Shown here piece by piece: positions 1 to 64,000 of a DNA stretch of 64,000 nucleotides. The notes under the pieces are model-generated. The model had not been told where the DNA came from. It saw only the letters and a program-made list of their open reading frames with translations, and did not search any database. How positions within the stretch are numbered: position 1 is the stretch's first letter; each line of letters starts with the position of its first letter. Source of the stretch: Phaeodactylum tricornutum CCAP 1055/1 (lineage: Eukaryota > Bacillariophyta > Bacillariophyceae > Surirellales > Neidiaceae). The position numbers were made by a program, and so were the translations under genes. The stretch is from assembly GCF_000150955.2 (NCBI RefSeq), contig NC_011678.1:701518-765517 (forward strand), in the 5' to 3' direction.

Positions 1-863
1 AATCCTTGCGATGGCACTTTCCCTCCGCCACGGCTCCGTCGCCTATCGCACACCCGTTCTACGTCTGGGTGGCGAATTATTCCAAGCGCGCAAAGACAAT
101 TCGGTGCGACGAGGCACAGGACCGAAACGTGATGGTAGAGGTAGTATCCGCAACGTCCACCAGTTGCTGTTCCATACAGCATTATTATCTGTAGGGCCAC
201 TGAGAGTGCGGCGAGTCGGCTACCATCATAGACCAAGCGACGGGGATTGCTTCGACTCATGAGCTCATCATTGTTTGCTGCCGCGCCCGTCGCGACGAAA
301 AGGATGGGTCGGGCAACGTCGCAATGCAAATTCCTTTCGGTAAACCCAAACGGTTTACAGTCGACTCGACCTCAAGCGTCTGTACGCGAACAAGAGATCT
401 GTCCAGATCACAGTCACAGTCATGTCGGAAATGTAAATAACGTACGAAAATGTTAGCCATCTTTGGAGAGAATATCCTTTGAACCAACCGCAATCATCGT
501 AAACCAACTCTAATCTGCGATCGTTGTAGCTATTTCATTGACTGTGAGAGCATGAGGAGACTGACGATCCGGAAGGAGCCCCTGCACTTTTTTTGGTAGA
601 GCATTATCTTGAACCAACTTACAAATAAGGAATTTGCTATACTTGGATTAATGCTATTGCACGCAAGTGAGCTTCAAGCAAGTAGTTCTACCACGGTACG
701 GCTGTGGGCGGAATCCGAAAATGTTGTCTTGCTCAGGCCACAACCGAAATCATCGATCGCCAGATTTAACTGTACCTCAAATTAAAATTCCAAGAAACCA
801 ACATTGGCATGCACGGATGGTCCCTTCCAGCAAAATCGATCCAACGGTAACGTGTACGTCGCT
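1..863. other. Left-edge region without a supported gene
   Basis: Only short, overlapping frames on both strands are open here. One minus-strand frame stays open from about 168 to the left edge and could be a gene fragment, but nothing in it is recognisable. The 9-mer TGACTGTGA occurs at 539-547 on the plus strand and twice, overlapping, at 408-422 on the minus strand. The right part is the 3' flank of the G8 gene that ends at 864. Confidence 0.4.
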
Positions 864-3800
864 TTAAACAAATTGGGTCAACTCAAAATCGTCAACAACC
901 AAATCCATACCAAGTGGGAATTCGGAAAGTATCACTCGCATGTTTGCGACACCCCCTCGCCATCCTGAACCATTCGCTGGGATTGTCCAATAGCCTTTGA
1001 ACTCGTTAAATCCATTGGCTACCCAAGTGTCCCCACCGTCGAAGCCGCTGATCCGGAAAGAATGCTGAGTCCAAGATTGGTCGCGCACAATGAGCTGCAC
1101 CTGAGGGCACATTTCGCCTTCCGAGGACGAGCCTGTGTTACATGAGGCTCCCCTTCCAGTCGTTGAGTCGACAAGCTTCAAGCGAGCAGAAAACTCCCAT
1201 GTGGTACCCTGCTTTAGACATTTCAAGTCCAGACCTTCTCGCCATTGGTGTGATGGTCCCACCCAGTACCGGTTGCGATTACCAGAGGCGTAGTACATAG
1301 CTGTGGCAGATTTATAGCCAGCTGTGGTAGACAATGTACCGGCTCCTTGTGCATCCCAATATCCGTTGTAACCACGCTCAAAGTCCGAGTTTGCGATCAA
1401 GTTTCCACATGCGGCGAGAGCTGTCGTCGGACTAGGCGTGGGGGGAAAGGTGGTACCTCGAGCCTTGTAGAGAAGAGCGATATCATCATCATCCGGTGCC
1501 GTTGGGCAAAGCTTTTCCTGGAACACAATCTCGACATTCGTTGGGTACACAGGCACTCCCTTGTCGAGGAAGTAAGTGTCGTACTCCCGTCCTGACGGGA
1601 CATGCACGGCAAATCGGCGAGGCCAGGGGTGGTTAAAGTGTACGTAACCGGAGAGTACGGTACAGTCGGACGCGTCCTTGCGGTCGCATACTTTGAGCTT
1701 GTAGTCTCGACTTTGGCCCACTGGGACGTAGTAGTGAACGGTGCGGAAGCAAGTGTTGCTACAGTAGGTGTAGCATCGAGCTGCGTTTTCGGTACATGCA
1801 CTGGGATTGACAAAGCTTGCCAGCTCCGGCGAGTTGACCATCAGAGTAGAAGGAGCAGAGGCAACGCCGTCGAGAAGAGAACCTGTGGTATCGGACACGT
1901 ACACATCACGTGCACCGGCAGACTTTCCACGACAAAAGTCAATCGAGTTCGCGTCACTTACGGTGGCGCCGGAGTACTGTGAGAACATCTCGAACGATTT
2001 GTACCCGTCGAGTCGGGAATCCAGCTCGATTGCGGTTGAAGACGAACACACCGCGTTGGAAAATCCAGAAAATCTGACTTTGTCCAAAATGACACCGTTG
2101 AGCTCCGAATCCATCTTGTCTTTCCATGGATTAGTCGATTGGAAAGATATCCCTTGGGCGCAAGGTGCTTGGGCAAAGCGATTCCTTCTGACCACGTCCT
2201 TGAATAGATCGGAATAGCCAACAATGGTTGTGTCGGTGACATGAATTTCTTCGTCACGATCGATTTGAATGGCATATCTGTTGTCCGAGAACTTATTGCC
2301 AGTCAGAACGATGTTTCGTGTCCGGTGGATACGGAGCGCAAGGTGATGGTTGCGGAAGAACTTGTTGTTTTTGAAGTACTGCAGTGTTTCCGGGATGTAA
2401 CCGCTCAAGTAGTAGGTCATCCCTACCCCAAATACGCTATGAACGACGTTGTCTTCGAACTTGCGGGTCGGAACCATCATAGGATCAAAGTCTTGGTGCT
2501 CGTTGGCCAGGTTTCCACGGACCAACAGCTCAAACCAAAAGCCCAGGGCTTCGGATCCGGCTACTACATTTCCGATCCACGAGTTGTCAGCGTTCGTGAT
2601 CCAGAAGGTACTGGCAGACCTATCAGATTCCCTGCCGTTGCTACCCATGTTCGGAATAGTGACCTTTGCTTTAATAGTGCGTATGCCAATGTTTCGTATA
2701 AACTGATTGCCCGTCTCGATGCCATCTTCTAACATGTAACAGTGTCCTTTGGTGAAATAGGCTACATTTTCTTGAACAAGGAGGTTGTTGGTACCGTGGA
2801 CGACAACGCAGCGCTGGTTGGAATTGCGAATGGTATTCTTGACTACTACCGAGCCTGAGACATCCCCGCACATGTGAAAGTGGATTGGGTATCTACCCAA
2901 GAGGCCTTCTTGTCCGAAGTTAACGAGTTCCACTCCTTCGATACGCTGCCTCACTCGGGGAGTGTGCATGATCCAAAAGTGGCCACCCTTCGTTCCGGGG
3001 GCCCCTTCAAAGACAATGTTGCGTGACAGCAAGGCTACCTCGGTGGCAAAGTCTGGGCTGTCGCGAAGCGTGACCGGACGGTTGATGGGTTGGTCGAGAT
3101 TGAGACGGACGCTATTGGAGCCGACGTTCGAAATGCTGGTGATTTTACGAACTTGCTCGCCAAAGTAACCTTGGTGCTCAGAGGTGATGACGATAGTTGC
3201 GCCGGCACCCCATTTATTACGGACCGAATTGGAAACGACAATGGCCGAGCTTCCGATAACGTCGTAAACGTGTAGCCAGGTTGGAGTGTTTGTAGGAAGG
3301 CCATTAACTGGAAATAGCGTAGAGAGATTTTTATGAGTGCCGATCGTCACGAATCGATGTGCAGAAACCAGCGTGATTCGTTTTTCATTGACATAAACTT
3401 ACGGTTGACTTTTCCACCAGCTACTGTAATGGGGCGAGCCCCTCCGTTGCAGCTGGACCCGCCGCAAGCGTTCCTGTTGTTGTTGACTGGATCAAAATGT
3501 CGATCACCGTTACCATACAAGACAAACTTAATTGCGGGGCTCCCGTCGACAAGCTTGGAGCTTCTCATCTCGAGCTCGCCTTGAACCACAACCTCTGGTG
3601 TCTCCACAGTAAGCTCATAACGGTCGGGAAATACGAGCTTACCCCGGATATCGATACCTTCTTGCAGGGTGAGCTTGGGACTGTCGAGATTCATCACAAT
3701 ACATTGGCCACATGGGATGACGATGAGGGTGGTCTTGACGGCACTCCGCCCCCAACGCGATGTCCATGGAATGCAACTGGAAAAGCTCGAATTGCAAGTG

Positions 3801-3988
3801 AGTGGTTCAAAAGCATCTTCCGCGAGTCGACGTTGAGGAACCGATACAAGCGCGGTGCTGGAAGAGTGACGGACTCGAGGGGGTGCTTCGACGGCGACAA
3901 CGTCGTCTTTGGATCCACGGACAGAGGCGCCTTCGCCTTCATCCGCAAAGAGCGCCAACAGAAGACATCCAATGTAGGCAACTTTCAT
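864..3988 (-). CDS. Secreted G8-domain / beta-helix protein with one C-terminal carbohydrate-binding-like module (gene 1)
   Basis: Two exons: 3403-3988 and 864-3307, with a 95-nt GT-AG intron (3308-3402, donor GTAAGT). They encode 1009 residues. The first ATG of the open frame is at 3988 and gives a signal peptide (MKVAYIGCLLLALFADEGEG). Exon 1 carries the G8 domain, with VIPCGQC, LTLQEGIDIRGKLVFPD and ELEMRSSK. The splice restores LNG...PTWLHV, which resembles the end of G8 in CEMIP/PKHD1L1. Next comes a long right-handed beta-helix-like region containing GGHFWIMHTPRVRQ and GRYPIHFHMCGD, a conserved block of that group. The C-terminus (LIANSDFERGYNGYW ... DLVVDDFELT) resembles a CBM4/9-type jelly roll. 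The family includes CEMIP, linked to hyaluronan depolymerisation; activity on a diatom glycan is inference. Exon 2 is almost identical to the two paralogues in this window but exon 1 is not. Confidence 0.85.
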
Positions 3989-4008
3989 TGTTCGAGTTTC
4001 GGTAGATC

Positions 4009-4017
4009 TCACAGTCA
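4009..4017 (-). promoter_or_regulatory. TGACTGTGA motif just upstream of G8 gene 1
   Basis: One exact copy of the 9-mer that recurs 18 times in the window. It reads in the same direction as the gene and ends 20 nt before its ATG, so it lies in the core promoter or the 5' leader. A regulatory role is inferred from recurrence and position only. Confidence 0.4.
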
Positions 4018-5580
4018 ATTCGGGGTCTTTGTTTGAAAATGGAGTGAATTTCTATCTGAAGCACAGCACTTTTTCTGCTCCGTCGGCATAATGGATTTAT
4101 TTCATGCTGAGCGTAACAACGACTCCTATTTTGAAATGACCAGCGAAGAGGACGAATCTATGTATTACAACTGCCTCCTTTTCCTCGTTCAATTTCTGAT
4201 CAATGGGTCGGATGAGTTTCTCTATTGCCTTCCGCTAAAGCCTTGTACAACTCACATTTTCTTTAACCAGTGTCATCATGTCCATATGTAAAAAACAGTC
4301 GGAGTTGAAAGAAGCCTCATAAATGTCAACGGACAAAACCTGATGGACTATCCGCTTTTTAGGATTTATCGATATTTAATAATTATATCTACGTAGCTGT
4401 ATGTATAATCCCGCCGACTCCAATTTGTCTCATAAATCATTGCGAATATGAGCCAAGTTCAGTTAAATGAAAGAAGCGAGGTCGTCTGACTGTCCTGTTT
4501 CGCTTGATGCCGGCCGACGCGAAGGATCGTCAGATGAAGAAAATTGACAGATCTGGCGAAAGAATTGGCCACCGCTTTCACAGTCACTGTCAATTCGCTT
4601 CATCACTACTATTCAGATAAACCGCGACTGTTTCCACGCCTATCAAATTGCCTACAACATTCTTTTGCCCGAGTGGTTTGAAAGCTAGACAGTCAGACAG
4701 GCCTTAGAATAGTCCATGGAGCGAAAGTCCCTGTTGAAAGGTTATTCGCTTCCGTTTGCGAAGGCCACCAGTGAGGCGTATCCGCGGGCAGGTTTGTTTC
4801 CTTGTCTTATCTTCAGACTGCAGCTCTAGTGCCTCGTCGAATCACAGGTCAACCCAACGAAGTTGTGAAGCCATTTCCATGAAGAAGCTAAGACGAGCCA
4901 GGTTAATGAATGCTTCTACAGAACAAATGCATGAGTATTGGTCCCGCACGAAAAGGCATAAAGACCAATGAAAAAGGACTTGTAGTGGGAGTCTCCAGGC
5001 CATAGGCTTCCATTTCTTCCCGGACCATACCGCAAACCAAAGCCACCGCGGCCCAACTCTAGCTTACAGTTAAGAATTATTGTGAATCAACTACGTTTTC
5101 TACAATATATTTTTTAATTTCCTTGTCTTTCGTGTAGGCCCTAAGTGTGATTTTTCGTTGGGAGAGAACAACCAAGAGGCCAATGGAGGTATGTTTGAGG
5201 GGTATCGAATGTTTGTTCATCCACAGATCCGGATCCCGGTCTAAGGTGGCAGGGCAGTAACAGTCGGCGGCAACTGGTAGCTCACATGTTACCTGTCCTA
5301 AGTACCTAGAGTTATGTCATTTTAGCTAGCTAGGGAGAGTACTCCCCATCTTCCGTCACCGCAAATGTTGTCAATCTCCTAAAATCGATCGGAGATCTCG
5401 ATATTCACCGTCAGCGCGCCTTCATAAGTTCAAAAGATTGACTTTGAAGTAAGCTGGTACGTAGGCCCAATTTCTGGAGGTCATATTGTTTTTACATGTT
5501 TGCCATAGGACGGAAGTTCCGACATCTGAAGCAGCGGTTCAACAGCGATACTCGAGAAAAGGTTGACGCTAAACGGCACC

Positions 5581-6115
5581 TGGTCGTGATGGGCAACCGC
5601 GATTTTGGTATTCGATGTTTGACAGTGAATGAAGGAACGATTTTGTTGTCTTTTTAGGCCGCGGAGTTACATCAGATATTGCAGCTGGTAGGGTCGGATG
5701 ACTCCCAGTCTGTTTTTTTTTGTACCAGCGTATAGGGAGCAAAATGACGTCTCAGAAACGCGAAATTCCCAATGTTCATTAAGCTATACCTCTTATGCCT
5801 TCGGGGCTATTGTTTGGTATGCCCGTTTTGTGGCACGTGGTCGTCATGGGCAACCGCGATTTTGGTATTTCGATGTTTGACAGTGAATGAAGGAACGATT
5901 TTGTTGTCTTTTTAGGCCGCGGAGTTGCATCAGATATTGCAGCTGGTAGGGTCGGATGACTCCCAGCCTGTTTTTTTGTACCAGCGTATAGGGAGCAAAA
6001 TGACGTCTCAGAAACACGAAATTCCCAATGTTCATTAAGCTATACCTCTTATGCCTTCGGGGCTATTGTTTGGTATGCCCGTTTTGTGGCACGTGGTCGT
6101 CATGGGCAACCGCGA
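5581..6115. repeat. Tandem repeat, unit about 257 bp (copy A)
   Basis: Units begin at 5581, 5838 and 6094, each with TGGTCGT(G/C)ATGGGCAACCGCG. The third is only a short remnant before the sequence diverges. Each unit contains GACAGTGAATGAAGGAACG and the stretch TCGGATGACTCCCAG. It has no coding potential kept between units. The same array is present in copy B. Confidence 0.85.
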
Positions 6116-6642
6116 ATTTTTGTAGTCGATTTGGGCTAGCTCTCCACCGCTCATTTGAAACGCAATCTTCTGAAACTAACTGCGGAAGTACAAAACAGAT
6201 CTGACTGTGAAGAAGTATGGCACACCAGTAGCTAGCTAGAGAGGAAGCCACAGCCAATTCATCTTTACTGTTAATTGACTGTGAGTCACGTTTCGACGCC
6301 AGAACCAAAAATCGTTTTTCATGACGTCTGACGTCTCTTTGACTTCGCCCGAACAGTGAAAGATGTGTACCATATTTGGATTCTTGTCTACAGATATTTC
6401 TCGCCCTGTCCATCAGGCTGAAATTGGAGAGACGCACTCAGAGGGGTAACGGGAACCGGTTCTCTCAACGGTTCAAGTGTCTCAAGCTCACGGAGATAGA
6501 AGTAAGGCACGAATGCAAATGGGCAAAACAAAGGAAACCATTGAGTCCACAGAAAAAGGCATTGAAAAGAGTGTGCTCGACTATAGAGTAGTTTATATTT
6601 TGTTGGAACCGTTTGTTGGTTTCTGAGTTTGTTGGCGTTTTC

Positions 6643-9600
6643 CTAGTTCGTATTGAAAAACGCCATCTGAAAATCATCAACGACTAGATTCTTGTCAAAG
6701 GGAAAATCAACAATCGCCAAGCGAATATTACGGACACGACCCTGCCAGTCCGGGCCGTCTTCTGGGACAGTCCAGTAGCCCGTGAACGAATTCATGCCGT
6801 TGGCGTCCCAGGTATCCGCCGCGCTGAATCCATCGATCCTCACGTTTCGAAGAGTCCACCCATCGTCTCGGAGAGTCAGTCGAACGCGGGGACACATTTC
6901 TCCTTCTTTACTTGAATTAACGCTGCAAGAGCTTCCTTTACCAGTTGCAGCGTCGATAAGTTGAAATTTAGCGGTAAACTTCCATGTTGTTCCTTGCAAC
7001 AAACACCCATATTCAACACCATTTGGCCATTTGTACTCAGGACCTATCCAGTATCTTCGCCGGTTCCCAGAATCGTAGTACATGGAAGTCGAGGAACTGA
7101 AGCCTTCCTTGTTTGACAGACTTCCGCCGCTAGGAACTGACCAGTATCCCTCATACCCCAGATCAAAGTTGGAATTCGCGATCATCTTAGCGCATGCATT
7201 CAGGTCCGTTCCGGGACCAATCAGCGGACTTTCGTTTGGAATGCGGATTGGAGCTTGTGCTGGAATGCGGACAGGAGCCTGAGTTGGGATGCGGATAGGA
7301 GCTTGGGTTGGAGGAGGCACGGCCAGCACCGGACTCAAGGTTGGAGACTGTGCGAGACTCTTGTTCGTGTCAAGCGTCAGTACCATGCTGAAATCGTCAA
7401 CAACCAGATCCATACCAAATGGGAATTCGGAAAGTATCACTCGCATGTTTGCGACACCCCCTTGCCATCCTGAACCATTCGCTGGGATTGTCCAATAGCC
7501 TTTGAACTCGTTAAACCCATTGGCTACCCAAGTGTCCCCACCGTCGAAGCCGCTGACCCTGAAAGAATGCTGAGTCCAAGATTGGTCGCGCACAATGAGC
7601 TGCACCTGAGGGCACATTTCGCCTTCCGAGGACGAGCCTGTGTTACATGAGGCTCCCCTTCCAGTCGTTGAGTCGACAAGCTTCAAGCGAGCAGAAAACT
7701 CCCATGTGGTACCCTGCTTTAGACATTTCAAGTCCAGACCTTCTCGCCATTGGTGTGATGGTCCCACCCAGTACCGGTTGCGATTACCAGAGGCGTAGTA
7801 CATAGCTGTGGCAGATTTATAGCCAGCTGTGGTAGACAATGTACCGACTCCTTGTGCATCCCAATATCCGTTGAAACCACGCTCAAAGTCCGAGTTTGCG
7901 ATCAAGTTTCCACATGCGGCGAGAGCTGTCGTCGGACTAGGCGTGGGGGGAAAGGTGGTACCTCGAGCCTTGTAGAGAAGAGCGATATCATCATCATCCG
8001 GTGCCGTTGGGCAAAGCTTTTCCTGGAACACAATCTCGACATTCGTTGGGTACACAGGCACTCCCTTGTCGAGGAAGTAAGTGTCGTACTCCCGTCCTGA
8101 CGGGACATGCACGGCAAATCGGCGAGGCCAGGGGTGGTTAAAGTGTACGTAACCGGAGAGTACGGTACAGTCGGACGCGTCCTTGCGGTCGCATACTTTG
8201 AGCTTGTAGTCTCGACTTTGGCCCACTGGGACGTAGTAGTGAACGGTGCGGAAGCAAGTGTTGCTACAGTAGGTGTAGCATCGAGCTGCGTTTTCGGTAC
8301 ATGCACTGGGATTGACAAAGCTTGCCAGCTCCGGCGAGTTGACCATCAGAGTAGAAGGAGCAGAGGCAACGCCGTCGAGAAGAGAACCTGTGGTATCGGA
8401 CACGTACACATCACGTGCACCGGCAGACTTTCCACGACAAAAGTCGATCGAGTTTGCGTCACTTACGGTGGCGCCGGAGTACTGTGAGAACATCTCGAAC
8501 GATTTGTACCCGTCGAGTCGGGAATCCAGCTCGATTGCGGTTGAAGACGAACACACCGCGTTGGAAAATCCAGAAAATCTGACTTTGTCCAAAATGACAC
8601 CGTTGAGCTCCGAATCCATCTTTTTCTGCCATGGATTAGTCGATTGGAAAGATATCCCTTGGGCGCAAGGTGCTTGGGCAAAGCGATTCCTTCTGACCAC
8701 GTCCTTGAATAGATCGGAATAGCCAACAATGGTTGTGTCGGTGACATGAATTTCTTCGTCACGATCGATTTGAATGGCATATCTGTTGTCCGAGAACTTA
8801 TTGCCAGTCAGAACGATGTTTCGTGACCGGTGGATACGGAGCGCAAGGTGATGGTTGCGGAAGAACTTGTTGTTTTTGAAGTACTGCAGTGTTTCCGGGA
8901 TGTAACCGCTCAAATAGTAGGTCATCCCTACCCCAAATACGCTATGAACGACGTTGTCCTCGAACTTGCGGGTCGGAACCATCATAGGATCAAAGTCTTG
9001 GTGCTCGTTGGCCAGGTTTCCACGGACCAACAGCTCAAACCAAAAGCCCAGAGCTTCGGATCCGGCTACTACATTTCCGATCCACGAGTTGTCAGCGTTC
9101 GTGATCCAGAAGGTACTGGCAGACCTATCAGATTCCTTGCCATTGCTACCCATGTTCGGAATGATGACCTCCGGTTTGACGGTGCGTATGCCAATGTTTC
9201 GCACAAACTGATTGCCCGTCTCGATGCCATCTTCCAACATGTAACAGTGCCCTTTGGTGAAATAGGCTACATTTTCTTGAACAAGGAGGTTGTTAGTGCC
9301 GTGGACGACAATGCAGCGCTGGTTGGAATTGCGAATGGTATTCTTGACTACTACCGAGCCTGAGACATCCCCGCACATGTGAAAGTGGATTGGGTATCTA
9401 CCCAAGAGGCCTTCTTGTCCGAAGTTAACGAGTTCCACTCCTTCGATACGCTGCCTCACTCGGGGAGTGTGCATGATCCAAAAGTGGCCACCCTTCGTTC
9501 CGGGGGCCCCTTCAAAGACAATGTTGCGTGACAGCAAGGCTACCTCGGTGGCAAAGTCTGGGCTGTCGCGAAGCGTGACCGGACGGTTGATGGGTTGGTC

Positions 9601-10471
9601 GAGATTGAGACGGACGCTATTGGAGCCGACGTTCGAAATGCTGGTGATTTTACGAACTTGCTCGCCAAAGTAACCTTGGTGTTCGGAGGTGATAACAATA
9701 GTTGCACCAGTAGCCCATTTATTACGGACCGAATTGGACACAACAATAGCCGAGCTACCAAGGACGTCTTGGATATGTAGCCAGGTTGGTGTGCTAGTAG
9801 GTAGGCCATTGACTGCAACAATTAGGGATTTCTGTAAGTGCCGACAGTCACGTATATGTGTGCAGGAAATGCGGATGCCATTTTCGCAACAATCCGAACT
9901 TACGATTGACCTTCCCACCAGCCACTGCAATGGATCGAGCTCCTGCATCGCAATTTCCTCCACATTTTGCGGCGTTGCTGCTGATCGGTGCGAACGACGC
10001 ACTCTCAGTACCTTGCATTACAAACCGTACATCGGGGTTTCCATCAACTGGTTTAGAACTTCTCATCTCAAGCTCGCCTTGGACCGACACCAAGTTCGTC
10101 CGAACCGTGAGTCGGTATCCGTCTGGAAACACTAGTTTGCCTCGTATGTCGATGCCATCATTTAGTGTTAGTTGCGGTCCCGGATAGTCCATTGTAACGC
10201 ACTTGCCACATGGAATAATGACTCTGTTTGATCGAACAGAGTCATTGCCAAACATCGTGACGAAAGATGAACAAGGGGCTTTACCGATGGCAGCATTGCA
10301 CCTCAAAGGAACAAAATTTTCGACAAGACGCCGAGATAAGGTTGTTGTTAGCGCTTCAGAATCGCCGGCTTCGCTCGCAGACATCGAAGAATTACCACGA
10401 ATCAGGTTGCTGTTGCACTGGCTAGCGCCAAGGAAAAGAATGGCTAAGCCGAGGACAAGGTGAGAGTACAT
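6643..10471 (-). CDS. Secreted G8-domain / beta-helix protein with two C-terminal carbohydrate-binding-like modules (gene 2, copy A)
   Basis: Two exons: 9904-10471 and 6643-9812, with a 91-nt GT-AG intron (9813-9903, donor GTAAGT). They encode 1245 residues. The ATG at 10471 opens a signal peptide (MYSHLVLGLAILFLGASQC). Exon 1 holds the G8 domain (VIIPCGKC, LTLNDGIDIRGKLVFPD). Exon 2 holds the beta-helix region with GRYPIHFHMCGD and a first CBM4/9-like module. It then differs from gene 1: a Pro-rich linker with three QAP(I/V)RIP repeats leads to a second related module (MIANSNFDLGYEGYW ... NLVVDDFQMAFF). The extra 225 or so residues suggest bivalent glycan binding (inference). The G8 exon is only about half identical to that of gene 1, while exon 2 is nearly identical. 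It is divergent from GPN3, with 1.4 kb between their starts. Confidence 0.86.
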
Positions 10472-10520
10472 CGTTAGCCTTCCCTTGTGTTGTTCTCTCT
10501 CGAGAGCTTTTCAAAAATGG

Positions 10521-10529
10521 TGACTGTGA
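10521..10529 (+). promoter_or_regulatory. TGACTGTGA motif upstream of G8 gene 2
   Basis: Exact copy of the recurrent 9-mer, 49 nt upstream of the ATG at 10471 and in the orientation opposite to that gene. It is preserved at 27659-27667 in copy B. Confidence 0.35.
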
Positions 10530-11753
10530 GTTGCAATTGTGATCACAAAAAATTATGAGCAGAAAAGAGCATGAAAATGTAACATTCAAACAGTACCTCG
10601 ATTACCAAATCCTTGGTATCAAGGTCTTTTTGACATCGGTTGGTCATTCTTCGATTCTCCGTCATTTTTATTTCTTCAGCAAAATGGATCTGGTAGGGTG
10701 TACTAGTCTGGGCACGATCGGTCTACTCCAACACGGTCATTTCCATCAATCTTCAGAGTGAGAGGTCTCCCAAAGCATCTGGTGGAACTCTTTGGGATTG
10801 TACGCCTCGAAGAAAAGTATGACTTACATTAGGGAAAGCCCAAAATGAGGTCCACTTTCAGACTCATATCGATGGGTCTTTTGACATTTGAATGGTTTTT
10901 CTTAGGAATATCATCATTTTTTTAGTATAGCACTTTTTGACCTTACGCTATTTTTTTACGGTCATTTCTGATAGAGATGAAGAACGCTACCCCAAATGCT
11001 CTGATACTCCTTCGAAGAAAACAAGCGAACAGAAGTATGTGAGACAAATTTAAACGAGTCACCACTGCTCCCTGGACTATATCCAAAGTCAGTTCAAACT
11101 GGTAGGGTCTTTTGGCATTTATTTACGTTGGTCATTCTTTCGTGCCGTCCATTTTTTTGTGAAGCAAATCTTGGGTCCTTTTTCCGTGCCCACACGCACA
11201 ATCAGGTTGCTCTCTAAGTATGTAGCTTTCCGTGGGAGTCGTCATGCGGAGTAGACGTACAAGGGAAGGAGTGCCTTGGTCCTAGAATGCTTTGTATAGG
11301 AGAGAAACGTGTGTGGATGAAACGGAAATGATGCTTACGTTAATTTGCATTTACTCCATCACTGTTCTTGCTTCAAAGCAGGATGCGTTTTGTCTTGCGC
11401 AGAAACTGTCGCCATTTCGGGCTCCACAAGTGGTAGAGAAAGGTTTTCGAGGTAGCAGGGAAAAGACATCTTTTGTCCCGAAATTCTGCTCGTATGCCAA
11501 AGGTTTTCACTGTTATTGCAACTTAGTATGCCCTGCTTTTTCGGAAGGTGCACACACCGAAAATTGATGTTGTCGAGGGCCTTATGTTGGTATTAACATT
11601 AACTGTAATGTAAATTTTTTCGTTACAGTCGGTCAACAGAGTAACAGCCAATTCAAAAAAGTAATTTGTTCGTCAGTCGTCGCCTTCGGCAAGCTCCTCA
11701 CACTGCGATCATCGCAGACTCCATCGGCAGAAATCGTCTTTTGACAAAAGAGT

Positions 11754-11762
11754 TCACAGTCA
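11754..11762 (-). promoter_or_regulatory. TGACTGTGA motif upstream of GPN3 (copy A)
   Basis: Exact copy of the recurrent 9-mer, 127 nt before the GPN3 start. It is preserved at 28880-28888 in copy B although neighbouring bases differ. Confidence 0.35.
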
Positions 11763-11889
11763 ATAACGTGTAAATAGCTAGGCGTATTTATACGAAGAAG
11801 TACGAAGTCCGAAGCGATCTGGTTGGAGCACTTCGAGACATCTAAAAGCTGTCTTTCAGCCTTGCGTTTACCGAAAGCAACCAGAAGAT

Positions 11890-12932
11890 ATGGGCCGCTG
11901 CGGGATTCAAATCGTGATGGTACGTTTATTTTTGAAACAGTCCGTGATGCCTTCCAGTCGCCGAAAGTCCGCAACATTTATGTGCAGCAAACGAGGTTTA
12001 TTTGTCACTTTGTCCCTCACGCGCCTCTGATCGGATGACAGGGTCCGGCTGGATCAGGAAAGAGCACGTACTGTCAAGCCATGCAGGAACACGCCACGAC
12101 ACTGGCCGGTACGCGTCGACGCCGCATTCACGTCGCCAATCTCGATCCGGCGGCCGAAATATTTCAGTACGACACCGCCTTTGACGTCCGGGATTTGATT
12201 TCTGTTGAGGAAGTCATGGAAGAACTGGGCCTCGGTCCTAACGGGGGTCTGCTGTACTGTATGGAGTATCTTGTGGAAAATTTGGATTGGCTGCACGATG
12301 AATTGGAGATGTTCCAAGACGACGAATATTTGATTTTGGATTGTCCGGGACAACTGGAGCTCTACACTCACGTGCCGATCATGCGACGAATTCTGGATTC
12401 GATGCGAATATGGGGATATGAATCTTCCATGGTCTCCGTTTTTTGTGTCGACGCCGCCTTCTTAATCGACGCCAGTAAATTTTTGTCGGGTAGTCTGTTA
12501 AGCCTATCCGCCATGGTGGCGTTGGAGTTGCCCCACGTGAACGTCCTGACGAAATGTGATCTAATGCCGAGAGAAGACGTGGAAAGGATTTTGGGGTACG
12601 GTAGTGCAACGCAATTATGGGATTTAGACCAAGATCGACAATCACTTCTCGTCACGGATTTGGATGATGACATGAACGAAGGAAAAGGCGAAGAGCGCCA
12701 TCGACACAGACGCTTAGAAGCCCGTCGGCGACAGCGAAATCGTTTGACCGATGCTATAGGACAGCTATTGGATGACTACGCTATGGTGAGCTTCATTCCG
12801 CTGAATTTGAATGAGGAAGATTCCATCGAGCACGTTTTAGCAACAGTCGATCATGCTATTCAATATGGAGAAGACTTGGAAATCAGGGGTGCTGAGGAAG
12901 ACGATAATAACGGGAACCCCGATGACCATTAA
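11890..12932 (+). CDS. GPN3: GPN-loop GTPase 3 (copy A)
   Basis: Two exons: a 30-nt first exon (11890-11919, MGRCGIQIVM) and 12042-12932, with a 122-nt GT-AG intron (11920-12041). They encode 306 residues. The splice joins MGRCGIQIVM to GPAGSGKST, rebuilding the family's N-terminus and P-loop; without it the protein would lack its nucleotide-binding loop. Other marks are VANLDPAAE, the family-defining GPN triad in GLGPNGGL (about residues 75-77), the DCPGQLELYTH switch and the TKCDL base-recognition motif. GPN GTPases act as dimers in assembly and nuclear import of RNA polymerase II; GPN3 pairs with GPN1. The length fits (human GPN3 has 284 residues). An internal Arg/Glu-rich segment (EERHRHRRLEARRRQR) adds a little. 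It is convergent with the aspartic protease, the stop codons being 51 nt apart. Confidence 0.93.
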
Positions 12933-12983
12933 GTATATCGAAGATTCTTAATTGTCAAAAGAACCTTTACAAACGCTTCCGTT

Positions 12984-14357
12984 TTAATGAGTCGCTGCTG
13001 GTGTACTGTTCGCAATTCCACATAGGGCCGGGGCGACACCAAAACGATTGCCTTGGACGTCAAAGAGCAAGTCATAGCCCACCATTGTATTCAATCCCAC
13101 CACGGCACCTTGTACTTCGTCCGCGTACAGGCGGTTCATTAGTTTCCTCCGTCCCGTCCAGGGCCGCAAAGGCTCGGGAAGGTCTTCCATGAAATTTTTA
13201 GGCAGGGCCTGTAAGGTTACGTTGTTGGCGAGCTCAAAGGTCACGATGGGCAGCGATCTAAACTCATCGTATGTGTAGGCGTACGTGCTCGACGGTTGAA
13301 AGGGTGTGTTGGAAAGGCGCGCCCATATTTCTCGCATACGACCCGCAACTGCCTTGGGGAGATACGTGTCCGTCGTTCCCGAGTCCAGTATAGTACCCTT
13401 GCCCTCTGCAAAGGCTTCGACCAATGCATGCTCGACAACAGTGTCGTGCTGGTCATTGCTTGTCAAGCATTCGTCCCCTACAAACACTCGGACTACGTGG
13501 ACAGCATACCAACTCTGAGTGGAAGTGAACGGCGTGTATTTCATCGATTCCGTATGCTTGTCTCGTAGTGGTCCTCCCAGTCCAATGTAGCCTTCAAAAG
13601 GTGTCATGCATAGGGAGAATGACTCGCGAGGAATGACATTTTCCTTCCACAATCGCTTAATGAGCGAGAGGTCGGACCGTTCCAAACCCAATATACCGTT
13701 GGCGTACTGTGTTCGGAACAATCCCCTGACTTTTTGCTGGCATCCGAACGCAAAGATAATCGTAAAGCTCACGTACTGTTCCAAACTGGATATCTCCGGT
13801 CCTCCCAGGACAAACGTATCGCTGACTTCCACTGCTGTCCAGCTGGAGCCTTCAGTATACCTTTGATTAATACCACACTTTTGTTCCGCTGCGCATTCCT
13901 GGATGCCGCTGAGCAGACAGGATCCACACTGCGTGTATCGCAGCGTGCTGGACCGCTGGGGGTCCAAATGGGGGAACGGGTGTGCGTGCGTCGTCCCGCA
14001 TTGCGAACAGGGCTCGCACGCGGTCGCCGTCAACCGCGACCCGGTGTCGACAATCAGCGTTTGCGCCTGCGGCGGTTCCCCCATCCAAGCCGTCACGTGA
14101 TGCGTACCCGCGACGGCGTGCAGAGGCAGACGGACGGTCGCATTCGGAACAAGTTCCACGGTATTACCGTTGTCGTGACGTCTGCGAAGGTGTGGTTGCG
14201 ACAATGGTAGCGAGGCGGCGACCGTTTCTTCAGCGGGTTGGGAGGCCGTTTTCCCCAATATCAGAAGACAAACGACGCGAGTACATTGCTGCGTCAAATG
14301 CGATTGTCGTCGTCGTCTTCTACTTCCTCTCCTCTGTGGTACCATATTGCAATACAT
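12984..14357 (-). CDS. Secreted pepsin-type (A1) aspartic protease (copy A)
   Basis: This is 457 residues from the ATG at 14357; a second ATG at 14345 is equally usable. The open frame continues upstream only from a GTG. A basic stretch (RRRRRQ) followed by a hydrophobic run (RVVCLLILG) suggests a signal peptide or signal anchor. The first catalytic site is VDTGS (Asp about residue 104) and the second LDSGTTD (Asp about residue 325), as in bilobal A1 peptidases. A Cys-rich insertion follows the first site (CEPCSQCG ... CGSCLLSGIQEC), as in other secreted or vacuolar A1 enzymes with extra disulfides. It probably cleaves proteins in the secretory or vacuolar route or outside the cell (inference). 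The open frame of copy B is identical in protein sequence. Confidence 0.87.
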   Translation of the reverse strand: MYCNMVPQRRGSRRRRRQSHLTQQCTRVVCLLILGKTASQPAEETVAASLPLSQPHLRRRHDNGNTVELVPNATVRLPLHAVAGTHHVTAWMGEPPQAQTLIVDTGSRLTATACEPCSQCGTTHAHPFPHLDPQRSSTLRYTQCGSCLLSGIQECAAEQKCGINQRYTEGSSWTAVEVSDTFVLGGPEISSLEQYVSFTIIFAFGCQQKVRGLFRTQYANGILGLERSDLSLIKRLWKENVIPRESFSLCMTPFEGYIGLGGPLRDKHTESMKYTPFTSTQSWYAVHVVRVFVGDECLTSNDQHDTVVEHALVEAFAEGKGTILDSGTTDTYLPKAVAGRMREIWARLSNTPFQPSSTYAYTYDEFRSLPIVTFELANNVTLQALPKNFMEDLPEPLRPWTGRRKLMNRLYADEVQGAVVGLNTMVGYDLLFDVQGNRFGVAPALCGIANSTPAATH

Positions 14358-15270
14358 GTATGACCTTGTGGGTCTTAAAGGTTGTAAAGGAAAGCTCCGA
14401 CAGAGCAGACGTACTGTTTGTAGGTAATGTAATATAAAGTCCAAAGCGACGATGTGCTTCACGATCTTATGAATGAATCTCGGACACGAAACGGATAGCG
14501 ATTCTGTGTCCTGGCTCTACTGACAGTGAAGTCCTTTCATGATTAAAATGGATCACAACTAACTGTCGTCGCGACATTAGTCAAAGCCAAGCCTTTCTAA
14601 TTCTCATGGTTTCTCAGTCACCGTCAACGCCACAACTTTCCATCGAAGCTAAGTCCTCTAATGTTACTGATAGCTCAGAATATCCGTACATTAGCATGCC
14701 GAGACTGAAGAATATGTGTATTTTACCACGACGTCACTACCAGATGACACAAAATACCGCCGTTCCTTACGTCTAAGAGGCTTGCTTCTCTATGCGAAGC
14801 TCGAGCCTGCTATTGGATATTCTTTGTATCGAAGTAGACCTTGAGAAACCGCGGACCGTGTCATTTGGCCAAGCGTACAATATGATACATAATAAATTAG
14901 CGGGTTTGACCTGTTCTGATATTGAACGCTAATAAGATAGGATTAAGCCTTTGCGGTACTAACTGTAAGCTGGCGGGTGAACCAATTCATGCTCTTCGGT
15001 TCCTTTCGTACATCCAAACAAGCATTGAAACTAAAGTCTCCACGAATTCAAAGAATCTCGTCATTTGCTTCTCTATTTACTTACTATAAAGCTATTTCAA
15101 GGTATTGACTCAACAAAGACAGGTTTGAACGGATAAACGGTTGCACTCCTCGCAAAAACAGCGAAGGCGGTGCTTGATGAATGCCGATGCGAAACAACCT
15201 CCATTTTCCCGGTCCGATTAAAACAAGATCATGTCGACGTGGGATCAGCAAAAAGCATAGCCGATGCTTT
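14358..15270. promoter_or_regulatory. Region between aspartic protease and tricorn homologue (copy A)
   Basis: These 913 bp hold the promoter of the aspartic protease and the 3' flank of the tricorn gene, both read on the minus strand. A TGACAGTGAA variant of the recurrent motif lies at 14521-14530, 164 nt from the protease ATG. No gene was seen. Confidence 0.4.
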
Positions 15271-18200
15271 TCACACTGAACATGTGTCATGAAGCGACAT
15301 ATCGTGTTTGGGCTCCAGAGGACGAGGATGAATTACAGGCTCTTCCTCAAGCCATTCTGCCAGCTCTGCAATCGCTCGTTCTAGCTGTTCGTCGTGTCCA
15401 CTGTAGGCGGTCCGAGGATTGTTGTCCACCTCGACGTCTGGCACTACACCTTGTTGTTCGATGCCCATTCCCCAGCCAAGCCTATCGTTGAAGGTACCGA
15501 TTTCGGGTGCAGAAGCAATACCGCCGTCCACCAGCCGATTGTCCGACGACAGCCAAATGCCACCGCCCCAGGTCCTGGTTCCGACCAATCGTCCTAGTCC
15601 TAGCTCCGAAATACCTCGGGACACTCCTTCCCCATCGCTCGCCGTGTGTTCGTCGATCAGAACCACGATGTGACCACGAAACGCAAACTGTTCGTCCCAA
15701 TCCAAATCTCCTGTACGTACACCAACGCGGTCTCCCCAATACATCCAGGCTTTGCGCTGCAAAAGAGTGAGAATCCAAGAGTCAATGTTGCCGCCGCGAT
15801 TGTGGCGCACATCAAGTATCAGAGCTTGTGCGTCATAGTCCGGGAAGAAGTTGCGTGCAAATGCATTCATGTCATGCTGTAACATAGATTGCATGTGAAT
15901 GTATGCCACTGAAAAACCAGCCTTGACAGCCAGCTCCTTAGCCTTTTGTCGCGTTCGCCATTCCCAGGCTTGGTACCGTAAATCCGCGGCAGCCATTGGA
16001 GTGATTGGCACCACAATCAAGGGCTCGGAGATCATTTCGTTCGTTGTACTTCGTACATTCCCAGACTCTAAACGAAGGACTTCAAGGCGCACACTTCGAC
16101 CCGCACTTCCACGTAGTAGCATGTGGAGATCCGTTGCGTGCATGACGCTTTCACCGTTGACCCCAACTACGACGTCGCCAACTTCTAGCCCATTCTGGCC
16201 GGTCGGCTCCAACGCTTGCCCTGAGACAGGGCAATACACCGCGTCCCCATTGACGGTGTTGAAGTCTGGATCTCGTTGAGGAATTTCGGTTATCATGTAC
16301 CCCTTCCACTCTGGTACTCTCTTGAATGTGGCGCCTAAACTGGCCGGCTCGTGAAGGGAGATTTTCTTCGTATCACCCCCAAAAGGAAGGCTATACTCGC
16401 CTCCGTAAACAAAGACGTGCAGAGCACTCAATTCAGAAGCCATTTGTGCCAAGACATCGTCCAGCTCTTCGCGTTTCGTGCACCTTACAACAAGAGATTT
16501 GTAACGACCATGTACTCCAGCCCAATCTACTTGGTGCATGTCGGTATCGTAAAAGTAGTCCCGTAGCATTCTCCAAGCATCGTTGTACATTTGTTCGTAC
16601 TCCAACTGAGGCCAGATTGAAACGGCCATGTTATTTGTGTCGACAATGCTCTCGTCAGATGCGGCATCGAGGAACGCTGCCATCATGCCTGCAGCGGTGT
16701 TTGACACAGTTTTCGTCGTCCCGGAAGCAAAGACAAGGTAAAGAAAGTCTCTAGTTGTACTCAGCCCCCATCCAACGACCGATATCGATGATTTCTCAAT
16801 ATCAACACCATCGCTTGGGTATGGGTCAGCAACAAATAATTTGACTATTCGTCCGTCATCAGTATTTTCGACGAGAGCAACACTGCCATCGTCCTGTGCT
16901 TGTGTCAAAATCGCTAAGTAGTGAGCATCCGGAACGTGAGCAAGCCTGTACGCCCGACGAGCAAAAGTCAAGTCCTTCCCACTAAAATCAATTTCCATGT
17001 CCGAAGGAAATACGGTCTTACGGTCTGCTGTAGTTGTTGGGGCGGATGTGGGAGCCTTGGTGTCGTCCAACAGACGGGAAATCGCGTGGCTACGATATCG
17101 CTGAAGCTTCCGTGCGACTATCGCGCGCGCTTGAACGTCTTGGCCCTTTTCCAGTCGACGACTTGAGTCCTTGCTATCACCAACCATGAGAGCCTCCAGC
17201 TGCTTGTCTAACGCCATGAGCTGGTCAACAAAGGCTTCGGCTACACCACCACCCGCAAATCGCCCCATAAACGCATCCTCTTTGTCGCCCAAATTGACAG
17301 AAGTCAAAGGAAGACCGTACAATGCACTCATAGTTGGAAAATATGGCGATGGGGCACGAGATCCCCAAGGACTAGAAACCTCGGTTTGAATATCTCGGTC
17401 TGAAAGAAAGTAGAGCGTAGTCGCTACCTCATCCGGTCTTCCAGTGCCTTGGAGATCGGCCAGGACTTCTTCGATAGCCCGAGTCGACAGGTCTCTACCG
17501 GTGATGCCCCAAAAGGGTTCGTACGAATTGAAACGGGAAGGTGTAGCTTGGACAATCCGACCAATGTTAATATCTACCACCTCAGTTGGATCTTCTGGAG
17601 AGTTAGGGTCTCCACAATCGACAATACTAACAACCTGAAATTGATTGGTGGCCGGATGACTGATGGCTAAGTAGCGCCCACCTGGACTCCAAACAAGCTC
17701 TGCTGACGCGCCATTGATAGGCTCTCCCAGTTCGTTCTTAGATGGCAAAACAGTATAGTTGGTTTCATTTTGATAGAGTGGTACGGTTGTCAGACACACT
17801 CGTCCATCCGTGTCGGTCCAAGCCATTCGCCGACCGCAGGGGCTGACTTTAACACTATCAGACCGGACCGAGCCCAAACCCCCTTGACGAGTCGATCCGC
17901 CATTTTCATAGCCACCCAAGAAGGGTTTTGGCAAAAGATCTGATGCGGAAAACATGTTGACGGCATCCGTGTCAATCGGTAAGAGGAAAAAGGAGTGCTC
18001 CGCCGTCGGACTGCGTGGATCCGTGGCCAAAACGATGGCCATCCGACGTTTTTCTTGGTTCCGATCGGCCAAAATGGGAACGTACTGAGCACTCAAAACT
18101 CGCATGGATCCGGCAGTCATGGTTCCTGGTGCTACACGATACCGGCGAAGTGGAAGATTTTGACCGGCGCCTTGATACGTCTTGCTGTGTGCAACGTTTT

Positions 18201-19908
18201 CCGAGACTGGAGCGACAAACAACTGCCCCCTTACTGTCAACAAGGCTGCCTGTGTACCTACGGCCGTTTCGAAAACATCCAGTGACTTTAAATCGCGCAG
18301 CACATTCACGACTCGGATACGCTCTTGGAGTCCGTGAAAGTCGGAATAGACTAGAACCGGTAACCGAGTCGGTGTGGGAGGCGTGGAGCCGGTATTGAGG
18401 CTTTGCAACATGGTTTGGACTTGCTCCGCCGTCAATTCGAATAAATCTGCTCCGATCCGCATTACAATTTTTTTCAAGATAGGATCGACGGCATACTCTT
18501 GCAACGCTAGTCCTTCCATTTGACACGCCACGTTAGTAATCTGTATTGGTTTGGGCATCACGAAGTGTCCCTTTTTCAGGTTCGACGAAGTCGGTAGGGG
18601 CGTTGCCCATAGATTCATTGTGGATGGCCGATTATCCGTGTTGCGATCTGACAAGAACAATAAATACTTCTCTGTTGCAGTCTCATATATACTTGGGGTT
18701 TTCGAAGTGCCGTTGTAGTTGGGTGTAAGGGGATAGGCCAGAGCTTGTCCATCGCAATATGCCCACAGAGCTTCAGCTGTCCCACCCACATAGCGAGCTG
18801 TATGGGAACTTTGCTTGAAACGGACAAAGTACCAGCAACCTTCCTCAAAAAAACCTTCGGTCGCTTGCGCCAAGGGAACGGGTGTGACATCCAAAACGGC
18901 TTTGCCACGCATGGCCTGATCCACCGTTAAATATTGATGTTGTTGTTGCAATCGAATCGTGTACAAGCGCATATCCGGCAAGCTGATTTGATTCGAATCA
19001 GCCACAACGACTAGCGTATCGACATCTGACCATCCCGCAATCGCCGAGACGCCGTAGGCACTGTCGAAGAAGGAAACCTGCTTGGTACGACGGGTGACGA
19101 GATCCATGACGTAGGCTTCGCGTCGGGAAGTGTAGGTGGCGGTAAAGGCCACGAGGGATCGATTGGGATGTAAAACCGGCGTCCGTACGTTCCCTTCAGT
19201 CGTAGTCAGCTTGACGGCCGGGAGTCGTTGTGCACGTGAGTTCTCGGTAGTCTCCAAGTACGTCAAGTATAAATCTCCTTCGCTGACAAAGACGACAGTA
19301 TTGTTGACGATACTAGGTTGCGTGAGATATCCCAGTCCTTCTTCAGTGGCTAGGCCGTTGGTACCGACATGTACAGAAGAGGAGGGAACGACACGAATGT
19401 GCTCCGCGGAAAGATTGTACGGATTCCAGGTAGCGTAAGCATTGGGATCATGAGCAACGGTAAATCCGGACACCGACGAGGATCCACCCTCGACCGCAAT
19501 TGGGGCGCCTCCCTTTCCGTCACTTGTTGCTGGAGGATTATTTGGACTCCATCTTTGCCCCAGATTGGTAGTTTGGTGCTCACTTGCCAGCAAGTAGTGA
19601 CGAAAGCCCAACAAGGCCACTCCGAGTAAGGCAACTACCCCGATAATCGTCAACCATACGTAAAGCAGAACGTTGCCCCGACGAAACGAGGAGACTGAAA
19701 ATGAATTGGATGGTGGTGCTCTTCGTCTCAACGCTGGAGATCCACGCTGCTCCAAGTCTGGATCACTCAGTTCGTCGTCTTCGTCTTCGTCGTGAGCCTT
19801 GACGCTCGAGTATTCCTGCAACGAAACGCGCTGCACAAGATCGTGATCCCCACCGTTTACCGACGGCAAGTCCTCATACGAGGAATCCGCCGCCGTTTGG
19901 TTTCCCAT
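15271..19908 (-). CDS. Membrane-anchored tricorn protease homologue (copy A)
   Basis: This is 1545 residues from one exon. An acidic N-terminal tail (DEDEDDE) is followed by a single hydrophobic segment at about residues 79-102 (YVWLTIIGVVALLGVALLGF), which suggests a signal-anchor protein with its catalytic part outside the cytosol. The long middle part matches the double beta-propeller region of archaeal and bacterial tricorn (for example LYFLSDRD, VSPCGRRMAW, LVWSPGGRYLAISHP). Then come the tricorn C1 helix bundle (WRMLRDYFYD), a PDZ domain (LEVGDVVVGVNGESV) and the S41-like core, with nucleophile motif TASDGEG (Ser about 1424) and GIEQQGVVPD (Glu about 1484). The Ser-Glu spacing of 60 is close to the 58 between Ser965 and Glu1023 of Thermoplasma tricorn. 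Its His746 aligns with ALHVF (His about 1164), but the preceding residue is Leu where tricorn has Ser745. It may trim peptides, or be altered in activity. Confidence 0.9.
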   Translation of the reverse strand: MGNQTAADSSYEDLPSVNGGDHDLVQRVSLQEYSSVKAHDEDEDDELSDPDLEQRGSPALRRRAPPSNSFSVSSFRRGNVLLYVWLTIIGVVALLGVALLGFRHYLLASEHQTTNLGQRWSPNNPPATSDGKGGAPIAVEGGSSSVSGFTVAHDPNAYATWNPYNLSAEHIRVVPSSSVHVGTNGLATEEGLGYLTQPSIVNNTVVFVSEGDLYLTYLETTENSRAQRLPAVKLTTTEGNVRTPVLHPNRSLVAFTATYTSRREAYVMDLVTRRTKQVSFFDSAYGVSAIAGWSDVDTLVVVADSNQISLPDMRLYTIRLQQQHQYLTVDQAMRGKAVLDVTPVPLAQATEGFFEEGCWYFVRFKQSSHTARYVGGTAEALWAYCDGQALAYPLTPNYNGTSKTPSIYETATEKYLLFLSDRNTDNRPSTMNLWATPLPTSSNLKKGHFVMPKPIQITNVACQMEGLALQEYAVDPILKKIVMRIGADLFELTAEQVQTMLQSLNTGSTPPTPTRLPVLVYSDFHGLQERIRVVNVLRDLKSLDVFETAVGTQAALLTVRGQLFVAPVSENVAHSKTYQGAGQNLPLRRYRVAPGTMTAGSMRVLSAQYVPILADRNQEKRRMAIVLATDPRSPTAEHSFFLLPIDTDAVNMFSASDLLPKPFLGGYENGGSTRQGGLGSVRSDSVKVSPCGRRMAWTDTDGRVCLTTVPLYQNETNYTVLPSKNELGEPINGASAELVWSPGGRYLAISHPATNQFQVVSIVDCGDPNSPEDPTEVVDINIGRIVQATPSRFNSYEPFWGITGRDLSTRAIEEVLADLQGTGRPDEVATTLYFLSDRDIQTEVSSPWGSRAPSPYFPTMSALYGLPLTSVNLGDKEDAFMGRFAGGGVAEAFVDQLMALDKQLEALMVGDSKDSSRRLEKGQDVQARAIVARKLQRYRSHAISRLLDDTKAPTSAPTTTADRKTVFPSDMEIDFSGKDLTFARRAYRLAHVPDAHYLAILTQAQDDGSVALVENTDDGRIVKLFVADPYPSDGVDIEKSSISVVGWGLSTTRDFLYLVFASGTTKTVSNTAAGMMAAFLDAASDESIVDTNNMAVSIWPQLEYEQMYNDAWRMLRDYFYDTDMHQVDWAGVHGRYKSLVVRCTKREELDDVLAQMASELSALHVFVYGGEYSLPFGGDTKKISLHEPASLGATFKRVPEWKGYMITEIPQRDPDFNTVNGDAVYCPVSGQALEPTGQNGLEVGDVVVGVNGESVMHATDLHMLLRGSAGRSVRLEVLRLESGNVRSTTNEMISEPLIVVPITPMAAADLRYQAWEWRTRQKAKELAVKAGFSVAYIHMQSMLQHDMNAFARNFFPDYDAQALILDVRHNRGGNIDSWILTLLQRKAWMYWGDRVGVRTGDLDWDEQFAFRGHIVVLIDEHTASDGEGVSRGISELGLGRLVGTRTWGGGIWLSSDNRLVDGGIASAPEIGTFNDRLGWGMGIEQQGVVPDVEVDNNPRTAYSGHDEQLERAIAELAEWLEEEPVIHPRPLEPKHDMSLHDTCSV

Positions 19909-20691
19909 TCTTTCACCGTCCGTCGAAACCTGGAAGCCTTGAAACCTAAAAGCCTTGAAGGTGCTTCGTCAAAGGCTGGGCGGGAGAACGTTGTGTATGG
20001 GCAGGCCAGCGAGGTATCGAGCATACAAAGTAATGTTTTCACTGTCGGATAGGCGTGGCACTGCTGGTCGCTGCCGTAACGGCTCCCAATCATCCAGGTT
20101 ACTTACAGTTGTTACTGTTACTGTTAGTCCTGCTGCTGTCGGAGATTTCACGCCCTATCCCATTTTTGAAAAGTAACGAATCACGTACTATGCCCCATCC
20201 TCGGTGGAGATATAAACAGCGCGCAGAAATTGGCAGCAAAGAACTGTCCAGTCGAGCATTCAGAGATACCCGTCGGAAAAAGCATGATAAGTGAAAAAGT
20301 GGAAATTCGCGAGGACAATGCAATTCGACTATGTTTGGACTACTGCAGAGTCATATATTAGATCATCAATTACTGACCAGCCGACAGAGAAAGGGAATCG
20401 TAAATAATTTCAAAAACAGAAAAGCGACCGCTCAGACATATCTCAATAAACATTTTGGAATTGAGAGTCATTATTAACTCCTTTGGGCCTTTTGAATACC
20501 TTTCGAAAAAGACTCATTCGAGAGTGTTCCCTAGTGTCCACTCTCTTGCCGTGGTTGCTTCTCGGTTGCTGAACTGACTGTGAAATCCAACGAGTTCCAC
20601 CGAGTAGAATCGATAGACCCTCAAGGCCTTGCACTGCAGTGCCATACACTGGTAAAAAAGGTGAGCGGAGTATTCATTCGAACGATTGGAC
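19909..20691. promoter_or_regulatory. Divergent intergenic region between tricorn and acidic-protein genes (copy A)
   Basis: This 783-bp stretch separates two genes that are transcribed apart. It contains a TATAAA at 20211-20216, several ACTGTTA/TTACAGT repeats around 20100-20130, and TGACTGTGA at 20575-20583. I saw no coding frame kept between the copies. Confidence 0.4.
20575..20583 (+). promoter_or_regulatory. TGACTGTGA motif upstream of acidic protein (copy A)
   Basis: Exact 9-mer in the same orientation as the gene, 108 nt before its ATG at 20692. The equivalent site in copy B is 37707-37715. Confidence 0.38.
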
Positions 20692-21538
20692 ATGTCGTGG
20701 TTTAGTAGCCGTCGCGCCAAGCCAGCCAAAGAGAGCGCGTTCAATACCGACGACAAACCACAAAATGCTTTTGGAGGATTCGGCGCCGTGGCGCACTTTG
20801 ACGACGGTCCCTTGCGAGACCCTCGGATGGCCAACGACTTTCTCGAAAGGGGAACGAAAAACGAAAATATTCATACGCATTCGGACACCAGTAGCGACGG
20901 TGACGACGCTGGTTCCGAGGCAGAGTCGGGTTCTCTCAGCGACGATTCCTTCGTAGGAGGTCCGCTCATGTACGAGTCAACGTGTTCCGACGATTCTATT
21001 ACTGTAGACACTGCCGATCCAGATTCTCAGGATTGGAATCTACGAAAAGCCAATAACTTTCTGCAGGATTTTTACGACAAGGAGGACCTGGAACGGGTGT
21101 CGCAAGAACAGCACCGTTTAAGGTCGACTGACGACGAGAACGATGCAGAATCGGCATCGTCTTCCGACCAGTCTTCGGAAGAAGGCGAGTCCGATTCGGA
21201 AACGCTAGAAAAATCCCACTCTCCTCTGTATAAAACATGTAAAGATGCCGATATTTGTCACGAAGACCAGGATCTGGGTACGGCCAAAATAGACACTGCT
21301 ACTACCTTATCAAGCCACGATGCAAAAAAATTTCCGATAGCCCCGGAAATCTTTGACGAGGGATATGGCGCGGAGCATGATGGCTATGATGTTGCTCCCA
21401 ACGAGTCCCAGATACATGAATGTTCTGAAACAGAGACGAGTTCGCAGCATGTAGTTGTCCACGATTTTTCTACAGCAAGCGCCTTGAGACCGGCTGTAGC
21501 TGAAGCAAGGTCTTTCCGCAACCTTGACAACTCATATA
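20692..21538 (+). CDS. N-terminal part of very large acidic protein (copy A, cut by the gap)
   Basis: The first 282 residues (MSWFSSRRAKPAKES ...) are nearly identical to the start of the complete gene at 37824-44446; the frame then enters the run of N. A start two codons upstream would need TTG, so the ATG at 20692 was chosen. The truncation is an assembly boundary and not evidence of a broken gene. The missing remainder is the best argument that this copy is the other haplotype rather than a second locus. Confidence 0.8.
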
Positions 21539-21633
21539 NNNNNNNNNNNNNNNNNNNNNNNNNNNNNNNNNNNNNNNNNNNNNNNNNNNNNNNNNNNNNN
21601 NNNNNNNNNNNNNNNNNNNNNNNNNNNNNNNNN
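21539..21633. other. Assembly gap (95 N)
   Basis: A run of undetermined bases sits exactly at the junction of copies A and B, and one more N lies at 21659. The sequence on the left is inside a coding region and the sequence on the right is intergenic, so the two sides do not continue one another. Confidence 0.99.
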
Positions 21634-23780
21634 GAAAGAAGCGAGGTCGTCTGACTGTNCTGTTTCGCTTGATGCCGGCCGACGCGAAGGATCGTCAGAT
21701 GAAGAAAATTGACAGATCTGGCGAAAGAATTGGCCACTTCACAGTCACTGTCAATTCGAAACCGAGACTGTACCCACGCCTATCAAATTGCCTACAACAT
21801 TCTTTTGGCCGAGTGGTTTGATAGCTAGACAGTCAGACAGGCCTTAGAATAGTCCATGGAGCGAAAGTCCCTGTTGAAAGGTTATTCGCTTCCGTTTGCG
21901 AAGGTCACCAGTGTGGCGTATCCGCGGGCAGGCTTGTTTCCTTGTCTTATCTTCAGACTGTAGCTCTAGTGCTCGTCGAATCACAGGTCAACCCAACGAA
22001 GTTGTGAAGCCATTTCCATGAAGAACCTAAGACGAGCCAGGTTAATGGATGCTTCTACAGGACAAATGCATGAGTATTGGTCCCGCACGAAAAGGCATAA
22101 AGACCAATGAAAAAGCACTTGTAGTGGGAGTCTCCAGGCCATAGGCTTCCATTTCTTCCCGGACCATACAGCAAACCAAAGCCACCGCGGCCCAACTCTA
22201 GCTTACAGTTAAGAATTATAGTGAATCAACTACGTTTTCTACAATATATTTTTTAATGTCCTTGTCTTTCGTGTAGGCCCTAAATGTGATTTTTCGTTGG
22301 GAGAGAACAACCAAGAGGCCAATGGAGGTATGTTTGAGGGGTATCGATTGTTTGTTCATCCACAGATCCGGATCCCGGTCTAAGGTGGCAGGGCAGTAAC
22401 AGTCGGCGGCAACTGGTAGCTCACATGTTACCTGTGCTAAGTACCTAGGGTTATGTCATTTTAGCTAGCTAGGGAGAGTACCCCCCAATCTTCCGTCACC
22501 GCAATATGTTGTCAATCTCCTGGAATCGATCGGAGATCTCGATATTCACCGTCAGCGCGCCTTCATAAGTTCAAAAGATTGACTATGAAGTAAGCTGGTA
22601 CGTAGGCCGAATTTCTGGAGGTCATATTGTTTTTACATTTTTGCCATAAGACGGAAGTTCCGACATCTGAAGCAGTGGTTTAACAGCGATACTCGAGAAA
22701 AGGTTGAAGCTAAACGGCACCTGGTCGTGATGGGCAACCGCGATTTTTGGTATTTCGATGTTTGACAGTGAATGAAGGAACGATTTTGTTGTCTTTTTAG
22801 GCCGCGGAGTTGCATCAGATATTGCAGCTGGTAGGGTCGGATGACTCCTAGCCTGTATTTTTTGTACCAGCGTATAGGGAGCAAAATGACGTCTCAGAAA
22901 CTCGAAATTCCCAATGTTCATTAAAATATCCCTCTTATGCCTTCGGGGCTATTGTTTGGTATGCCCGTTTTGTGGCACGTGGTCGTCATGGGCGACCGCG
23001 ATTTTAGGTATTTCGATGTTTGACAGTGAATGAAGGAACGATTTTGTTGTCTTTTTAGGCCGCGGAGTTGCATCAGATATTGCAGCTGGTAGGGTCGGAT
23101 GACTCCTAGCCTGTATTTTTTGTACCAGCGTATAGGGAGCAAAATGACGTCTCAGAAACTCGAAATTCCCAATGTTCATTAAAATATCCCTCTTATGCCT
23201 TCGGGGCTATTGTTTGGTATGCCTGTTTTGTGGCACGTGGTCGTCATGGGCAACCGCGATTTTGGTAGTCGATTTGGGCTAGCTCTCCACCGCTCATTTG
23301 AAATGCAATCTTCCGAAGCTAACTGCGGAAGTATAACAGATCTGACAGTGAAGAAGGATGGCACACCAGTAGCTACATAGGTAGCCACAGCCAATTCATC
23401 TTTACAGGTTAATTGACTGTGAGTCACGTTTCGACGCCAGAACCAAAAATCGTTTTTCATGACGTCTGACGTCTCTTTGACTTCGCCCGAACATTTACAG
23501 TTGAAGACCACATTTGGATTCTTGTCTACAGCTATTTCTCGCCCTGTCCATCAGGCTGAAATTTGAGAGACGCACTCAGAGGGGTAACGGGAACCGGTTC
23601 TCTCGACGGTTCAAGTGTCTCAAGCTCACGGAGATATTAGTAAGGCACGAAAGCTAATGGGCAAAACAAAGGAAACCATCGAGTCCACAGAAAAAGGCAT
23701 TGAAAAGAGAGTGCTCGACTATAGAGTAGTTTATATTTTGTTGGAACCGTTTGTTGGTTTCTGAGTTTGTTGGCGTTTTC
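21634..23780. other. Intergenic region left of G8 gene 3 (copy B)
   Basis: This is the counterpart of 4469-6642. It holds the second copy of the tandem array and TGACTGTGA motifs at 21739-21747 (minus) and 23414-23422 (plus). Short open frames differ in extent and frame from those of copy A. No gene was called. Confidence 0.5.
22722..23262. repeat. Tandem repeat, unit about 258 bp (copy B)
   Basis: Units begin at 22722, 22980 and 23238 (the last a short remnant). Compared with copy A, the units of B are more like each other in places, for example both carry CTCCTAGCCTGTA where both units of A carry CTCCCAG(T/C)CTG. This hints at homogenisation within each array. Confidence 0.85.
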
Positions 23781-26700
23781 CTAGTTCGTATTGAAAAACG
23801 CCATCTGAAAATCATCAACGACTAGATTCTTGTCAAAGGGAAAATCAGCAATTGCCAAACGAATATTACGGACACGACCCTGCCAGTCCGGGCCGTTTTC
23901 TGGGACAGTCCAGTAGCCCGTGAACGAATTCATGCCGTTGGCGTCCCAGGTATCCGCCGCGCTGAATCCATCGATCCTCACGTTTCGAAGTGTCCACCCA
24001 TCGTCTCGGAGAGTCAGTCGAACGCGGGGACACATTTCTCCTTCTTTACTTGAATTAACGCTGCAAGAGCTTCCTTTACCAGTTGCAGCGTCGATAAGTT
24101 GAAATTTAGCGGTAAACTTCCATGTTGTTCCTTGCAACAAACACCCATAGTCAACACCATTTGGCCACTTGTACTCAGGACCTATCCAGTATCTTCGCCG
24201 GTTCCCAGAATCGTAGTACATGGAAGTCGAGGAACTGAAGCCTTCCTTGTTCGACAGACTTCCGCCGCTAGGAACTGACCAGTATCCTTCATACCCCAGA
24301 TCAAAGTTGGAATTCGCGATCATCTTAGCGCATGTATTCAGGTCCGTTCCGGGACCAATCAGCGGACTTTCGTTTGGAGTGCGGATTGGAGCTTGTGCTG
24401 GAATGCGGACAGGAGCCTGAGTTGGGATGCGGATAGGAGCTTGGGTTGGAGGAGGCACGGCCAGCACCGGACTCAAGGTTGGAGACTGTGCGAGACTCTT
24501 GTTCGTGTCAAACGTCAGTACCATGCTGAAATTGTCAACAACCAAATCCATACCAAATGGGAATTCGGAAAGTATCACTCGCATGTTTGCGACACCCCCT
24601 TGCCATCCTGAACCATTCGCTGGGATTGTCCAATAGCCTTTGAACTCGTTAAACCCATTGGCTACCCAAGTGTCCCCACCGTCGAAGCCGCTGATCCTGA
24701 AAGAATGCTGAGTCCAAGATTGGTCGCGCACAATGAGCTGCACCTGAGGGCACATTTCGCCTCCCGAGGAAGAGCCTGGGTCACATGAGGCTCCCCTTCC
24801 AGTCTTTGAGTCGACAAGCTTCAAGCGAGCAGAAAACTCCCATATGGTACCCTGCTTTAGACATTTCAAGTCCAGACCTTCTCGCCATTGGTGTGATGGT
24901 CCCACCCAGTACCGGTTGCGATTACCAGAGGCGTAGTACATAGCTGTGGCAGATTCATAGCCGGCTGTAGTAGACAATGTACCGGCTCCTTGTGCATCCC
25001 AATATCCGTTGAAACCACGCTCAAAGTCCGAGTTTGCGATCAAGTTTCCACATGCGGCGAGAGCTGTCGTCGGACTAGGCGTGGGGGGAAAGGTGGTACC
25101 TCGAGCCTTGTAGAGAAGAGCGATATCATCATCATCCGGTGCCGTAGGGCAAAGCTTTTCCTGGAACACAATCTCGACATTCGTTGGGTACACAGGCACT
25201 CCCTTGTCAAGGAAGTAAGTGTCGTACTCCCGCCCTGACGGGACATGCACGGCAAATCGGCGAGGCCAGGGGTGATTAGAGTGTACGTAACCGGACAGTA
25301 CGGTACAGTCGGACGCGTCCTTGCGGTCGCATACTTTGAGCTTGTAGTCTCGACTTTGGCCCACTGGGACGTAGTAGTGAACGGTACGGAAGCAAGTGTT
25401 GCTACAGTAGGTGTAGCATCGAGCTGCGTTTTCGGTACATGCACTGGGATTGACAAAGCTTGCCAGCTCCGGCGAGTTGACCATCAGAGTAGAAGGAGCA
25501 GAGGCAACGCCGTCGAGAAGAGAACCTGTGGTATCGGACACGTACACATCACGTGCACCGGCAGACTTTCCACGACAAAAGTCGATCGAGTTTGCGTCAC
25601 TTACGGTGGCGCCGGAGTACTGCGAGAACATCTCGAACGATTTGTACCCGTCGAGTCGGGAATCCAGCTCGATTGCGGTTGAAGACGAACACACCGCGTT
25701 GGAAAATCCAGAAAATCTGACTTTGTCCAAAATGACACCGTTGAGCTCCGAATCCATCTTGTCTTTCCATGGATTAGTCGATTGGAAAGATATCCCTTGG
25801 GCGCATGGTGCTTGTGCAAAGCGATTCCTTCTGACCACGTCCTTGAATAGATCGGAATAACCAACAATGGTTGTGTCGGTGACATGAATTTCTTCGTCAC
25901 GATCGATTCGAATGGCATATCTGTTGTCCGAGAACTTGTTGCCAGTCAGAACGATGTTTCGCGCCCGGTGGATACGGAGCGCAAGGTGATGGTTGCGGAA
26001 GAACTTGTTGTTTTTGAAGTACTGCAGTGTCTCCGGGATGTAACCGCTCAAGTAGTAGGTCATCCCTACCCCATACACGCTATGAACGACGTTGCCCTCG
26101 AACTTGCGGGTCGGAACCATCATAGGATCAAAGTCTTGGTGCTCGTTGGCCAGATTTCCACGCACCAACAGCTCAAACCAAAAGCCCAGGGCTTCGGATC
26201 CGGCTACTACATTTCCGATCCACGAGTTGTCAGCGTTCGTGATCCAGAAGGTACTGGCAGTCATGTCAGATTCCTTGCCGTTACTACCCATGTTCGGAAT
26301 GATGATCTCTGGTTTGACAGTGCGTATGCCAATGTTTCGCACAAACTGATTGCCCGTCTCGATGCCATCTTCCAACATGTAACAGTGTCCTTTGGTGAAA
26401 TAGGCTACATTTTCTTGAACAAGGAGGTTGTTGGTACCGTGGACGACAACGCAGCGCTGGTTGGAATTGCGAATGGTATTCTTGACTACTACCGAGCCTG
26501 AGACGTCCCCGCACATATGAAAGTGGACCGGGTATCTACCCAAGAGGCCTTCTTGTCCGAAGTTAACGAGTTCCACTCCTTCGATACGCTGCCTTACTCG
26601 GGGAGTGTGCATGATCCAAAAGTGGCCACCCTTTGTTCCGGGGGCCCCTTCAAAGACAATGTTGCGTGACAGCAAGGCTACCTCGGTGGCAAAGTCTGGG

Positions 26701-27609
26701 CTGTCGCGAAGCGTGACCGGACGGTTGATGGGTTGGTCGAGATTGAGACGCACGCTATTGGAGCCGACGTCCGAAATGCTGGTGATTTTACGAACTTGCT
26801 CGCCAAAGTAACCTTGGTGCTCGGAGGTAATGACGATAGTTGCACCGGCACCCCATTTATTACGGACCGAATTGGAAACGACAATAGCCGAGCTTCCGAT
26901 AACGTCGTGAACGTGTAGCCAGGTTGGTGTGCTAGTAGGTAGGCCATTGACTGCAACAATTAGGGATTTCTGTAAGTGCCGACAGTCACGTATATGTGTG
27001 CAGGAAATGCGGATGCCATTTTCGCAACAATCCGAACTTACGATTGACCTTCCCACCAGCTACTGCAATGGATCGAGCTCCTGCATCGCAATTTCCTCCA
27101 CATTTTGCGGCGTTGCTGCTGATCGGTGCGAACGACGCACTCTCAGTACCTTGCATTACAAACCGTACATCGGGGTTTCCATCAACTGGTTTAGAACTTC
27201 TCATCTCAAGCTCGCCTTGGACCGACACCAAGTTCGTCCGAACCGTGAGTCGGTATCCGTCTGGAAACACTAGTTTGCCTCGTATGTCGATGCCATCATT
27301 TAGTGTTAGTTGCGGTCCCGGATAGTCCATTGTAACGCACTTGCCACATGGAATAATGACTCTGTTTGATCGAACAGCGCCATTGCCAAACATCGTGACG
27401 AAAGATGAACAAGGGGCTTTACCGATGGCAGCATTGCACCTCAAAGGAACAAAATTTTCGACAAGACGCCGAGATATGGTTGTTGTCAGCGCTTCAGAAT
27501 CGCCGGCTTCGCTCGCAGACATCGAAGAATTACCACGAATCAGGTTGCTGTTGCACTGGCTAGCGCCAAGGAAAAGAATGGCTAAGCCGAGGACAAGGTG
27601 AGAGTACAT
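23781..27609 (-). CDS. Secreted G8-domain / beta-helix protein with two C-terminal carbohydrate-binding-like modules (gene 3, copy B)
   Basis: Two exons: 27042-27609 and 23781-26950, with a 91-nt intron (26951-27041). They encode 1245 residues, the counterpart of gene 2 in copy A with the same signal peptide, G8 exon, beta-helix region, QAP(I/V)RIP linker and paired C-terminal modules. The G8 exon differs from copy A at only a few residues (GAVRSN against DSVRSN, TTISRR against TTLSRR). The first 150 nt or so of exon 2 instead resemble gene 1 at 864-3988 (HDVIGSS and NKWGAG shared in part with gene 1; copy A has QDVLGSS and NKWATG). WKDK against WQKK shows the same pattern further on. This is more divergence than in any neighbouring duplicated gene and suggests exchange with gene 1. 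Confidence 0.86.
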
Positions 27610-29015
27610 CGTTAGCCTTCGCTTGTGATGTTCTCTCTCGAGAGCTTTTCAAAAATGGTGACTGTGAGTTGCAATTGTGATCACAAAGATTATGAGCAGA
27701 AAAGAGCATGAAAATGTAACATCAAACAGTACCTCAATTACCAAATCCTTGGTATCAAGGTCTTTTTGACATTGTTGACATCGGTTGGTCATTCTTCGAT
27801 TCTCCGTCATTTTTATTTCTTCAGCAAAATGGATCTCGTAGGGTGTACTAGTCTGGGCACGATCGGTCTACTCCAACACGGTCATTTCCATCAATCTTCT
27901 GTGAGAGGTCTCCCAAAGCATCTGGTGGAACTCTTTGGGATTGTACGCCTCAAAGAAAAGTATGACTTGGGGAAAGCCCAAAATGAGTTTCACTTTCAGA
28001 CTCATATCGATGGGTCTTTTGACATTTGAATGGTTTTTCTTAGGAATATCATCATTTTTTTAGCATAGCACTTTTTGACCTTACCCTTTTTTTTACGGTC
28101 ATTTCTGATAGAGATGAAGAACGCTACCCCAAATGCTCTGATACTCCTTCGAAGAATACAAGCGAACAGAAGTATGTGAGACAAATTTAAACGAGTCACC
28201 ATTGCTCCCAGGACTATATCCAAATTCAGTTTAAACTGGTAGGGTCTTTTGGCATAGATTTACGTTGGTCATCCTTTCGTGCCGTCCATTTTTTTTTGGT
28301 GAGGCAAATCTTGGGTCCTTTTTCCGTGCCCGCACGCACAATCAGGTTGCTCTCTAAGTATATAGCTTTCCGTGGGAGTCGTCATGCGGAGTAGACGTAC
28401 CAGGGAAGGAGTGCCTTGGTCCTAGGTCCTAGGATGCTTTGTATTGGAGAGAAACGTGTGTGGATGAAACCGTAATGATGCTTACGTTAATTTGCAGTTA
28501 CTCCATCACTGTTCTTGCTTGAAAGCAGGATGCGTTTTGTCCCACGCAGAAACTGTCGCCATTTCGGGCTCCACAAGTGGTAGAGAAAGGTTTTCGAGGT
28601 AGCAGGAAAAGACATCTTTTGTCCCGAAAATTCTGCGCGTATGCCAAAGGTTTTTACTGTTATTGCAACTAAGGTGCACACACCGAAAATTGATGTTGTC
28701 GAGGGCCTAATGTTGGTATTAACATTAACTGTAATGTAAATTTTTTCGTTACAGTCGGTCAACAGAGTAATAGCCAATTCAAAAAAGTAATTTGTTCGTC
28801 AGTCGTCGCCTTCGGCAAGCTCCTCACACTGCGATCATCGCAGACTCCATCGGCAGAAATCGTCTTTTGACAAAAGAGATCACAGTCAATAACATGTAAA
28901 TAGCTAGGCGTATTTATACGAAGAAGTACGAAGTCCGAAGCGATCTGGTTGGAGCACTTCGAGACGTCGAAAAGCTGTCTTTCAGCCTTGCGTTTACCGA
29001 AAGCAACCAGAAGAT
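27610..29015. promoter_or_regulatory. Divergent intergenic region between G8 gene 3 and GPN3 (copy B)
   Basis: This is the counterpart of 10472-11889. It keeps TGACTGTGA at 27659-27667 and 28880-28888 despite several indels nearby, including loss of a segment present in copy A around 11526-11547. No coding frame is kept between the copies. Confidence 0.5.
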
Positions 29016-30058
29016 ATGGGCCGCTGCGGGATTCAAATCGTGATGGTACGTTTATTTTTGAAACAGTCCGTGATGCCTTTCAGTCGCCGAAAGTCCGCAA
29101 CATTTATGTGCAGCAAACAAGGTCTATTTGTCACTTTGTCCCTCACGCGCCTCTGATCGGATGACAGGGTCCGGCTGGATCAGGAAAGAGCACGTACTGT
29201 CAAGCCATGCAGGAACACGCCACGACTCTGGCCGGTACGCGTCGACGCCGCATTCACGTCGCCAATCTCGATCCGGCGGCCGAAATATTTCAGTACGACA
29301 CCGCCTTTGACGTCCGGGATTTGATTTCTGTTGAGGAAGTCATGGAAGAACTGGGCCTCGGTCCTAACGGGGGGCTGCTGTACTGTATGGAGTATCTTGT
29401 GGAAAATTTGGATTGGCTGCACGATGAATTGGAGATGTTCGAAGACGACGAATATTTGATTTTGGATTGTCCGGGACAACTGGAGCTCTACACTCACGTG
29501 CCGATCATGCGACGAATTCTGGATTCGATGCGAATATGGGGATATGAATCTTCCATGGTCTCCGTTTTTTGTGTCGACGCCGCCTTCTTAATCGACGCCA
29601 GTAAATTTTTGTCGGGTAGTCTGTTAAGTCTATCCGCCATGGTGGCGTTGGAGTTGCCCCACGTGAATGTCCTGACGAAATGTGACCTAATGCCGAGAGA
29701 AGACGTGGAAAGGATTTTGGGGTACGGTAGTGCAACGCAATTATGGGATTTAGACCAAGATCGACAATCACTTCTCGTCACGGATTTGGATGATGACATG
29801 AACGAAGGAAAAGGCGAAGAGCGCCATCGACACAGACGCTTAGAAGCCCGTCGGCGACAGCGAAATCGTTTGACCGATGCTATAGGACAGCTATTGGATG
29901 ACTACGCTATGGTGAGCTTCATTCCGCTGAATTTGAATGAGGAAGATTCCATCGAGCACGTTTTAGCAACAGTCGATCATGCTATTCAATATGGAGAAGA
30001 CTTGGAAATCAGGGGTGCTGAAGAAGACGATAATAACGGGAACCCCGATGCCCATTAA
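29016..30058 (+). CDS. GPN3: GPN-loop GTPase 3 (copy B)
   Basis: The structure is the same as copy A: a 30-nt first exon (29016-29045), a 122-nt intron (29046-29167) and a second exon (29168-30058), giving 306 residues. The P-loop (GPAGSGKST), GPN triad, DCPGQ and TKCDL motifs are all intact. Only two residues differ in exon 2 (FEDDE for FQDDE and NPDAH for NPDDH), both conservative or in the acidic tail. It is convergent with the aspartic protease. Confidence 0.93.
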
Positions 30059-30110
30059 GTATATCGAAGATTCTTAATTGTCAAAAAAAACCTTTACAAA
30101 CGCTTCCGTT

Positions 30111-31484
30111 TTAATGAGTCGCTGCTGGTGTACTGTTCGCAATTCCACATAGGGCCGGGGCGACACCAAAACGATTGCCTTGGACGTCAAAGAGCAAGTC
30201 ATAGCCCACCATTGTATTCAATCCCACCACGGCACCTTGTACTTCGTCCGCGTACAGGCGGTTCATTAGTTTCCTCCGTCCCGTCCAGGGCCGCAAAGGC
30301 TCGGGAAGGTCTTCCATGAAATTTTTAGGCAGGGCCTGTAAGGTTACGTTGTTGGCGAGCTCAAAGGTCACGATGGGCAGCGATCTAAACTCATCGTATG
30401 TGTAGGCGTACGTGCTCGACGGTTGAAAGGGCGTGTTGGAAAGGCGCGCCCATATTTCTCGCATACGACCCGCAACTGCCTTGGGGAGATACGTGTCCGT
30501 CGTTCCCGAGTCCAGTATAGTACCCTTGCCCTCTGCAAAGGCTTCGACCAATGCATGCTCGACAACAGTGTCGTGCTGGTCATTGCTTGTCAAGCATTCG
30601 TCCCCTACAAACACTCGGACTACGTGGACAGCATACCAACTCTGAGTGGAAGTGAACGGCGTGTATTTCATCGATTCCGTATGCTTGTCTCGTAGTGGTC
30701 CTCCCAGTCCAATGTAGCCTTCAAAAGGTGTCATGCATAGGGAGAACGACTCGCGAGGAATGACATTTTCCTTCCACAATCGCTTAATGAGCGAGAGGTC
30801 GGACCGTTCCAAACCCAATATACCGTTGGCGTACTGTGTTCGGAACAATCCCCTGACTTTTTGCTGGCATCCGAACGCAAAGATAATCGTAAAGCTCACG
30901 TACTGTTCCAAACTGGATATTTCCGGTCCTCCCAGGACAAACGTATCGCTGACTTCCACTGCTGTCCAGCTGGAGCCTTCGGTATACCTTTGATTAATAC
31001 CACACTTTTGTTCCGCTGCGCATTCCTGGATGCCGCTGAGCAGACAGGATCCACACTGCGTGTATCGCAGCGTGCTGGACCGCTGGGGGTCCAAATGGGG
31101 GAACGGGTGTGCGTGCGTCGTCCCGCATTGCGAACAGGGCTCGCACGCGGTCGCCGTCAACCGCGACCCGGTGTCGACAATCAGCGTTTGCGCCTGCGGC
31201 GGTTCCCCCATCCAAGCCGTCACGTGATGCGTACCCGCGACGGCGTGCAGAGGCAGACGGACGGTCGCATTCGGAACAAGTTCCACGGTATTACCGTTGT
31301 CGTGACGTCTGCGAAGGTGTGGTTGCGACAATGGTAGCGAGGCGGCGACCGTTTCTTCAGCGGGTTGGGAGGCCGTTTTCCCCAATATCAGAAGACAAAC
31401 GACGCGAGTACATTGCTGCGTCAAATGCGATTGTCGTCGTCGTCTTCTACTTCCTCTCCTCTGTGGTACCATATTGCAATACAT
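30111..31484 (-). CDS. Secreted pepsin-type (A1) aspartic protease (copy B)
   Basis: This is 457 residues from the ATG at 31484 (alternative ATG at 31472), identical in protein sequence to copy A although a few synonymous changes are present. It has both catalytic motifs (VDTGS and LDSGTTD) and the Cys-rich insertion. Protein identity with some silent change shows either purifying selection or simple allelic relationship. Confidence 0.87.
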   Translation of the reverse strand: MYCNMVPQRRGSRRRRRQSHLTQQCTRVVCLLILGKTASQPAEETVAASLPLSQPHLRRRHDNGNTVELVPNATVRLPLHAVAGTHHVTAWMGEPPQAQTLIVDTGSRLTATACEPCSQCGTTHAHPFPHLDPQRSSTLRYTQCGSCLLSGIQECAAEQKCGINQRYTEGSSWTAVEVSDTFVLGGPEISSLEQYVSFTIIFAFGCQQKVRGLFRTQYANGILGLERSDLSLIKRLWKENVIPRESFSLCMTPFEGYIGLGGPLRDKHTESMKYTPFTSTQSWYAVHVVRVFVGDECLTSNDQHDTVVEHALVEAFAEGKGTILDSGTTDTYLPKAVAGRMREIWARLSNTPFQPSSTYAYTYDEFRSLPIVTFELANNVTLQALPKNFMEDLPEPLRPWTGRRKLMNRLYADEVQGAVVGLNTMVGYDLLFDVQGNRFGVAPALCGIANSTPAATH

Positions 31485-32398
31485 GTATGACCTTGTGGGT
31501 CTTAAAGGTTGTAAAGGAAAGCTCCGACAGAGCAGACGTACTGTTTGTAGGTAATGTAATATAAAGTCCAAAGCGACGATGTGCTTCACGATCTTATGAA
31601 TGAATCTCGGACACGAAACGGATAGCGATTCTGTGTCCTGGCTCTACTGACAGTGAAGTCCTTTCATGATTAAAATGGATCACAACTAACTGTCGTCGCG
31701 ACATTAGTCAAAGCCAAGCCTTTCTAATTCTCATGGTTTCTCAGTCACCGTCAACGCCACAACTTTCCATCGAAGCTAAGTCCTCTAATGTTACTGATAG
31801 CTCAGAATATCCGTACATTAGCATGCCGAGACTGAAGAATATGTGTATTTTACCACGACGTCACTACCAGATGACACAAAATACCGCCGTTCCTTACGTC
31901 TAAGAGGCTTGCTTCTCTATGCGAAGCTCGAGCCTGCTATTGGATATTCTTTGTATCGAAGTAGACCTTGAGAAACCGCGGACCGTGTCATTTGGCCAAG
32001 CGTACAATAGGATACATAATAGATTAGCGGGTTTGACCTGTTCTGATATTGAACGCTAATAAGATAGGATTAAGCCTTTGCGGTACTAACTGTAAGCTGG
32101 CGGGTGAACCAATTCATGCTCTTTCGGTTCCTTTCGTACATCCAAACAAGCATTGAAACTAAAGGCTCCACGAATTCAAAGAATCTCGTCATTTGCTTCT
32201 CTATTTACTTACTATAAAGCTATTTCAAGGTATTGACTCAACAAAGACAGGTTTGAACGGATAAACGGTTGCACTCCTCGCAAAAACAGCGAAGGCGGTG
32301 CTCGATGAATGCCGATGCGAAACAACCTCCATTTTCCCGGTCCGATTAAAACAAGATCATGTCGACGTGGGATCAGCAAAAAGCATAGCCGATGCTTT
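31485..32398. promoter_or_regulatory. Region between aspartic protease and tricorn homologue (copy B)
   Basis: This is the counterpart of 14358-15270 and nearly identical. It keeps the TGACAGTGAA variant upstream of the protease start. No gene was seen. Confidence 0.4.
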
Positions 32399-35300
32399 TC
32401 ACACTGAACATGTGTCATGAAGCGACATATCGTGTTTGGGCTCCAGAGGACGAGGATGAATTACAGGCTCTTCCTCAAGCCATTCTGCCAGCTCTGCAAT
32501 CGCTCGTTCTAGCTGTTCGTCGTGTCCACTGTAGGCGGTCCGAGGATTGTTGTCCACCTCGACGTCTGGCACTACACCTTGTTGTTCGATGCCCATTCCC
32601 CAGCCAAGCCTATCGTTGAAGGTACCGATTTCGGGTGCAGAAGCAATACCGCCGTCCACCAGCCGATTGTCCGACGACAGCCAAATGCCACCGCCCCAGG
32701 TCCTGGTTCCGACCAATCGTCCTAGTCCTAGCTCCGAAATACCTCGGGACACTCCTTCCCCATCGCTCGCCGTGTGCTCGTCGATCAGAACCACGATGTG
32801 ACCACGAAACGCAAACTGTTCGTCCCAATCCAAATCTCCTGTACGTACACCAACGCGGTCTCCCCAATACATCCAGGCTTTGCGCTGCAAAAGAGTGAGA
32901 ATCCAAGAGTCGATGTTGCCGCCGCGATTGTGGCGCACATCAAGTATCAGAGCTTGTGCGTCATAGTCCGGGAAGAAGTTGCGTGCAAATGCATTCATGT
33001 CATGCTGTAACATAGATTGCATGTGAATGTATGCCACTGAGAAACCAGCCTTGACAGCCAGCTCCTTAGCCTTTTGTCGCGTTCGCCATTCCCAGGCTTG
33101 GTACCGTAAATCCGCGGCAGCCATTGGAGTGATTGGCACCACAATCAAGGGCTCGGAGATCATTTCGTTCGTTGTACTTCGTACATTCCCAGACTCTAAA
33201 CGAAGGACTTCAAGGCGCACACTTCGACCCGCACTTCCACGTAGTAGCATGTGGAGATCCGTTGCGTGCATGACGCTTTCACCGTTGACCCCAACTACGA
33301 CGTCGCCAACTTCTAGCCCATTCTGGCCGGTCGGCTCCAACGCTTGCCCTGAGACAGGGCAATACACCGCGTCTCCATTGACGGTGTTGAAGTCTGGATC
33401 TCGTTGAGGAATTTCGGTTATCATGTACCCCTTCCACTCTGGTACTCTCTTGAATGTGACGCCTAAACTGGCCGGCTCGTGAAGGGAGATTTTCTTCGTA
33501 TCACCCCCAAAAGGAAGGCTATACTCGCCTCCGTAAACAAAGACGTGCAGAGCACTCAATTCAGAAGCCATTTGTGCCAAGACATCGTCCAGCTCTTCGC
33601 GTTTCGTGCACCTTACAACAAGAGATTTGTAACGACCATGTACTCCAGCCCAATCTACTTGGTGCATGTCGGCATCGTAAAAGTAGTCCCGTAGCATTCT
33701 CCAAGCATCGTTGTACATTTGTTCGTACTCCAACTGAGGCCAGATTGAAACGGCCATGTTATTTGTGTCGACAATGCTCTCGTCAGATGCGGCATCGAGG
33801 AACGCTGCCATCATGCCTGCAGCGGTGTTTGACATAGTTTTCGTCGTCCCGGAAGCAAAGACAAGGTAAAGAAAGTCTCTAGTTGTACTCAGCCCCCATC
33901 CAACGACCGATATCGATGATTTCTCAATATCAACACCATCGCTTGGGTATGGGTCAGCAACAAATAATTTGACTTTTCGTCCGTCATCAGTATTTTCGAC
34001 GAGAGCAACACTGCCATCGTCCTGTGCTTGTGTCAAAATCGCTAAGTAGTGAGCATCCGGAACGTGAGCAAGCCTGTACGCCCGACGAGCAAAAGTCAAG
34101 TCCTTCCCACTAAAATCAATTTCCATGTCCGAAGGAAATACGGTCTTACGGTCTGCTGTAGTTGTTGGGGCGGATGTGGGAGCCTTGGTGTCGTCCAACA
34201 GACGGGAAATCGCGTGGCTACGATATCGCTGAAGCTTCCGTGCGACTATCGCGCGCGCTTGAACGTCTTGGTCCTTTTCCAGTCGACGACTTGAGTCCTT
34301 GCTATCACCAACCATGAGAGCCTCCAGCTGCTTGTCTAACGCCATGAGCTGGTCAACAAAGGCTTCAGCTACACCACCACCCGCAAATCGCCCCATAAAC
34401 GCATCCTCTTTGTCGCCCAAATTGACAGAAGTCAAAGGAAGACCGTACAATGCACTCATAGTTGGAAAATATGGCGATGGGGCACGAGATCCCCAAGGAC
34501 TAGAAACCTCGGTTTGAATATCTCGGTCTGAAAGAAAGTAGAGCGTAGTCGCTACCTCATCCGGTCTTCCAGTGCCTTGGAGATCGGCCAGGACTTCTTC
34601 GATAGCCCGAGTCGACAGGTCTCTACCGGTGATGCCCCAAAAGGGTTCGTACGAATTGAAACGGGAAGGTGTAGCTTGGACAATCCGACCAATGTTAATA
34701 TCTACCACCTCAGTTGGATCTTCTGGAGAGTTAGGGTCTCCACAATCGACAATACTAATAACCTGAAATTGATTGGTGGCCGGATGACTGATGGCTAAGT
34801 AGCGCCCACCTGGACTCCAAACAAGCTCTGCTGACGCGCCATTGATAGGCTCTCCCAGTTCGTTCTTAGATGGCAAAACAGTATAGTTGGTTTCATTTTG
34901 ATAGAGTGGTACGGTTGTCAGACACACTCGTCCATCCGTGTCGGTCCAAGCCATTCGCCGACCGCAGGGGCTGACTTTAACACTATCAGACCGGACCGAG
35001 CCCAAACCCCCTTGACGAGTCGATCCGCCATTTTCATAGCCACCCAAGAAGGGTTTTGGCAAAAGATCTGATGCGGAAAACATGTTGACGGCATCCGTGT
35101 CAATCGGTAAGAGGAAAAAGGAGTGCTCCGCCGTCGGACTGCGTGGATCCGTGGCCAAAACGATGGCCATCCGACGTTTTTCTTGGTTCCGATCGGCCAA
35201 AATGGGAACGTACTGCGCACTCAAAACTCGCATAGATCCGGCAGTCATGGTTCCTGGTGCTACACGATACCGGCGAAGTGGAAGATTTTGACCGGCGCCT

Positions 35301-37036
35301 TGATACGTCTTGCTGTGTGCCACGTTTTCCGAGACTGGAGCGACAAACAACTGCCCCCTTACTGTCAACAAGGCTGCCTGTGTACCTACGGCCGTTTCGA
35401 AAACATCCAGTGACTTTAAATCGCGCAGCACATTCACGACTCGGATACGCTCTTGGAGTCCGTGAAAGTCGGAATAGACTAGAACCGGTAACCGAGTCGG
35501 TGTGGGAGGCGTGGAGCCGGTATTGAGGCTTTGCAACATGGTTTGGACTTGCTCCGCCGTCAATTCGAATAAATCTGCTCCGATCCGCATTACAATTTTT
35601 TTCGAGATAGGATCGACGGCATACTCTTGCAACGCTAGTCCTTCCATTTGACACGCCACGTTAGTAATCTGTATTGGTTTGGGCATCACGAAGTGTCCCT
35701 TTTTCAGGTTCGACGAAGTCGGTAGGGGCGTTGCCCATAGATTCATTGTGGATGGCCGATTATCCGTGTTGCGATCTGACAAGAACAATAAATACTTCTC
35801 TGTTGCAGTCTCATATATACTTGGGGTTTTCGAAGTGCCGTTGTAGTTGGGTGTAAGGGGATAGGCCAGAGCTTGTCCATCGCAATATGCCCACAGAGCT
35901 TCAGCTGTCCCACCCACATAGCGAGCTGTATGGGAACTTTGCTTGAAACGGACAAAGTACCAGCAACCTTCCTCAAAAAAACCTTCGGTCGCTTGCGCCA
36001 AGGGAACGGGTGTGACATCCAAAACGGCTTTGCCACGCATGGCCTGATCCACCGTTAAATATTGATGTTGTTGTTGCAATCGAATCGTGTACAAGCGCAT
36101 ATCCGGCAAGCTGATTTGATTCGAATCAGCCACAACGACTAGCGTATCGACATCTGACCATCCCGCAATCGCCGAGACGCCGTAGGCACTGTCGAAGAAG
36201 GAAACCTGCTTGGTACGACGGGTGACGAGATCCATGACGTAGGCTTCGCGTCGGGAAGTGTAGGTAGCGGTAAAGGCCACGAGGGATCGATTGGGATGTA
36301 AAACCGGCGTCCGTACGTTCCCTTCAGTCGTAGTCAGCTTGACGGCCGGGAGTCGTTGTGCACGTGAGTTCTCGGTAGTCTCCAAGTACGTCAAGTATAA
36401 GTCTCCTTCGCTGACAAAGACGACAGTATTGTTGACGATACTAGGTTGCGTGAGATATCCCAGTCCTTCTTCAGTGGCTAGGCCGTTGGTACCGACATGT
36501 ACAGAAGAGGAGGGAACGACACGAATGTGCTCCGCGGAAAGATTGTACGGATTCCAGGTAGCGTAAGCATTGGGATCATGAGCAACGGTAAATCCGGACA
36601 CCGACGAGGATCCACCCTCGACCGCAATTGGGGCGCCTCCCTTTCCGTCACTTGTTGCTGGAGGATTATTTGGACTCCATCTTTGCCCCAGATTGGTAGT
36701 TTGGTGCTCACTTGCCAGCAAGTAGTGACGAAAGCCCAACAAGGCCACTCCGAGTAAGGCAACTACCCCGATAATCGTCAACCATACGTAAAGCAGAACG
36801 TTGCCCCGACGAAACGAGGAGACTGAAAATGAATTGGATGGTGGTGCTCTTCGTCTCAACGCTGGAGATCCACGCTGCTCCAAGTCTGGATCACTCAGTT
36901 CGTCGTCTTCGTCTTCGTCGTGAGCCTTGACGCTCGAGTATTCCTGCAACGAAACGCGCTGCACAAGATCGTGATCCCCACCGTTTACCGACGGCAAGTC
37001 CTCATACGAGGAATCCGCCGCCGTTTGGTTTCCCAT
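32399..37036 (-). CDS. Membrane-anchored tricorn protease homologue (copy B)
   Basis: This is 1545 residues with the same architecture as copy A: acidic tail, one transmembrane segment at about 79-102, propeller region, C1 helices, PDZ and S41-like catalytic core. I count about seven substitutions (for example ISKKIV for ILKKIV, EKDQDV for EKGQDV, DGRKVKL for DGRIVKL, YFYDADM for YFYDTDM, SLGVTFK for SLGATFK). The catalytic Ser, His and Glu motifs and the ALHVF Leu are unchanged. Confidence 0.9.
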   Translation of the reverse strand: MGNQTAADSSYEDLPSVNGGDHDLVQRVSLQEYSSVKAHDEDEDDELSDPDLEQRGSPALRRRAPPSNSFSVSSFRRGNVLLYVWLTIIGVVALLGVALLGFRHYLLASEHQTTNLGQRWSPNNPPATSDGKGGAPIAVEGGSSSVSGFTVAHDPNAYATWNPYNLSAEHIRVVPSSSVHVGTNGLATEEGLGYLTQPSIVNNTVVFVSEGDLYLTYLETTENSRAQRLPAVKLTTTEGNVRTPVLHPNRSLVAFTATYTSRREAYVMDLVTRRTKQVSFFDSAYGVSAIAGWSDVDTLVVVADSNQISLPDMRLYTIRLQQQHQYLTVDQAMRGKAVLDVTPVPLAQATEGFFEEGCWYFVRFKQSSHTARYVGGTAEALWAYCDGQALAYPLTPNYNGTSKTPSIYETATEKYLLFLSDRNTDNRPSTMNLWATPLPTSSNLKKGHFVMPKPIQITNVACQMEGLALQEYAVDPISKKIVMRIGADLFELTAEQVQTMLQSLNTGSTPPTPTRLPVLVYSDFHGLQERIRVVNVLRDLKSLDVFETAVGTQAALLTVRGQLFVAPVSENVAHSKTYQGAGQNLPLRRYRVAPGTMTAGSMRVLSAQYVPILADRNQEKRRMAIVLATDPRSPTAEHSFFLLPIDTDAVNMFSASDLLPKPFLGGYENGGSTRQGGLGSVRSDSVKVSPCGRRMAWTDTDGRVCLTTVPLYQNETNYTVLPSKNELGEPINGASAELVWSPGGRYLAISHPATNQFQVISIVDCGDPNSPEDPTEVVDINIGRIVQATPSRFNSYEPFWGITGRDLSTRAIEEVLADLQGTGRPDEVATTLYFLSDRDIQTEVSSPWGSRAPSPYFPTMSALYGLPLTSVNLGDKEDAFMGRFAGGGVAEAFVDQLMALDKQLEALMVGDSKDSSRRLEKDQDVQARAIVARKLQRYRSHAISRLLDDTKAPTSAPTTTADRKTVFPSDMEIDFSGKDLTFARRAYRLAHVPDAHYLAILTQAQDDGSVALVENTDDGRKVKLFVADPYPSDGVDIEKSSISVVGWGLSTTRDFLYLVFASGTTKTMSNTAAGMMAAFLDAASDESIVDTNNMAVSIWPQLEYEQMYNDAWRMLRDYFYDADMHQVDWAGVHGRYKSLVVRCTKREELDDVLAQMASELSALHVFVYGGEYSLPFGGDTKKISLHEPASLGVTFKRVPEWKGYMITEIPQRDPDFNTVNGDAVYCPVSGQALEPTGQNGLEVGDVVVGVNGESVMHATDLHMLLRGSAGRSVRLEVLRLESGNVRSTTNEMISEPLIVVPITPMAAADLRYQAWEWRTRQKAKELAVKAGFSVAYIHMQSMLQHDMNAFARNFFPDYDAQALILDVRHNRGGNIDSWILTLLQRKAWMYWGDRVGVRTGDLDWDEQFAFRGHIVVLIDEHTASDGEGVSRGISELGLGRLVGTRTWGGGIWLSSDNRLVDGGIASAPEIGTFNDRLGWGMGIEQQGVVPDVEVDNNPRTAYSGHDEQLERAIAELAEWLEEEPVIHPRPLEPKHDMSLHDTCSV

Positions 37037-37823
37037 TCTTTCACCGTCCGTCGAAACCTGGAAGCCTTGAAACCTAAAAGCCTTGAAGGTGCTTCGTCAA
37101 AGGCTGGGCGGGAGAACGTTGTGTATGGGCAGGCCAGCGAGGTATTGAGCATACAAAGTAATGTTTTCACTGTCGGATAGGCGTGGCACTGCTGGTCGCT
37201 GCCGTAACGGCTCCCAATCATCCAGGTTACTTACAGTTGCTACTGTTACTGTTAGTCCTGCTGCTGTCTGAGATTTCACGCCCTATCCCATTTTTGAAAA
37301 GTAACGAATCACGTACTATGCCCCATCCTCGGTGGAGATATAAACAGCGCGCAGAAATTGGCAGCAACGAACTGTCCAGTCGAGCATTCAGAGATACCCG
37401 TCGGAAAAAGCATGATAAGTGGAAAAGTGTAAATTCGCGAGGACAATGCAATTCGACTATGTTTGGACTACTGCAGAGTCATATATTAGATCATCAATTA
37501 CTGACCAGCCGACAGAGAAAGGGAATCGTAAATAATTTCAAAAACAGAAAAACGACCGCTCAGACATATCTCAATAAACATTTTGGAATTGAGAGTCATT
37601 ATTAACCCCTTTGGGCCTTTTGAATACCTTTCGAAAAAGACTCATTCGAGAGTGTTCCCTATTGTCCACTCTCCCTTTTGCCGTGGTTGCTTCTCGGTTG
37701 CTGAACTGACTGTGAAATCCAACGAGTTCCACCGAGTAGAATCGATAGACCCTCAAGGCCTTGCACTGCAGTGCCATACACTGGTAAAAAAGGTGAGCGG
37801 AGTATTCATTCGAACGATTGGAC
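37037..37823. promoter_or_regulatory. Divergent intergenic region between tricorn and acidic-protein genes (copy B)
   Basis: This is the counterpart of 19909-20691. The ACTGTTA/TTACAGT cluster and the TATAAA are retained, and TGACTGTGA lies at 37707-37715, 108 nt before the ATG of the acidic protein. A few indels distinguish it from copy A. No gene was called. Confidence 0.4.
37707..37715 (+). promoter_or_regulatory. TGACTGTGA motif upstream of acidic protein (copy B)
   Basis: Exact 9-mer in gene orientation, 108 nt from the ATG, at the same spacing as in copy A even though the sequence just upstream carries an indel. Confidence 0.38.
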
Positions 37824-40800
37824 ATGTCGTGGTTTAGTAGCCGTCGCGCCAAGCCAGCCAAAGAGAGCGCGTTCAATACCGACGACAAACCACAAAATGC
37901 TTTTGGAGGATTCGGCGCCGTGGCGCACTTTGACGACGGTCCCTTGCGAGACCCTCGGATGGCCAACGACTTTCTCGAAAGGGGAACGAAAAACGAAAAT
38001 ATTCATACGCATTCGGACACCAGTAGCGACGGTGACGACGCTGGTTCCGAGGCAGAGTCGGGTTCTCTCAGCGACGATTCCTTCGTAGGAGGTCCGCTCA
38101 TGTACGAGTCAACGTGTTCCGACGATTCTATCACTGTAGACACTGCCGATCCAGATTCTCAGGATTGGAATCTACGAAAAGCCAATAACTTTCTGCAGGA
38201 TTTTTACGACAAGGAGGACCTGGAACGGGTGTCGCAAGAACAGCACCGTTTAAGGTCGACTGACGACGAGAACGATGCAGAATCGGCATCGTCTTCCGAC
38301 CAGTCTTCGGAAGAAGGCGAGTCCGATTCGGAAACGCTAGAAAAATCCCACTCTCCTCTGCATAAAACATGTAAAGATGCCGATATTTGTCACGAAGACC
38401 AGGATCTGGGTACGGCCAAAATAGACACTGCTACTACCTTATCAAGCCACGATGCAGAAAAATTTCCGATAGCCCCGGAAAGCTTTGACGAGGGATATGG
38501 CGCGGAGCATGATGGCTATGATGTTGCTCCCAACGAGTCCCAGATACATGAATGTTCTGAAACAGAGACGAGTTCGCAGCATGTAGTTGTCCACGATTTT
38601 TCTACAGCAAGCGCCTTGAGACCGGCTGTAGCTGAAGCAAGGTCTTTCCGCAACCTTGACAACTCACATAGCGATGTCAATCTTGACGCGACAGCTTCTT
38701 TCACAACTAGCCTCCAGGAATCATCCACTGGTAGCGAAACTTTTGATAGGATGGATCCGAAAATTGATGCTTCCAAACTGGGCTGCGATAGCGCTAGCTT
38801 AGATCACGAAGCAACTTTTGGCTCTGGAAACGACCGCGATCCATCGCGGCACATGCGAGGAGACTTTCAGGGGGCATCGGCTGTTGATAGCGCTTATGGC
38901 AGCTTGAGCGACGGATCTCACAATAGTAAATGCAATCGAGGTAATCATTCCGGGTCTGGCTTGGGCGAAATGTTTGGTGTTGGAAATGCGCTCGCCGCGA
39001 ACGGTGGCTTTGGAGTTTCTCGTTGCGATGAAGACAAAGAAACTTCCTCCAATGATTCAAGCTCTGATCTCTTGGTCTCTGGGAATTCACCTGTCCACAA
39101 TAAGCATCGACATGAAGCTGACTCGAGTTTAGAACTTGATGCACTAGACTGTGGCGGTAGTAGAGGCGATATTTATCCAAATCAAAATGAACTTTTCTCT
39201 CTCGAAAGAAGGGAAGCCGAATCCAGAGAAGTAAGCGAGTCAACCACTCCATTGCAAACTGAACATTCAGAAAAGAAGGTGGTATCCACCTTCCACGAAG
39301 AATATGTTGTCAACATACACGACGTTCGTGTTGCGCTGGATTCCGAGAATGAATTACCTTCGAAAGATCCACTAAACGACCAGGATAAGCCTGATAAAGG
39401 CAACACTGATTGCGTACCTACTGCCATCGTACAAGATAGATTCTCGGACAAGCATTCGTCTGCAGAAATTGAAAGTCTTCTGTGCTCTGGTGATGAAAGT
39501 ACGGGTGATGGTTTGTTGGGAGAGAGATCGTCTTCCCATTCCTCGTCGGAACCTCGAAAGTCATGCGATCAATCACTACAAGGAGAGAAAGAAATCTTTA
39601 TTGACGCTAGTCGGGAGCACATCTGTTCTGATGGTAACTTTCAACAAGATAGGCAAGCTTTGTATATCACGAATTGCGTTGAATGCTCTGAGGATGGAGT
39701 TCCTTTCTCAGGCCGATTCCAATCGTGTCTATCTCAATGGAAGAAGCAATCAAGTCCTCCTCAGTCTAATCGGTCAGGACGTGGTCTACGAGCATTTGAT
39801 GTACTTGAAGAGATTCCATTGAAAGATGGTCGTATTGAGTCGTTTTCCTTGAGAGGTTCCGATGGTCTTCATGATTCCCCAAATACTCGTTCAGGATCGG
39901 CTGCAACCAGTTGCTTCCATCCTTGTCATAGGCGACAGGAATCAGGTGGTATGGAAAGCGAAGTTAAGCGGTCTTGCGTTTTCCAAGACCATTCAGACAA
40001 TTGTCATGATGCCTCCACTTCTCATCTATCTCGAGACGAAGACGAAAGTTCGCGACCAGAGGAGGAAGGTTTCGTTCCAAGAGGACTCGTGGATGATGAC
40101 GACGACGAATGCAAATCAGATGACTCAAATGTTGACTACGTCAATAGTCCAACGACTGCTTTTGAGGATGATATTTACGCTAGCCGATCAGGTGATTTTG
40201 AAAGGGAATCATTTATGTCAGCTGCGCCTGCTGTGGAATCCTCTCGAAGGACAGATCTTTCTCCAGCAATGGAGAAAAGGAGCAACTCCTTAAACGCAGT
40301 TGTCGCACCGGATACTGCACGCCTCCCTGCATTGCAGACTAGATCAGAACAACGTAGTCAGCAAAAAGGCGCCTCCGCAGAAGGTACAGTTTTGGATCAA
40401 ACTTTTGCCGTCAGGCTCCTGTGGGTGGCAAAAGAGAGGCTATCGATCAATGTTGTGAACACGAATTGACTTTCTGGCGACCAGATCCCCCTGAATCTGA
40501 CCGTGATACGAAATCTTCAAAATCTTGTGTTTCGTCGGGACTAGTGAGCACTTCGAATAGTTGTTTGTCAGAACGTTCGCCGGTCTTGGAGGCTGGCTCT
40601 GGCTGGAAGCATTCCAGCATCTCAGCTAGAGAAGTTATTTCTGAAAGGAACGAAACGATTGCTTCGTCTCACCTTACCAACCACCAAAAAACCGACCTTT
40701 CCTTTAAAAGCTCGTTTGTTGCAGTTGAGGAAGCGAATTGTGAGGCGAGGTCAACACGAGAGTCGAAGGCTGAGCAGGATAAACGAAAGCAAAGCCCGGA

Positions 40801-43800
40801 AGACCATCCTTCTGAAAATGAAAGCGAAGACGTATGGTATAGCCAAAGTAAATCTCTGTCCGGCCAACAGAAAGGGTTTTTTGGCTTATTTGTTGAGAAG
40901 GATGAGAGCTCATCACAGAGCGCGGCAGCCTGCAGCACAAAGAACGAAAATCTTGAGTTAGCAAGAAAGCTACTTGCCAGTGGTTTCGACGACGATGTCT
41001 CAGACAGCAACAACAACACAAACGACTACTCCGAAATAAATAACTTCCGGGGATTGGTGGGAAGTAAGAAATTAGGAGGTGACTTACATGTTGACGACGA
41101 TCGATCATCCTGCGATCAATTTGAACCACTTTTCCGGAGGAACGAACACCCCTTGAAAGGAAGGTACCCGGTGGATACCAGGCTCGAAAGTAGTTCAAAT
41201 TCTTCTTCCGGTTCACAATTGAAAGTCGACCGATTGGAATCACTCAAAACACTGACTCCAAGGAATGAATCAAATGGTAGAGAACCGAAGAAACGTCTGA
41301 CATTGGCAGACGAATTAGGCATCGAAGGGTTTGACGACAGGGAAACCGCTGAGGTGACCGCACAAGACCTAACCAGCGACAATTTAGAAAGTAGCTGCGC
41401 ATCTCCTCACGATGAACACACAGCTGGAGAGACAAAGAGAGTTCTTTTTCGCGATCAAGACGACCAAGAAGCGAACTCTTTCGACTCTACCTCCACCTCC
41501 TCTGAAGATTCCGATTCCGACTGCGGCGACGAAAACGATGCTAAAATACAGTACTCAGCTACCGTTGTAGTAAAAGAGGCACCACTTCTACGACTTCAAA
41601 ATTGCACTTCGGTTACACGTAGTCATATCGCCGAAAAGAAGGTCAGCCAGAAACTCAATGGCAAACGATGGGGCTGGTTTAAATTCGGAAAGAGCAAAGA
41701 TAGCCAAACATCATCGCACGACTTCGTAGAAAATGAGCAATCGCATGCAGATCTCGAAGCGGAGGCAACTGCCGAGTCCAAGAGCGACGAAAAGGATGGG
41801 GCAAAATTGAATGCAAGTTCACCTCCGTTAAAGAAAAATTCTGAACATGGAACCAACGACGACGACAATAGCAATCTAAGTCAACCTTTGCACACCAATG
41901 CACCAGAACACCCATCACAAGCGAGTCAAAGCTCGGTAGCAACTGCAAGTACACGTGGAAGTGCTGATCAAAAAAGTGTAAAACCCGTCGCCGACTTTTT
42001 CAAGCCTGACGATCCAACAACTACTTTCTTTCAAAGCCAAACAGATTCATCCAAATCATCGATGCTACACAAACCTACGTGGAAGGACGAAGACAGTGTA
42101 GTTTCAAAAATTTCTGCAGCAAAATCCACGTCCAATGCAACTAATACTAGCGAGGCGACACCGTCTTCTGACGAGCCTGTGATTGCAGATGTGGCTGTGA
42201 TACACAATCCCGAGGTAGATGCAAAAGTAATCGGACAAAAGAGGAAGAAGGAAAGAAAATCGAAGAAGCAGAAGAAAACAGGCCTTTCGGCGCATTTCGG
42301 AAATGCTCGTAAAGTCAATCGGCACGGGGACGAAGTCAGCGTCGGAACTATGAATTTCAAGACAAAAGCAATAGAGCATCAGCATGTTGTATTGTCGCAG
42401 ACCAATTTCGACGATTTTGTTGAGTCGGTATCCCAGCGGCGTCCATGGGAGACGGCGCTGAAAAGGAATAGAAAGCAACCCGCAAAATCATTAGGAGTGA
42501 ATTGCGTGATTCCCGAGGGTGATGAAGACGAGGAGGACTTGACAGATGCAGAAAGTGTCACGGGTCTCCTTCGAATGGAAAAAGAAATTCCCAGTCTCTT
42601 GGAAACCGGTAGTAGCCAAAACGCAAAGCCTAGCGAAATAGTTTCTATGGTAGAGCTGAGGAAAATATCATACGCGTCTGATGACATATCGGCTTCGAAA
42701 GGCAGACTTCTGAGTTCCGACAATGAAAGTGACTACGACGAAGAAACAATGGATGTCTTAGCTGATATGATGTCGCTGAGCGAGTTAGAAAGCAAGTTGT
42801 TGGAATACGGAGACTGCAAAGAAATTGACTTTGAAGACATGTGGGACGAGGTTTCAGCCGATTTGTCAACCGCCGTGGAATTCGAAAGGAAGAAGCGTCA
42901 AAGAGATCGCCGAACCTTCAAAAAAGCCATGCACCGGCTCAAGAAGAATGAAGAAAAGCACGAAAAGAAGAACAAGCGACTCAGACTCTTCGAACAGAGC
43001 CTGAGTACGGAGGGGAATCCTAAAAATGCGAAAGCATCATTTTCATCAGAGTTTCTAACTGCTCTCCAACAAGTGTTTGAAGATAGCATATCGTCCGAAG
43101 ATGAAGGCCTGTCTTCTGGCAAAGGCAACTCCTATATTGAAGTGGAAGACGGGGCGTCTGCTCTCAAAAATGACAACAACGTTTCCTCTGAAACGAAAAA
43201 ATCGATTTTGCAAAAGTCTCGGCCAGAGAAGAAATCCAGGAGGGTAGACAATCTTTGCAACACCATTTATACAGAGGATGAAGAACGCAATCCCGGTACC
43301 GTTGGTGATACCATCTCATCCAGCGGTAGCAGTTTCCTAGAAGCCAGCAGAAAGTCTGGACTGTCTTCGACTGGTACAAACTGCACAAGCTTGAAAGCCT
43401 CCAGTCTAAAAAGCAAGACCACAAAATCAAAAGCTTCTCGCACACATAAAATCAATCCAGCCGAAATTTTCCAAGTAGAGCTCAAGCGACAACAAGCTGC
43501 CAAAATTTTGTCCATATCCAACTTGCGGCAGGAAATGTATGACCGACGTGGAGTTTCGCCAGATCTACTCAAACGGGAATATGACCAACACCGGCGCCAG
43601 TGCCTGGCCAAACGAAATGAGTCCGACAAGCAGCTGCAACGTAGCAGTATTGACAATGCGCAAAAGATTAACCTACAGGCTCGCACAGTGGAATTTGGCA
43701 AACCAGAATCCGCTTCCGATGTTTTTGTAGACAAGACCAGGTACCAAAATGAGGGTGAATTCATAGACGCGAGCCGTGGCCACGGTCATCCGCAACCCCT

Positions 43801-44446
43801 GCGGTCTCGCTGGGATTCGAGTGAATCAGTCAGCGAACTTGATGATTTGCGGACCGTTATGGAGTCGCCACCGACCAGCCGCCCCAGTCGCGTCATAGAG
43901 GGTGCATCGGGATTGGCTAACGGAGCGCTCAACACAAGCAATGACATCTTCGTATTCGCATCGAACGCAGCGCACAAGTCGATGGGCGTGGCGTCGAATG
44001 TCACCCATGGAACCGTGGGTGCCGCATCTAGTGCGTTGCGGGTAGTGTCGACGAGGGCCGAAAACGCGGCAATTCATTTGCCCAATTTCGCAACGTTGTC
44101 GGAAGTTGGTGGCATGCCCTTCCGTGCAAGTTTTGACGACATGCCATTGACAACGATCGGGGAAGTTGAAGACTACGAAGATGAAAATGAGCAAGGGTTA
44201 CTGGGAGCTTCCAGCGACGACAAGTGGGACGATGCCACTTTGGGTTCTAAGTCTTATGTATCGAGGTCGAGCAAATTCTCTCTCGGCGCAAAGCTCCCCA
44301 AAGTGGATCTAAAGATCCCGAAAGTCGGCCTCAGCGTTGGCGCCGGCCTCAAGAAGATGAAACAGATATTGCCCAGGATGAGCAAAGATCGACAAGGTTC
44401 AAACGGAATGATGATGGGAGACGATGGCCACGGACTTTTGGGTTAG
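37824..44446 (+). CDS. Very large Ser/Asp/Glu-rich, mostly disordered protein
   Basis: I propose two exons: 37824-40383 and 40485-44446, with a 101-nt intron (40384-40484, GTACAG ... GACCAG), giving 2173 residues. The two long open frames overlap in different phases; this intron restores the phase and joins ...SAED to PPESDRD, in keeping with the surrounding composition. The protein is dominated by Ser, Asp, Glu and Lys and looks largely disordered. Visible islands are a basic aromatic patch (KRWGWFKFGK), a nuclear-localisation-like run (KRKKERKSKKQKK, about 42235-42280), a charged helix likely to be coiled coil (about 42860-43000), a Gln/Arg helix (VELKRQQAAKIL), an amphipathic Ala/Ser/Val stretch (SNAAHKSMGVASNV) and a basic tail (LPKVDLKIPKVGLSV). 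I do not recognise the family. A scaffold or membrane-associated role is only a guess. Confidence 0.78.
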
Positions 44447-44953
44447 GAATGGCCAGTTATTTTGGCATATGTAAATATATGTGAAAGATATTTACAGTTA
44501 TATTACTGTTAATTTCAATAACTGTAAACAGCAAGCTTATTTTTGTTTTCCGAAATTGATCACCTATCGCAGGCATTGTTTTACTTGTTCCTGTGTCATG
44601 TCCTTTTTCAAATAGACCTATTTGCGACATGTGACATGTTTCTGTTAATTGCCAGACACAATCGAACCTAAACCCAAAGCGACCATATTCTTTCCAAATG
44701 TCCCATCGGCTTTGCGACTGACTTTGAAAACCTCTTCAAAACCATGCTGTGTATTGCTCGATCGAGGGTCACATCGTCCACCATGGGTCGTGCAAAATCT
44801 GGGCAGGGCAATAGCAAAACTTTGCTTGTGCACTATTCAAAGTTTCTTTCTCTGGAAAAAGGTGCGGCAGTACGGGATAACTGTGAATAATTTCGATTGT
44901 TAGAATTTTTGCGACGGCATATCGTTGTCAGGGAAGCTACAGCTAGCTATAAG
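44447..44953. promoter_or_regulatory. Intergenic region before surface protein 1
   Basis: These 507 bp contain the 3' flank of the acidic-protein gene and the promoter of the next gene. TTACAGT/ACTGTTA/ACTGTAA variants cluster at about 44490-44530, and an AACTGTGAA lies near 44880. No gene was seen. Confidence 0.4.
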
Positions 44954-46629
44954 ATGATGCCATTCTGCACCCTACAGAGGCTTGGCTTGTGCCTATTCCT
45001 GACGGTGTTTTTTCACAGTCAATATTCTCGGTGCTCCGCTCAACTTGATTGTATCGAGCCATCTACAGGCGCTTTGGCTAAAGGTTTTTTTGTTGAAGAT
45101 GGACTTTGCGTTGATGCCGCCGATGCAACCTTTTTTTATGGTGTCCGATCGGCCCCTATTTCCGCCAACGGTATCCAAGCTGGGGCGCCTACCGACATAC
45201 TCGTTTTGTTCGGCAGCCGCGGAAATCCAGTTGAAGAAGCGTTCGACCCGAAAAATTTCGGATTGGAGATTCCTGGAGGAGGTCGGCTTGTGGTTGACCT
45301 TTCCCCACATTTTGTGTACGATGCCACGGAGGCCTTGGTACCGCGAGAGAATCTCCTTGTTGAGTTGGGAACGGCCATGGGAAACCCCATTGTGGGTGGT
45401 GCGTCTTGTTATGATCGTCTGGACGACGCGGCAGTCCTTGTTTGCGGCAATTGGACTGCATCGTTTGGCGACAACCGCAACCAGATTGTCTACTCCCCAA
45501 ACAGCCCGGTCGGCTTGGAGGGCAATAGGGCCACCGAAATCGGCGTGAAGGTACGAAATGTCACCACGTCGTTACTCGGTCGGTTGTGCATAACAACGCC
45601 TCCTCACATATTTCCTATACGAATGTCTTTTGTGGATAGTTAGCACACATTCATCCGTCACTAGCAACACCATTCGAATCTACTCTTTACCACAACGCCA
45701 ACGGGACCTGCGTCACCTTGGATGGCTTTTTACCGCAATTTTGTAGATTTGACGATGATTGCCCTGCCAATGCTGATTGTCAGATTACCTTCTTTCTACA
45801 AGCATCCATTACGGCAACCGTATACGACATCGACAATCAAATTCTGCAAAAGGCGACGCAGTCGCTTACTTTTCGACAAGCTCCTGTATATGCTGTATAC
45901 AGTACCAACGTCGGCCTCTTTTCCAACCAAGAATTGTTTGAATCGGTCGACTACCAATATGTGGAGCCCAACACGCTGTGTCGCAATACGAGTATAGCCA
46001 ATTCAAGGGAAGCGTTTTCGTCTGCGGCGCCATACGCTCCACGCTTCATCATGTTTGGACAAGCCTATACCGATACGACGTTCCCACACCCTGAAGTGGA
46101 AAATTTGGTCGTAGAGATCAATTCTGATACAAAAGGCACCGTATTGAGTGCGGGCGCTCCAATCGGCAGCATCGACTTGGTGCAACCCGAGAACGCTGGA
46201 GGATTTTTGGTATCTGAAGGTGCCGGGGTGATCCTCCCGAGTACTGTTTTCGGTGGCACAGCGTTTGCAACTCCTCTTCAAACCGGAAGCGTCCCTGGTT
46301 TATATGTAGTACGAGTAATGATGCTTGACGGAACGGCGGCCGAATCCCGCACTGTGGTGCAAGATAATATCGGAAGCCCGAGTACCCCAGCCTCCGCGGT
46401 GTCCCCTACCCTGTCACCGTCGGCCCTCAACCCCGCGTTACCGACCACTACAGTTGGTCCTGGCCCGTCGTCAGTGACTACCGCTACTTTAACGCCTGTG
46501 GATGGCCCTGGCCCTCCGGCTTCGACGGTAGCACCGGCTTCAGCCTCGAGATTCCGATTAGGGAGCATTATTTGGAATGCAGCGCTTCTGATTTCGTTGT
46601 GGGGGGTATCTCGTTGGTACCAGAGGTAG
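44954..46629 (+). CDS. Secreted or GPI-anchored surface protein, family shared with 50910-53375 (surface protein 1)
   Basis: Two exons: 44954-45550 and 45640-46629, with an 89-nt GT-AG intron (45551-45639). They encode 528 residues. The splice is supported by the paralogue: it yields IGVK then LAHIHPSLAT, against IGVKFAHIHPKIAT in the other gene. The ATG at 44954 opens a signal peptide (RLGLCLFLTVFFHSQ). The ectodomain has paired cysteines and shared blocks (NGIQAGAPTD, FGLEIPG, HFVY, VCGNW, NGTC, YAPRF). A short Pro/Thr/Ser/Gly stalk (VGPGPSSVTT) leads to a C-terminal hydrophobic segment (LGSIIWNAALLISLWGV) that could be a membrane anchor or GPI signal. I do not recognise the family. TGACTGTGA (minus strand) falls within the signal-peptide codons at 45013-45021. 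Confidence 0.82.
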
Positions 46630-47194
46630 AAGATTCAGAAACTCACGCCAAACTCCTTAATTGTATAAATGTATATTTTGAGGTTTTGATCGCAAATCAG
46701 GCTTCTGCGCTATGTTAATCTTTTAGGGCTCACCGCGGATGGCACGGCGCCTCCGAATTCGTTGTAAATGAATAGGTGAAACTAGTTTCGTCAAGTTACT
46801 ACTCCATGACTACTCCATGAAAACAACAGGTATACGACAGTTTCGCTTCGCGGGGTTTCGTCCGGGTGTTGCCAGACTAAAGGCTTTACCTTACATTTGT
46901 CCGATTTGAGTGGGAATGGGAAATGTACAGTTGGCCAAGGCGAAGACCTACATATTGAGTAGGGTTTTTTTTCTTTTATTTAACAGTAAATTACACGAAA
47001 GTATTTTGTACCAATTACCAGTGAAATCATCATTCCTTGCATGCGCGGCCTGTTCTAATGAGCGACAAGCCATTTAGTATCTCTCTCTCATCCCCCCTCT
47101 CCCCCCAAGGAAATTGAAGTCGTTTTGGAAACATGAGATGAGCAAGCAATAGTAGAAGTGGATCGGTGACGCTGGACTTCCGTTTTGTCCAGCG
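46630..47194. other. Intergenic region between surface protein 1 and PEX6
   Basis: This 565-bp stretch contains the 3' flank of one gene and the promoter of the next, both on the plus strand. A T-rich run followed by AACAGTAAATTACACG lies near 46965-46998. No gene or clear motif was seen. Confidence 0.4.
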
Positions 47195-49660
47195 ATGTCT
47201 CTTCTTTTGCGAGCGAGTAACTTTTGCCGCCCTTCTCCGACGAGAATCGATGCGAAACTTGAGCTCATCCATGCTGGCTGCGTCGGGGTCGACGGGGAAC
47301 AACCCAGTTCGGCTGGAAACCCTTGCTCGGAAGCTCGGGTGACATTGGATGTCCTCCGGACTCTGTGTATCTTCTCTGGGAGTCTGGTATGGATAGAATA
47401 CGATAAGAGACGGATTGCAGTGCGTTTGCAGGTTCTGGAGGACGAAGCGAGCAATTCTGATACGGACCAGCCGGCTGGACGGAGGCCCGAGCGAGCGATA
47501 CAACCGTCTGTCTACGTATCACATATTACTGCCGCCAATTTTGGCTTATACGGTGATCGGGCTCATGCGATTTCGGTTGTGTTGAGCATTGTTGAACAGG
47601 CGGCATGCGAGGCCGATTCGGTTTCTCTGTTGACCTGCGGGAGGCCATTGCCGCAATCGTGGAGGGCCTGGAACGAGACATCGATCTATGCAACGGAATC
47701 CTGGCCCTTACCGCCTGTCGAAACAATCTTGCAAACGTCGTTTCTGATTTCAGTACATGAGAATGAACAACTTTATTTCTATCAAATTGCGGAGATAGAC
47801 GGAAACGCCACATCCGATAATGTATTCGTGTGTGGTAATTCAACAAAATTCACTCTAGTGTCCCCCCTACCTTCAATCTCTTGCCGCCATCTCCCCGATC
47901 TGAACGCAACGTCACGACTCTACAAACCCGCTCTGTCCGAGCTACCACCACACCAAGATACGGGGAGGCTTGTTGCGGCCTTAACATTGTCTCCCTCTGC
48001 TCACATGGAAGAGCGCGTCTGCCATGTCGTGGGAACGGACGCGAACCACGATGTTTGTTTAGCTATGGAAGCGGCCGCTCTATGTCTCGGTCGTCGAATC
48101 CTTCATATCCATGGATTAGCGGGACACGCGTATGCTTCGGGAAGGAACATTTCTAATGGATCGCTGGCGGATCAGTTATCAGGTTTGGAGGTTGCCATTG
48201 CCCAGGCCTATGCGCACGCCCCGTGTGTGTTGCATCTGGTTCGTCTCGACCAGGAATGGGCAACAAACGACCACGAATTACTTTGTGATACCCAAAATCG
48301 AGTATGGTCGGTATTGATGGATTGTTTGAGGGTGAGTGACAACAATGCGGTCTCCAACGGCTCACTTTGGAACGATAGGTCAATTTCAATCCCGTCAGTG
48401 CTGGTTGTCATTTCCACCGCCCGTCTATTACAGCCTGGCCCTATGCTTCAGAACCTGGTGTATCCATCTATTCAGTTGAGGCTACCAAATCTTTTGTACG
48501 TGGAGCACCTCTGGCAGCGCACAACAATAGACGCCACGATTCCTTCCGATGAGCTATTATCCATATGCAAGCAACTCGAAGGGCGGCCAGTGCATGAGAT
48601 CTGTCTATTGCAGAAGCAGTATCTGGAGACAGATCGAGATTCTACTGGGGACAATTCCATGCAACTGTTGGAATCGCTTTGTGTTCGTTTGGACCAGTCG
48701 CGGCGGCAGCGTTCAGGGGGCCCCAAAATTCCATCGGTACAGTGGGAAGATGTCGGTGGCCTTGAACACGTTCGCCGGGAGATTTTAGACGCTATCGAAT
48801 TTCCTCTCAAGTATCCTCATTTGTTCCTCGGCAGCTCTACAGGACGATCCGGTATATTGCTGTACGGCCCTCCCGGGACAGGCAAGACTCTTGTGGCCAA
48901 AGCCGTTGCAACGGAATGTCAGCTACCTTTTTTATCGATTAAAGGTCCCGAACTTTTAGGATCGTTTGTTGGCGAGTCGGAAGGTCACGTACGAGGTATA
49001 TTTGCCCAGGCACTACGGCTGGCATCACAAAATACACCCAAAACGGCTTGTATTTTGTTCTTCGATGAGCTTGATAGTCTGGCACCCCGTCGCGGCGACA
49101 CTGCTAGTGGCGGCAACGTCATGGACCGCGTCGTTGCAACCTTGCTCACTGAACTAGATCGACGGCACGAGTTTACCGAAACTGTTTTTTGCATGGGTGC
49201 CACGAACCGCCCAGATCTACTAGACCCCGCCTTGCTGCGGCCGGGTCGCTTGGACCGCCTCGTGTATTTAGGCGTTTCCAAAAGCAGTCAAACAGGAATT
49301 CTTATGGCGCAAATTCGTAAATTGCGACTGCAAGGCGATGCAGCCCAATTTGCTACAAAAATCGCCGCGGTTTTGCCAGACAACTTGACCGGCGCAGACT
49401 TGTCAACGATTTCGTCGGGAGCACTCTCTCGAGCAACTCTTCGACTTTGTGATCAAGCGGATGCGGAACTTGCAGTGCTGCGGGAGAGCAATCCATCGGC
49501 AGTACTGGATGATGTACTGGAGTCCTGGGATGAACGTCAGTTGGAACCCACGGTGACGTTGTCGGATCTTTTGGAAGCTGCCGAGTCGGTCGTGCCAAGC
49601 GTCCGACCCGATGAGCTGGAACGCTATGAGAAGTTGCGTGATCAGTTCCAAATGAGCTAA
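47195..49660 (+). CDS. PEX6: Peroxisomal AAA+ ATPase PEX6
   Basis: This is 821 residues from one exon. The C-terminal D2 ATPase domain is strong: PSVQWEDVGGLEHVRREIL precedes Walker A GPPGTGKT (residues 558-565), then FVGESEGHVR, Walker B FFDELDSLAPRRG (Asp-Glu 624-625), NVMDRVVATLLTELD and GATNRPDLLDPALLRPGRLDRLVY. The D1 region (around GTDANHDVCLAMEAAALCLG) has no Walker A, as is usual in PEX6, where D1 is degenerate. With PEX1 it forms the ring motor that extracts ubiquitinated PEX5 from the peroxisomal membrane so that matrix-protein import can continue. At 821 residues it is shorter than yeast (1030) or human (980) PEX6, mainly in the N-terminal part. CDC48 and SPATA5 are less likely because they keep an active D1. 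It is tail to tail with the ankyrin gene (53 nt). Confidence 0.9.
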   Translation: MSLLLRASNFCRPSPTRIDAKLELIHAGCVGVDGEQPSSAGNPCSEARVTLDVLRTLCIFSGSLVWIEYDKRRIAVRLQVLEDEASNSDTDQPAGRRPERAIQPSVYVSHITAANFGLYGDRAHAISVVLSIVEQAACEADSVSLLTCGRPLPQSWRAWNETSIYATESWPLPPVETILQTSFLISVHENEQLYFYQIAEIDGNATSDNVFVCGNSTKFTLVSPLPSISCRHLPDLNATSRLYKPALSELPPHQDTGRLVAALTLSPSAHMEERVCHVVGTDANHDVCLAMEAAALCLGRRILHIHGLAGHAYASGRNISNGSLADQLSGLEVAIAQAYAHAPCVLHLVRLDQEWATNDHELLCDTQNRVWSVLMDCLRVSDNNAVSNGSLWNDRSISIPSVLVVISTARLLQPGPMLQNLVYPSIQLRLPNLLYVEHLWQRTTIDATIPSDELLSICKQLEGRPVHEICLLQKQYLETDRDSTGDNSMQLLESLCVRLDQSRRQRSGGPKIPSVQWEDVGGLEHVRREILDAIEFPLKYPHLFLGSSTGRSGILLYGPPGTGKTLVAKAVATECQLPFLSIKGPELLGSFVGESEGHVRGIFAQALRLASQNTPKTACILFFDELDSLAPRRGDTASGGNVMDRVVATLLTELDRRHEFTETVFCMGATNRPDLLDPALLRPGRLDRLVYLGVSKSSQTGILMAQIRKLRLQGDAAQFATKIAAVLPDNLTGADLSTISSGALSRATLRLCDQADAELAVLRESNPSAVLDDVLESWDERQLEPTVTLSDLLEAAESVVPSVRPDELERYEKLRDQFQMS

Positions 49661-49713
49661 AATGAACTTTCAGCTTTCCCGTGAATGTACATTTCAGTGC
49701 TTATATTAACCTA

Positions 49714-50424
49714 TTACAGTTCCGTTCGGTGGTCTTCCTTTTCTATCCATTTGCGTAACAATGCTTGCGTAGGCGGGTTGTTGTGCGCCATTTCCAAAGG
49801 TGATTGTCCGCTACTGCTTTCTTCCAAAGGTGAGACACCAGCCATCAGCAATACGTGTACGGTATCTGTGTGACGCTGTTCTCTCCCCCAACACGCACGA
49901 TGAAGCGGCGTGTATCCATCCGCATGTCGGTCCGATGGATCCAATCCATGCTTGACTAAGACGTGAGCAATCTCGGAACGGCCTTGAAACCCCGCTCCGT
50001 GCATCGGTGTGTATCCGTCCTTCTCCCCAATTGTTACATCGGCGCCTTTTTGCAAAAGCTCAATGACAGCTTTCTTCTTTCCGGTCAAGACGGCGTGCAT
50101 AAGAGGTGTTTGGCCGCCAGAGCCGATAGAATTGAGGTCGACACCGGCATCGATCGCCTGTGCAATGGCACTCGAATCATCCGCTCGCACAGCCACGAAC
50201 AAATCTTCATTCCCTCTAATTCTGACTACGGAACACAGCAGGGCCGCCAGGAAAACCTGTATTAGGAAAGTCAAGCGAGAACCGTTCATCATGGAAACGA
50301 GTAGATGGCTCTTGTCGGAAAGCCTACGGTACTTCGACATTTTCTCGATGATCCCTGGTGTATCCATTTTACCTCGTAGCAAGCGATATACCGGTAGACT
50401 CCTAAGGCAAAGAGGAGACGACAT
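49714..50424 (-). CDS. Ankyrin-repeat protein with a hydrophobic N-terminal segment
   Basis: This is 236 residues from the ATG at 50424. After about 45 residues comes a hydrophobic segment (LTFLIQVFLAALLCSVV); an internal ATG at 50292 (MMNGSRLTFLIQ) would make it a classical signal peptide. At least four ankyrin repeats follow, with the signatures GQTPLMHAVLTGKK, DGYTPMHGAGFQGR, DGYTPLHRACWGRE and GQSPLEMAHNN. Ankyrin repeats bind other proteins; the partner is unknown. If the N-terminal segment is used, the repeats would face the ER lumen or the outside, which is unusual. A TGACTGTAA variant lies 9 nt upstream of the start. Confidence 0.8.
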   Translation of the reverse strand: MSSPLCLRSLPVYRLLRGKMDTPGIIEKMSKYRRLSDKSHLLVSMMNGSRLTFLIQVFLAALLCSVVRIRGNEDLFVAVRADDSSAIAQAIDAGVDLNSIGSGGQTPLMHAVLTGKKKAVIELLQKGADVTIGEKDGYTPMHGAGFQGRSEIAHVLVKHGLDPSDRHADGYTPLHRACWGREQRHTDTVHVLLMAGVSPLEESSSGQSPLEMAHNNPPTQALLRKWIEKEDHRTEL

Positions 50425-50909
50425 TTATGAGTTGACTGTAAGACACTGCGTCCAATTTTTGTCCGACTTAGGTAACTTGAGTCAAAAATGAGCGAATTAT
50501 ATGCGTAGACCTTACATTTATGTAAAGTTACTGGTTAGCGGATCTCCGACAGCCCCAACGAAAGAAAAAGGAGATTCTGTGCGTAGTCAAGAAAAAACCA
50601 AAAGACTGGCATCGTGTTGACTGTGATGAACTCACAACGATTGATTCCCTGTATGTGAGGCAGTCTACCCGTCCACGCGGCACGCTTCACTGTCAATAAG
50701 CTTTCGCTCATTTGGTTTCTCAGCGATCGACCTTCCACCGGCTGCCTATAGGGTTATGCCCCACAGTCCAGGAATGTCTCAGGCTGCGTAGCAGGCAAAG
50801 GCGAACTACAAACGTTTGTCATAGATCTGAAGCTTCACAGACCAGCTATTGTCAATGCTGAAGTTGAAACGCCGAATTCGCCATCCCCGTGACAGGCTCT
50901 TGAAACACA
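50425..50909. promoter_or_regulatory. Intergenic region upstream of the ankyrin gene
   Basis: This 485-bp stretch lies between the ankyrin start and the stop of surface protein 2, both minus strand. TGACTGTGA is at 50618-50626 and the related TCACTGTCAA near 50690. No gene was seen. Confidence 0.4.
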
Positions 50910-53375
50910 CTATATTGCATTCTTGTTTGACAACATACGTGAATCATGGCCCTTGCGACTCTGAACGAGAAGCGGATCCTTTGGCCGCCCGAAGAGCAAC
51001 TGACGGGCCGCTTCCGACATCAACGAAATCATTGTGACCACTACCGCAATCAACGCTAGGCCTCCAGTCAGAATTCCACCATTGATAATTGGTTTGGGCC
51101 GTGACTTGTTTACTTTCGAAACTTGAGCTTTGCTGTGCAAGAACGTTGTAGGCAAAGTGGTGGGAACAATAGCAGGAGAATCCGTCCAGTTGTCAATGGG
51201 AAAGTTGATTCGTGTGCTCGTTGGATCACCAGTTGGATTAGCTGTTGGCAAATAAGTTGGATGCTCCGTAGGGGGCGGTATGGGAGGTGCCGTCGGACTG
51301 GCAGTCGGCGATATAGATGGGTTTGTTGTTGGAGTCGAGGTCGGCCCATAAGTCGGGTTGTGTGTAGGACCTATGGTTGGATCTCGTGTCGGGTTTCTAG
51401 AAGAAGCGAGACTTGACAAAGTCGGTCTTGTTGGATTTTGTGTTGGCACTTCGATTGGTGAAGTTGTTGGTATACCATGTGGGGTAACGGTTGGTTGCTC
51501 AGGTGGTTCCACAAATGGCCTGGAAGTAGAGCTCAAGGAATATTTTTCGCTAGGACTGTCCGACGATTCAACATTAGGCCACGAGGAAGGCGACACCGAC
51601 GGAGCCCCGCTTATTGTCGTTGGAGCAGGAATAGGGGCAGGGCTAGCTTGTTGGAAAGGTGAACCTGCTTGAAAGCTCTCAGGACGACTCAGTGGAATCA
51701 TGGTCGGAACTGTCGTTGAAGCCATAGGCCGAGAGCTGAGCAAGGACAAAAGTGGCGAAGGCGATGACGGCGTGATCCAAGTACTCGTAGGACTTTCGGT
51801 TGGACGTACGTTCGGTCGAGATGTTGTTATTGGTAAAGCAGTTGGAGAATGCGTCGGGAAAGCACTTTTGGCAAGGGTCGGATTCACAGTAGGCAAACGC
51901 GTTTCTTTCGTTGGAAGCAATGTGGGTTTGTTGCTTGGCTCGATGAAATCAGATGGCACCGTCGAAGGAACTGCGGATGGAGGCAAAGGCACGAAAATCT
52001 GAGAAACTGCCCTTGACCCACCTTTCATAGTCACTTGGACTGAGTACATTCCAGGAACGTCACCGACTTGGATGGAGAGAGGGAAAACAGTACCTCCAAC
52101 ATCATTCAGCGTCCCTTCAAAAACAGATTCAGTTGATTGAACAAAGAATGCTTCAGCCCATTGCTCCGGAGTGGTCAAGGTAGCAACGCCAATTTCGTCT
52201 CCTTTGCTTCAAATAGAAACCTTTTGTGCGTCATCTCGAATGACAAAACCGGTCACGTCGACTATGGCATGCAGAAAGCCCGAGATCTCGTTCTTCCAAC
52301 CGAAAACCAAGAATCGTGGTGCATATGGCCCTCCTTTAGAGAACGACTCGCCATTATGATAGTAGCCGTCGGCCGTCGCACCTGGTTCAACGTACTGCCC
52401 CGTCACCGATTCATACACTTCTGTGTTTGACGTCAAGCCAATATTGGTGTTGTGGACGGTGAAAGGTGGCGCTTTCTGAACAAATAGAACGGAATGGGTG
52501 GCTTCGTGTATAGTAGTTCCCGTGGAGTCCACCACCATGGCTGTTACCGTTCCTTTCAATTTCTTAGCCACGCATTTACCAGCTTTGGGACAATTCTGGT
52601 GATTGAGACAGTATGCAGTTTTGTTGGAATCGCATGTACCTATGGCATTGCAATACATAGCTTTAGAAGTAGCTATTTTTGGGTGAATGTGAGCAAATTT
52701 GACGCCGATAGTCAGAGCGCGTCGTCCTGTCAATCCGTTTTCGCCTTGGGGTATGATCTCAATTTGGTGGGTTCCAACCAAATTGGCATTCCAGTTTCCA
52801 CACACAACATCTGCATCGCCGTCATTGCAGGGTATGCCAAGGATGGGATTACCCGGAGCAACTCCTAGCTCGATGATTTCATTGGGCGTTGGCTGTTTGC
52901 CCATGTATACAAAATGGTCGCTCAAAATAATGACAAGTTTGCCACCGTTGCCTGGTATTGCAAGACCGAAACACTCGGGATTGTATGCCACCGAGACTGA
53001 ATTACCTAATGATCCAAATTCAAGCATCAAATCCGTTGGAGCACCTGCTTGTAGTCCATTGGCCGACGTGTAAGCGTTCACCACGTTGTAGAAAAATGCG
53101 GAATCCCGCTTGCACTGATAATTTTCGATCGACCATCCCTCTTTCACTGTTCCGGTCAACTTGTCCCGACAAGATTCTCGAACTAAACCACTTCTGCTAT
53201 TGCTGGGATTGGTCGGGGGCGGCGTGTGCACATTTTCGAAAGAGAAAATGGACGACGCAACAAACTGTCGCGTTTCTGCCACAGTGGTCCTTGATAAAAA
53301 TTTCTCCACTGTTCCGTGGCTCCGTCTCCCCCGAACAGATAGAAGCAGAGCCCAAAGAATTGCGAACGATGGCAT
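50910..53375 (-). CDS. Stalked transmembrane surface protein 2, interrupted by one in-frame TGA
   Basis: This is 821 codons from the ATG at 53375 (signal peptide MPSFAILWALLLSV) to 50910, in one frame broken only by TGA at 52211-52209. Coding character and similarity to the 44954-46629 gene continue on both sides: upstream NGLQAGAPTD, HFVY, VCGNW, YAPRFLVFG; downstream IGVATL, then VGDVPGMYSVQVTM against GSVPGLYVVRVMM. After the ectodomain comes a long Pro-Thr-rich stalk with NPT/SPT repeats, then a transmembrane helix (GGLALIAVVVTMISLM) and a short basic tail. Explanations include a recent nonsense allele, a sequencing error, stop read-through or a very short intron; a GT-AG excision of 48 nt spanning the TGA would keep frame but is shorter than the other introns here. 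The frame is open upstream to 53732, but the signal peptide favours 53375. Confidence 0.75.
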
Positions 53376-54078
53376 TGTGCTACGGCCACGTCCCCTAACA
53401 CGTTCTGACGTCTCTGTGCCATGACGACCTCTGGTCAAACACGTTTGCGTGTTTGGTGGGAGAGTGAGGCCACGAAATAGAGCCCCAGAAGCTAGGAAGC
53501 TGAGTTGGTTTGCCTTTTCTTGAATCACATTTTGGGAGATTTCGACCTTTGAGGTCATTGCTGGGTAGTATTCTGTGACATAACATATTGCAAAGCACAA
53601 AATCATGACCCATGACGTTCTTAATGACCGAAAAAGGGAATTTTGATGCTTACAATGAACAAGATCTTCAGGTCGTCTTGACAGATTGCACAAAGAATGA
53701 GTTATCAGCAGCATCTTATTACTAACAGTCATAATAAGACAAGAATTAAATGTTTAATGCAAACAATCGTAATTTAGAAATGTCATAGAGACAAAACAAT
53801 TTTTTTAATTTCAGAAATGCTTTTCCAATACTTGAAATTTACGGAATACCAACCGACTTGATTTGATGATAGAAAATTGGCGTTGACTGTGATAACTTTC
53901 AAGGTCCAAATTAGCTAGAAAAGAAACGGGCGACTGACCGTCACCAAGCGATTGAAACCGAGCTAGCTGTAACCGTAATGTAAAACGAGATCTCGAGACC
54001 TACCCCAGCTAGCTAGGTTGGTTCGCTGTGTTGCGTGAACGGCAATTTGCGAGAAACACGGTTCCTGCCATTCTTGCC
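53376..54078. promoter_or_regulatory. Divergent intergenic region between surface protein 2 and patatin gene
   Basis: About 700 bp separate the two starts. TGACTGTGA is at 53884-53892. The frame of surface protein 2 is open through the left half (to 53732), which may be chance. No other gene was seen. Confidence 0.4.
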
Positions 54079-55119
54079 ATGGTGGCTCTACAGGCTCTGG
54101 TTCTGCGTCAGCAACAGCATTTCACGTCGGTAGGCTTTTCGGGTGCTGGGTTTCTGGCGTGCTATCATTTGGGTGTAGTTCAATGTCTGCGGGATCAGGG
54201 GTTGTTGCATTGCGCCTTGGAAAAAGACAAGGTGATTCCGCTCACTGGAGTCAGCGCTGGGGCTTTGACCGCCGTCGCCATTGCCGCGGATATAGAACCT
54301 TCTGACTGCATGTCAGTGGTTCTATCGTGCGCTCACAAAGCGCGGGAAGCAGGACGCCTGAATACGTGGCAACCTGGTTTTTCGTTGGTCGATGTGGTGG
54401 AACACTATACGCAAAAAATGCTTCTACACGTTGACGAAGAAGCGTTTTTACATCGGATCGATCACGGAAAACGATTACGAATCGGCCTAACGGATCGCCG
54501 GGTCTTTCCTCCAATACGTAATCGACACGCTGAATGCTACGTTGATAGATATAGAGGGCTGCAGGACGCAATCGCTGTCTGTGTGCTGTCAAGCTTCGTT
54601 CCAGGGTGGACCGGTCCAGTCCAAGGACGCCGCGACACGACTCACAGAGCTGTCTCAAGGGCCGCTCAACGATTGGACCAAATGATAGAATTCAAATGTG
54701 TAAAACGAACTATTACCGATGCGCCGATTCGATTAAAGCCAGAAGATAGTACTGCTCGAGAGACTTGCTGGGATGGCGGTCTCGTCAACGCTTTTCCAAT
54801 TTTCGACGCTCGCACCTTGCTGGTGACTCCGATCGCCGCGCATTTCCCATCCCACTCTATCTGCATTCACCCCGGTATGGAGTATGATAGTGCAAATGTC
54901 CACAGGTTCGCTTGGACGGATCGAGTGCACGTGCACTGGACAGCAGCAAACGCCTACAATTTCCGATGTCTATTAGCGAGCTCGGAACCTGATGTCTTGC
55001 ATGCGAAATTTTCTCAAGGTTATGACAACGCAACGCGCTATCTTAAACAACATGGTATTCGGCAAACTTATACAGCACCGGTGGTATCTCCCTCAATAAG
55101 TACAAATGTGGTGCAATAG
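54079..55119 (+). CDS. Patatin-like phospholipase / acyl hydrolase
   Basis: This is 346 residues from the ATG at 54079; the frame upstream opens only from a GTG. Oxyanion-hole loop GFSGAGFLACYHLGV is at about residues 19-33, the nucleophile elbow GVSAG at 57-61 (Ser59), and the catalytic dyad Asp in WDGGLVNAFP (Asp232). These are the three hallmarks of PNPLA/patatin lipid acyl hydrolases, which use a Ser-Asp dyad. The spacing of Ser59 to the Asp and the overall size fit the family. The substrate is probably a phospholipid, galactolipid or neutral lipid ester (inference). No signal peptide or plastid presequence is evident, though a short upstream exon cannot be excluded. Confidence 0.86.
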   Translation: MVALQALVLRQQQHFTSVGFSGAGFLACYHLGVVQCLRDQGLLHCALEKDKVIPLTGVSAGALTAVAIAADIEPSDCMSVVLSCAHKAREAGRLNTWQPGFSLVDVVEHYTQKMLLHVDEEAFLHRIDHGKRLRIGLTDRRVFPPIRNRHAECYVDRYRGLQDAIAVCVLSSFVPGWTGPVQGRRDTTHRAVSRAAQRLDQMIEFKCVKRTITDAPIRLKPEDSTARETCWDGGLVNAFPIFDARTLLVTPIAAHFPSHSICIHPGMEYDSANVHRFAWTDRVHVHWTAANAYNFRCLLASSEPDVLHAKFSQGYDNATRYLKQHGIRQTYTAPVVSPSISTNVVQ

Positions 55120-55926
55120 CGCACTCAACCTGCAAGAACCCACGATACTCGAATGCAGATTGCTCTGAGATCGTCATGATTGGATAGGTCATCTTGAGGA
55201 TACATAAAAGAAGCCCAAGAAGTGGATCCGGGACTTCGGGGATCACCGTGCTGTCGTAATCGAAAGACGGTGGCCTACATCGAAGCTAATGTAGGTGGAG
55301 ACAATAAGTAAACCACGGCTCCTTAAGTGTTACCAATCTTTCCATTGAATCAAGTCAGGCCGCTGTCTGCTTTTGATGTACGAGGCTTGTCCATTGACAT
55401 TCGAGCAAATCTTTAATTACCGATCTTCAGCAAATCGACAAGTCTTCGGTAGACTGCAATAGAACTCGCGACAGCTAGTTTCAAAATAACTCTGACTGTG
55501 AAAGGAGGAAGAGTTACAAGCAAGGCTCGTGTCAAAATTTGCTTGACTTGCTGTTACTGTTAGGTAAACCTATTGACAGTGAAAGCTCATGGTGGATGAG
55601 GGAAATTAGCCAAATCATAATTTAAATTTAGACTATTAAACAATGTGAGTTCTATGTACCCTACTAAACTTAGGGGAAGTGCGAGGCGAAAATGGAAAAG
55701 CTGAGAGGGCCGTGTTTCCTTTCGGATGCTTGCGGAAGACAGGAGTGTTCAACACTTAAATCTTATGCTTTCCTCCTATGATGCGTTCAGCCGACGTAGA
55801 ATACTGAGACAAGCAGGCTGTCCATCTTGTTTCAACACAAGGCTTGTGGTTTGAAATCGCTAGTACAGCTACGCTTCGACTTCCAAGATTGGGCCGGGCA
55901 CCCAAAAGAGCAGTTAGCCAATCTAC
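55120..55926. promoter_or_regulatory. Intergenic region before the fluoride-channel gene
   Basis: This stretch of about 800 bp contains TGACTGTGA at 55493-55501 and a TGACAGTGAA variant at 55574-55583, both in gene orientation. ACTGTTAG lies between them. No coding frame was recognised; the open frame at 55827-56036 runs in a different phase from the CrcB gene and looks spurious. Confidence 0.4.
55493..55501 (+). promoter_or_regulatory. TGACTGTGA motif upstream of CrcB
   Basis: Exact 9-mer about 425 nt before the ATG at 55927, with the close variant TGACAGTGAA 72 nt further on. The role is inferred from recurrence only. Confidence 0.3.
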
Positions 55927-56376
55927 ATGACTGGAACAATTCCAAACGATGCCCTTGCGATCGGCGCGGGGGCATTTTTCGGAGCCATGTCACGACACCA
56001 AGCCGGTCGCTTGGCCAGCGAGTGGATCGCGGTTGATCCCAATCGTCTCGGAAGATACCAAGGTTGGCATACAGCGGCAATTAATGTGGGCGGGAGCTTT
56101 CTCCTTGGTGGTGTTACGGGAGCCCCGCTAGTTTCAGGACCCTCCCAACCGGGCTCGACCCCTTCGGTTTTTGGCCTAACGCCTCGGACAAAACTGATGC
56201 TGGGCGTTGGCTTTTGTGGATCTTTCACGACGTTTTCTACTTTCTCGGTCGATATAGCGACGTGGTTGGCGCAAGGACAGACCACCAAGGCTGCTTCGTA
56301 TATTTTAGCCAATAATGTGGGCGGAATCGTCGCGGCGTCCGCCGGGATGCTGCTTGTAAAGAAACTTTTTGGATAG
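55927..56376 (+). CDS. crcB: Single-domain CrcB/Fluc fluoride channel
   Basis: This is 149 residues, starting MTGTIPNDALAIGAGAFFGAMSRH. The family marks are all there: the GAFFGAMSRH loop in the first helix, INVGGSFLLG in the second with its conserved Asn, the GFCGSFTTFSTF signature in the third (the Phe and Ser/Thr that line the pore), and a fourth hydrophobic helix (NNVGGIVAASAGMLLVKKL). Four helices and this length match bacterial CrcB, which works as an antiparallel dimer to expel fluoride. Fungal and plant FEX proteins are usually fused tandem repeats, so a one-domain form suggests a separate acquisition from bacteria (inference). No targeting sequence is visible. It is tail to tail with the next gene, with 19 nt between stops. 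Confidence 0.92.
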   Translation: MTGTIPNDALAIGAGAFFGAMSRHQAGRLASEWIAVDPNRLGRYQGWHTAAINVGGSFLLGGVTGAPLVSGPSQPGSTPSVFGLTPRTKLMLGVGFCGSFTTFSTFSVDIATWLAQGQTTKAASYILANNVGGIVAASAGMLLVKKLFG

Positions 56377-56395
56377 CCCCCTCTCTATATGTGAT

Positions 56396-57179
56396 CTATA
56401 TTAATCCTCTGGCAACAATGAGTGGGCCAAATCGAACATGAGGAGATAATTGTTGGAAGCCGCGTTCGTCAAATACTAATCGGACTGAAGCACCCTCATT
56501 TTCTGGTAAAAAGATAGCCGGGTACACTGTCCCTCGAAATCTGTTGACCGCCAACTCGTGCAAAGGCTCCCCATTCAAAACGAACTGCACCATTGGAAGA
56601 TCTGACTGTTGGACTGCAATACCTACCGTATCTTCGTTCGAAACAGTGATCTTTCGCATCAAGTCTGTTCCGGTCGAATCTGGTAATTCTGCGTCCCAGC
56701 GAGACACAGTAGAGCATTAGCTAATGATCCTCTCCCACACATCTTTAGGACAACACTTCTTCACTGCTTACCTTCTTCCTGTTGCTCCAATGCAGTATAG
56801 AATTTCCGGTCTTTTTTCGTCGCAACCCCCAGCATGATTTCTTGCGGTCCCTTCCCTTCGGGAAGATCTACGTGACCTTCCCAATAGGCAGCATCTTGCT
56901 CGACCGCCACGCCTAGTAAAGCAAGGCCATAGCCGGATACCTATTCAGTATCATCAATGAATGTGAATTACGAAAAGAAACCGGACGCACAGTAGGGATC
57001 GAAGGAATGTGTTCTTTACTTACGGTTGTTCGGTCTTTGATCTCGATTGAAGGAGCCGACATGACCCTGCTGATCGACAACGATTTTTCGGAGCTTGAAT
57101 CTCTAGAACTACATGGCTTCATTTCCGTCTCTTTCTCGGGCGAACCCTGTTTCTCAAGGCATGAGCAACAACATCCCAT
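56396..57179 (-). CDS. SPRY-like protein with an N-terminal acylation motif
   Basis: Three exons: 57024-57179, 56772-56940 and 56396-56688, with two GT-AG introns of 83 nt each (56941-57023 and 56689-56771, donors GTAAGT and GTAAGC). They encode 205 residues. Phases agree at both joins. The protein begins MGCCCSCLEKQG, with Gly2 for N-myristoylation and a cysteine cluster for palmitoylation, so it is probably tethered to a membrane. A Ser-rich linker follows, then a domain that reads like SPRY/B30.2: YGLALLGVAVEQ, AYWEGHVDLPEG, IMLGVATKKDRKFY, DTVGIAVQQSDLPMVQFVLNGEPL, FRGTVYPAIFLPE and ASVRLVFDE. SPRY domains bind proteins; the partner is unknown. Exon 3 could be misplaced by a few codons, but this acceptor is the one found that keeps both frame and domain. 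Confidence 0.77.
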
Positions 57180-57845
57180 CGCGCTTTGTATGCTGTTATT
57201 TCGGAAAGTGAAAAGAGACGGGACGTTTTGTCTTTACAGTCAGAAAGTGTATACATGCACTTGTAAGGAAGTGTGGCGATTCATACGATGCGCGTGGCCT
57301 TACTCTAAAAACAGGCGAGGACCACATCGAACGACTCCAGTTATTCATCCATCAGCTCTCCTCCCTTACTGCTCTCCCCCGTCACAATCGGGATTCGCCA
57401 GTCACGATTTGATCCTCATAGTTAACATCAAAACTGTACCGGAGCGAGAAGCCAGCCATAGGCAGCACATAGTTCTTCAATAGTTTTGCTCTAGCTAGGT
57501 ACTGGACGCACTCAACATCACAGATCAATTGTTGTAAATAATGTAAGCCATAAGATGAAGGACACTGCTTGCAGGTGCGCTCAACTGTGTTCGAGCTTGA
57601 TAGCTAATAGAACGGCGACAAGCAGTTGGTGAGCAAGGACAAGTACGATCTGAAAATGACTGTGTGCCGCATACGAGCGATGCCTTCTGCCGAGCATATG
57701 CAGAGAAAGAAACCTGGGATGGTCACATAAAGAAGCCAAATAACCCTAACGTTGGCTTTTTACGTTTTTCCAAAACACGGACTATATCGCTTATTTTTGG
57801 TTTCAGACGACTCAAACGCTCTTTATTCATTATTGCCAACAGTTA
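57180..57845. other. Intergenic region between SPRY-like and TPR genes
   Basis: This 666-bp stretch has the promoter of the SPRY-like gene and the 3' flank of the TPR gene, both minus strand. TGACTGTGTG at 57658-57667 is a partial match to the recurrent motif. No gene was seen. Confidence 0.4.
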
Positions 57846-60068
57846 TCATGCCGCTGCGGCTCCTTGAGGGTGCAGTTTAGCGAACCCGTACAAATGGAAC
57901 CCGCATAAACGAAAATCAAACTCACTGCCCCCAGCTCGCTTGGAAATACGTGCAGCGTCGGACATTGTTTCAACCACGGCGTCGGTATTCCCTCTTTGTA
58001 ATTCGAGGTTGGCAATACTATTGAGCGTCCTGGCGATGCACAAATCTTCTTCAAAGAAGTTGTCCCGTTGTATCTGCAGGATTTCACGAAAGCAGCTCAA
58101 TGCATCCTGGAGATCTCCTCGCTGCTGATAGATCTGACCGACATACCGAAGCGTTAGGCAGACATCAGGATGGGTTGGACCGAGAGCAGTTTTTTCCACT
58201 CGTATCGTTTCCCGATAGAATTCTACCGCTTCATCCTCTTGCCCTAGTTCCATATACACTGTTGCGACGTTGTAAAGGATAATGGCAACATCTTGGTGAG
58301 AATCACCCAAAACATTTCGCCGAATGTTCAAACTTTGACCAAAGCTAGTCAGAGCCTTGGTAAATTGAGCAAGCTTGAAGAAAACAAGCCCTATGGAATT
58401 AAGGGAGGACGCCACGTCAAGATTGCTTTCAGTATACAGCTTGCGACGAATCGCCAAAGCCTCTTGATACATCTCCAATGCAACAGCAAAATTTCCACTT
58501 TGGTAGTAAATAAGCCCAATATTTGACAAAGTCAGGGCAACATTTGGGTCGCATTTTCCGAAGGCTCGGACTTGGAGCGAAAACGCTTCTTCGTAGAGCC
58601 TCAAAGCCGAATCGTACTCTCCACGCTGCTTAAAAATTTGTCCAATGTTTGATAGCGTTACGGCAATGTTTGGATGTGCATCCGCCAGCACTTCACGTTC
58701 CATATACAATCCTTGTAGGTACATGTCGATGGCAGAGTCAAAATCTCCGGCTTCATAATGTAGATTTCCGATCTTGTTCATTATTGATGCGACTTCAGCA
58801 TGTTCCCCCATCGAAGAGCGATATCCTGAGAGTACTTCGTGGTACAGGCTTAGTGCTCTTGGAAAATCTCGCTTCTTGTGGAATATCTGCGCCATGCATT
58901 TCAAGATAGTGCAGACGTCTCGATGCTCTCGACCTAATTTGGGAATGGCAATCCGTAGGAAGTCTTTGTAGTAGTAGATTGCAGTATCCATTTCCTTCAG
59001 TTGCTGAAACGTTTGTCCAGTGTTATACACAGTTGCGGCGACATCCAAATTTTCTGCTCCCAGTGAATTCCTTCGAATGTTCAGCGCTTCTGAATAGACA
59101 GAGAGAGCCTCCTTGTAACGTTTCTCCATGTAGTAAACTCTTCCGAGATTGTTAAGAGTAGTAGCAATCGCGACCAGTTCTCCGGGTATGTTTCTCTGTA
59201 GCGTGAGGGCCCTTGTCAAAAATTCCATAGAACGTTTGGGCTTGGCTTCGGGGAGGTGGAAGTACAGAACCCCAAGGCAGTTCAATGTCGCTGCCAGGTG
59301 TCGCCTGTCTCCATCCTCCCAGCTAAATACCAGCGCTTCTTGAAAGGTCTCAATGGCCTTTTCAAAATCTCCGTTTCTATAACGCGTGTATCCAATGCCG
59401 TGCAGGATCGGCACAACACTTTGGCGCGCTTGGTCTCTCGACATGTACTCTGTCATGACTAGGGCGTCGACAAACAGTCCATGGCCAGTTTCGTAGTCGA
59501 GTCGGTCTACCTGAAGTTGACCCATATTGTACAGTACAGTCGCAATCTCTGAGCTCTGCGTTTCGGCCGTGTCTCTTTTTGGCATGGGAAGGCGAAGATA
59601 TGCGGCAAAGACTCGCATTCCTTCGTCATACTCACGTCTTCGGAAACCGGACACAGTCTCTCGATTGATACCCAATGTCGGCCCCTTTGCACCACTCCAC
59701 TTTTGGTAGGCGTTGCTGGTCGGTCGAGTATCCGCAGCAGGCAAAACGTGCACCGTAGCTATCGCTTCCGCATCGCAAAGAGCTTGGCGGAAGCACTGTA
59801 ATGCGGCACTCATCCTAGAGGACTCGGCAAATTGAATACCTGCGTTGTTTAAGCTTGCGATTGAATCGTAGTGTTGTCTTCTGTTGACGAAATGGTTTTC
59901 TTGAGCTAGTAACGGACTCCCCGTATGACCAGACACAATATTGCATTTATCGGTGACGCTTTCCAGATGCTGAGGAAGTGCGATCGCTCTCGTCAGCTTG
60001 AGCTCCTTCATTTCGCTAGCAATCGACGGGATCGAATTTGGCACGCCGATGTGAAGGGTGGTAAGCAT
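57846..60068 (-). CDS. Kinesin-light-chain-like TPR protein 1
   Basis: This is 740 residues from the ATG at 60068. Most of the protein is a row of about a dozen 42-residue tetratricopeptide repeats of the kinesin-light-chain type (TPR_12), with units such as VATTLNNLGRVYY-like, SALRLYEEAFSLQ, ALEMYQEALAIRR, DVAIILYNVATVYMELG and VCLTLRYVGQIYQQRGD. The N-terminal 60 residues are unrelated and without a signal peptide. Such arrays bind peptide partners and serve as cargo adaptors or assembly scaffolds; no kinesin-binding coiled coil is seen, so the name describes the repeats only. It is a paralogue of the protein beginning at 62166 on the other strand, sharing YDEGM, LNCLGVLYFHLP and the repeat order. 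Confidence 0.85.
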   Translation of the reverse strand: MLTTLHIGVPNSIPSIASEMKELKLTRAIALPQHLESVTDKCNIVSGHTGSPLLAQENHFVNRRQHYDSIASLNNAGIQFAESSRMSAALQCFRQALCDAEAIATVHVLPAADTRPTSNAYQKWSGAKGPTLGINRETVSGFRRREYDEGMRVFAAYLRLPMPKRDTAETQSSEIATVLYNMGQLQVDRLDYETGHGLFVDALVMTEYMSRDQARQSVVPILHGIGYTRYRNGDFEKAIETFQEALVFSWEDGDRRHLAATLNCLGVLYFHLPEAKPKRSMEFLTRALTLQRNIPGELVAIATTLNNLGRVYYMEKRYKEALSVYSEALNIRRNSLGAENLDVAATVYNTGQTFQQLKEMDTAIYYYKDFLRIAIPKLGREHRDVCTILKCMAQIFHKKRDFPRALSLYHEVLSGYRSSMGEHAEVASIMNKIGNLHYEAGDFDSAIDMYLQGLYMEREVLADAHPNIAVTLSNIGQIFKQRGEYDSALRLYEEAFSLQVRAFGKCDPNVALTLSNIGLIYYQSGNFAVALEMYQEALAIRRKLYTESNLDVASSLNSIGLVFFKLAQFTKALTSFGQSLNIRRNVLGDSHQDVAIILYNVATVYMELGQEDEAVEFYRETIRVEKTALGPTHPDVCLTLRYVGQIYQQRGDLQDALSCFREILQIQRDNFFEEDLCIARTLNSIANLELQRGNTDAVVETMSDAARISKRAGGSEFDFRLCGFHLYGFAKLHPQGAAAA

Positions 60069-62165
60069 CTTAAAGCTCTTGGACTAGCGCAACATTTTAT
60101 GACAAGAATCCAACGTTCGACTAAATATCGCGCTCCATCGACCGTGGGGATTTCCAATCCTGTTTTTCGGCTTTGTTTCGGAGCTGGACGTTACATCAGT
60201 TGCGGGAGCTACTTTAGATCAGTTAAGGGCCTCTCGAAGAGAAGGCACAAATTGCCCCATCCCCAAACTGTTCGCTTTACATTTTCTTTAAGCAATCCCG
60301 CGAATTATGTTTAGAAAATAGAATAGATTGACATTCTATTCTAGTCGTTAAAATGTATTCTACGCCAGAGAGGCTTCATTGTTCAATTATGTTTCTAATC
60401 ACCGAAACCAATAGGTGTATATATCTCGAGACTTCGTCGTCTGAACATCCTACCTTTATTATAGTTCGGTTTTCCGTGTTCTCTAGCGAACAATAAGGGC
60501 AATGGTCGACTGGAAGCCAATGAAAATTAATTTTCATTCACGTCTTCTATTTGTATCATCATGAGCTATCTAAAAACAATTTCCCATACACATAGATGCG
60601 CATTTATACTTAATTGAATGTGGCACTTCAATGAAATAGAGTTTGATCTTCAACACGACTCATTAGTTAGCTCTAATCGTAGTTCCCGATGTTCGAGATC
60701 CTCATTGTTGAAAGGCCCTATGGGGTATTGACCTAAATTTCCGCCATTACAATAGTCCGAATTTGCGAGGGGAAAAAAGCTCTCGAAAAAGTGCTCTCGC
60801 AAGCTAGAGAGGTAGCGCAGTTCCACTCTTACTGTTCCCAGGCAAAGAAAAAGCGTATAAACGGCCCATTTTGGGAACTACTTTGAATATCCTACATTTG
60901 GCTTTTCTATGTGTTGTGATTGATTTGAAAGCGAAGATGCGCATTCCGCTAGTCCGGTTCAAGCAGCCACCACGGAAAACCCAGTCGTCTCTTCCAATTC
61001 GACGTACTTTAGATATTGTACTAAGAGTATAGAGCCACACAGTTCCGGATCAAGTTTCCGTCCTCATGAACTATTGTTTTCATTTGCCGCCGTGAAGAAG
61101 CAGCCCCTGCCTTGTATTGCCAGCAAATTGATAATACAAGATGTTTACCGTCCAGTGAACGCCCTGTATCGGTCAGAAATCCAGGGGCTTTAGACATGTG
61201 CAAAGTCCATCAATTCTTCACTTCTAGCATGGAATGCTCTTGACTTTTTATCAGTTAGCTCTAAAACAATCAAAAATTCGTCGTTCTGGCCTAATTGTTA
61301 TCTCCTCAAAATCAAGATGGAACGGTGAAATCGCTTGCAAGAAAGATTTACTTTACCATAATAGGGTCTGAAATGTGCCTCGAATTGGTCCTGCACATTC
61401 ACATACATCCAATAAATAAAAATTGCGTTGGCTTCCGAAGGAAGAAACACTCAATTAGGAAGGCCTCCCATCTTTACTTACCGTTTTACGTGAAGTCAAT
61501 CTAGATATTGTTGTGGCATAACGCATGAAACGAGCGAGATCAGTAGTGCTGCAAAATTCTGTCCTGCTATTGCATCCTGTAGATCTGATTTACAGGCATC
61601 GACGTTTTGTCTCGTCCTCTATTGATTTTGCGTGTTTACTGTTAGAATTGCCTGGTCGTAAATCGTTGTCCTCTCTATGCATGGATGGTTAACTTACTCC
61701 AATCGATCCCGATACAACTGTCAACAAAACAGACGATGACTGTAGTCATGAAAGCAGAATTCAGCCCCTGTTCCTCTGATATTTGTGAAATTGTCTTTTT
61801 TCAGATATTGCCCCTTCAGGGGTTGCTACTCAGAAATGAGGTTCACTGAAACATTCAGAAACGACTCAAATTCACAGGCTTATATGATCATCATAAAAAT
61901 CCGTAGACGCAGAGTCATATTAAAAAAGGCATATCTACCCACTGTTCCGGAATACTTCGTAAATATATGTTCGGACATATCCCATGACCACGTATGAGTA
62001 GTAGAACATTCAACAGGAAAGTCATTGTCAATAAATTTCCAGTCATTCTGATACTACAAATACGGGTAGTCAGACACTTTCTTCATCCCGCCAAACAGTC
62101 CATCTCAATCACTGTTCACACAAATCTTTCCACTGGAATCCCTAAACATAAAAACAGCAGGAACA
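60069..62165. promoter_or_regulatory. Divergent intergenic region between the two TPR genes
   Basis: These 2.1 kb separate the two head-to-head TPR genes. They are AT-richer than the coding parts, with only short frames. A small palindrome-like ATTCTATTCTA/TAGAATAGA lies near 60320-60350. I found no gene, RNA or repeat that I can support. Confidence 0.4.
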
Positions 62166-64000
62166 ATGAGCTTACCTCGCTCCGCAATCGTAACTCCCGC
62201 TCTTCATGAGATGTACATGGACGAGCACTCTATGGTCCAAATGGGAATGGTCGTTCGTCACAACAATTTAGGTGTTGCGTGCATTGAATCTGGCGCATAC
62301 GAAAGGGCGGGTCAGTACTTTCGACGTGCGTTGGACAAGGCCAGTGAAACAACGTTTTTCTCCTTGCCTCAGTCGGAAAGCTACATCAAGCCTGGCGAAG
62401 TATCCAGAAGTCTATACATCTATCAACGCGGAGAGTATGACGAAGGAATGCACACTTTCTCTGACCCGTTCTTCCTCGATGTGGCATTTTCTACAATGCA
62501 CAGTGCAACAGCAACAATTCTTTTCAACATTGGACAGTTACACTTGCGTCTCGACAACAACGAGGAGGCGTCGGCTTCGTTTTTGCGAGCTTTGCATATT
62601 GCCCAGTGGAGCAACGAAGATATTCTACATGACAGCGAAGAGGGCGTTTGTGTAATGGCAATTCTGCACAACATTGGTCATGTGCAGTACCGCAGCGGAA
62701 ACTACGAAGACGCCGTCCGGACTTACGCCAAGGCACTTCATTTGGCAAAAAATGCTTTTTGCAAGAACTCACACCGAATGTTGGAGGTTGCTGCTACACT
62801 GAATTGTCTCGGGGTTCTCTACTTCCATCTGCCAAAGGCGGAGACAGAGAGGGCCATGGAGCTGTACGTTGAGTCGCTCGCCATACGAAATGCCGTCCAC
62901 GGAGTTGACTGCGAAAGCACTGAGATCGCAACAACCCTGAACAATATTGGACGCATCTATTATATGAAAGGCGAACACGACAAGGCCCTCGAACTATACC
63001 GTCAAGCCCTCCGCATGCGACGAAGTTTGCTCGGCAGCGAACACTTGGACGTTGCTGCCACAATCTACAACGCCGGTCAAACACACCACCAACGCGGCGA
63101 CTTGGTCGAAGCGATGGAACTTTACAAAGAATTTCTATCGATTGCTCGTAAGCGCCTTGGTATCCATCACAGAGATGTGGCTATTATGCTCAAGTGTATG
63201 GCACAGATTCACCATGAACGCAAAGAATACGAAAGCGCGAAGCAATTCTATGAAGAAGCGCTATCTGTTGGAAAAGCTGCCCTCGGAAACTATCACCCTG
63301 AAGTTGCCAGTACATTGAACAAGCTTGGCAACTTGCTCTACGAAAAAGGTGACTTGGAAAACGCCATTCGCGTATATAAAAGCGGTTTGGAGGTGGAACG
63401 TGCCGTCCTCGATGTTTTTCACCCAAACGTTGTCGTGACCTTGACCAACATTGGACAAATCCATAAACTTCGTGGAGAATACCAGGCGGCCCTACGGCTC
63501 TATAAAGAAGCATTGGCAATTCAGCGCAATAGTCTAGGGGCTGCGCATCCGAATCTTTCCGCCACCCTATCGTCGATTGCTCTGATTCATTACCAAACAC
63601 GAAGTTTTTCCAAATCTTTGGATGTGTACCAGGAGGCGCTGCGCATCCGCCGCGACGCGTATGGCGATAACAACCTTGAAGTCGCGTCGACGCTCAATTC
63701 GATCGGTTTGGTCTTGTTCAAGATGGAACAACACGAACTCGCAATGCAGAGTTTCCAAGAAAGCCTTCGCATTCGCCGAGAAGTGTTGGGCAAGGATCAC
63801 CGCGATGTTGCTATTATTCTCTACAATATTGCAACAATTCACATGGAAATTGGCAACGACGACGAAGCCATGAACTTTTATAGGGAAACGCTACGTGTCG
63901 AGCGCACATCCTTGGGTGAAAACTATCGTGATGTTGTCTTGACGACACAGCACGTAGGTCAGGTCCACCAGCAACGTGGAGAATTGACCGAGGCCCTCTA
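62166..64000 (+). CDS. Kinesin-light-chain-like TPR protein 2 (partial, runs off the right edge)
   Basis: The frame opens at the ATG at 62166 (MSLPRSAIVTPALHEMYMDE) and stays open to the end of the window, giving at least 611 residues without a stop. The array is the same type as in the neighbouring gene: HNNLGVACIESGAYERAGQYF, ILFNIGQLHLRLDN, LHNIGHVQYRSGNYEDAV, LNCLGVLYFHLPKAE, TTLNNIGRIYYMKGEHDKAL, DVAATIYNAGQTHHQRGD, DVAIMLKCMAQIHHERKEY and VASTLNSIGLVLFKMEQ. It aligns with TPR protein 1 along its length at clearly diverged protein level, so this is an old inverted duplication, unlike the nearly identical 17-kb blocks to the left. Confidence 0.85.
   Translation, partial: MSLPRSAIVTPALHEMYMDEHSMVQMGMVVRHNNLGVACIESGAYERAGQYFRRALDKASETTFFSLPQSESYIKPGEVSRSLYIYQRGEYDEGMHTFSDPFFLDVAFSTMHSATATILFNIGQLHLRLDNNEEASASFLRALHIAQWSNEDILHDSEEGVCVMAILHNIGHVQYRSGNYEDAVRTYAKALHLAKNAFCKNSHRMLEVAATLNCLGVLYFHLPKAETERAMELYVESLAIRNAVHGVDCESTEIATTLNNIGRIYYMKGEHDKALELYRQALRMRRSLLGSEHLDVAATIYNAGQTHHQRGDLVEAMELYKEFLSIARKRLGIHHRDVAIMLKCMAQIHHERKEYESAKQFYEEALSVGKAALGNYHPEVASTLNKLGNLLYEKGDLENAIRVYKSGLEVERAVLDVFHPNVVVTLTNIGQIHKLRGEYQAALRLYKEALAIQRNSLGAAHPNLSATLSSIALIHYQTRSFSKSLDVYQEALRIRRDAYGDNNLEVASTLNSIGLVLFKMEQHELAMQSFQESLRIRREVLGKDHRDVAIILYNIATIHMEIGNDDEAMNFYRETLRVERTSLGENYRDVVLTTQHVGQVHQQRGELTEAL

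Follow-up and report, generated by a model that had tools for sequence, protein, structure and literature searches.

In other assemblies, two described situations come close to the one reported here. Among overlapping-contig cases in the chimpanzee assembly, 11,113 of 13,576 (82%) align within 10 bp or less of the contig ends, and the median identity of falsely duplicated contigs is 98.1% (Kelley and Salzberg, 2010; PMC2864568), while a gap between the copies and high local heterozygosity have been named as signs of false duplication (Ko et al., 2022; PMC9516828). The Sanger reference of Phaeodactylum tricornutum (27.4 Mb, 88 scaffolds, 48.8% G+C, 9.6x depth, 179 contigs, 69 gaps on the main scaffolds), when set against resolved haplotypes, was a mixture of the two in all five chromosomes examined, and it was concluded that the reference mixes both (Filloramo et al., 2021; PMC8147415). 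Large differences between the haplotypes, and overlaps among the old scaffolds, have also been described (Giguere et al., 2022; PMC9266582). Genome-wide heterozygosity is 0.98%, and tracts of loss of heterozygosity (LOH) extend from 20 kb upwards; LOH is present on chromosome 10 in the wild type of that study (Russo et al., 2018; PMC6174884).

The window analysed here is a 64,000-nucleotide stretch, bases 701518-765517 of contig 10 (976,485 bases) in an assembly of 27,450,724 bases and 88 contigs, and in it some 17 kb are found twice, on either side of a gap. Judging from the sequence, we consider it highly probable (about 0.9) that this doubling is an assembly artefact in which two overlapping allelic contigs of one locus were laid in tandem.

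Geometry of the doubled block and its junction

Comparison of the window with itself by blastn gave a single end-to-end alignment of 17,103 columns at 97.9% identity between 4469-21538 (copy A, the end of the left contig) and 21634-38670 (copy B, the start of the right contig), both in forward orientation. The copies are 17,070 and 17,037 bases long, a net difference of 33 bases, and differ in a MAFFT alignment by 259 substitutions and 28 indels; the substitutions amount to 1.5% of 17,003 sites overall. The sequence-only reading of this DNA had proposed the same coordinates, a size difference of about 33 bp and a junction of 95 N, and all three hold. That gap, at 21539-21633, is the sole run of N in the window; the one lone N elsewhere, at 21659, stands 26 bases into copy B, a position that would fit a low-quality contig end.

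The alignment is flush with the gap, copy A running to the last base before it and copy B starting from the first base after it, with 0 unmatched bases on either side. The facing ends of two adjacent contigs on one scaffold thus align to each other with a gap between them, as in duplicated overlapping contigs and, for the gap, false heterotype duplications, and the A/B junction, which in a true tandem segmental duplication would be sequenced, consists entirely of N. The outer edges of the doubled block have 0 and 1 base in common, which says little either way. To the left, the unique flank (1-4468) runs into copy A with no gap between them, and its only similarity to the block is through its G8 gene.

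Genes of the block and the neighbouring G8 gene

A Pfam search of copy A and its flanks found a CEMIP beta-helix, a G8 domain, ATP_bind_1, an aspartyl protease and the tricorn C1, PDZ and S41 domains, and the genes of copy B were assigned through matching ORFs; the earlier claim that one gene set is doubled is borne out. Each copy contains a G8/CEMIP-type gene on the minus strand (6643-10471, from ORFs, Pfam and a splice model; 23781-27609, from ORFs and a splice model), a GPN-loop GTPase gene on the plus strand (12081-12932 and 29207-30058), and, on the minus strand, genes for an aspartyl protease (12984-14357 and 30111-31484) and a tricorn-type protease (15271-19908 and 32399-37036). Among solved chains the closest to the ATP_bind_1 protein is GPN-loop GTPase 3 (hence GPN3-like), and this gene and the two protease genes are open frames of the same length in both copies. 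The remaining gene, on the plus strand, would encode an acidic protein without a Pfam match at E 0.001. In copy A it is a fragment of 847 nt (20692-21538; 282 codons and one base) that ends at the gap, and its 881-aa ORF (37824-40469) is whole only across copy B, where it crosses the right edge of the copy and runs on into unique sequence, so a gene is indeed cut mid-codon left of the gap and complete only in copy B, as had been proposed.

Just beyond the block, two 2-kb bins at 40001-44000 have AT skews of 0.19 and 0.23 (A over T). The A excess covers the last part of the acidic-protein ORF and the greater part of a 794-aa ORF at 42062-44446, for which Pfam likewise gave no match at E 0.001.

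The G8 gene of the block has a candidate 79-nt intron common to A and B, chosen among several candidates, and the spliced models, which are provisional, are open and of equal length in both copies. A broken copy-B allele, suggested by a stop at codon 9, was considered and rejected: the stop lies just upstream of the candidate intron, in a frame other than that of the first exon. Downstream of this minus-strand gene, both copies contain just over two repeats of a 256-258 bp unit (5575-6130 and 22716-23267), and the end of this repeat is overlapped by the 500-base bin of the block (5969-6468) in which A and B diverge most, at 5.5%.

A further G8/CEMIP-type gene (gene 1, 864-3988, minus strand) lies outside the doubled block. 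An ORF with the CEMIP beta-helix (864-2969) and another with the G8 domain (3347-3988) would together make up this gene, which aligns at 95.9% identity over 886-3451 with 7391-9952 of copy A; a further 53 bases, at 3535-3587, also match the block. Gene 1 is probably a real paralogue, with no gap between it and copy A, and the left contig carries two G8 genes. When the three G8 copies were compared (886-3451, 7391-9952 and 24529-27082), 44 of the differing sites had copy B as the odd one out, 32 copy A and 22 gene 1, counts that exclude a divergent right tail in which, apart from one A-odd site, almost everything is a gene-1-only site or a gap column. The A-odd and B-odd sites, which alone entered the runs test, are clustered (18 runs against a shuffle mean of 38, with 0 of 10,000 shuffles as low), gene 1 matching copy A at some clusters and copy B at others. 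This mosaic suggests gene conversion between the neighbouring paralogues, and such conversion may have raised the allelic divergence of the G8 gene.

The gene count had been suspected of being inflated. That suspicion stands for the GPN3, tricorn and aspartic protease genes, and for the G8 genes it needs amending, as three become two and not one, gene 1 being outside the block; the true counts here are likely to be two G8 genes and a single gene each for GPN3, tricorn and aspartic protease.

Divergence between the copies and their uniqueness in the genome

The two copies differ at 211 of 7,463 sites (2.83%) up to position 11,999 and at 48 of 9,540 (0.50%) beyond it, with a step at ~12.0 kb (2dlnL 157; no value above 18.5 arose in 200 permutations, in which every tenth site was scanned). 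The substitutions between the copies had been described as scattered; they are present, but an even scatter is not what we find, as their density is strongly two-phase. Non-coding positions show the same step, with 117 differences in 3,714 (3.15%) on the left and 14 in 1,828 (0.77%) on the right (Fisher p 2.7e-9), and so do synonymous sites, with 57 differences in 877 sites of the G8 gene and 21 in 1,811 pooled over the four genes on the right, including the truncated acidic-protein fragment (dS 0.068 against 0.012, uncorrected). Constraint alone therefore does not account for the step. The value of 1.5% for the whole block is compatible with the published heterozygosity of 0.98%, on either side of which the two halves stand, although the left half alone, at 2.8%, is high, nearly three times the published genome mean.

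Searches of the genome with 4469-9468, 9400-12100 and 12000-21538, which score only the best candidates, so that copy numbers are lower bounds, recovered A and B and, as the only other close match, gene 1 next to the block, with 98% identity over 2.1 kb followed by 87% over 557 bases; distant relatives lie on two other contigs, C19 (70-76%) and C1 (67-73%). On the right, 8 kb of flank (46000-54000) found their own place and one 52-base match only. The query 38671-48670 returned one match at 89% over ~420 query bases, on C55, and missed its own place, so it is silent on a second copy. The first 200 of the 976 kb of the same chromosome contain one gap (794-19517, 18.7 kb), which has no flanking duplication, and a single self-match of more than 300 bp, at 76%.

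The first 3 kb of each of five small contigs, which their size and number lead us to regard as unplaced, served as queries. None of these queries aligned along its full length with a large contig as an allele would, and the searches give no measure of allelic divergence: C46 matched itself only, C64 had matches elsewhere limited to its first 413 bases, C50 matched dispersed repeats along its first half and a single other place at 70%, C58 matched two other small contigs, and C40 had matches of 73-88% in small contigs and in C5. In the 3-kb query from C58 (1-3000), C58 and C59 are identical (100%), and C64 has a 97% copy. The assembly does contain redundant pieces of this kind, probably unplaced scaffolds, which need not be alleles.

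Probable allelic contigs, the alternatives and comparable cases

From the observed geometry, the divergence step and the number of copies found, we infer that the copies are alleles, and the manner in which the assembler forked can be pictured as follows. The contig that ends at 21538 on the left and the one that begins at 21634 on the right would represent two haplotypes with a 17-kb overlap. An allelic difference of 2.8% over ~7.5 kb was probably enough to keep a Sanger assembler from merging them; the left contig would have continued as a side branch into the less divergent portion, while the right contig carried the chromosome onward, and the scaffolder would then have placed both end to end with a short gap. 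The sequence-only reading had likewise proposed two haplotype contigs placed end to end, and the flush geometry, the identity, the divergence around the strain's heterozygosity and the published mixture of haplotypes in the reference all support it. The doubled genes are probably not real extra genes, because two parental versions of one region would have been placed side by side.

Some observations tell against such an artefact or do not help it: an older duplicate would likewise agree with the left-half divergence (2.8%; dS 0.068 in the G8 gene), an assembler would ordinarily be thought to merge right halves that differ by 0.5%, the small contigs queried offer no allelic match to a large contig, and the other gap in the first 200 kb of the chromosome has no duplication beside it. 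A real 17-kb tandem duplication of the GPN3, aspartic protease and tricorn-type protease genes and of a third G8/CEMIP gene, beside an older G8 duplication and made more uniform in one half by recent gene conversion, strikes us as quite improbable. In the form in which the duplication is fixed on both homologues, its right 9.5 kb later homogenised by gene conversion and the gap on the junction by chance, we regard it as very improbable, even though the left-half divergence is high for alleles, an apparently true local duplication of the G8 gene adjoins the block and the mosaic among the G8 copies suggests that conversion occurs there. A single duplication without later conversion predicts even divergence, whereas alleles of a diploid that undergoes recombination and loses heterozygosity should diverge unevenly; neutral divergence is not even here, and although later conversion could still explain this, a separate event of 9.5 kb is then needed. 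The gap must also fall on the junction, and a 95-base gap placed at random in 34.1 kb would by our computation overlap it in ~0.28% of cases, a figure that assumes a random gap position, which assemblers do not strictly obey. Nor do the first 200 kb of the chromosome, with their sole self-match above 300 bp at 76%, speak for such duplications.

Published haplotype differences are substantial and include retrotransposon insertions in one haplotype (Giguere et al., 2022, PMC9266582; Filloramo et al., 2021, PMC8147415), which lends some plausibility to a tandem duplication on one homologue only, that is, a heterozygous copy-number variant. The same coincidence of gap and junction is needed, however, and three versions of the sequence are predicted, whereas the searches of the assembly recovered just two, although collapse may have hidden a third; of the explanations considered, this is the one to which we give the least credence.

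If the doubling is indeed an artefact of assembly, gene counts are doubled and false paralogues are listed at these reference coordinates, reads are lost to double mapping, heterozygous sites here are missed, and guide RNAs or primers could be designed as if for two genes. A literature search, with supplements outside its reach, returned no record of this locus as an artefact. The artefact would be an ordinary one of a well-known type, and the value of describing it lies in a local correction to a widely used diatom reference.

Mate pairs were the deciding test for the duplicated overlapping contigs of Kelley and Salzberg (2010; PMC2864568), and half read depth and single-copy k-mers mark the false heterotype duplications of Ko et al. 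(2022; PMC9516828); the comparison made here is one of assembled sequence. Most falsely duplicated contigs are shorter than 2 kb, a few reaching 28 kb in cow (PMC2864568), so that 17 kb is long. In other respects the locus resembles both. With the overlapping contigs it has in common that neighbouring contigs in a Sanger assembly of a diploid are separated by a gap, at an identity of 97.9% and 0 bp from the contig ends, compared with a median of 98.1% and, in most cases, 10 bp or less there (PMC2864568); with the false heterotype duplications it shares the gap between copies, a local divergence above the genome mean, and genes that are duplicated and truncated (PMC9516828).
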